Origin: a virus
Reading direction: 5' to 3' (one strand)
Length of the DNA: 32,720 bases
IMG/VR virus record: IMGVR_UViG_3300007276_000161
Coordinates: 1-32,720 of that record
The notes below the pieces were generated by a model. The model searched no databases, was not told the DNA's origin, and saw nothing but the letters and a program-made list of their open reading frames with translations. Within the stretch, counting starts at the first letter, position 1. Each line of letters starts with the position of its first letter. The position numbers and the translations under genes are program-made. Positions 1 through 32,720 of the stretch are shown piece after piece.

Positions 1-309
1 AACGAGTTTATAGATGCCTTCAACAACCTAACTGCTCTCAACAGAGAACATAGGATAACGCTAGGAGCACCGTTGCTGACAATGTCCAAGGCAGCTATTG
101 TAAAGGAGGGTGTAAGACTAGGTGTCGACTTCTCTAAGACGTGGACATGCTATTCTAGCAGAGAAGATGGGCTAGCAGATGCTACCACACCATCAAGTAG
201 TATGCGCGTAAAAGGCTTTATTGATGCAGGTTATTGTGATCCGATCAAGTATATTCAGCAAGATAAGCTAGATGAGCTATACAGGCAGCATGGTTGTAAA
301 GAAATATAA
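1..309 (+). CDS. QueC-like 7-deazaguanine synthase family protein, C-terminal part only
   Basis: The reading frame is open from base 1, so the start lies outside the window; 102 C-terminal residues are visible. The pattern LGAPLLTMSKAAIVKEG, then W-T-C-Y, then R-V-K-G-F-x-x-A-G-x-x-DP matches the C-terminal third of QueC, the ATP-dependent enzyme that turns 7-carboxy-7-deazaguanine into preQ0. Canonical QueC binds zinc with the Cys of the S/T-C-Y motif plus a following CxxCxxC. Here the first Cys is kept, but the other three positions read as Ala/Asp/Thr/Pro/Ser residues, so the zinc site is lost. The N-terminal PP-loop cannot be checked. Phages use QueC-type enzymes to make 7-deazaguanine DNA modifications, and a free glutamine amidotransferase domain lies at 3964-4635. 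The gene ends convergently, two bases from the next gene. Family assignment is good; activity is unknown. Confidence 0.75.
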   Translation, partial: NEFIDAFNNLTALNREHRITLGAPLLTMSKAAIVKEGVRLGVDFSKTWTCYSSREDGLADATTPSSSMRVKGFIDAGYCDPIKYIQQDKLDELYRQHGCKEI

Positions 310-311
310 AT

Positions 312-926
312 CTACCACTTTTTACTCTGTACACTCTCAGTATATAGCTGTGCCATGTCCTGATATACTGATGAAGGTCTAACACTCTCCCCTATTGCAG
401 AAAAGGCGCTAGCCATTTTATTAACAGGTTCTCCACTGTTTTTATGCTCATATGGCTCTTCTTTCTCAGGCTCAGACTCTCTAGCTTGCTCATATAAGTC
501 ATCAATAATCTTATCCCACTCGTCAGCACTATGTTCTGACCAGTGATATCCACGTGGTCTAATACCATTAACAGACTTATAAGCATCACTATACTCATTA
601 GCAGCTTCAGATGCTTTAAAATCTTCTAATGACTTGATACCATTCATACCATACTGCTTAAGATCTTCAATAATACCCTCTGTAGCTGGTACTCCCCAAA
701 AGACATTCTCACCAGCAGCCTGACGAGCTTCCATCTCCTTATTAATTGCTGCACCCTTATCATCGAGATACTTACGAATCTCATCTATTAAGGACTCATC
801 AACACTACTCTCTGCATCCTCTGTATGTCTAAGCGCTTCATCCGTGTCCTCCGCGCAATGTCCGCAATCCTCGAGGATTATTCTTGATGCAATATCACCA
901 ATATTTAACATGTCGTTCTTATTCAT
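312..926 (-). CDS. Hypothetical acidic phage protein with an NGIRPRGYHW motif
   Basis: This 204-residue, charged protein has no membrane segment or signal peptide. Around residues 115-150 it carries SVNGIRPRGYHWSEHSADEWDKIIDDLYEQ-type sequence, resembling a short G-x-R-P-R plus aromatic/acidic motif found in many uncharacterised phage proteins. The C-terminal tail is basic and polar. It is the last gene of a minus-strand group transcribed from 3530 towards 312. Unlike almost every other gene here it has a clear Shine-Dalgarno sequence, AAGGAG four bases before the ATG, which overlaps the stop of the preceding gene. No function can be assigned from sequence. Confidence 0.8.
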   Translation of the reverse strand: MNKNDMLNIGDIASRIILEDCGHCAEDTDEALRHTEDAESSVDESLIDEIRKYLDDKGAAINKEMEARQAAGENVFWGVPATEGIIEDLKQYGMNGIKSLEDFKASEAANEYSDAYKSVNGIRPRGYHWSEHSADEWDKIIDDLYEQARESEPEKEEPYEHKNSGEPVNKMASAFSAIGESVRPSSVYQDMAQLYTESVQSKKW

Positions 927-938
927 AAAACTCCTTAC

Positions 939-1295
939 TTAGTTACTTGCTCTATTCTTAAAGGCATCATAAGCATCACCAATGTGACCGAAGGTAAGCT
1001 CAAATGCACGATCAGTTACATCCGGATCGTCAAATATATTAGCTAGACCGTGAAGGAACTCTTCTATACTAACAGCATCTAACTCTCCGACACTTGCTAG
1101 TAGTTGAAAGACTTCTGGATTCTCAGCATCTTCTGATTTATTTGCTTTGAAGTTATCTAAATCATCCTGTGACTCAGGCAACTCGTCATGGGCTTTAAAA
1201 TAATCAGCATCTGGATCAGTCGAACCTTCTGTGATCACTGAGTGCGTCAATGATGCTAGATCATCCCTGTCTTTACTCCACGTATTATGTTGCAT
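939..1295 (-). CDS. Hypothetical small acidic protein
   Basis: About 118 residues (127 if read from the upstream ATG at 1322), acidic, with predicted helices in the C-terminal half (…VSIEEFLHGLANIFDD…). No known domain is recognised. I prefer the ATG at 1295 because a perfect late-promoter octamer (1301-1308) ends exactly five bases before it. The nine residues upstream would be encoded by the promoter DNA itself and read as low-complexity Asn/Ile. With the longer start, the gene would overlap the preceding one by eight bases, which is also common in phages, so the choice is not certain. The gene is co-directional with the 312-926 gene, whose Shine-Dalgarno overlaps this gene's stop. Confidence 0.75.
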   Translation of the reverse strand: MQHNTWSKDRDDLASLTHSVITEGSTDPDADYFKAHDELPESQDDLDNFKANKSEDAENPEVFQLLASVGELDAVSIEEFLHGLANIFDDPDVTDRAFELTFGHIGDAYDAFKNRASN

Positions 1296-1300
1296 ATTAT

Positions 1301-1308
1301 TATTTATA
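1301..1308 (-). promoter_or_regulatory. T4-type late promoter octamer (TATAAATA)
   Basis: The minus strand reads TATAAATA, then five bases (ATAAT), then the ATG at 1295. T4 late promoters have this octamer at about -13 to -6, so transcription would start at the A of the ATG, giving a leaderless mRNA. The box lies inside the longer version of the same gene's ORF. Confidence 0.6.
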
Positions 1309-1314
1309 TTAAAC

Positions 1315-1785
1315 CTACTCATTTAAGGGCTTAATTTCCAACAAAGTGATCATATAGAGCTGTCCCATTATTAAGGATATTCCTAGTATCCAATGTACAG
1401 TCTTAAGACCGTTACTCAGTTTATCTGGTGATGTAAATGCTCTTAAGTGACAATAGGCTGATATTGTAAAGAAGACTTGTCTAAATACAATATTAAAAAA
1501 TACACCCAGACTATTAAGGGTGGACCAAGCTGGGTGTTCTATATAGTCAAGTGTCCATGGAATAGCCCACCAAATAGATTCAATTATCTTACCAGAAAAT
1601 CCAAAGAAGAGACCTACTAGTATCCAGCACATCTTCTTCTCACCCATCGTTTTATCATCCTTCCAGCAAACGTCTTGACCAGGTTTGCGAATCTCCCACA
1701 ATACAGCACCACAAAGTGCTATTAGGGGAACAGTTAGTGCCAGGGACTGTAGTTGTATAAGAGCTTTAAACGTTTCGTAAGTCAT
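1315..1785 (-). CDS. Small multi-pass membrane protein
   Basis: A 156-residue protein with about four hydrophobic segments (roughly residues 10-30, 50-70, 88-112 and 128-150), separated by short charged loops such as KDDKTMGEKK. There is no cleavable signal peptide, as the first segment follows a short polar N-terminus. It sits between a single-pass membrane protein with a coiled coil (1851-2273) and soluble acidic proteins. Such pairs can be holin/antiholin-like, but no family motif supports that here. An AATAAATA sequence occurs 18 bases upstream of the ATG, a weaker promoter candidate than the others. Function unknown. Confidence 0.75.
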   Translation of the reverse strand: MTYETFKALIQLQSLALTVPLIALCGAVLWEIRKPGQDVCWKDDKTMGEKKMCWILVGLFFGFSGKIIESIWWAIPWTLDYIEHPAWSTLNSLGVFFNIVFRQVFFTISAYCHLRAFTSPDKLSNGLKTVHWILGISLIMGQLYMITLLEIKPLNE

Positions 1786-1850
1786 ATTATATATGTGTTA
1801 TAATATTTATTACAAAAAAACTATAATTTCAATAAGAACAATACTATTTG

Positions 1851-2273
1851 TCACTCACGCTTTCGTCTATTATCCTCAACTAGGATGTCAACTGACCTCT
1901 GAATCTCCCTAACATCCATTTTAATTGCATGTAAATCCTCTTTGATAGGTGCAGTTTCTTTCATTAGCTTCAGCTGTAGCTCAGCATCAGTTCTATGAAC
2001 ATCTCTATCGTTTGTATGAGATTCCTGTACATCAGAAAACTTCTGAACCAGCACCTCTACACCACCATGATGTGGAGCGTCAGCATGCTTTGCGATTTCA
2101 CTTAAATATATAACACCAGCTCCTAAAAAGCCAACACCGCCAATAACAGCACCAATAACATAAATCCAGCCCTGTAGAGTTTTTGGCTTCTGTACCTGTA
2201 CAGCATTATTGGCATGTAACTCAGTAATAGTCTGAGCTATTATAGCCTTAATATCTTCATCTTTTTGACTCAT
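1851..2273 (-). CDS. Single-pass membrane protein with C-terminal coiled coil
   Basis: 140 residues in three parts: a polar N-terminus (1-33), one hydrophobic segment at about residues 34-58 rich in Gly/Ile/Val, and a long charged helical tail (about 70-140) with heptad-like spacing (LKLMKE, EDLHAIKMDVREIQRSVDILVEDN). This layout resembles haemolysin XhlA-like and other phage holin-associated proteins, though those usually place the coiled coil before the membrane segment. A TATACT box (minus strand, 2287 to 2282) would place a transcript start about two bases before the ATG, but no matching -35 is visible. Role in lysis or membrane attachment is only a possibility. Confidence 0.7.
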   Translation of the reverse strand: MSQKDEDIKAIIAQTITELHANNAVQVQKPKTLQGWIYVIGAVIGGVGFLGAGVIYLSEIAKHADAPHHGGVEVLVQKFSDVQESHTNDRDVHRTDAELQLKLMKETAPIKEDLHAIKMDVREIQRSVDILVEDNRRKRE

Positions 2274-2297
2274 ATCAGACTAGTATATTTAATTAAA

Positions 2298-3530
2298 TTA
2301 CAAACCGTATCTTCTAAGCTCTTCGAGTTGCTTACTTGTAGTAGGTTTAAATCTATCTTTAAACGATACTGACTCTACAATAGGCTTGACGTTCCTTTTA
2401 TCACTTGCCCTTTGATCTGTCATCCACATAGATGTGTATGACTCGGTTACTGTCTCCTCTGCATCTTCTACTGGTGGGTCAGTAAAGATTTCAACACTAG
2501 ATGTATCCACACTCTCAATATCATCTAAAGTAAACTCAAACTCTTGACCATCTTTATTTGATGCCCATATTACCGTACTTACTTCATGATCAACTGCATC
2601 AACAGCATACCACTCACCATTAACTAAAACCATCGCTCCAACAACCACCTCATCCTTATGCTCTTCACCATCCTCAATAGCCGCATCACTATCAGGTGGT
2701 ATAATAACTACAGCGCTATTTGTAATTGATCCAATGTCCTTCTGCAATGCTTTCTCTGCAGCTCCAACACCAACCTTACCGACAATAGTGGCAATAGGCG
2801 AACCTGGATCGGCTGAGAACTGTACAGTATTTCCACTCACTTCAACACCATCTTTATTAGCGTACTTAGCAATTACCGCCTTAACTTCGTCAGCAAAGGA
2901 CGCGTCGCTGATCTTAATTTCGACCAGGTGCGTTGGATCTTCCTTTGATGCATCAATACTAGCAGTAAGATCGCTAAAGACATCCCCAACCTCATCTAGA
3001 CTATTTGCAAGTTCATCATCACCTCCGTCTTGCGCAGCATCAGCCATGGCCGATGCCTCTGCCTTGGCCTCCGCTCTAGCCTCTGCTCTCTTTTTATATA
3101 CCTCCTTACGCTGATCAGATCTCTGACCAATTTGAAACTCAACCGGATCAGCAATACCTGTACCGACCGCTGCTTTTTCAATATCTGCAGGTGACGCGTC
3201 ATTAATAACACTTGCATATTTATGACCGTCAATTTCTTGTGATTGTAGGAAATCAACTAGAGGCTTTTGTGATGGAATGTTCCTAAATCTCAATAAATCT
3301 CTCTCTTCCTGAGAGGTTAGCTCTCTACCAATACGATCTGACATTAAACCTACAATAATATTTAATATAGCGCTTTTAGCCTCTCTAGTAGGTGCACTAG
3401 CACCGATACTGCGCGCTTCTTTAGCCGCTTTTCCCCATGGTTGCTTAAGGCCTGGAAAGGTTTTTGAAACACTTTCATCTAAAACGCTAAGTCTATCATA
3501 AATATCGTTGAATTTGCAGAAGTCGCTCAT
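2298..3530 (-). CDS. Hypothetical phage protein, possibly structural (late)
   Basis: A 410-residue acidic protein. Residues 1-125 are helical. Residues about 145-175 form a charged Ala-rich stretch (KKRAEARAEAKAEASAMADA) typical of a coiled coil. A middle region of alternating strands follows (about 200-330), including a small WYAVDAVDHE segment like an SH3-type barrel. A conserved-looking basic C-terminus ends in LEELRRYGL. It has a perfect late octamer six bases before its start, so late expression and a virion or assembly role are plausible, but no family is recognised. The long antisense ORF opposite its middle is a codon-bias shadow. Confidence 0.75.
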   Translation of the reverse strand: MSDFCKFNDIYDRLSVLDESVSKTFPGLKQPWGKAAKEARSIGASAPTREAKSAILNIIVGLMSDRIGRELTSQEERDLLRFRNIPSQKPLVDFLQSQEIDGHKYASVINDASPADIEKAAVGTGIADPVEFQIGQRSDQRKEVYKKRAEARAEAKAEASAMADAAQDGGDDELANSLDEVGDVFSDLTASIDASKEDPTHLVEIKISDASFADEVKAVIAKYANKDGVEVSGNTVQFSADPGSPIATIVGKVGVGAAEKALQKDIGSITNSAVVIIPPDSDAAIEDGEEHKDEVVVGAMVLVNGEWYAVDAVDHEVSTVIWASNKDGQEFEFTLDDIESVDTSSVEIFTDPPVEDAEETVTESYTSMWMTDQRASDKRNVKPIVESVSFKDRFKPTTSKQLEELRRYGL

Positions 3531-3535
3531 ATAAT
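3508..3535 (+). promoter_or_regulatory. Sigma70-like promoter for the 3548 operon
   Basis: TTGAAT (3508-3513), 16 bases, TATAAT (3530-3535). The expected start near 3542 leaves a six-base leader before the ATG at 3548. It overlaps the divergent late promoter and the first codons of the 2298-3530 gene. Confidence 0.55.
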
Positions 3536-3536
3536 A

Positions 3537-3544
3537 TATTTATA
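3537..3544 (-). promoter_or_regulatory. T4-type late promoter octamer (TATAAATA)
   Basis: Perfect TATAAATA on the minus strand, six bases before the ATG of the 2298-3530 gene. The whole 17-base space between two divergent genes is shared with the plus-strand sigma70-like promoter. Confidence 0.6.
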
Positions 3545-3547
3545 CCA

Positions 3548-3964
3548 ATGAAGCTAAATTATAAGGATTTTAATACACTTACACAAAAAGAGCTGTGTAA
3601 AATACCAGGTATTGGTAAAACTACAGCTAATCGCATAGCCGCTATGAGACCATTTAAAGAAAATAACGACCTGTTTAAAATAAAGGGACTAGGCCAAAAA
3701 ACACTAAAAGGTGTTGGTATTGAGAAAGTAAAAAAACAACGAAAGAAATGGATGAAGCATCCGTATGAGGGGGACGGCGTTGATTACCCGCATAGTTGTT
3801 TTGCAACCGATAGCGCAACCTCACAACTTGACTTCTTTTGGCGAATTCCACGTGAAAGGCGACTATATTACGGCCATGAAGATGAGTCTATGGCATTAAT
3901 TGAGAGCATAAGAGATACAAAAGAACAAGAGAATAATTCAAAACTGCAAGTAAATAATCTATAA
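3548..3964 (+). CDS. Helix-hairpin-helix (ComEA-like) DNA-binding protein
   Basis: 138 residues. Residues about 11-55 hold two tandem helix-hairpin-helix motifs: ELCKIPGIGKTTANRIAAMR and then LFKIKGLGQKTLKGVGIEK. The PGIGKTTA and KGLGQKTL hairpins are typical non-specific DNA-backbone binders of the ComEA type. The rest (60-138) is basic then acidic, with an aromatic cluster near DFFWRIPRERRLYYG and no known domain. It is the first gene of the plus-strand early operon, behind a sigma70-like promoter, and shares one base with the next gene (TAATG). A role in DNA binding during early infection is likely; the exact process is unknown. Confidence 0.8.
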   Translation: MKLNYKDFNTLTQKELCKIPGIGKTTANRIAAMRPFKENNDLFKIKGLGQKTLKGVGIEKVKKQRKKWMKHPYEGDGVDYPHSCFATDSATSQLDFFWRIPRERRLYYGHEDESMALIESIRDTKEQENNSKLQVNNL

Positions 3965-4635
3965 TGTGTGCGATATTTGGATCAACCGACTCCTCTACTT
4001 TTGAGGTGTTATATGAAGCTAATAAGGAGAGGGGTAATTTCGCTAGCAGTGTAGTAAGGCTGGTGGATGATGATCAATGGATACTCAAGAAAGAGGGCGA
4101 CATTGACCTGGATAAGGTGAATATTAGCTCGGTACAGGTTAGATACTATACCGGGCATGTACAGGCACCTACATCAAGTATGAGAAAGTGGCATTATTCT
4201 ACGTCACATCCATTTGAATCTATATCTTGGATGGTGTTTCATAATGGGGTGATTACTAACGTGAATGAGCTAACTAAATGGTGCATGCCGTCACCTGCAA
4301 ACCCGGTCGACACATCACTTATACCGGAATTGCTACAGTATTTTAGTGATACTAATAGCGATAAAACTCCACAACCTGTTAAGTATATAAAGCAAGCGGT
4401 TGAGATGCTACAAGGAACATTTGCACTTGCTATCATTGATTGTGAAGCGAGCGACGTGTATCTTGTGAGGTGTGGTTCCTTATTACACTATAATAGCAAG
4501 GGTGATTATTCGACCCTTCCCGGTAAAGGTTATAAGGAGGTTCCAGAAGGAACTATCTTAAAGTTAAATAAAAAAACCACCAGGTTTAATAAGGTAGGTA
4601 CGTTCAGTATTAAGTCACCGTTTTTATTCATATGA
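3964..4635 (+). CDS. Class-II glutamine amidotransferase domain protein
   Basis: 223 residues forming a stand-alone Ntn-type glutaminase domain. Cys2 after the initiator Met (MCAIFG) is the expected nucleophile once Met is removed. Other family landmarks follow: RGNFAS (residues 23-28, RGxxS-like), GHVQAPTS (64-71), HPF (82-84), FHNGVITN (92-99) and GTFALAII (about 150-157). In GlmS- and asparagine-synthetase-type enzymes the GHxR Arg binds the glutamine carboxylate; here it is Gln67. No synthetase or acceptor domain is attached. The nearest candidate partner is the QueC-like protein at 1-309, since Gat-QueC fusions make the archaeosine-type base in some archaea and phages. It overlaps the next gene by four bases (ATGA). 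Confidence 0.85.
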   Translation: MCAIFGSTDSSTFEVLYEANKERGNFASSVVRLVDDDQWILKKEGDIDLDKVNISSVQVRYYTGHVQAPTSSMRKWHYSTSHPFESISWMVFHNGVITNVNELTKWCMPSPANPVDTSLIPELLQYFSDTNSDKTPQPVKYIKQAVEMLQGTFALAIIDCEASDVYLVRCGSLLHYNSKGDYSTLPGKGYKEVPEGTILKLNKKTTRFNKVGTFSIKSPFLFI

Positions 4636-5294
4636 AAGTATTTTATTTTTCACTTACGAAAGGCAATAAAGAGGACTGTTTACTATATCAGACTAGTAAA
4701 AATATAGACGGTGTTGAGGTTTACTTTAAAGAACGTAACAAAATGTCAATTGCGAAAGCATATAACAAAGCAATTGATTTTTGTGTAAAGGAAGGTGTTG
4801 ATTATTTAGTTTTATGTCACGATGATGTCATTTTAGAAAACGTTACGGAGGCTAAACTACTCGAGAACTTCAATCGGTTCGATATGTTTGGCGTTGCTGG
4901 TGCGACAGAGTGTAAGCTTGAGAAGCCGGTCTTATGGCATCTTATGGGTGGTGGTATGGGTAGTAGTAATCTTCATGGTGCAGTAGCCCACTTACAAGAT
5001 AATGCTAAAGGTATGACATCATTTGGACCTTACCCACACAGAGCTGTAATAGTAGATGGAGTCTTCATGGCTATTAAACGTGAGGTGTTTGAGAAGATAC
5101 GTTTTGATGAAAAATGCCCTGCTAAATGGCATATGTATGATATTGACTATAGTATGTCTGCGCACAAGGCTAAATTTAAGGTAGGTGTAAGTGACGTCTT
5201 AATTACACACGCTTCTCCCGGTCTAAGAGAATTTACACTTGAGTTTGAGAAAGGTCAGGATTGGTTTATTAACAAACACAGACATACTAAATAA
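4632..5294 (+). CDS. Family 2 (GT-A, StrF-like) glycosyltransferase
   Basis: A 220-residue compact GT-A domain. An N-terminal strand (MKVFYFSLTKG) is followed by FKERNKMSIAKAYNKAIDF, the StrF/Glyco_transf_2_5 pattern. LCHDDVIL (residues 61-68) then supplies the metal/nucleotide-sugar acidic motif. Further on come GVAGA (about 83-87), VDGVFMAIKREVFEKIRFDE (a strand plus acceptor-side motif) and MYDIDYSMSAHKAKFKVGV near the end. No membrane segment is present, so it acts in the cytoplasm. The substrate is unknown: modified phage DNA, a virion protein or a host glycan are all possible. It is early-operon encoded and translationally coupled to the amidotransferase gene, unlike the two late-module glycosyltransferases at 15737 and 31644. 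Confidence 0.85.
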   Translation: MKVFYFSLTKGNKEDCLLYQTSKNIDGVEVYFKERNKMSIAKAYNKAIDFCVKEGVDYLVLCHDDVILENVTEAKLLENFNRFDMFGVAGATECKLEKPVLWHLMGGGMGSSNLHGAVAHLQDNAKGMTSFGPYPHRAVIVDGVFMAIKREVFEKIRFDEKCPAKWHMYDIDYSMSAHKAKFKVGVSDVLITHASPGLREFTLEFEKGQDWFINKHRHTK

Positions 5295-5301
5295 TTATGT
5301 C

Positions 5302-5640
5302 ATGGATGTGGATACTTTTTTAGATCGAGAGTTTAAGAGACTAACTAAAGAAACAGGAGCAGTACTACCTGAATGTGATTGTTATTGCGGTATGCCATGC
5401 ATGCCTCATTGGTTTAGGGTAGCTCTCAGTGAAAAGTTTAATAAGAGTTGTAAGATACACGACATACACTATACCGCGTTCGATATTGATAATGAAGATG
5501 CAGATCAAATCTTCCTCGATCATATGTATATGCAAGCCGGTAACTCAATATACTGGAAGTGTGTGGCATATATGATGTTCCTCAGCGTTCGCGTTTTTCA
5601 ATTCTTTGCAAAAGATTTTATACCATATTTCAAAGATTAG
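5302..5640 (+). CDS. Phospholipase A2-like / DUF1353-like small protein
   Basis: 112 residues from the ATG at 5302. An in-frame upstream ATG lies inside the glycosyltransferase gene and would give 21 unlikely extra residues. The core is SCKIHDIHY (residues 49-57) followed by EDADQIFLDHM (65-75). This His-Asp-x-x-Tyr plus Ala-Asp-x-x-Phe layout is the active-site helix pair of phospholipase A2-like folds, also seen in phage DUF1353-type proteins. Cysteines at about 25, 27, 29, 33 and 50 could form bonds or bind metal. The C-terminus (about 80-112) is hydrophobic/aromatic and may touch membrane. A calcium loop is not evident, so catalysis is unproven. It ends just before the helicase promoter. 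Confidence 0.65.
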   Translation: MDVDTFLDREFKRLTKETGAVLPECDCYCGMPCMPHWFRVALSEKFNKSCKIHDIHYTAFDIDNEDADQIFLDHMYMQAGNSIYWKCVAYMMFLSVRVFQFFAKDFIPYFKD

Positions 5641-5668
5641 TTGATTTGCGCGCATCCAATACTATACT
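5641..5668 (+). promoter_or_regulatory. Sigma70-like promoter of the helicase gene
   Basis: TTGATT (5641-5646), 16 bases, TATACT (5663-5668). A start seven bases beyond the -10 falls on 5675, the G of the GTG start codon, predicting a leaderless mRNA. Confidence 0.55.
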
Positions 5669-5674
5669 ATAGTA

Positions 5675-6982
5675 GTGAGTAGATTAAATCTAGATACGTT
5701 TGAGGATGTCGTAATATATAAGTCCTTAACTGATAGCGGGTATCTAGCTTCAATCGCAGATATAGTTAAGCCGGAGTATTTTAAAAATAAAAATATCGCA
5801 AGTATATTTAAAATCGTAAAGGACTTTACGGAAAAGCGTAATAAGTTACCTACGATTACAGAGATTAAATCATACTTAATTACTGATGAGCAGAAGCAAT
5901 CGTTTAAGACGTTAGTACAATCGTTTTCTAGTATTGATAAAACCTTAGATAAGGATGAGCTGTATGATAACACTGAGCAGTTCCTCAAGGAAAAGTCAGT
6001 ATATCATACTATGCTTAATGTTGCAGAAGATGTAGCAAGGGGCGAGGTCGACACATCAGATGTACTTCAAAAATTCGAAGAGTCATGTAACATCAGCCTT
6101 GTTACAGATTTAGGATTTAATATGTATGATGATATCGACTTATTAGTGGATGATCTAAATGCTGAGCAGCGATTTATACCTTCAAAGTGGGAGTGGTTAG
6201 ATGAATGTTTAGGAGGCGGATTCCTAGAAAATGGTAAGTCATTATATGTATTTGCTGGTGAGACCAATATTGGCAAGTCAATATTTCTCGGTAATATTGC
6301 GCATAATATAGCACAGCAAGGTAAGAATGTTCTGCTAGTGACATTAGAAATGTCAGAGATGTTATATGCACAGCGTATATGTACTAACGCCACTAAGATA
6401 CCAATGCGCGAGCTCAAGCAGAACGGCCCAACTATTAAACATGTAATCAATCAAGAGGAGGGTAAGATCTTCATTAAGGAGTTTCCACCTGCTACAATTA
6501 CAGTCAATCAACTACGTGCATTTATTAAGAAGTTTGAAGATCAGGGCATTAAGCTCGATGCCATCGTGCTCGATTACTTAAATCTACTCCACTCTACTAT
6601 TGGGAATAACTCATATGAGCGTATTAAACACGTAACGGAACAAGTACGTGCTATGTCATACACGTTTGAATGTCCTATAATATCTGCGACACAGCTTAAC
6701 CGCTCCGGATTCGATCAGGACAATCCTGAACTCGCTACCATCTCTGAATCTATAGGTTTAGCTGCTACTGCAGACTGTATATGTTCAATTTACCAGAACG
6801 AAGAAGACAGGGAGATGGATATTATTAGGATGGGGATGATGAAGAATAGATACGGTCCTCGCGGCTCTACTCAGGCTATGAGAGTTGACTACAATACACT
6901 CTCAATAACTCAGACAGAGGACGATATAGGTGAAGATGGTGATGATGAGGTATTTAGATCATTACAATCGTTTAGCAATTAA
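5675..6982 (+). CDS. 41: Replicative DNA helicase (T4 gp41-like, DnaB family)
   Basis: 435 residues starting with GTG; T4 gp41 is about 475. The N-terminal ~150 residues match the DnaB-type helical domain. The RecA-like ATPase domain has Walker A FAGETNIGKS (about 192-201), then LLVTLEMSEMLYAQR (helix after strand 2), Walker B-like LDAIVLDYLNLLHS (about 293-306) and ISATQLNR (about 338-345). The ESIGLAATADCI segment parallels the ESFGLPATAD stretch of gp41. It unwinds the lagging-strand template 5'-3' as a hexamer at the fork and works with primase (12527-13549). The gp59-like loader and gp32 are encoded just downstream. It has its own promoter with the predicted start on the GTG. Confidence 0.95.
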   Translation: MSRLNLDTFEDVVIYKSLTDSGYLASIADIVKPEYFKNKNIASIFKIVKDFTEKRNKLPTITEIKSYLITDEQKQSFKTLVQSFSSIDKTLDKDELYDNTEQFLKEKSVYHTMLNVAEDVARGEVDTSDVLQKFEESCNISLVTDLGFNMYDDIDLLVDDLNAEQRFIPSKWEWLDECLGGGFLENGKSLYVFAGETNIGKSIFLGNIAHNIAQQGKNVLLVTLEMSEMLYAQRICTNATKIPMRELKQNGPTIKHVINQEEGKIFIKEFPPATITVNQLRAFIKKFEDQGIKLDAIVLDYLNLLHSTIGNNSYERIKHVTEQVRAMSYTFECPIISATQLNRSGFDQDNPELATISESIGLAATADCICSIYQNEEDREMDIIRMGMMKNRYGPRGSTQAMRVDYNTLSITQTEDDIGEDGDDEVFRSLQSFSN

Positions 6983-6992
6983 ACATTAGAGC

Positions 6993-7020
6993 TTGAAATT
7001 TCTCACATCCTGACTATATA
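6993..7020 (+). promoter_or_regulatory. Sigma70-like promoter upstream of 7031
   Basis: TTGAAA (6993-6998), 16 bases, TATATA (7015-7020), with a TG three bases before the -10. The expected start near 7027 leaves about four bases before the ATG at 7031. It would drive the DHH-like/33/59/32/45 genes. Confidence 0.55.
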
Positions 7021-7030
7021 TTATAAGTAT

Positions 7031-7882
7031 ATGAAGGTGTTTGCATGGGTTAATAGTAGTCTGGACGGGGCATGCTCGGCAATCGCACTTAAAAATATAC
7101 TTAAATGTGAGCTAACTACAGGAGAGGCTAATAGTCATGACTTCCCAGGACTACTTAAAGGGTGGGTGATTGATAACTTTAGCAGCTATGACAAGGTGTT
7201 TATTATTGGTCTAATAATCCCAGATAAAATCTCGCAATTATTAGACAACGAAAGAGTTATTATAGTGGACAACTATAATATTAAACAAGAATATAAGCAT
7301 GCAAAAACAATATTTGCTGAAAAGAGTTCATGTACTGAAGTTTTATTAGATAAGCTATCAAGACAGTGCAGTGATGAATTGCAGCTGTTGTATAATATGG
7401 CAGGCGATTACTGTAGTAATGCACTAAGTATATCTAATTCAATTAAGCTGAATGCTGTTTTTATGGGGTACAACAGACCTAAGGTTGATAAGTTTATAAA
7501 GAGATACGAGCACGGATTTTCTGAATTTGACGCTCATGAAAAAAATTCTATTAAGCTTTATTTTAATAGACTAAAAGAGGCGGTGACCGATACAGAGTTT
7601 TTTACTGGTGTAATAAAGGATAGTAAAGTTGTAAGTTGTTTCGCGAATCATGCAATGAACGATATTGCCAATTTAGCGCTTAAAAAATATAGTGCGGAAG
7701 TAGCAATCGTAGTAAATCTTGAAACTCGAACGGTTCTATTTAGAAGAAGTAAAAATAATAATATTAAAGTAAATATTTTAGCAGAAAAGTTATGTAGTGG
7801 GTCAGGACGCGATGACGTAGCCGCTGGTAGTATAACAGATACCTTTCTAGCTTTTAGTAAGACGTTATGTCAATGTATGTAA
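7031..7882 (+). CDS. Degenerate DHH-family phosphoesterase-like protein
   Basis: 283 residues with the architecture of RecJ/NrnA-type DHH phosphoesterases but altered metal ligands. Motif I reads VNSSLDGACSA (residues 7-17), where the family has HxDxDG; His becomes Asn8 and the first Asp becomes Ser10. The motif II Asp position is Gly60 (VFIIGLIIP). Motif III, normally DHH, reads DNY (80-82). A DHHA1-like substrate-binding C-terminus remains, with GSGRDDVAAGS near residues 257-267 in place of GGGHxxAAG. Loss of several ligands suggests a catalytically dead or binding-only protein. It lies between the helicase and the helicase-loader genes and overlaps the next gene by 16 bases, so a replication or recombination role is plausible. 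Confidence 0.65.
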   Translation: MKVFAWVNSSLDGACSAIALKNILKCELTTGEANSHDFPGLLKGWVIDNFSSYDKVFIIGLIIPDKISQLLDNERVIIVDNYNIKQEYKHAKTIFAEKSSCTEVLLDKLSRQCSDELQLLYNMAGDYCSNALSISNSIKLNAVFMGYNRPKVDKFIKRYEHGFSEFDAHEKNSIKLYFNRLKEAVTDTEFFTGVIKDSKVVSCFANHAMNDIANLALKKYSAEVAIVVNLETRTVLFRRSKNNNIKVNILAEKLCSGSGRDDVAAGSITDTFLAFSKTLCQCM

Positions 7883-8157
7883 AACCATCAGTAAGCCCTT
7901 CACAGAGTATAATAGACAAAGAAAGCGAACATATACTTCTCTGCTTTTGTACTTATTGCTCTCTTTTAAGAGGTAAAAGATTATCATTGCAGAACGTTTT
8001 TATACTAGTACTAGACGACGAAAAAATAAAATCTGTACTAAAAGAGCTATTAGGAGTTGATTCTGACTATGAAGTAGTTAAAATATTCTTAGACTACGAT
8101 ATTTCGATCACCAAGTCGAAATATATAACTAAGTATTTGAACCTACGTAATAAATGA
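7867..8157 (+). CDS. 33: Small protein, possible gp33-like late transcription co-activator
   Basis: 96 residues. Between helicase and gene 32, T4 relatives encode gene 33 then gene 59; this ORF is in the gene 33 place, directly before the 59-like gene, which it overlaps by four bases (ATGA). T4 gp33 is 112 residues and links RNA polymerase to the gp45 clamp at late promoters. The C-terminal pattern FLDYDISITKSKYITKYLN loosely resembles FLEENSIPETQFAKFIP of T4 gp33. Late-promoter octamers and a gp45-like clamp in this window make such a factor expected. Similarity is weak and mostly positional. The start could also be Met3 at 7873. Confidence 0.45.
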   Translation: MSMYVKPSVSPSQSIIDKESEHILLCFCTYCSLLRGKRLSLQNVFILVLDDEKIKSVLKELLGVDSDYEVVKIFLDYDISITKSKYITKYLNLRNK

Positions 8158-8801
8158 TAACAGAGAAAGAGAAATGTATATATAATTCTTTTTTAGTGGC
8201 TGGTAGAAAGAGTAAAAATAAGCCGTTCAAGCTCAGAAAAAACTTCACCAACCTTGACCCGGAAATTTACGTACTACTTAAAAAGCTTGACGGGCTTTTT
8301 AAAAGAAATCCTAACATTAATATGGATGTTTATTTTGAAGCTCCATACTTTGTATACGATAAAGATAGTCATTTTGATCTGCGGTTTTATACTACTCGCC
8401 GCTCATTAAAATGTTACACAAATTATTTGAGGCAGAGAGAGCAGCAAAATCCGGATAGTGCTGAGGTTGTTGATAGATGTAAGAAGTGTTGCGCGTTCAT
8501 TTATAATTATTGTGTAGAAAGAGGTATAACCCTCGACGAATATAAAACACTATCAGAAAGCAACATTCCTATCACATTACAGCACCTAAAGGAACATAAA
8601 ATTAACTTTTATACACTACATGGCTTAGGGTGTAGTAAAAAAATTCAAGAAATCGGTACAGACTTGCTTGATTTTCTCGTACCTGACTATAATATTATTA
8701 TAAATGATACGAGAGTTAACTTCCTTAAATCGACACGTCTTAAGGATGTTGTAAGTAAGAGCTTCTTGTTGATTGAAAAAAAACTAAAAACTAAAAACTA
8801 A
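8154..8801 (+). CDS. 59: gp59-like loader of the gp41 helicase
   Basis: 215 residues, nearly the length of T4 gp59 (217), mostly alpha-helical and basic. It lies immediately upstream of gene 32 as in T4. Local patterns agree with gp59: an N-terminal region with FFxKL-like aromatic/basic sequence, and a C-terminal NYNIIINDTRVNFLKSTRLKDVV stretch comparable to the NNYSIKLKAYRKIL part of gp59. In T4 the protein binds fork DNA and gp32 and loads gp41. The gene's final codons lie in the A-rich tract that leads into gene 32, encoding a Lys-rich tail. The call rests on length, context and weak sequence resemblance. Confidence 0.6.
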   Translation: MITEKEKCIYNSFLVAGRKSKNKPFKLRKNFTNLDPEIYVLLKKLDGLFKRNPNINMDVYFEAPYFVYDKDSHFDLRFYTTRRSLKCYTNYLRQREQQNPDSAEVVDRCKKCCAFIYNYCVERGITLDEYKTLSESNIPITLQHLKEHKINFYTLHGLGCSKKIQEIGTDLLDFLVPDYNIIINDTRVNFLKSTRLKDVVSKSFLLIEKKLKTKN

Positions 8802-8814
8802 AAAAACAAATATT
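8776..8814 (+). promoter_or_regulatory. A-rich leader of gene 32, possible autogenous operator
   Basis: The 39 bases before the gene 32 ATG are almost only A with a few C and T, and include three exact tandem copies of ACTAAAA (8783-8803). T4 gp32 represses its own mRNA by cooperative binding to an unstructured A/U-rich leader. This tract has that character and lacks a Shine-Dalgarno. It overlaps the end of the 59-like gene. No upstream pseudoknot was identified. Confidence 0.45.
8783..8803 (+). repeat. Three tandem copies of ACTAAAA
   Basis: Exact 7-base repeats at 8783-8789, 8790-8796 and 8797-8803, bridging the stop of the 59-like gene and the gene 32 leader. Confidence 0.85.
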
Positions 8815-9666
8815 ATGAGCAATACATTTAACGCATCGATGTTCGAGTCCATTAAGGACGCACTAGTACAAAATACAAGTGGAGGTTCTTATACCGAGAT
8901 AATGAAAACCACACCAGGTCACACATATACTGTTAGGCTTCTACCATACGCACCGGATCCAAAGAATACATTCTTTCATCACTATAATCAAGGATGGACG
9001 TCCTTCGGTACAGGTGAATATGTACAAGCCCTTTCCCCTACTACATTCGGTGAGAGGGATCCTATTTCAGAGGCTCGCTTTAAGGCTCTTAGAGTTGGGT
9101 CAGACGAAGAGAAAGAAATGGCTAACACTATCAGACGTATGGAGAAGTGGTTGGTTAATGTATATGTAGTAGATGATCCACAGAACCCGGATAATAATGG
9201 TAAGGTTAAGATCCTGCGATACGGTAAGCAGTTACATAAGATCATATCAGAAGCAATTCAAGGCGAGGATGCAGAGGAGTTCGGTCAGAGGATTTTTGAT
9301 TTAGGCTCTGAAGGTGTCAGCTTTAAGATTAAGGTTGAGCAGCAAGGCGAATATCCTACATATGTATCATCTCGATTTACTACTGCTGGTAAGCTGAACC
9401 TTACTGAAGATCAACAGAAGGAGGTATACGATGGGGTGTTTGATCTTGCAAAAGTATTCAATCTCAAATCTTATGACGAGTTAGTTAAAATGCTAGATGA
9501 TCACTTCTACGTAGGGGCTAATGCACCGAGTGCAGAGCCGGTCAGTAGTCCTGTAGTTGCAGCTCCTACCGGACCATCCCCAGTGGTTGAAAGTGTAGTA
9601 GCTGAGAGCAGCAGTACTGTAGTAGATGATGACATTGATATCGATGAACTTCTAAAAGATCTGTAA
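8815..9666 (+). CDS. 32: Single-stranded DNA-binding protein (T4 gp32-like)
   Basis: 283 residues (T4 gp32: 301). A short N-terminal basic/polar segment precedes an OB-fold core: TYTVRLLPYAPDP (about 38-50), FFHHYNQGW, EKWLVNVYVVDDPQNPDNNGKVKILRYGKQLHKII (about 116-150) and FKIKVEQQGEYPTYVSSRF. The VVDDPxxPxNxGKV stretch is diagnostic of gp32. The C-terminus is a Pro/Ser/Val linker followed by an acidic tail (VDDDIDIDELLKDL), the usual partner-binding tail for helicase loader and polymerase. The T4 zinc-binding Cys/His cluster is absent; its place reads LSPTTFGERDPIS. The protein coats single-stranded DNA at forks and in recombination. The A-rich leader may mediate autoregulation. Confidence 0.93.
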   Translation: MSNTFNASMFESIKDALVQNTSGGSYTEIMKTTPGHTYTVRLLPYAPDPKNTFFHHYNQGWTSFGTGEYVQALSPTTFGERDPISEARFKALRVGSDEEKEMANTIRRMEKWLVNVYVVDDPQNPDNNGKVKILRYGKQLHKIISEAIQGEDAEEFGQRIFDLGSEGVSFKIKVEQQGEYPTYVSSRFTTAGKLNLTEDQQKEVYDGVFDLAKVFNLKSYDELVKMLDDHFYVGANAPSAEPVSSPVVAAPTGPSPVVESVVAESSSTVVDDDIDIDELLKDL

Positions 9667-9667
9667 G

Positions 9668-10147
9668 ATGACACCTGAAGAAAAAAATGCACTATTGCAG
9701 TTTACCGGGCAGATGTATGGCGAGTCTAAAAAAACTGACGATATGTTAGTTGGTAGTTCACCGCAGCTACAGCCTAGATCCACTCAAATTAAGGATCAAT
9801 TTGAGCAGGTGTTAAGAGCACCTGTTCAACAGGAAGGCGCACCGCCACAAAAAGTACCACCTAACAGACCATCTCAAGCAGTATCAGCCCAATCCGCAGC
9901 ACCAGCTGCGGTGCCGGTTGCTCCGGCAGCTGTTACCCCGGCCCGGGCCGCGGCTGAACTAGCTCAAGTTCAAGAGACTGTACTAGTTGACCCTAACCAG
10001 ATGGAGTTTGATCTTACCGAACCTAACAAGGTAGATAAAGTAATTGAACTGCTTGAGAAAAATAACAGATTGTTAGTTGAAATTCGAGATAATAGTATAA
10101 AATCAAATTATAATGCCAAGAGAGCTAAGAATAAAAAACCGCAATGA
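9668..10147 (+). CDS. Hypothetical protein with Pro/Ala-rich linker, between genes 32 and 45
   Basis: 159 residues starting one base after the gene 32 stop. A short helical N-terminus (residues 1-15) and a polar region lead into a Pro/Ala/Gln-rich disordered linker (about 50-105). A C-terminal helix follows (DKVIELLEKNNRLLVEIRDNSIK, about 118-140) and then a basic tail. Its last 35 bases overlap the clamp gene. The linker is encoded by a GC-rich patch (a GGCCCGGGCC palindrome at 9940-9949) that stands out from the AT-rich surroundings. Its place between SSB and clamp suggests a replisome accessory role, but no family is recognised. Confidence 0.75.
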   Translation: MTPEEKNALLQFTGQMYGESKKTDDMLVGSSPQLQPRSTQIKDQFEQVLRAPVQQEGAPPQKVPPNRPSQAVSAQSAAPAAVPVAPAAVTPARAAAELAQVQETVLVDPNQMEFDLTEPNKVDKVIELLEKNNRLLVEIRDNSIKSNYNAKRAKNKKPQ

Positions 10148-10832
10148 ATTTTTAAGATATTTGGATTCTGTTTCAAAAATAAACGATAGTGCAATTTTCG
10201 AAATAACATCCAACGGTATAGAGGCTCTTATTTCATCAGCTGATAACACTCTCGTGTTATTGGCGGAGTTTAAGGGAGATTTTGATATTACAACTACTAT
10301 CAATATTCCCGATATTAAGAAGCTGCAAAGAGTGCTCGACACTTTAACCTGTGAAGAGTTCGTATTAATTATTAACTCCAACAATTTAGAGTATAAAGGC
10401 AGTGATGTTAAGTTTAAGTATCATCTGTTCGAAGAAGGTTTCCTTGCTAAGCCTGGTCTTAATGTTAACAAGATTAGAGGTTTTGAGTTTGATGTTGAAT
10501 TCGAACTCTCAAAAGATATTATACAGGCCTTGCTGAAGGGTAGTACGTTTGCCTCAGAGACTAATAAAGTATATTTCTATACAGAAGATAAGCTACTTAA
10601 AGCAGATCTCACTGACAGGGCTAGACATAATACTGATAATTACTCACTAACCGTGCATGAAGCATCATTTGATTTGAAGCCAATATCAATTAATTTTGAT
10701 AATATTAGATTGTTATCACATATAGATAATACATATAACTGCAGCGTTAATACTGAGTACGGAGTACTTGTTGTTGATAATAACTCATCTGACATTAAAT
10801 TAAAGTATATAATATCATCACTAACTCAATGA
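10113..10832 (+). CDS. 45: Sliding clamp (T4 gp45-like)
   Basis: 239 residues, close to T4 gp45 (228), with the strand-rich repeat pattern of processivity clamps. The second half contains FDVEFELSKDIIQALLKGSTFASETNKVYFYTEDKLL, which parallels gp45 (VFEVNEEQLQQLFKVSRGL…), and ends with a short strand pair before SSLTQ. The trimeric ring tethers DNA polymerase and, in T4, activates late transcription with gp33 and gp55. Location downstream of gene 32 within a replication operon supports the call. The start overlaps the preceding gene by 35 bases, and the stop overlaps the next start (ATGA). No clamp-loader genes (44/62) are in the window. Confidence 0.75.
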   Translation: MPRELRIKNRNEFLRYLDSVSKINDSAIFEITSNGIEALISSADNTLVLLAEFKGDFDITTTINIPDIKKLQRVLDTLTCEEFVLIINSNNLEYKGSDVKFKYHLFEEGFLAKPGLNVNKIRGFEFDVEFELSKDIIQALLKGSTFASETNKVYFYTEDKLLKADLTDRARHNTDNYSLTVHEASFDLKPISINFDNIRLLSHIDNTYNCSVNTEYGVLVVDNNSSDIKLKYIISSLTQ

Positions 10833-11140
10833 AATCGAAATCAAAAAATAAAATAACAACACTATCATATTTTGTTAAACGCTTAAAGGACTCTGGATTC
10901 GTAACCTGGAAAATATGTGATATTTACTCACAGGGAGATCCTAGGAAGTGGACTATTATGATCGATCCGGGTAACACGTCTGTTTTTATAACATGCTATG
11001 AAAACAAAGACTTCAATGAGGAAATGTTTGAATTTAATGATGGTGGTCAATATTTCCCGCGAAACTTCTCTGTTAAGACTTCGTCGATGGAGGTAATAAT
11101 AACAACGTTATTTCATAAAGGTATACCACAAGCAACATAG
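10829..11140 (+). CDS. Hypothetical small basic protein
   Basis: 103 residues with a Lys-rich N-terminus (MKSKSKNKITT), then a predicted helix (YFVKRLKDSGF) and alternating strands (VTWKICDIYS, KWTIMIDPGNTSVFITCYEN). This is a small alpha/beta fold without recognised motifs. It is translationally coupled to the clamp gene by a four-base overlap and precedes an internal late promoter. The position suggests a replication-associated accessory role only by context. Confidence 0.75.
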   Translation: MKSKSKNKITTLSYFVKRLKDSGFVTWKICDIYSQGDPRKWTIMIDPGNTSVFITCYENKDFNEEMFEFNDGGQYFPRNFSVKTSSMEVIITTLFHKGIPQAT

Positions 11141-11144
11141 CTGT

Positions 11145-11152
11145 TATAAATA
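11145..11152 (+). promoter_or_regulatory. T4-type late promoter octamer inside the replication operon
   Basis: TATAAATA followed by ATTTT and the ATG at 11158, the same five-base spacing as elsewhere. It would let the 11158 gene, and possibly the nuclease and primase genes, be transcribed late. Confidence 0.55.
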
Positions 11153-11157
11153 ATTTT

Positions 11158-11436
11158 ATGGACGAAAAAGAGAACTTGTCAGATAGTGATATACAGAACC
11201 TGCTCGAGGAAATTAAAAAAATGCGAGTTGAGCATGATAGTACATATGATAAGGGTGTTGATATTGACAATGCATTAGGATGTATTGTCAAGGAGTTTTT
11301 AAGTAGCTTTGTACTAATAGGGTATGATATGCAGGGCGATACGGTAATAATACGTTCAGAGGATAGTCAAATGAGTAAGGATGCGTTGAGATCGTCATTA
11401 TTACGATACCTGCAATTGTTATTATATGAAGAGTAA
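11158..11436 (+). CDS. Hypothetical acidic protein
   Basis: 92 residues. An acidic/charged helical N-terminus (DSDIQNLLEEIKKMRVEHDS) is followed by a more hydrophobic half (IVKEFLSSFVLIGYDMQGDTVIIRS) and a Leu-rich C-terminal helix (SLLRYLQLLLYEE). The start is set by the late octamer five bases upstream. It overlaps the next ORF by 11 bases. No family recognised. Confidence 0.75.
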   Translation: MDEKENLSDSDIQNLLEEIKKMRVEHDSTYDKGVDIDNALGCIVKEFLSSFVLIGYDMQGDTVIIRSEDSQMSKDALRSSLLRYLQLLLYEE

Positions 11437-11746
11437 GGAGTTAGTTAAAGGTGATATATATGCTGTTGAAACTGGTGTATATGCCGGTGAGATGTTGGTT
11501 TTTATTAAATCGATTGATTCATCTCACTGCTTCTTAGCGGTGCCTACAATGGAAAACCGGGATGTTCCTTTTGAGTCATTTGACACAGCTAGGAACTCTG
11601 ATATAATAAGGTATGTCGAACGTGCTCCTACATATGTTGTTGGAGTGTCTGTAGCGCAGTACGAAAAAAATGAAAACATTAATAATAGACGGGAACAATC
11701 TTCTACATCGCACGTTCTGGACAGCGAAGAATCAATCGAAGCGTAG
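11426..11746 (+). CDS. Hypothetical protein with SH3-like N-terminal half
   Basis: 106 residues. The first ~80 form strands (GDIYAVETGVYAGEMLVFIKSID, HCFLAVPTMENRDVPFESF, PTYVVGVSVAQYEK) compatible with a small beta barrel. The last ~25 residues are polar and low-complexity and are encoded in the 77 bases overlapping the start of the nuclease gene in another frame. That overlap is unusually long for this window, and the tail may be a by-product of the overlap. Function unknown. Confidence 0.65.
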   Translation: MKSKELVKGDIYAVETGVYAGEMLVFIKSIDSSHCFLAVPTMENRDVPFESFDTARNSDIIRYVERAPTYVVGVSVAQYEKNENINNRREQSSTSHVLDSEESIEA

Positions 11747-12530
11747 TGGGTCGGATGATGTATCCGGGCTACATATATATTTTACCCTGAATGCTATTTA
11801 CTCATATGTAAATAGGTTCAAACCTACCGATACGATTGTGGTATGGGATGAAAAGCTAGAATATCAGGTTAACTCTCGTAAGATTGAGTTTGAAGGGTAT
11901 AAGGGTAATAGGACCAGCGACCCGTCACCGTTTGCAAATAACGATATTATTAAGTCGATGTTATCGTATCTAGGCTTACCGTCAATATTTCCGCGTGAGC
12001 TAGAGGCAGATGATATTGTTGCATATATTTGTAAGACGTATCCGGGTAACAAGGTGATCATCTCAGTTGATCAAGATTTCTTACAGCTTGTTGATACAGA
12101 GACAGTACTATTCGATCCTATACGTAAAAAAGAATATACACATAGCGCGTTTGAGGAAATGACTGGATATACTCGCGAGCAGTGGTTAGAAGCTAAGTGC
12201 TTACAAGGCGATAAGTCGGATAACGTGCCGGGGATCCCAGGGTTCGGTAAGGTAAGGACGCGTAAGTTCTTAGACGGTTCACAAGTATTAACAGAGGATC
12301 AGCAAGTGATATTTGATACCAACCGTTCACTATTCTCTTTAGATAAAGTTTTTGAGCTCGTAGATGAAGTTGAATACTACCAACAACAGCTCGATGCACC
12401 TATCACGGGAGACTGGGATATGTTTATAAGTGAGTGCGAGCAGAGGAATTTTGACCGGATTTTAAATAATCGTGAGTCATGGCATACATTGTTCTTCCTC
12501 CGTGATAAGCTCGAGACGTTTTTCTCATGA
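11670..12530 (+). CDS. rnh: RNase H / FEN-type 5'-3' exonuclease
   Basis: 286 residues (T4 RNase H: 305), a flap-endonuclease family protein. The N-terminus MKTLIIDGNNLLHRTF carries the first metal-binding Asp. Further ligands are in VVWDEK (about 57-62), ELEADDIVAYI (about 109-119) and ISVDQDFLQL (about 130-139). The helix-hairpin-helix region GDKSDNVPGIPGFG (about 179-192) follows. It removes RNA primers and 5' flaps during lagging-strand synthesis. The start is set by the canonical N-terminus even though it overlaps the preceding ORF by 77 bases. The stop overlaps the primase start by four bases, so nuclease and primase are translationally coupled. Confidence 0.93.
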   Translation: MKTLIIDGNNLLHRTFWTAKNQSKRSGSDDVSGLHIYFTLNAIYSYVNRFKPTDTIVVWDEKLEYQVNSRKIEFEGYKGNRTSDPSPFANNDIIKSMLSYLGLPSIFPRELEADDIVAYICKTYPGNKVIISVDQDFLQLVDTETVLFDPIRKKEYTHSAFEEMTGYTREQWLEAKCLQGDKSDNVPGIPGFGKVRTRKFLDGSQVLTEDQQVIFDTNRSLFSLDKVFELVDEVEYYQQQLDAPITGDWDMFISECEQRNFDRILNNRESWHTLFFLRDKLETFFS

Positions 12531-13549
12531 AACTGCCAGAGGATTATGTGGTCTTAAAGTTCTACGAACTTGGTTATAGGCCTATGTTTAATAAGTTCAA
12601 CCACGTTTATCAATGTGGTTGCCCGGTGTGTAGAGAGGGAGGCTCGCGAGGTCAGAAGAGGCGATGTTACTATGTCCCGAAGAACGACAATATATATTGT
12701 CATAACTGTGGATGGTCTAGTAAGCCGTTTAAGTGGATAAAGACTGTGTCAGGTGTTGATGACTCAGTCATAATTAACGAGCTCAAGGACTATACTCCTG
12801 ATGTAGATACTATACTAGACGAAAGTAGTCATAAGGTAGTTGTTAATACAGAGTCATTACCTGTAGATAGTATTAACCTATCTGATAAGTCACAGCTTGA
12901 ATACTATAAAGACAACGACGTGGTTAGGGCTACTATCAATCTCATTAAGCAAAGACGGTTGGATACAGCAATTAACAGACCTGATAATCTCTATCTATCG
13001 TTAACTGATAGAGTTCATAAAAACCGGTTAGTGATTCCGTTTGTTAATGAAAATCATCAAATTGAACATTATCAAACGAGGACTGTATTGAGCCGTGATA
13101 AAAAAACAAAGCCTAAGTTCTTAAGTAAAAGCGGAGGCGCGCAGAAACCGCTATTCAACGTGGATAAAGTAACTAATGATTATGATACGGTATATGTATT
13201 TGAAGGGCCGATGGATGCTTTCTTTGTTAAGAACTCTGTAGCAGTAGCAGGTATTACTGAAAAAGGTAGATCATTCACTGATCGACAAAAACAACAGCTT
13301 GATGGCCCTCTTAAATTCTATGATGCCGTGTGGATACTCGACTCTCAGTGGGTTGATAGGGCTTCCCTTATCAAGACTGAGGCCTTGCTTCAACAAGGTG
13401 AGAGGGTGTTTATATGGCCCGAAAAGTTCGGCAAGCGCTTTAAGGATTTTAATGATATTGCTATGACATGTAAGATTGATGAAATTAGTCATGACTTTTG
13501 CAAAAAAAATACCTTCGAAGGACTCGAAGGTATTGTTAGATTATCTTAA
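12527..13549 (+). CDS. 61: DNA primase (T4 gp61-like)
   Basis: 340 residues, matching T4 gp61 (342). The N-terminal zinc-binding domain has Cys30, Cys32 and Cys35 (CGCPVC), Cys47, and Cys58/Cys61 (CHNCGW). After a linker comes the catalytic core with KNRLVIPFVNENHQIEHYQTR (about 165-185). The TOPRIM signature follows: VYVFEGPMDAFFVKNSVAVAG (about 222-242, with the catalytic Glu) and then VWILDSQWVDRA (about 267-278). It synthesises RNA primers with the gp41 helicase. The last codons contain a hairpin that serves as terminator for the opposite strand. It is the final gene of the plus-strand replication operon. Confidence 0.93.
   Translation: MKLPEDYVVLKFYELGYRPMFNKFNHVYQCGCPVCREGGSRGQKRRCYYVPKNDNIYCHNCGWSSKPFKWIKTVSGVDDSVIINELKDYTPDVDTILDESSHKVVVNTESLPVDSINLSDKSQLEYYKDNDVVRATINLIKQRRLDTAINRPDNLYLSLTDRVHKNRLVIPFVNENHQIEHYQTRTVLSRDKKTKPKFLSKSGGAQKPLFNVDKVTNDYDTVYVFEGPMDAFFVKNSVAVAGITEKGRSFTDRQKQQLDGPLKFYDAVWILDSQWVDRASLIKTEALLQQGERVFIWPEKFGKRFKDFNDIAMTCKIDEISHDFCKKNTFEGLEGIVRLS
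13502..13534 (-). terminator. Intrinsic terminator for the 13570 gene, embedded in the primase gene
   Basis: The bases at 13508-13518 and 13524-13534 form a perfect 11-bp inverted repeat (AATACCTTCGA / TCGAAGGTATT) with a five-base loop. Read on the minus strand, the stem is followed by a run of about eight T (A tract at 13502-13509), a standard rho-independent layout. It lies 36 bases past the stop of the 13570 gene. On the plus strand the following bases (TTGTTAGATT) make a poor U tract. Confidence 0.75.
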
Positions 13550-13569
13550 ATTAAAAAGTATCAGAATAA

Positions 13570-14004
13570 TTAAACTCCTCTGAACTGAGGATTATCGGTC
13601 TGTGCAAGATAACCTCTAAAGGATTCAGTAAGGGAAGCTAGTTCTGTAGCTACACGTGTAATTTTTCTCTGTTCTGACTGCTTCATGCGATCAAAAATAG
13701 TATCTGCTTCTGAGTTAGACAATACGCTCTGAATAGAACCGTCTTGACCATTAAGCTTGTGAAGGAAGGCATCCATCTCACTAACCCACCCTTCAAGTTC
13801 TTGTTGCATCTGCATTGCAAGATCACTAGTGGCTTGAGCAGCTCGCATAGCTGCATCATCAGCTTCAGCCGGGTCCGGCATCTGTGTATCGAAGTCTTCT
13901 GCTGAAGTTCCGTCATCAAGTGATGCCTCCATGGCATCGCGATCCTCATCAAACTCATCAGCTTCAGCTAGCATCTTAAAAAATCTATTTTCATACCTGG
14001 TCAT
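13570..14004 (-). CDS. Hypothetical acidic helical protein, probably late
   Basis: 144 residues from the ATG at 14004 (153 from the ATG at 14031). Residues about 8-55 are very acidic (Asp/Glu/Ala-rich). The rest is helical with Gln/Met/Ala-rich segments (AAMRAAQATSDLAMQMQQELEGW) and a conserved-looking end (LAQTDNPQFRG). I prefer 14004 because AATAAATA lies exactly five bases before that ATG. The nine upstream residues would again be encoded by promoter DNA. An acidic, helical, late small protein could be a prohead-core or structural component, but nothing confirms this. It is isolated on the minus strand and ends at the terminator inside primase. Confidence 0.7.
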   Translation of the reverse strand: MTRYENRFFKMLAEADEFDEDRDAMEASLDDGTSAEDFDTQMPDPAEADDAAMRAAQATSDLAMQMQQELEGWVSEMDAFLHKLNGQDGSIQSVLSNSEADTIFDRMKQSEQRKITRVATELASLTESFRGYLAQTDNPQFRGV

Positions 14005-14009
14005 ATAGT

Positions 14010-14017
14010 TATTTATT
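14010..14017 (-). promoter_or_regulatory. Late promoter octamer (AATAAATA)
   Basis: The minus strand reads AATAAATA, ACTAT, ATG (14004). One mismatch from TATAAATA, with the standard five-base spacing. Predicted transcription start is the A of the ATG. Confidence 0.5.
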
Positions 14018-14079
14018 GCTCGTATACTCATTTATATACTATAATAGCTTTTTATTTATTAGTTTTTACAATCACATGG

Positions 14080-14087
14080 AATAAATA
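14080..14087 (+). promoter_or_regulatory. Late promoter octamer (AATAAATA)
   Basis: AATAAATA, ACAAT, ATG (14093) on the plus strand; same spacing and nearly the same spacer as the 14010-14017 box, with which it forms a divergent pair. Confidence 0.5.
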
Positions 14088-14092
14088 ACAAT

Positions 14093-14425
14093 ATGAGCGA
14101 TAGTAATAAGCCGGCCTATAGTACTTCATTTTTATCAGTTCCTATACAGCATGCTATGTCTACAAAGGGACAGGAAAATCAGAACGAAAAAGAAGAAAGA
14201 GAGACTCACAACGCGCCTAAGCAAGTTCCTCATCAAATCGGTGACGTAAAGGAGCTTTTAAGTAGCATGTATATTAATTTAGTGGGTGTTAAGAGTAGTA
14301 TAGATGCTTTGAGTAATGCTGAAACTGATAAACACGCTATTGATAGACTTAATAACTTAATAGACCAAGTTGGTGCACATATTATTAAAAATATACCGGA
14401 AGAGCTTGATAATTTGCTAATATAG
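14093..14425 (+). CDS. Hypothetical polar protein
   Basis: 110 residues. The first ~50 are polar and disordered-looking (KGQENQNEKEERETHNAPKQ). The second half is helical (DVKELLSSMYINLVGVKSSIDAL, AIDRLNNLIDQVGAHIIKNI) and could form a small helical bundle or oligomerise. The start is fixed by a late-type octamer five bases upstream. The 3' end contains the -35 box of the next gene's promoter. No family recognised. Confidence 0.7.
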   Translation: MSDSNKPAYSTSFLSVPIQHAMSTKGQENQNEKEERETHNAPKQVPHQIGDVKELLSSMYINLVGVKSSIDALSNAETDKHAIDRLNNLIDQVGAHIIKNIPEELDNLLI

Positions 14426-14433
14426 CATACAAT
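14406..14433 (+). promoter_or_regulatory. Sigma70-like promoter of the 14440 gene
   Basis: TTGATA (14406-14411), 16 bases, TACAAT (14428-14433). Seven bases beyond the -10 is 14440, the A of the ATG, so a leaderless mRNA is predicted. Confidence 0.55.
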
Positions 14434-14439
14434 CTATAT

Positions 14440-14853
14440 ATGAAGAAGATTGTTGTTTCGTTAGTTTTAGTGTTATTGGTGAGTAGTGGAATAGGGTTTG
14501 TATTACAAGGGCTTTTTGATAGCTTTTGGAAGGGGTTTACAGCATCGTTGATATGTCACTTCCTAGCTATTGTTGTAATTAATTCACTTTCACGTAAAAA
14601 GAATATCGTCTCTCAGTTAGAAGACGCGTTAGGTAATGTGTTAGCTTTGCAGACTGTTAAAGTAACATGCCCATGTGGTAAGGGCTCCTATGAAGAGCCG
14701 CTATTTATTAATAAAGATAATATCTTCAAGTGTGACGTATGCAGAAACACGTTCCGTGTTGATGTTGATTATGAAACTGTCCTGCAGACTAATCAACCTA
14801 GTTTAAATAGTATGTATGACTCACTACGGGCAGGTAAAGAGGAGGAACTCTGA
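14440..14853 (+). CDS. Membrane-anchored zinc-ribbon protein
   Basis: 137 residues. Two hydrophobic segments at about 4-26 and 30-50 form a hairpin in the membrane, followed by a basic stop (SRKKN). The C-terminal part holds a four-cysteine zinc ribbon: CPCG (about 73-76) and CDVC (about 95-98), with strands between. The tail is polar. The first segment could be read as a signal peptide, but a second segment follows at once. A small cytoplasmic zinc-binding domain tethered to the membrane could recruit a host or phage factor; the partner is unknown. It is expressed from its own sigma70-like promoter. Confidence 0.75.
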   Translation: MKKIVVSLVLVLLVSSGIGFVLQGLFDSFWKGFTASLICHFLAIVVINSLSRKKNIVSQLEDALGNVLALQTVKVTCPCGKGSYEEPLFINKDNIFKCDVCRNTFRVDVDYETVLQTNQPSLNSMYDSLRAGKEEEL

Positions 14854-14859
14854 TATAAT
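14851..14859 (+). promoter_or_regulatory. Extended -10 promoter candidate for the 14869 gene
   Basis: TGATATAAT: a TG, one base, then a perfect TATAAT (14854-14859). Expected start near 14866, three bases before the ATG. No -35 box is visible at the usual distance. Confidence 0.4.
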
Positions 14860-14868
14860 ATATTATAT

Positions 14869-15114
14869 ATGAATAAGAAGATTAAATTTAACCTCAAGAG
14901 CGGTAAAACACACGAAATGACTATTGATGAGATGGCAAGATGGGCGTGCTTAATAGAGGGTGTTGGCTTTGTTTCAACTAAATGCGAAGAGCTAGGCTTA
15001 GATACTAAAAGTAATGCATGGGTCAAGCCTCTAGCTTTTCAAAAATATATAGACGAGCGATTCGAAGCGATGAGACACGATCTCACCGTAGAAGCAGCTA
15101 TGGGTAATATTTAA
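14869..15114 (+). CDS. Hypothetical small protein
   Basis: 81 residues, Lys-rich N-terminus with strands (KIKFNLKSGKTHEMTIDEM), then two helices (ARWACLIEGVGFVSTKCEELG, KYIDERFEAMRHDLTVEAA). It ends convergently 14 bases from the minus-strand small ORF. No family recognised. An AGGAGG occurs about 30 bases upstream, too far to act as its ribosome binding site. Confidence 0.65.
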   Translation: MNKKIKFNLKSGKTHEMTIDEMARWACLIEGVGFVSTKCEELGLDTKSNAWVKPLAFQKYIDERFEAMRHDLTVEAAMGNI

Positions 15115-15128
15115 GCCTATCGACCCTA

Positions 15129-15297
15129 TCACTCGCTCGGAACCTCCTTGAGGCCATCCTGAATGTATTTAATATCTTTAATAGCAGCCTGATCACCCTT
15201 TTCGGCTAGCTCATGAAGCTCGTTCAAATCTTTTTGATGTTCAGGAGATCCTTTTAAAGCTGCAGCCTGCAGCCTGTCTAGATATCTCTCCCGTCAT
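15129..15297 (-). pseudogene. Small coding region in the wrong frame: frameshifted gene or UGA readthrough tail
   Basis: On the minus strand an ATG overlaps the stop of the 15294 gene (ATGA), but its frame closes after 18 codons. In the +1 frame, a protein-like sequence runs to a TGA at 15131 (…ERYLDRLQAAALKGSPE…LHELAEKGDQAAIKDI…): charged, helical, with clear codon periodicity. Removing one G from the GGG near the start would give a coupled ORF of about 55 residues. Alternatively, that frame is the direct continuation of the upstream gene after its TGA (TGA-C context), so readthrough would add about 55 residues to that protein. The sequence alone cannot tell an indel or base error from recoding. 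Confidence 0.55.
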
Positions 15298-15740
15298 GTA
15301 CGTCCGCGCTGTGGTTGAATACCCTCGTCAGTTATAGGTGGTGAGTTAGGATCGATTGGAACGCCCTTAGATGGGCTAAGATGCATACGCATATCAGATT
15401 TTTCTAATTTACTACGAACATCTAATGGAAACTCTTTAAAGTGAGCTATAAAGACTTCCTCACCCAGCTCCTCCTTTAAGGAAATAACCAGCTTTTCGGT
15501 AGTACCCTTATATTTATCTAGTATAGCAGGCAATGCCTTTTGCTGTAACGATCTCATCGCATCTTCATACAAAGCCCTTTCTATATCATCCCTACCTGAA
15601 TGATCATCGTCAACGGAAGATGGTGTATCAACTGCATCCGCAGATAGCACGTCTTCTGGTTCACCACCCGGTGCGATGCCAGATCGTTTAAGAATTGACG
15701 ATATGTCTGCCCTAACTATGGTATTATTATCCTTATTCAT
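15294..15740 (-). CDS. Hypothetical acidic protein
   Basis: 148 residues. The N-terminal ~50 are acidic and disordered-looking (DVLSADAVDTPSSVDDDHSGR). The middle is helical (ALYEDAMRSLQQKALPAILDKY, LVISLKEELGEEVFIAHFKEF). The C-terminus is Pro/Ser-rich and ends in RGRT before TGA. It overlaps the glycosyltransferase gene by four bases, so it is coupled to it. The frame stays open beyond the TGA for about 55 codons (see the 15129-15297 entry). No family recognised. Confidence 0.7.
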   Translation of the reverse strand: MNKDNNTIVRADISSILKRSGIAPGGEPEDVLSADAVDTPSSVDDDHSGRDDIERALYEDAMRSLQQKALPAILDKYKGTTEKLVISLKEELGEEVFIAHFKEFPLDVRSKLEKSDMRMHLSPSKGVPIDPNSPPITDEGIQPQRGRT

Positions 15741-16687
15741 GAATTTTGCGCTCTAGCTCTTTTAATAACATCTGCTACGTTGACGGTGGGCTTACTTTTG
15801 ATTTGTACAGGAGTCTCTACTGCTTCTGCTACTGCTTTTATGTCAACCTCCTTATTTCCTAACAAGCCCGCTACCTCTGCCTTTATTGAGCTTCTTATTT
15901 CGTCCGAAAGTGTGTCTTTAAAGTTTTCATCTACGTCATCAAAATCCATATCTAGCTCCATCCTCCCTATTATATAGTTACGATACCTCTCGTCGAGCTT
16001 ATTTGGATATGGTACTCCATTAACTCGATTAAACCTATGCATCCACCCTAGAAAAGGTAAACATAGAGCTTCCTTACCGGCTTTTCTATATTTATCGTGA
16101 ATATACTGCTCCTCTCCTCCAAACCCACGGAACAACGGGCTATATCCCAACCAATTTTCTTTTCTGCTTGAAAATAGTCCCATTCCTTGCGAGTTAATAG
16201 GAAACGGTTGACTATCATAGTCAATTAAATTTTCATTACGGTCCCATTGACCCATCATGTGTGAGCCCCATTTCTTATTAAAGAATGTACTAGTTGAAGA
16301 TAAGCAGTCATGTATAAGGGGACCTTGCAACAAATTACCCTTATCTAATCCCTGATCATAATACTCAATTAATTTTTTTATAGCACCTGGTCTTATAAGA
16401 ACGTGACAGTCGATTGACATAACGTAAGGTGTTTTTGCATGTTCAAATATTAGGTTCTTTATTCCCGTTGCATTATATTCATCAAACGGAATATATTGAA
16501 ATGGCTGTCTAATATGCCCTGTAAACTCTTTCACCAATTTACCATGCTTTGAATTTGGGTGGTTGTCTATAATTACAAACTCAACCTGATCCATTACTTC
16601 GGGATGATACATCCTCAATGATTGGATGGTAAAAAACACACCTTCATAATCATCATAGCAACACATGCCAATCGTCAGTTTCCTCAT
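15737..16687 (-). CDS. Family 2-like glycosyltransferase with D-x-H and GGE motifs
   Basis: 316 residues. The GT-A domain begins KLTIGMCCYDDYEGVFFTIQSL. VEFVIIDNHP follows, then NATGIKNLIFEHAKTPYVMSIDCHVLI, where D-C-H (about 93-95) occupies the metal-binding position. The acceptor part has FRGFGGEEQYIHDKYRKAGKEALCLP and then GWMHRFNR (about 188-218). D-x-H plus a GGE…G…P…H-x-F arrangement is the layout of polypeptide GalNAc-transferases, though some ordinary family 2 enzymes share parts of it. A charged C-terminal extension (about 240-316) is Glu/Lys/Val-rich. The gene follows the threonine-rich adhesin gene by 40 bases on the same strand, making that protein a candidate substrate. Donor sugar unknown. 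Confidence 0.8.
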   Translation of the reverse strand: MRKLTIGMCCYDDYEGVFFTIQSLRMYHPEVMDQVEFVIIDNHPNSKHGKLVKEFTGHIRQPFQYIPFDEYNATGIKNLIFEHAKTPYVMSIDCHVLIRPGAIKKLIEYYDQGLDKGNLLQGPLIHDCLSSTSTFFNKKWGSHMMGQWDRNENLIDYDSQPFPINSQGMGLFSSRKENWLGYSPLFRGFGGEEQYIHDKYRKAGKEALCLPFLGWMHRFNRVNGVPYPNKLDERYRNYIIGRMELDMDFDDVDENFKDTLSDEIRSSIKAEVAGLLGNKEVDIKAVAEAVETPVQIKSKPTVNVADVIKRARAQNS

Positions 16688-16707
16688 GTAAATAATTATT
16701 TAAAATT

Positions 16708-16721
16708 GTTGATATATCAAC
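16708..16721. promoter_or_regulatory. Perfect 14-base palindrome GTTGATATATCAAC
   Basis: It lies between the adhesin stop (16728) and the glycosyltransferase start (16687). It could be a weak AT-rich terminator hairpin (minus strand, followed by AATTTT) or an operator. It also contains a TTGATA that, 16 bases before TAATTA, could act as a promoter for the glycosyltransferase. Confidence 0.35.
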
Positions 16722-16727
16722 TTAAGT

Positions 16728-19700
16728 CTACGGTAAATCTTCAATTACGCTCAACCCAACATATGTAGTACCGTATCCAGATGAACCAGAAGGTACATGT
16801 ATAAAAATATCAGTAGATGGTATGATAACAGTATTGGCTGATGGTGCGGTATTAGCAAAACACGAGACACTACTAAAGTTACAACCTGTCCAGTCGCTAC
16901 CAATTACAGACATAGTTGACGGTAAGGTCAAGCTCCCTGTCAATCCCGTACATCCAGTAAAGCTACCTTCTCTAGTCTCTGTTAAACCCTCTGGTAAGTC
17001 CAAATCACCAATAAATTTACAATTTTTAAACATATAAGAGTCAACGACTGTTATATTATTGCCTAAGTCTAATGAGCTGAAATTCGAATTTTCAAACATA
17101 TTAGCACTGTTCCATCCTGTGTCAACAATACCTGCGCTTAAGCGTGCACCAATGGTTAATTGTCCTGACATGTTTGCTTTATAAAATCCCCGGTATCCTA
17201 TTCGCTCTACACTATCTGGTATAACTAAATTCCCGCTCTGCTCAGCACCAGTTCCAGAACCGTCGACGAATCCACGCTCTGCGATCTCGACCAGCGTATC
17301 TGGAAGCGTTAATGTTCCAGTAAACCTACCTAACCCCGAACGAAAGCCAATACCAGTAAGGCCGTTATTAAGCGTCAACTGCCCACCAACTGCCTTACGG
17401 TCAAACGCATAATCACCAACTCGTAATATATTTGAAGGAATTTCTACATCTCCTACCATACCAGTACATCTATTAAATGTGTATGATTTAATTTGAGATA
17501 GGCTTGTTGATATATCAATAGCAGACAGTGAAGTACATCCCTCAAACGCCCCAGTCTCTAGAACCGTAACGCTGTTAGGTATGACGATGCGCCCTGATAG
17601 TGCAGTATCACCAGTAAATGCATTTTCACCAATAGCTGATACTCCATACTCAATAGTCAATGCAGACACAGCACTTATCGAGCTAAACGCCCGAGCACAT
17701 ATAGCATCGACAAAGCTCGGAATAGTTATTTCAGCAATATTTTCACAGCCGTAAAACGCAAACTCTCCTATAACCTCGCAGCTACTACCGATACTAATTT
17801 CATCGATATTAACATCATTCACTACCCAAAGGTCAGGTACATTTCCAAAAATAGATATTTCAGTAATATTATCGCTATAAAAGCTAGTAGTAAATATGTT
17901 AGGATTTAGCGTTGTCGTCGTCGTCGTCGTCGTTGTCGTCGTTGTTGTCGTTGTCGTAGTAGTTGGCAATATGTTTAAATCCTCATACACTACACCGTTA
18001 CCATCATTCCATAACCTCGCGACATCTGCACTTAATAGAGGAAAGTTCCATATGCCGAGTGACATCATTTGACCGTTCAGCGCATACGGGTCAGTATCTT
18101 CAAAATTAAATGCTAATGCTTTATAAAACGTACCAATTATAAAATACCCTTTATAATAGTCAATATTTAAGGGTACTGAGCCGCTCAAAGGCTGTAGAAC
18201 GTTATTAATATATAGCTCCTGCTTTTCCGCACTTGAAACAAACGTAACGTTGTACCATTGACCAGTATTGACGTTCAGATCTGAACGTATATCTGAATCA
18301 GCTCCAAACCAATCTTCTGACCTAGCAGCAAGAGGTGTATCATTTTCAGCAGAATTTACAATACCAGAAGCCATTAAATCAGTCTCTTCATTATTTCCCC
18401 AGGAGAAAATGCCTGTATTTATCGTGCTCAGGCCAGTATATCCAAGACCGTTATTAAGATCCACGGGCATTGATGATAAATTAACCCAGTATGAGAAACT
18501 AAATTCAGTATAATCAATTCCACCATCATAATAGTGTTGATCACTACTGATTAAATAATCATGTCCATCGAAGGTAATGCCTCCTGGATTTTCAAACATG
18601 AGAACGTCGCGCGCGCTCGGGCCCGCACCCAATGCAATAACAGGTGCACGCGACCCGTGATATGCGTCGAATGGTACCTCTAGATATCCCCATGACTTAA
18701 AGCCGTAATCGTAAATACCTTGATCAAGATCGGTTAGATCCCACCAATGTAAAGGCGCCTCCATTAGTGCTGAAAGAGCTGATGGTGCTAAGGTTGTAGT
18801 CGTTATTGGCGGTGCCGTAGTACCTGGAGGTAGTGTCGTAGTAGGTGCTGCTGTTGTTGTTGTGGTAGTAGGTGGGCATTCTAGTGCCAAATCAGCATAC
18901 TGCCGACCTGAACCATTGTTATATAAATACACTGCCTCGCGAATATTAAGTGCCCTGTCATATATACCTAGTGACATTAACTCTCCATCTAAAGCAGACC
19001 TTGACTGAGCCGGCTCAGTTAAGCTACCTGCATTGCCTATTACAAATTGCCTGTTAATAAGATTGCCGAGGCTAACACCGTCATTATTTGGAGATGAAGT
19101 AACCAGCTGACCGTTAACAAATATATTTAACGTCTCTGATGTAAGCGTAATAGTGTAGTGATACCATTGTGATGATTCAACATTAACATATAAGGTCTTA
19201 TTCGCTTGATTAATATTGCTCGTTGTTCCCTCCCACTTAAATAATACTGGATATTGAGGGGCTAGCTCTTCATTTTGTATGTTAATCTGCCACAGTACTT
19301 GATTATCGTCAATTGACCCCCACCACAAAACTGTACCGTAACTTTCACAACAGTGATTGGGTGGTTCACCAACCAGGCTAGTCTCTCCGGGAGATTTTTG
19401 CATTCTTAGCCAGAACGTAACAGATGCTTCATCACTGTTTTCACCATCCCACTCCTTTAAGCCTTCCTGATACAGGTACTGTGAACTCGGTCCATATGTA
19501 CCTGTAGTAAAATATGTATTTGAGTTCCTATTGTTATTAAATGCTAAAACGTCCTGGCCGCCAGGCCCCTCACCTGCGGAAAGTACAGGCGACTGGCCGG
19601 AGACGCTACTTAACGATCCCCATGTCTCAGTACCTTGATCCACAACACCGGTTAACGTGTCTGTAAGATCCCACCAATGAATAGGATCAGCTGGGCATAC

Positions 19701-20588
19701 TATATCATCAGGTGATAATGTTGTTGTGCCTGGTGCTGATGTAGTGGTAGTTACTCCTGGTGCCAGTGTAGTAGTTACTCCTGGTGCCAGTGTAGTAGTT
19801 ACTCCTGTTACTATGCACTCTGAAATAGGCGGTAATATATTAACCGAATCACCAACCTCAACAGGTATATCAATACCTGTCGGTACACCGTCTGATTGAA
19901 GGGTATATAAAATAAATGTATTGGCACCTGAGTTTGTTGTTGACAGTGGTGAACCAAAAGACATTCCCGGGTAAAGAGGCTCTGCAGAGCCTGTACTATC
20001 TATAGTCAGTGCAAAGTCTAGCTTAATCGAAGTAATTAATGAAAAAGCAGTAGAGTTGTAATTTCTATATTGAACATCTAGTGTACGTTTTATATTACTA
20101 TAGTTACATCTTATAACGTTTACGTTATTAATAATGCTGAAGTCTTCTGGTAGCGGTATATTACATACGACCGTATCGTCATATGTTCGAACTATTAAAG
20201 CGTTCGGTATGACTTCACTTTCTGTGACCCCTTTCCGGAACCCATTATCACTATTACCACTGAGAGCGAAAAGACCTGTCGAATCAATTGCAACAGTAAA
20301 AATATTATAAGGGGTAGTGAAGTTCGGCGCCGGTTCTCTATATTCTACTATATCAACAGTCTCTAGCGATTTAGGCTGTGTGGATAAAAAACGGCCGTTG
20401 CCGCTCAGTACTGGAAATACATTAACTCTATCAAAGTCGTATGTTAAAAAAGTAGCTACTCCGTGCTGAACACTCTCACTGCCCGATACCTGATAAACGA
20501 AAGACCATGTAATGTCGAACGCCGAATTATAAGCAGAAGTCTTATCTACAAAAGAATAATATTTAGCATTCGCTGGGAGTGTGATCAT
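16728..20588 (-). CDS. Large modular adhesin / tail fibre: two LamG-like domains, Thr-rich linkers, BspA-like leucine-rich repeats
   Basis: 1286 residues. An N-terminal strand-rich domain (about 1-258) has no recognised family. Linker 1 (about 260-292) contains TTTLAPGV octads. The first concanavalin/LamG-like domain (about 295-570) starts with HWWDLTD, has WYHYTITLTSETLNIFVNGQ and ends with MSLGIYDRALN. Linker 2 (about 572-602) is TTT/AAP/LPPG-rich. The second LamG-like domain (about 605-870) again starts with HWWDLTD and has WYNVTFVSS and MSLGIWNFPL. Linker 3 is a run of 18 Thr (about 875-893). A leucine-rich repeat domain of the BspA/LRR_5 type (about 905-1286) follows, with I-G-x-x-A-F-x-x-C and I-P-x-S-V units of about 23 residues. 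No signal peptide. This suits a virion fibre that binds glycans or host surface proteins. The start overlaps the preceding gene by 26 bases. Confidence 0.85.
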   Translation of the reverse strand: MITLPANAKYYSFVDKTSAYNSAFDITWSFVYQVSGSESVQHGVATFLTYDFDRVNVFPVLSGNGRFLSTQPKSLETVDIVEYREPAPNFTTPYNIFTVAIDSTGLFALSGNSDNGFRKGVTESEVIPNALIVRTYDDTVVCNIPLPEDFSIINNVNVIRCNYSNIKRTLDVQYRNYNSTAFSLITSIKLDFALTIDSTGSAEPLYPGMSFGSPLSTTNSGANTFILYTLQSDGVPTGIDIPVEVGDSVNILPPISECIVTGVTTTLAPGVTTTLAPGVTTTTSAPGTTTLSPDDIVCPADPIHWWDLTDTLTGVVDQGTETWGSLSSVSGQSPVLSAGEGPGGQDVLAFNNNRNSNTYFTTGTYGPSSQYLYQEGLKEWDGENSDEASVTFWLRMQKSPGETSLVGEPPNHCCESYGTVLWWGSIDDNQVLWQINIQNEELAPQYPVLFKWEGTTSNINQANKTLYVNVESSQWYHYTITLTSETLNIFVNGQLVTSSPNNDGVSLGNLINRQFVIGNAGSLTEPAQSRSALDGELMSLGIYDRALNIREAVYLYNNGSGRQYADLALECPPTTTTTTAAPTTTLPPGTTAPPITTTTLAPSALSALMEAPLHWWDLTDLDQGIYDYGFKSWGYLEVPFDAYHGSRAPVIALGAGPSARDVLMFENPGGITFDGHDYLISSDQHYYDGGIDYTEFSFSYWVNLSSMPVDLNNGLGYTGLSTINTGIFSWGNNEETDLMASGIVNSAENDTPLAARSEDWFGADSDIRSDLNVNTGQWYNVTFVSSAEKQELYINNVLQPLSGSVPLNIDYYKGYFIIGTFYKALAFNFEDTDPYALNGQMMSLGIWNFPLLSADVARLWNDGNGVVYEDLNILPTTTTTTTTTTTTTTTTTTLNPNIFTTSFYSDNITEISIFGNVPDLWVVNDVNIDEISIGSSCEVIGEFAFYGCENIAEITIPSFVDAICARAFSSISAVSALTIEYGVSAIGENAFTGDTALSGRIVIPNSVTVLETGAFEGCTSLSAIDISTSLSQIKSYTFNRCTGMVGDVEIPSNILRVGDYAFDRKAVGGQLTLNNGLTGIGFRSGLGRFTGTLTLPDTLVEIAERGFVDGSGTGAEQSGNLVIPDSVERIGYRGFYKANMSGQLTIGARLSAGIVDTGWNSANMFENSNFSSLDLGNNITVVDSYMFKNCKFIGDLDLPEGLTETREGSFTGCTGLTGSLTLPSTMSVIGSDWTGCNFSSVSCFANTAPSANTVIIPSTDIFIHVPSGSSGYGTTYVGLSVIEDLP
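17911..17964 (-). repeat. Triplet repeat encoding 18 consecutive Thr
   Basis: Fifty-four bases of ACN codons (minus strand), mainly ACG and ACA with two ACT. The mixed codons show that the Thr run is kept at protein level, not only by slippage. It links the second LamG-like domain to the leucine-rich repeats. Confidence 0.85.
19750..19807 (-). repeat. 24-base tandem repeat encoding the TTTLAPGV octad
   Basis: The plus strand shows two full copies (19750-19773, 19774-19797) and a partial third of GTTACTCCTGGTGCCAGTGT plus AGTA. The eight-residue period equals that of the repeat at 32636-32719 in another gene. Confidence 0.85.
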
Positions 20589-20790
20589 AACTGAAGGTGC
20601 ACGTTACCGTATTGTCGTTGTTGAATTTATTTGTAAATATAAGCTTATAGCCTAATTTTGTTAGCTCTAGCTCGACCACGTCTAAGTAAGTTGTTCCAAC
20701 GTTGATTACGATACTCCGACGTGCTTCATCATACAATACACAATCAGTGTATTCTTCACACAATTTCAGAGCCTTCTCATACGCCTTCAC
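20563..20790 (-). CDS. Hypothetical small protein with GTG start
   Basis: 75 residues starting with GTG at 20790. The start is supported by a perfect late octamer ending five bases upstream. A helical N-terminus (KAYEKALKLCEEY) is followed by strands (CVLYDEARRSIVINVGTTYLDVVELELTKLGYKLIFT). It overlaps the adhesin start by 26 bases, so it may be coupled to it. Size and place suggest a fibre-assembly or accessory protein, but no family is recognised. Confidence 0.7.
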   Translation of the reverse strand: MKAYEKALKLCEEYTDCVLYDEARRSIVINVGTTYLDVVELELTKLGYKLIFTNKFNNDNTVTCTFSYDHTPSEC

Positions 20791-20795
20791 ATTAT

Positions 20796-20803
20796 TATTT
20801 ATA
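20796..20803 (-). promoter_or_regulatory. T4-type late promoter octamer (TATAAATA)
   Basis: Perfect octamer on the minus strand, then five bases, then the GTG at 20790. It would transcribe the small gene and the large adhesin; the predicted start coincides with the G of the GTG. Confidence 0.6.
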
Positions 20804-20804
20804 G

Positions 20805-22067
20805 TTAGGGCGCTAAATCTCCATACACATTAACCTGAAATCTCGTACTGGCGTTATTATACCCAGGAGTTAGAATTGGTGATGTAGGTTGCGTGCTCCA
20901 TGTTTTATTAGTTAGGAAAGATTTTGATGAAGTAGCATAGAAATATACGATAATAGTATTAAAATTTGTAGGTGTTGAGATATCTGGTACTATTCGATAG
21001 CTACATTCTAAATGGGGGCTGACATGTACTATTCTATTCAACCCTGATGTTTCTTTAAAGTAAGATGCATTATTGGTGAATATTTCCACTTCACTATTAC
21101 TTACAAGGTATGTATCGTCTAAAATAATCTTATATACCCCAGTACCGGCCGTATTATCATAAATTGAAGTACTATTTGTAAATGGCATGCCATTATGAGT
21201 AACGGCATACTCGTTTAATATGGTACTACCCGGTTCAACCTCTACTGCACTCACCGCAGCACTTCTCATGACGGTGCTGTCTTGTTTAAACGAACAAGAT
21301 GCTACAGGAAGATGTATACCACTTATCTTTACATTACTACTGGTAAGTAACTGTGTTTCTGTCACGGTCTCATCATTAACAGCAAGAGTCAATCCTTCAC
21401 CAACAGATATAACAGCAGCAGACGCTGAACATAAAATACTGCTGACTGAACTCCATGTCAAGTTTCCGGACCCGTCTGTTTGAAGAAATCCATCTGCAGA
21501 TAATGTCGCTGGGAAAGTATACTGTACGCTGCCTATCTCTAGAGCAGCTGGTATAGTTAGAGTTGGTAATGCACTCTCAATCCTATTAACGGTTATTGTT
21601 TCTTGTAATGTAATCCTACCAACATTATCAAACTGTAGGTTACTGCCAACAACACCGCTATCGAGATTACTAGCAAATATTTTATTTACTTTTATTTGAT
21701 CGCTTGATATAGTTATGGTACTGTCACCGGCCGTAACCGGGTAGCTTACTTGCTGCCAGCTAGAAATTTCAGACGTTGGACCTCCGCGATATATATAGAG
21801 GGTTCTGTTAGACGTGTCATATGCATAATCACCGAAGCGTGGAATAGAGAATCCGCTATTAGTTACACCTACACGAGCACCGTTATATAAATTTCCTACC
21901 AAACGGCCACCAGATGTCGTAGCGTCACCCACATATAACCTATTATGATCTGTAGTATATCCTAATTCACCTACATCGAGCACCACGCCCTTTCTGTCTA
22001 GATCTGTACCAGACCTAACCTTTAACTTTAGTAACGTATTATTTGAAATTTCAATTGTATCAGCCAT
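20805..22067 (-). CDS. Tail fibre protein with Mtd_N-type N-terminus
   Basis: 420 residues. Residues about 10-60 (LLKLKVRSGTDLDRKGVV…ELGYTTDHNRLYVGD) match the N-terminal virion-attachment motif of Mtd-type and related fibre proteins: R-x-G-T…GELGY-x-T-D…+GD. The remainder is strand-rich, low in charge and Ser/Thr/Val-rich, with an LQTDGSGNLTW motif (about 195-205) common in phage fibres. The C-terminal ~150 residues have no recognised fold. It is a paralogue of the 22078-23250 gene, sharing only the N-terminal domain, as expected for fibres with a fixed base and different tips. Confidence 0.8.
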   Translation of the reverse strand: MADTIEISNNTLLKLKVRSGTDLDRKGVVLDVGELGYTTDHNRLYVGDATTSGGRLVGNLYNGARVGVTNSGFSIPRFGDYAYDTSNRTLYIYRGGPTSEISSWQQVSYPVTAGDSTITISSDQIKVNKIFASNLDSGVVGSNLQFDNVGRITLQETITVNRIESALPTLTIPAALEIGSVQYTFPATLSADGFLQTDGSGNLTWSSVSSILCSASAAVISVGEGLTLAVNDETVTETQLLTSSNVKISGIHLPVASCSFKQDSTVMRSAAVSAVEVEPGSTILNEYAVTHNGMPFTNSTSIYDNTAGTGVYKIILDDTYLVSNSEVEIFTNNASYFKETSGLNRIVHVSPHLECSYRIVPDISTPTNFNTIIVYFYATSSKSFLTNKTWSTQPTSPILTPGYNNASTRFQVNVYGDLAP

Positions 22068-22074
22068 AATTTTT

Positions 22075-22082
22075 TATTTAGA
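22075..22082 (-). promoter_or_regulatory. Late promoter-like octamer (TCTAAATA)
   Basis: One mismatch from TATAAATA, seven bases before the ATG at 22067, overlapping the stop of the 22078 gene. Weaker than the five-base-spaced boxes. Confidence 0.35.
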
Positions 22083-23250
22083 ATGTTGTTTCAGGGAAGA
22101 CGCGGATATATATAAGCGTACCGTCATGTGTGTCCCACTCTATTTTAGTAAGAAATCCTGGTGGGATCGTAGCCACGTCAGCAATATCACCGTGGATGAC
22201 CCTATAACTATTATCCAGTCCTAAACTGTAAAACCCTGCACCTCCTTGAATAACTGATAATATTCCAGACTGCCCGGGCTGCATATTAATAATATCGCGA
22301 AGAGTGTGTGCATCTCCTGTTAGTGTTACTATCGCATTAACGCCATTACTCGCATCCCAGTTAATTATACTGTTATCAGTCAGCGTTTGCGGCGTAGCAT
22401 AACCATCTGGTGTAATATTACCCTCTGCATTAAAGTCGACTGTTAATATACCATCATTAAGCGTAATAGTATCCCCATCAACACCTTGTACAACAGTCGA
22501 GATATCACCAGTTACTGGTGCAACAATAATACCCTCCTTGAGTTTGCCTACCTGAACCGCCGTTAACGGAAGCCCTACTACTGATAACTGACCTAGTTGA
22601 TTAACATCAATAGAATCACCATCAACAGAAACGCGTATAGGCACACCGTCACCTCCAATTATGCCACCGTCAACTACAAAAGACGATGAGGCAATATGGT
22701 CATATGTGATACCTGTACCTTCAATTCCGGCCGCAACGAGATCTAATCCATCAGCCGCAGCTATAAAGTTATTTGAATTATACCGCACTCTAATTTCATC
22801 CCCGGAGAATGATACAGTCTCGCTTGAAAGGCTAACAGTATTCATTGCGTTTGTATCTATAGAATTAGGTACAACAGTCAGCTTTCCCGTTTTCTTATTA
22901 GGGTCATTGAATTCTAAATACACATTATCTGGAGCATGTGTAAACAACGACCAATTGTTGATGTTGCTGAAGTCAGACGAAGTCAGTCTATAAGCCACGG
23001 GAGGAGTACCTACTAAAACAATATCATCCTTCTGTGCTTTAATAAGCGGTAAGGAGCTATAGCTCGGTACTGATTTAACGTGTTTATTATCAACCGGTAT
23101 ACCACCGGTAGTAACACCATCGCCTATAAAACACCTCTTTGTATCTGTTGCGTATCCTAACTCACCTTCATCGAGTACAATTTGAGCTCGTTGTGCATCA
23201 GTACCGCGCCTAACTTTAAGTTTTATTACTTTTATTTCTGGTGTAGCCAT
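22078..23250 (-). CDS. Tail fibre protein with Mtd_N-type N-terminus (paralogue)
   Basis: 390 residues. The N-terminus (about 7-52) has KLKVRRGTDAQRAQIVLDEG, then ELGYATDTKRCFIGDG, then TTGG, a very good match to the Mtd_N consensus. The middle is strand-rich and includes YRLTSSDFSNINNWSLF (about 85-102), a short segment often seen in phage fibres. It is followed by Asp/Gly/Val-rich repeats (VDGDSIDVNQLGQLSV, VDGDTITLNDGILTV) typical of a beta-helical or triple-stranded shaft. The C-terminal ~90 residues form a separate tip domain. It starts three bases after the stop of the 23254 gene, without a Shine-Dalgarno. Confidence 0.8.
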   Translation of the reverse strand: MATPEIKVIKLKVRRGTDAQRAQIVLDEGELGYATDTKRCFIGDGVTTGGIPVDNKHVKSVPSYSSLPLIKAQKDDIVLVGTPPVAYRLTSSDFSNINNWSLFTHAPDNVYLEFNDPNKKTGKLTVVPNSIDTNAMNTVSLSSETVSFSGDEIRVRYNSNNFIAAADGLDLVAAGIEGTGITYDHIASSSFVVDGGIIGGDGVPIRVSVDGDSIDVNQLGQLSVVGLPLTAVQVGKLKEGIIVAPVTGDISTVVQGVDGDTITLNDGILTVDFNAEGNITPDGYATPQTLTDNSIINWDASNGVNAIVTLTGDAHTLRDIINMQPGQSGILSVIQGGAGFYSLGLDNSYRVIHGDIADVATIPPGFLTKIEWDTHDGTLIYIRVFPETTF

Positions 23251-23253
23251 ATT

Positions 23254-23817
23254 TTAAATTGTTTTTTCTATTACCCAACCCGTTCCGCTCTCGCCTGTAA
23301 ACCTAAGCTTAATTAAACCATCATTAGCTAAATTACGCACAAATGCAACATCATTGATTACAGGATACGGCCAATCTTCTGAAGCTGCTGTAATATAGTC
23401 GCGAGTAGTTGGGTTAAAGTTACGTATATAAAAAGTATTGATTGTTGGGTTATCCTGTACTTTTGAAACTATTCCTTCTGTAATGGTTACTCTCGGATTA
23501 CTATATACACCATCAATAGGCAGTGCTGTTCCAATATCAGATCGAAGCAGGTCGAGTAGGCTAGTATATCCTAATCGGCCAGTAGAATCGATAACATACA
23601 CGATAGATCCTTGATCGCCTTTATTTCCAGGATATGTAACTCTATTGATTTGAATACTTCCATCCAATCTCAACCCACTGGTTGATATCTGTAGAGGTGA
23701 AGTTACACCAACACCATCAAATACTGGTTGGAAAGTCGAAGTTAGGTTTGTTGCGGATAAGTGAAGAAAAGAACTATAGACGTCACTAATACTGTTACCG
23801 GTTAAATCACGGGGCAT
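23254..23817 (-). CDS. Fibre-associated structural protein
   Basis: 187 residues. The N-terminus (about 10-55) has SDVYSSFLHLSATNLTSTF, followed by VFDGVGVTSPLQISTSGLRLDG, a pattern I associate with N-termini of marine phage fibre or collar proteins. The middle includes an LLDLLRSDIGTALP helix. The C-terminus is strand-rich and ends in GWVIEKTI. It leads a set of three fibre genes (23254, 22078, 20805) behind a late-type octamer five bases upstream. A role as fibre base or attachment protein is likely from context. Confidence 0.65.
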   Translation of the reverse strand: MPRDLTGNSISDVYSSFLHLSATNLTSTFQPVFDGVGVTSPLQISTSGLRLDGSIQINRVTYPGNKGDQGSIVYVIDSTGRLGYTSLLDLLRSDIGTALPIDGVYSNPRVTITEGIVSKVQDNPTINTFYIRNFNPTTRDYITAASEDWPYPVINDVAFVRNLANDGLIKLRFTGESGTGWVIEKTI

Positions 23818-23822
23818 ATGTT

Positions 23823-23830
23823 TATTTATT
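23823..23830 (-). promoter_or_regulatory. Late promoter octamer (AATAAATA)
   Basis: One mismatch from TATAAATA, five bases (AACAT) before the ATG at 23817. It would serve the three-gene fibre set 23254-20805. Confidence 0.5.
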
Positions 23831-23847
23831 ATTAAGGTGTTGAAATA

Positions 23848-25599
23848 CTAGATTTTACGAGCTAATTTCAATTGTAATTCGTTAATTGTATTGATAATGC
23901 GGTTAATAGTTCTGCTATTAATGCTCTCATTACCATATAAGCTGAAATCCGCTACATTTATTTTATTATTCACTGTAGGTGAGATGGATAATATTTCACC
24001 AAGGAGTGTAACATCAAACTTCTCATTATAAAACGTATATAGGTTTATGATATCTGTGACTAAGGTTCGTATTATATTATTAATAATAAGACCAATGCTG
24101 CTATTTGTATGTCTATATGGCTCATACGTTTGCTTTAAACTAAATGGAGATATGCTGCTGATAATAGGGTAGTTATCTGTTTGAATGTGAGTGTTAGTTA
24201 CTAGTAAGGTGTTAATGTTATTATCAACGGAAAATTGCATATCAAGTATGAAGTTTTGAGTGGTGTTATTAAGAACAACTTTATCACACTGATCGATTAT
24301 GCAATCAAGCTCATTAATGATGAATAGCTCTCCTGTATACGGTACTGTATTACGTGAAAATGTTGCCATAGGAAACCCAGGTGAAGAAATAGAAACAAAC
24401 TGTAACTGTTCTAACCATACATTCCCAAGTAAAGTTCTATACTCACGTAAAAACAATACATCACTATCAAACGGGCAAAACTCAATATACGTAGGCTGTG
24501 CATCGCCTCGATATTCTTCGTAAAACAGCGGCTTAGCCTCTATAAGCATCTCCGGTATGTCATATGTCACTATATACGTGCCGCCATCCTTCTTACCGAA
24601 TATAACTAATGCGTCATCTTCGAACCTCTGCGCTATTGACAGTATTTCATCTAGCCCTAAATCGGAAAGGCTGAACCTGCCTAGTACATTTGAACCACGC
24701 ACATCATAAACCTCGAGCTGGAATGTATCACTGTCGATAACCACACATGTTCGGTATCTTCTACCAAAAGATACTGTGCCTTTACCCCGTACGACTGTAT
24801 TAGTTTTAGAAAGACGTACATCATCCAATAGTATCATGGTGTTAGTTGGCAGCTTTGAATTATATCTAAATATGCTATATTCTTGCTCGTTGATATTAGC
24901 TTGGAATATAAGATTATTATATTTATCGTAATATACATCATTATATACATCGAGACTATTTGCTGCGTTTAAGCCAGGTCCGAATGTGATTTTATCTGTA
25001 TCGTTAATAGTACCTGTTATACTGCTAGACTGATTAAGATATTTAAACTTCGTTGAGTCAGATACTAATAAAGCTCCCTTATTAATAGCTGGGTCGATAA
25101 TAGTTCCGAGATTGTCCCTCTCTGGTTGAAGTACCAAGCTTGGCGATAGTTGACGAGATGGTAGTAAGTCGCTCCCTATAGCAGATAGAGCATGTGTAAC
25201 AGGTAACTCAGACTTAAACTTGTGCGATTTATTAAAATAATTTGTATTATAACGAATACCTGCAGAGTATAATTTTAAATTATTCTCATTGAGCTTATCT
25301 AATGTTTCGTTGAGTAGTGAGCCGGTTAGTATAGACCTAGGATATATTTTAACTTCGTCAATATAATTAGATACACTATTCGTTATGTTGTTATAATTAT
25401 AATTAATTTTTTTGAGGTAGACGTTACTTAAAAAGGTATCACTACTTGTCAAAAGCTTAGAATTATCATCGAGTATACTTCCCGTGTATGCGTTGCTTCC
25501 GACAACGTTTATCATCCCGTTGTAACCGGATTCAACATCCTCATCACCGCTTAAAGACTTAAACGCTGCATTGCTTGTATGTTTAAAATATGTTATCAT
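23848..25599 (-). CDS. Large virion-associated protein, function unknown
   Basis: 583 residues. Residues about 1-210 are Asn/Ser/Tyr-rich with mixed helices. About 215-470 consist of repeated strand pairs (LIFQANINEQEYSIFRYNS, ALVIFGKKDGGTYIVTYDI, VLFLREYRTLLGNVWLEQLQFVSI) that could form a beta-propeller-like array. The last ~100 residues are helical (LIINNIIRTLVTDIINLYTFY, TINRIINTINELQLKLARKI). No signal peptide. The start overlaps the 25596 gene's stop by four bases, so the two are coupled. Context between PKD-type and fibre proteins suggests a baseplate or fibre-hub component. No family is recognised. Confidence 0.75.
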   Translation of the reverse strand: MITYFKHTSNAAFKSLSGDEDVESGYNGMINVVGSNAYTGSILDDNSKLLTSSDTFLSNVYLKKINYNYNNITNSVSNYIDEVKIYPRSILTGSLLNETLDKLNENNLKLYSAGIRYNTNYFNKSHKFKSELPVTHALSAIGSDLLPSRQLSPSLVLQPERDNLGTIIDPAINKGALLVSDSTKFKYLNQSSSITGTINDTDKITFGPGLNAANSLDVYNDVYYDKYNNLIFQANINEQEYSIFRYNSKLPTNTMILLDDVRLSKTNTVVRGKGTVSFGRRYRTCVVIDSDTFQLEVYDVRGSNVLGRFSLSDLGLDEILSIAQRFEDDALVIFGKKDGGTYIVTYDIPEMLIEAKPLFYEEYRGDAQPTYIEFCPFDSDVLFLREYRTLLGNVWLEQLQFVSISSPGFPMATFSRNTVPYTGELFIINELDCIIDQCDKVVLNNTTQNFILDMQFSVDNNINTLLVTNTHIQTDNYPIISSISPFSLKQTYEPYRHTNSSIGLIINNIIRTLVTDIINLYTFYNEKFDVTLLGEILSISPTVNNKINVADFSLYGNESINSRTINRIINTINELQLKLARKI

Positions 25600-27836
25600 A
25601 GTACTTCTACGTTTCTTATGTTAGTGTTCATAGGCACAACATCGTAAACAGTGCTCCTAAGAGCCATCGCAACCTCTTCTTTGAGATTTGAATCGTTCGT
25701 TTCAATGTCATTTACATAAACATCAATATCAGAGGTTTTGCTCTTTTTATTGGCCTGTAGCGCGTTCAACTCCTTAATTGAATCGATGTTATTTCTCCGC
25801 CCTTGTGGTAAAGTGATTGTCATCTCTTGCTGCATTGAATTATATTTACAGTTTATAACCTCTACAAACTCTGGCGGGAGAGGTTTACCGGTAATAAAAG
25901 GATCAACTAAGTACTTCTCAGAGGCGAATAACGAGCCACCATCATCAGTGACAAAATCACCATAAACGACTGCAGAATATTTTAATGGAGGAAACCTCGT
26001 ATTAATCACATTAATACCGTTAATATATGCCTGTATAATGCCTCTTACATTGTCTACAGAAACAACAACATTCGACGTAACAACACTTTCAACAGATAAT
26101 CTACCCTCTTCCTTAATTAATCTACCAGTCTGGTTATTATAGAGTGTATGCGAAACGACAACTTCTTTACCGTTGTATGATATCACTGTACCGGCTGGAA
26201 TCTTATTAAACGACGACTTAATAACCTTATTCTTTGTAACTCCATAGCTGCGGATTTTGGCTGCAAAAACAAACCCGTTGTTTTTGTTTATTTCGTTATA
26301 GTAGCTTCGATCTTGACGGTTTAAGATATTTTCTTCCTGAATAAACGATAAGTTATTCAAGTCTATTCTTTCATATATATACTCATTATTTGGCTTAAAC
26401 ACCATATTACTTTTAACGTCAAAATAGTAGTCTGTTGCAATATTTGAGGATATATTAGCATCGTTTGATACAAAATTTTGAACGTACTTATCATACGTAG
26501 TAAATGTAATCTCACCAGCGATAGCTTCTTCCTTTTTGATGAGATCAGGGTAATAATATCGATCTACCCATAGCTTGTCATTACTTAGCGGTGCACCGGA
26601 CAGCCAGGTGCATAAGTAAACATAATCCTCGCTTTTGTTATTCTCTTCACGTGTTATAACTCTGTCAGCGAACATAGGCGTTAACGAACTAAACCCACCG
26701 CAATTTATAAACTTAGTATCTTGAATGTTGAGTTGATTATAGGGGTATAATGACTCTCTCGTCTTTATGATATTAGTACCTGGAAGTATCTTATACGCCA
26801 TGTTGTAAGAGCTGTAATTCAACTCTAATCCGTGCTGATCATGACCGTCAATATTCTTATTAATACTGGTATAGCTTCTCATGTCCACCTCCAGCTTTTC
26901 TAGTTTTGTATTACCGCTTGAAAGTACCATGTTATTACCTCTTACCATAGTATTCAAATCTGACATTTGATTCTTAAGAGTTATTATATCTACAGACTTA
27001 TAATCTCGTGTATTAAGATTTTTTGTAATTAGGTAATTATTGTTTAAGTTACTATAGCTATTAACTGCATCTACAACTACGGAGTTAGGCTTATACTTAA
27101 TATAACTCATGTCATCAGCACCTGTAATTACATCCTCAACCTGACCGTTAATTTTGAGTGCATGTACTTGAATCATCGAGTCTGTTAGATTAGTAGCTGC
27201 CCTCGCACTTAATTTGTTTTCATATATACGCAGCTGTAACGGCCCGTCACATGTATTCTTGATTAGTGATATTTTACCGTTACCTATTACATACCTTAAG
27301 TATAAATCCCTAGCGACTTCCTCGTCACTGTAGTTATAACCTCTCTTTAAAACACACTCATTATTATTATCTACGGTTAGATAACTCACACCGTATAAAT
27401 CCGTATAAGAGACGAGACAGAGCTCATCATCTATAAAATCAATTCTATATATATTAGCATTTTCTTTAGTAGTAGTAGTTTCAGTGTTATATACTAAATT
27501 TAAAACATTAGGATTCGCTGTGCCGTTGACTGATAAAGGGCTGCTTATTACATTGACCAAGTATACATCATCATTACTCAAAGTAGTGCTTAAGTACTTT
27601 ATTTTGCGTGTGCTTGAGGTAGTAGTTCTTTTCTGGCTCAGATCCGACTTACGAGTTAAGTAAAATAAAGTATAGTTTCTAACATCCACATCAATCACTC
27701 CAGACAACGCATCAACAAAATTAAACGTATAGCCTCCTGGGAATGCAATAAGTGCTTGCTTAAGTGAAGTATCTACCAGGTTTGTAGTAGTATTCAGATC
27801 AGATATAAAGCTGGTTGATGTTATTAATTGAGACAT
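25596..27836 (-). CDS. Large virion-associated protein, function unknown
   Basis: 746 residues, rich in Asn, Tyr, Ser and Thr and dominated by predicted strands. The N-terminus starts SQLITSTSFISDLNTTTNL. A region at about 530-640 (NGFVFAAKIRSYG, VVVSVDNVRGIIQAYINGINV) resembles a LamG/concanavalin-like lectin sheet. The C-terminal ~120 residues are charged and helical and end in RNVEVL. It is transcribed from a perfect late octamer placed 11 bases before the ATG, overlapping the preceding stop. Probably a structural fibre or baseplate-wedge component; a specific name cannot be supported. Confidence 0.75.
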   Translation of the reverse strand: MSQLITSTSFISDLNTTTNLVDTSLKQALIAFPGGYTFNFVDALSGVIDVDVRNYTLFYLTRKSDLSQKRTTTSSTRKIKYLSTTLSNDDVYLVNVISSPLSVNGTANPNVLNLVYNTETTTTKENANIYRIDFIDDELCLVSYTDLYGVSYLTVDNNNECVLKRGYNYSDEEVARDLYLRYVIGNGKISLIKNTCDGPLQLRIYENKLSARAATNLTDSMIQVHALKINGQVEDVITGADDMSYIKYKPNSVVVDAVNSYSNLNNNYLITKNLNTRDYKSVDIITLKNQMSDLNTMVRGNNMVLSSGNTKLEKLEVDMRSYTSINKNIDGHDQHGLELNYSSYNMAYKILPGTNIIKTRESLYPYNQLNIQDTKFINCGGFSSLTPMFADRVITREENNKSEDYVYLCTWLSGAPLSNDKLWVDRYYYPDLIKKEEAIAGEITFTTYDKYVQNFVSNDANISSNIATDYYFDVKSNMVFKPNNEYIYERIDLNNLSFIQEENILNRQDRSYYNEINKNNGFVFAAKIRSYGVTKNKVIKSSFNKIPAGTVISYNGKEVVVSHTLYNNQTGRLIKEEGRLSVESVVTSNVVVSVDNVRGIIQAYINGINVINTRFPPLKYSAVVYGDFVTDDGGSLFASEKYLVDPFITGKPLPPEFVEVINCKYNSMQQEMTITLPQGRRNNIDSIKELNALQANKKSKTSDIDVYVNDIETNDSNLKEEVAMALRSTVYDVVPMNTNIRNVEVL

Positions 27837-27847
27837 ATTGTTTATTA

Positions 27848-27855
27848 TATTTATA
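27848..27855 (-). promoter_or_regulatory. T4-type late promoter octamer (TATAAATA)
   Basis: Perfect octamer, 11 bases before the ATG at 27836, overlapping the TAA of the 27851 gene. The predicted leader is only about six bases. Confidence 0.55.
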
Positions 27856-30800
27856 ACACGAAGCAGTTGGCCGGTCCTATATTACATGAACAAAGAGATG
27901 GTGTATTGGAGGATACTGCCACTTCAAAAGTAGCAAGATATGAGTCATCAACAAATGATTGATGTGATGAGGATCCAAACCGTTCACCTATTGCATTTTT
28001 AATTATAATATCACCATATTCAGCAAAGTTCATAGCTATCATATACGGTAGTTTGTTTGCATCTTTTAGTGTGTATGTTAAATGAAACCGGTTGATTTGC
28101 TCATTGTATGTAAGGCACACCTCACCAACCTCTACATACAAGTCACCTGCTCCGGCTATTACAAACTCTTCAATATTATATGTATCGAGTGATATATTAG
28201 TTAGTATTTTTTTCTTAGTCGAATATTTATATACTAACGGTACAATCGCAAGACCGGCCCCTTCAACCGCAGTAGATGAAAGAGCAACAAAATATAGCTC
28301 ATCGCGAACCTTAAGTCGATTTGAGATTTTATTAAACGGTGTCTGATTATACTCATACTGTATATTACTCGTGCCTGGATCTATAAACTCATTATTAACA
28401 TATTTTACTTCGTCAATAATTAAATTTTCCTTAGTTTGAATGATATACGTATTATATATCATATCAAACGCTATGGTGTTTGATGATATGTCCGCATATA
28501 AAGACGATGTGTATTTATTCTCTAGGTATGGTAGTGAGTCTGTAAATGTATTGATAGCTCCTGATGTTTGCTTAACGTATATCGTTCCTGCTAGCTGCAT
28601 CCTATCTAGCAGTGGCATATTCTTTTCTGATAACGCTGGTATTATCTCAGTCCTGCTATCAGTACTGGACTCAATTAGATTTAGACCGGGCTTGTTGAAC
28701 AATATGTCAAAATCATTTGAAAGGTCTGATGTAAATCGACACGCATCCGCGTCGAAGACGTCATTCGAACTCAGAGCTCGTACTCCTTGAGTAAAATTAG
28801 CATTTAACCCTTCAAGATTAGGCCTCACGTATGGGTCTGATGTATATACACCCGCTTCGAAGAGCTCCGTATAATAATAGTTATCAGTACCCGGCCATGT
28901 CGACTTATCAGTAGATATCGGATCTAAAACTAGCTGGTCGTCGCTCGTAGTAAAGAAGCCGCTATCACAGTATAAAGTATTGCGTGGGTTAGGTTCGCTA
29001 CATATTGTATCGATATCAATAACGGTTTTGAGGGGTATATTTAAGTCATTACTAAACTTACCGAAAGCTAGCGTGGTAATCGGATTATCAGTAAAGCTGC
29101 CAGTACGTGTACCGTTGCTCCATCCAGGGACACGTACATCTCCTACTGTAAATGTAGCTCCGTAATTAAATGCATATTTTTGATTAAAGAAACTATCATA
29201 GAATCTATAACCGTTAAATAATATGAAGGTCGCAGCGAGAGAGTCACCAGTACCTGGAACACGCACTACATCACTACTACCGGGTACAGTTACATCCTTG
29301 AACAGTCCGAATAAATTGCCATGTAAATCTGTCTTAGCATCATCTACGTACCCTTTATTAACAACAAAGCTCAAGTCTCTATTTTTAGAGCTATTTACAT
29401 GAGATGAGTAGCCGTAAAACGGTATAAAACTATCGCTAGTGTTAGGCTCAGTATAGGCACGTCCAAACCCATACCCTTTGTGGAATGAATTTACATCGAC
29501 GTTGAAATTCAATACGCTAGAATCAGACCCGTAAATAAACGGGTCAGGGAAGTAATATGGTTTTCTGAAATTTATATTACTATCGAGTGATATGGTGAAA
29601 TTAAACACTCCAGGCTCGACTAAGATGATCGCCGTTTTACCAGGTGTAAAAAATCCGATATCTCTCTTCTGGACACGGTGCCCTGTTCTAGATGAGACGG
29701 TTGATGGTACGTCTCTGTTCTGAAAGTTCATAACTGGATCATCAGCAGTAAACAGTTTGTCAAAATTAACAACGCTCCTTGTAACTAATCCCTCAATACG
29801 GCGCGGTATATTACTCGCACTTACAGTAACTACAGGTGTAAGTATTGAATTACTCTCTCGTACAAATGTAGCAGGTTGAAGGTTTTCAAGTAACCCGCCA
29901 TATAGAATAAATCCAGGCTGTCGCGCTAGGAACTCCTTTTGCGCGGCTGTATCTCGCTCCTGTGCAGTCTTATTAAGAATCAACACATCAAGAAATGAGT
30001 ATTGACGATATAATATTAGCTCTTTTGACTCACCTGTTGCATCACCAAATTGCGAACTATCACCATATACATCAACCGCTATATCGACAATGTTAGCCAA
30101 CTCAGGAGTAGGGAAGTTCTCAATAGTAACGTACCCGAAGTTTTCGGTAGTATTTTTATCTTGAATTAGTGTACGACCTCCGATATTCCAGCTCAGCTTA
30201 CTAAAGAAATTCACATCGACAAAACCTGAATCAGGATCTTCTGTAGTAGTTGCTCGTACATGTAACGTACACACTTGATCATTAATATAGTCTGCAAAAA
30301 CGTGTATATTTAAGTTACGTGTATAGCTACTCACATCAGAGATGATATCGTAGTAATTAAGCGTGTTAAACCCCTTATCATAGAGCAGCGGTCTTAATGC
30401 TTTAAGTCTTTGCGCTAGATAACCGGCTCCGGGAATGTTGTACACAAAAATACACTCTGCAGTGCAGTCATAATCAGGAGCAATATAACGGTGTGCAAAT
30501 TCAAGAACCTGATTAACGTGTCTTCCTCTTTCGAAATACTTCACAGGTGTAATATCGAACTTACCGTCACCAAACTTCCATATAATATACTCCAACTCCT
30601 CAGTAACGTTTACCGTGAAGATAGTATCAGAGGGTAGACCTACTTGTTCAGCAGGTGTTATATTGAAGGCATACATCTCCTCACCGCTCTTTTGCTTTGA
30701 TTTTAAAGCTAACGTTTCAATTTCATAGCTAACAACCGTTTCAACTCGATTTTGCTGAAGAACCGTCTGACCCTTTACGTTAATCTTATATTTATCACTA

Positions 30801-31582
30801 TTCCTTACAAGGTGTAGAATAACAAAAGGCTCATAACTCAATGTAGTTGGTAATAACGGGTATTTGTATCTAAATGTCGATAGTGACTGGTCGACTGGAA
30901 CTCCCAAGCCTATACGTTGGACGTGAGTCGTACCATCGCCAAAGACCCACTCTATATATTCAATATCCGTACGGTTAATTATATTTTTAAGCGAGAAGTC
31001 AATAATAACAGGACCTTCTAATGGATTGACCGGTGTTGATATGAGCTCAACATACCCAGTGTCATTACCCACATTAAATAAAAGATCAGTATTTTCTGTC
31101 AGTGTATACTGGTCTGTAAGCGAGAGCCAATTGCTAGGATAGTTATATTCTAATCGTTTTGCTTGAGCTGTTACCTTTACTGAAGCGCTAGTATAAGCAG
31201 TTCCATTCGCTTTTACTAGCGTAAGACGTGCTTCGTACTCACCATCCTCTGCATAAACATGCCGAATTCTAAACTTTGGAATTCCTAAAGCGCCAATCTG
31301 CTCTTGAAATGGCCTCCAGTCTGGAAAGAACCGATCTTCGGCCTGCCCAGTATATCTTACCATATTGTTCAGCAGTGAATTGTACCTACTTACTTCACTT
31401 TGTGAATCGGTAAGCGTCTGCTCAAAGATAGTACCATCACCAAGATCCCATATAGCGGTATTTATATCCTCGTTATCAGGGAAGAAAAATCCACCGTAAA
31501 AATCTATCTCTCTAGAATACCCGTCACTAGCATATCTTAGTAATGAGTACTCTAAGTTTATTGTATTTACAATATTAGCCAT
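27851..31582 (-). CDS. Very large virion protein with PKD-like domains
   Basis: 1243 residues. Three PKD-like repeats are visible by their W-x-x-GDG signature: AIWDLGDGTIF (about 44-54), EWVFGDGTTH (about 212-221) and IWKFGDGKF (about 334-342). Each is followed by a Y-x-x-x-G/Y segment such as FRIRHVYAEDGEYEARLTL. PKD domains are Ig-like folds common in surface and adhesion proteins. The rest (about 400-1243) is strand-rich, Asn/Asp/Tyr/Phe-rich, with no recognised family and a Cys pair at the end (LCSCNIGPANCFVL). No signal peptide. It is first of the minus-strand large-structural set, behind a CATAAATA box. A long tail-fibre or baseplate-decorating role is likely. Confidence 0.8.
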   Translation of the reverse strand: MANIVNTINLEYSLLRYASDGYSREIDFYGGFFFPDNEDINTAIWDLGDGTIFEQTLTDSQSEVSRYNSLLNNMVRYTGQAEDRFFPDWRPFQEQIGALGIPKFRIRHVYAEDGEYEARLTLVKANGTAYTSASVKVTAQAKRLEYNYPSNWLSLTDQYTLTENTDLLFNVGNDTGYVELISTPVNPLEGPVIIDFSLKNIINRTDIEYIEWVFGDGTTHVQRIGLGVPVDQSLSTFRYKYPLLPTTLSYEPFVILHLVRNSDKYKINVKGQTVLQQNRVETVVSYEIETLALKSKQKSGEEMYAFNITPAEQVGLPSDTIFTVNVTEELEYIIWKFGDGKFDITPVKYFERGRHVNQVLEFAHRYIAPDYDCTAECIFVYNIPGAGYLAQRLKALRPLLYDKGFNTLNYYDIISDVSSYTRNLNIHVFADYINDQVCTLHVRATTTEDPDSGFVDVNFFSKLSWNIGGRTLIQDKNTTENFGYVTIENFPTPELANIVDIAVDVYGDSSQFGDATGESKELILYRQYSFLDVLILNKTAQERDTAAQKEFLARQPGFILYGGLLENLQPATFVRESNSILTPVVTVSASNIPRRIEGLVTRSVVNFDKLFTADDPVMNFQNRDVPSTVSSRTGHRVQKRDIGFFTPGKTAIILVEPGVFNFTISLDSNINFRKPYYFPDPFIYGSDSSVLNFNVDVNSFHKGYGFGRAYTEPNTSDSFIPFYGYSSHVNSSKNRDLSFVVNKGYVDDAKTDLHGNLFGLFKDVTVPGSSDVVRVPGTGDSLAATFILFNGYRFYDSFFNQKYAFNYGATFTVGDVRVPGWSNGTRTGSFTDNPITTLAFGKFSNDLNIPLKTVIDIDTICSEPNPRNTLYCDSGFFTTSDDQLVLDPISTDKSTWPGTDNYYYTELFEAGVYTSDPYVRPNLEGLNANFTQGVRALSSNDVFDADACRFTSDLSNDFDILFNKPGLNLIESSTDSRTEIIPALSEKNMPLLDRMQLAGTIYVKQTSGAINTFTDSLPYLENKYTSSLYADISSNTIAFDMIYNTYIIQTKENLIIDEVKYVNNEFIDPGTSNIQYEYNQTPFNKISNRLKVRDELYFVALSSTAVEGAGLAIVPLVYKYSTKKKILTNISLDTYNIEEFVIAGAGDLYVEVGEVCLTYNEQINRFHLTYTLKDANKLPYMIAMNFAEYGDIIIKNAIGERFGSSSHQSFVDDSYLATFEVAVSSNTPSLCSCNIGPANCFVL

Positions 31583-31589
31583 TCACATA

Positions 31590-31597
31590 TATTTATG
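31590..31597 (-). promoter_or_regulatory. Late promoter-like octamer (CATAAATA)
   Basis: One mismatch from TATAAATA, seven bases before the ATG at 31582. The rest of the 61-base gap to the next gene holds a weak 7-bp inverted repeat only. Confidence 0.45.
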
Positions 31598-31643
31598 CAA
31601 GGTGACGTGATACCCCGTCTAGTGTATGTGAGTAAATATCAAT

Positions 31644-32435
31644 TTAAATACCGTCGCATATTATATCTGCGAGGGAATTATCTGTGCATCCGTGCACCAA
31701 TACAACATTCTCTATATCAATCCTCTTGTCATACGGCTCAGGAAATTTGAGCTTTTCGAATCCTTCGCCCATCTCTCCCTTAATATTTATTCTACCAGTC
31801 GATTCATCTTGTGTTTTAGTATATTTACATGTACGGTATACATGTTGCATTAGCGACGTTTCATGAGCGTTAGGTACAAACTCCCACTGACACAGCACAT
31901 CCCACGCCACACCAAGTACCTGTACTTTTCTCCATAGTTTGGAGTATTTGTCTAGGTTAGGTGGGTATATAGCAGCTCCTACCAGATGCTTACACAGCAC
32001 CAACACTTCCTGTTCTGAAGTAACGGTAGTAGTGTTACCGAGGTTACCTAAAAATGGCTTACCTTGCTCTTTATATTCTAAATACATATCATCAGCCCAG
32101 CCCTGCTTAATAGGTACCATATCCATCTCTAACCAAAGCCATGGCTCCTCACTCTTAATAACATCGTCTAAATACTTAGCTGTTTCTGCCCAGTAATGAT
32201 TACACCCACGCGGCCATCCATCCGGTCCATCATCATCAAACACATGAAAATCGATACTCTGAAACTGATTTTTGTTTGTTATGGCTAATAGAACCTCTTC
32301 CGCGTAATCTGCAGCATTTGGCCGACACACTACCAATAGCTTATGATTAGGATATGGTCCAAAGTGATTGAAACTCTTAATAAATCCTAACCCAACATCT
32401 GCATCAGTCTTTGATACTGGCACTACAATAATCAT
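31644..32435 (-). CDS. Glycosyltransferase-like protein (GT-A type)
   Basis: 263 residues. An N-terminal strand MIIVVPVSKTDAD opens a Rossmann-like half with LLVVCRP (about 34-40). DFHVFDDDGPDGWPRGCNHYW (about 62-82) follows, then LWLEMDMVPIKQGWADDM, where E-M-D-M (about 102-105) is in DxD position. The second half has FLGNLG, VGAAIYPPN and AWDVLCQWEFVPNAHETSLMQH. It ends with VVLVHGCTDNSLADII, a conserved C-terminal signature of phage proteins of this type. No membrane segment. It lies 37 bases downstream of a threonine-rich repeat protein gene on the same strand, just as the 15737 enzyme follows a threonine-rich adhesin. Sugar and target unknown. Confidence 0.75.
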   Translation of the reverse strand: MIIVVPVSKTDADVGLGFIKSFNHFGPYPNHKLLVVCRPNAADYAEEVLLAITNKNQFQSIDFHVFDDDGPDGWPRGCNHYWAETAKYLDDVIKSEEPWLWLEMDMVPIKQGWADDMYLEYKEQGKPFLGNLGNTTTVTSEQEVLVLCKHLVGAAIYPPNLDKYSKLWRKVQVLGVAWDVLCQWEFVPNAHETSLMQHVYRTCKYTKTQDESTGRINIKGEMGEGFEKLKFPEPYDKRIDIENVVLVHGCTDNSLADIICDGI

Positions 32436-32440
32436 ACCGT

Positions 32441-32448
32441 TACTTATA
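32441..32448 (-). promoter_or_regulatory. Late promoter octamer variant (TATAAGTA)
   Basis: One mismatch from TATAAATA, exactly five bases (ACGGT) before the ATG at 32435; predicted leaderless transcript for the glycosyltransferase. Confidence 0.45.
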
Positions 32449-32472
32449 TAGCGACGCTTATAAATCTACTAT

Positions 32473-32720
32473 CTACAACATGTTCTGCAAAGTATTTAAT
32501 ATATCGGAAGCATACTCGCGCGCGAAAGCGAGGGGATCAAGCAGCTGCTCGGCTCCAAGTGTACCGGTAATTGGGAAAGGTATCATATACGGTGCCGCTG
32601 TCGTTGTAGCTGGTGGTGCCGCTGTCGTTGTAGTAACTGGCGCTGCAGTAGTAGTAGTAACTGGCGCTGCAGTAGTAGTAGTAACTGGCGCTGCAGTAGT
32701 AGTAGTAACTGGCGCTGCAG
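32473..32720 (-). CDS. Threonine-rich repeat protein, C-terminal part only
   Basis: The minus-strand frame is open from the window edge to a TAG at 32475, giving 82 visible residues; the start lies beyond 32720. The first part is a mucin-like repeat of TTTTAAPV octads (four AAPV blocks), then degenerate TTTAAPPATTTAAP. It is followed by a short C-terminal segment of about 40 residues (ITGTLGAEQLLDPLAFAREY…), which looks helical and may cap or attach the protein. The repeats resemble the linkers of the 16728-20588 adhesin, so this is probably another fibre or adhesin. The next gene on the same strand is a glycosyltransferase, 37 bases downstream. Confidence 0.7.
   Translation of the reverse strand, partial: AAPVTTTTAAPVTTTTAAPVTTTTAAPVTTTTAAPPATTTAAPYMIPFPITGTLGAEQLLDPLAFAREYASDILNTLQNML
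32636..32719 (-). repeat. 24-base tandem repeat encoding the TTTTAAPV octad
   Basis: ACTGGCGCTGCA occurs at 32636, 32660, 32684 and 32708, separated by GTAGTAGTAGTA: an exact 24-base period that continues to the window edge. It is coding (minus strand), not a CRISPR array. Confidence 0.9.

Follow-up and report, generated by a model that had tools for sequence, protein, structure and literature searches.

A glycosyltransferase gene paired with threonine-rich genes in uncultivated viruses: a probable virion O-glycosylation module

The adhesin, GT1 and their surroundings

The DNA analysed here (the window) comes from an uncultivated virus; this fragment of 32,720 bases has replication genes on its left side and structural genes on its right side. 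It contains two Thr-rich, mucin-like coding sequences, each with an adjoining enzyme gene (termed GT1 and GTx), and a further glycosyltransferase gene. The relevant features, with coordinates in the window and strand, are:

4632 to 5294, plus strand: third glycosyltransferase (Glyco_tranf_2_5 by Pfam), among the replication genes, without a Thr-rich neighbour; served as control
15737 to 16687, minus strand: GT1, a GT-A glycosyltransferase, ppGalNAc-T-like by predicted fold (Pfam, AlphaFold, Foldseek and invariant columns)
16688 to 16700, minus strand: AT-rich leader AATAATTATTTAC, directly 5' of the GT1 start codon
16728 to 20588, minus strand: Thr-rich adhesin of 1286 aa, with an N-domain, two LamG domains, a BspA-type LRR and three Thr-rich linkers
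17880 to 17987, minus strand: Thr-rich linker 3 (aa 868-903) with 18 consecutive Thr, putative acceptor
18792 to 18884, minus strand: Thr-rich linker 2 (aa 569-599), TTTTTTAAPTTT, putative acceptor
19707 to 19811, minus strand: Thr-rich linker 1 (aa 260-294) with TTTLAPGV octads, putative acceptor
19803 to 20588, minus strand: adhesin N-domain (aa 1-262), with homologues encoded by separate genes in other viruses, upstream of Thr-rich genes and GT1
31644 to 32435, minus strand: GTx, a probable GT-A-like enzyme whose Thr-rich pairing is not conserved
32473 to 32718, minus strand: C-terminal fragment of a Thr-rich protein with four TTTTAAPV octads, an open frame cut by the contig end

The adhesin gave Pfam matches to LRR_5 (E 5e-57) and Laminin_G_3 (E 4e-18), and runs from the N-domain through Thr linker 1, LamG, linker 2, a second LamG-like region and linker 3 to the BspA-type LRR. 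The first-pass annotation of this DNA had described TTTLAPGV octads, a TTT/AAP block and a run of 18 Thr in this protein, and all are present in the ORF; equally confirmed were the gaps of 40 and 37 bases between the Thr-rich genes and the next gene on the same strand, as well as the partial gene near 32,720 with its four TTTTAAPV octads. The TTTTAAP-encoding pattern occurs 5 times in the window, as compared with 0.00 in 100 dinucleotide shuffles. The Thr codons of the linkers are mixed ACN codons, long runs included, and the run in linker 3 varies in length, with 18 codons in the window versus 17 in the near-identical contig L002. GT1 is flanked by the adhesin and by an acidic ORF of 148 aa that has no Pfam match. 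Elsewhere in the window, part of queC and a GATase are present, a hint of modified guanine in the phage DNA.

Family, predicted fold and metal-site motif of GT1

GT1 scored above the gathering cut-off of PF00535 (Glycos_transf_2; 30.0 bits versus 23.3, E 6e-7), a profile matched by all 38 aligned members of its family. Its AlphaFold2 model, with 38 sequences as input, reached a mean pLDDT of 88.3. When this model was compared with the PDB using Foldseek, ranks 1 to 47 were all polypeptide GalNAc-transferases (family GT27), with E values from 2e-13 at rank 1 to 4e-11 at rank 47. Realignment with VIA-align 2 gave a best Z of 24.3, to GT27, over about 257 residues at about 2.9 Å; rows 1 to 28 were GT27 (Z 24.3 to 21.3), and the next family was the chondroitin polymerase K4CP (Z 20.4). 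By both comparisons, the nearest folds are those of peptide O-GalNAc transferases and not those of DNA-modifying or host-glycan enzymes, which favours the first-pass proposal of linker glycosylation. The closest predicted viral structure was A0A6J7WYC1, from an uncultured Caudovirales phage (E 8e-27).

Residues invariant across the 38 sequences are D93 and H95 (DxH), G188, F189, G191, E192, E193 and H217. In GT27 enzymes, Mn is held by DxH and a distant His (PMC6994419, PMC11074326), and in the snail ppGalNAcT the catalytic Trp359 lies 28 residues before His387 (PMC6994419), the same spacing as that from F189 to H217 in GT1. Judged by this sequence spacing, on which the correspondence rests, GT1 appears to possess the GT27 metal motif, a DxH plus a distant His. 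No ppGalNAc-T was found among the PDB-sequence matches of two GT1 profiles (hmmsearch), which included TarP, K4CP and other GT2 enzymes; nor did GT1, at 316 aa, show any match to a ricin-type lectin domain, its residues after about 280 being of low confidence in the model. Since GT27 sequence similarity is not detectable and a lectin domain is missing, we did not file GT1 as a member of GT27; from its predicted structure, we propose that it may work like a GT27 enzyme. Weak matches linked GT1 to a GtrB-like O-antigen conversion PHROG (E 0.0033, residues 1-110) and to polysaccharide GT2 enzymes in NCBIfam. Among 50,697 records of isolate phages, no GT1 was found at E 1e-5.

Thr-rich neighbours of GT1 and of other enzymes

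Relatives of GT1 were fetched from viral contigs by enzyme profile and the best 80 of 500 were taken; as these lie closest to the window enzyme, the pairing rate may be lower among distant relatives. A gene was called Thr-rich when its product held at least 8 Thr within some 20-residue stretch, a threshold set while the first GT1 loci were being tabulated, and loci were counted after simple ORF calling and clustering by shared 4-mers, with redundancy removed on the enzyme. Among these best 80, the directly upstream gene was Thr-rich in 79% of 78 loci before redundancy removal and in 29 of 41 non-redundant loci, versus 1.3% of genes at least 3 positions away; over 20,000 within-locus permutations the count averaged 4.5 and never exceeded 14. 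By position upstream of GT1, Thr-richness stood at 71% at -1, 34% at -2 and 1.3% further off, and the median gap between the Thr-rich gene and GT1 was 11 nt. The pairing of adhesin and GT1 is thus kept in relatives, as the first-pass reading had anticipated, and is strongly supported. The reverse approach, a scan for TTTTTTAAP-encoding DNA, gave one contig (L145) in which a GT1 homologue (35% identity, E 3e-51) directly follows the Thr-rich gene, and another (L147) with a second GT1 homologue further downstream. About 29% of the non-redundant GT1 relatives have no Thr-rich gene directly in front of them. Some belong to other clusters, with a second GT2 gene (L210) or a radical-SAM gene (L186) as neighbour, for example; in three loci (L169, L172 and L229) the N-domain protein, with no Thr run, directly precedes GT1. 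The control glycosyltransferase had a Thr-rich neighbour in 0 of 4 non-redundant loci, a number that makes it a weak control.

Homologues of the adhesin N-domain were encoded as separate genes (about 220-310 aa) in 35 viral GT1 loci among the best 80 of 500; the phrog_4417, TTTAAP and bacterial loci had none. Such a gene was found in 16 of the 27 non-redundant GT1 loci with enough upstream sequence, mostly 2-3 genes before GT1. As the separate N-domain is confined to GT1 loci among these sets, the window appears to hold a fused form of a module made up of N-domain, Thr-rich protein and GT1. Furthermore, a C-terminal tag, C[NK]xLx[FYW], ends 73 of 96 Thr-rich genes in GT1 loci versus 1 of 1054 other genes there, and none in the other locus sets; the window adhesin is devoid of it. 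Since 11 Thr-rich genes at -2 bore the tag as well, it marks Thr-rich proteins rather than the immediate GT1 neighbour alone; it could possibly serve in enzyme docking or virion anchoring. The 13-base GT1 leader together with the ATG is identical in the window and in contigs L157 and L191, the former of which encodes a tail protein (PHROGs) four positions upstream of GT1.

Pfam identified a glycosyltransferase in only 1 of the 76 genes downstream of TTTTAAP genes, the signal coming with PHROGs and profiles: 19 of the 76 non-redundant genes directly downstream belong to phrog_4417, a PHROG of unknown function. Conversely, a Thr-rich gene lies directly upstream of phrog_4417 in 38 of 51 non-redundant viral loci, against a background of 6.9%. 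Relatives of phrog_4417 occur in 74 isolate phage records, and in 11 of the 13 isolates examined the directly upstream gene is Thr-rich, usually a structural one with a poly-Thr tail, and is annotated in several of them as major tail, tail tube or capsid protein; in the remaining two, TJE4 and nattely, the Thr-rich gene is a few positions downstream, that of nattely encoding the major tail protein. LP65 gp051, which has a Thr-rich tail, bears the annotation of a structural protein detected by 2-D gel and MS. An HDSDI (DxD-type) motif and conserved Gly/His positions recall GT-A enzymes and make phrog_4417 a candidate glycosyltransferase. It resembles GT1 in its position behind Thr-rich genes, whereas profile comparison finds the two families unrelated.

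The situation differs for the second pair of the window. The first-pass annotation had called the gene following each Thr-rich gene a glycosyltransferase; this stands for GT1, while for GTx the label is probable at most, since neither Pfam nor PHROGs matched its product, and its low-confidence model (pLDDT 56) resembles GT-A enzymes only weakly (Z 9.5 to GnT-II). A fold assignment for GTx was dropped, given the weakness of that model. Searches of PDB sequences with GTx and phrog_4417 returned nothing convincing, and profile comparison revealed no similarity among GTx, GT1 and phrog_4417. In the 8 loci holding GTx relatives (47-50% identity), a Thr-rich gene adjoined the enzyme in 0 of 8, or 0 of 4 after redundancy removal, and the second pair was rejected as a conserved system, which counts against the first-pass proposal for that pair. 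As the relatives lack Thr-rich neighbours, it looks incidental or at most specific to this phage, and the glycosylation module proposed below is restricted to the first pair.

In bacterial genomes, the analysis covered 80 loci of the 118 GT1 relatives detected, which showed 38-49% identity, many being in Alphaproteobacteria and Desulfobulbaceae. Same-strand genes at ±1 of these relatives were Thr-rich in 17 of 82 cases, versus 1.1% of distant genes. Many of these Thr-rich neighbours have export signals, and several combine a twin-arginine-like signal at the start with a Thr/Pro-rich tail at the end. The bacterial enzymes are longer than GT1, and the extra domains in the 59 scanned were GT25 (19), HPr-kinase-like (11), PqqD (9) and epimerase (1). 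PqqD domains bind precursor peptides in known systems, so that their fusion to these enzymes would fit a protein substrate.

Interpretation and comparison with known systems

On the basis of the pairing, the predicted fold, the motif and the N-domain fusion, we consider it probable that the first pair constitutes a virion O-glycosylation module, in which GT1 would sugar-coat the Thr linkers of the adhesin. GT1, a GT-A enzyme with a ppGalNAc-T-like catalytic domain, most likely moves sugar from UDP-GalNAc or another UDP-sugar onto Thr residues in the Pro/Ala/Thr-rich linkers of the adhesin encoded just upstream. Once glycosylated, the linkers would become extended, protease-resistant, mucin-like spacers, presumably keeping the LamG and LRR binding domains at a distance from the virion. 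The linker glycans may confer protease protection and tune host binding. The recurrence of this pairing in dozens of other uncultivated viruses points to phages that make a mucin-like coating of their own.

Alternatively, GT1 could modify a host surface polysaccharide, as GtrB-like enzymes do in superinfection exclusion or seroconversion, its position in a tail-fibre cluster being due to chance. This would agree with the weak GtrB-like PHROG match (E 0.0033), with the weak NCBIfam matches to polysaccharide GT2 enzymes, and with those GT1 relatives that adjoin other GT2 or unrelated genes. We nevertheless find it unlikely: no gtrA- or gtrC-like neighbour exists in the window, the closest folds are peptide GalNAc-transferases, Thr-richness is confined mainly to the gene at -1 (71%, versus 34% at -2 and 1.3% beyond), and the bacterial relatives, some fused to PqqD, adjoin Thr-rich exported proteins. 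It is quite improbable, in our opinion, that the Thr stretches are mere low-complexity flexible linkers grown by codon slippage, next to a glycosyltransferase that shares a cargo hot spot at tail-fibre loci. The change from 18 to 17 Thr codons between near-identical contigs is what slippage would produce, and roughly three quarters of the 76 non-redundant TTTTTTAAP viral genes precede neither GT1 nor phrog_4417; yet the runs are written in mixed ACN codons, two unrelated enzyme families favour the same position, the tag and the N-domain co-occur with GT1, and the relatives of both control enzymes show no pairing with Thr-rich genes.

Far less credible is the idea that GT1 glycosylates phage DNA, producing a hypermodified base, or some other target, and is co-transcribed with a fibre gene by chance. 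The partial queC and the GATase speak for it, but the queC region lies 11 kb from GT1 on the opposite strand, the relatives sit behind fibre genes, the fold of GT1 is GT27-like and its bacterial relatives have Thr-rich neighbours. All three alternatives explain less well than linker glycosylation why the Thr signal depends on position, why the fold is GT27-like and why the bacterial relatives have such neighbours. Extending linker glycosylation beyond the window gives a broader reading, for and against which we are evenly divided: a large group of uncultivated phages would have its own mucin-type module, consisting of a fibre protein with the N-domain, a tagged Thr-rich mucin-like protein (the tag perhaps for docking or anchoring) and a prokaryotic enzyme that shares its fold and metal site with animal GalNAc-transferases, while bacterial cousins would glycosylate exported Thr-rich proteins gripped via PqqD-type domains.

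If this is true, a gene for a Thr-rich virion protein followed by one for a glycosyltransferase would be a simple genomic signature predicting glycosylated virions across many phages, phrog_4417 would gain a function, and prokaryotes would have an enzyme family that matches the animal initiators of mucin glycosylation in fold and metal-site motif. For the phrog_4417 arm, isolates suited to a test exist, namely Lactococcus phage 1706, Lactobacillus phage iLp84 and Enterococcus phage phiFL1C.

To our knowledge, virion glycosylation has been proven in few phages. In the literature searched, with partial coverage, we found nothing matching Thr-rich or mucin-like phage proteins with glycosyltransferases, nor the combination of GT27-like enzyme, Thr-rich acceptor, tag and module, of which an earlier description may exist. 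Among known enzymes, K4CP, TarP and other GT2 members share the GT2/GT-A fold and are the best PDB sequence matches of GT1, but their structural score is lower than that of GT27 (K4CP Z 20.4) and they act on polysaccharide or teichoic acid. In GtrABC serotype conversion, gtrB is adjoined by the flippase gene gtrA and by gtrC, neither of which lies beside GT1. The GT27 enzymes, which initiate mucin-type O-glycosylation (CAZy), share with GT1 the GT-A catalytic fold, as its best PDB structural matches, the DxH with distant His, an aromatic-G-G-E motif at the same spacing from that His, and a Thr/Pro-rich acceptor, a candidate one in the case of GT1; unlike them, GT1 is phage or bacterial, and lacks the lectin domain and significant sequence similarity. 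In mycobacteriophages, phage-encoded glycosyltransferases decorate structural proteins (Freeman et al. 2023, as cited in PMC12619734 and PMC11256854), the glycans being described there at the C-termini of capsid and tail-tube subunits, so that virion glycosylation by phage enzymes is known in kind. The system proposed here differs in its GT27-like enzyme, its Thr-rich fibre linkers and the separate C-terminal tag on most relatives; it has in common with phage virion glycosylation a glycosyltransferase gene linked to a structural gene, the adhesin in the window and the upstream tail protein in L157.

Further genes of the window

Five further features were recognized in the window, as follows:

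1-309, plus strand: QueC protein, C-terminal part
3964-4635, plus strand: class-II glutamine amidotransferase (GATase_6/7)
4632-5294, plus strand: third glycosyltransferase, Glyco_tranf_2_5 (E = 7e-16)
20805-22067, minus strand: protein with an N-terminal Mtd_N domain (major tropism determinant; E = 8e-6)
22078-23250, minus strand: protein with an N-terminal Mtd_N domain (major tropism determinant; E = 1e-10)

The third glycosyltransferase is located amid replication genes and shares 81-86% identity with its closest relatives in other viral contigs. The QueC part and the amidotransferase gene lie 3.6 kb apart on the same strand; together they might indicate that the DNA of this phage carries a 7-deazaguanine modification. 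The two proteins starting with Mtd_N are encoded by neighbouring genes.

Thr-rich proteins, GT1 and phrog_4417 in other genomes

In four viral contigs (L166, L169, L170 and L229), a protein corresponding to the adhesin N-domain is directly followed by GT1, the predicted glycosyltransferase, without an intervening Thr run. In the bacterial genomes (L330-L409), GT1 relatives include fusions with an HPr-kinase-like, a PqqD or a GT25 domain, and some relatives adjoin Thr-rich proteins with a twin-arginine signal; these relatives may represent a bacterial protein O-glycosylation system. As for the unrelated family phrog_4417, its genes follow capsid, tail-tube or major-tail genes with a poly-Thr tail in isolate phages (L410-L423) whose hosts are lactic acid bacteria, Enterococcus or Staphylococcus, several of these phages harboring two Thr-tailed structural proteins each.
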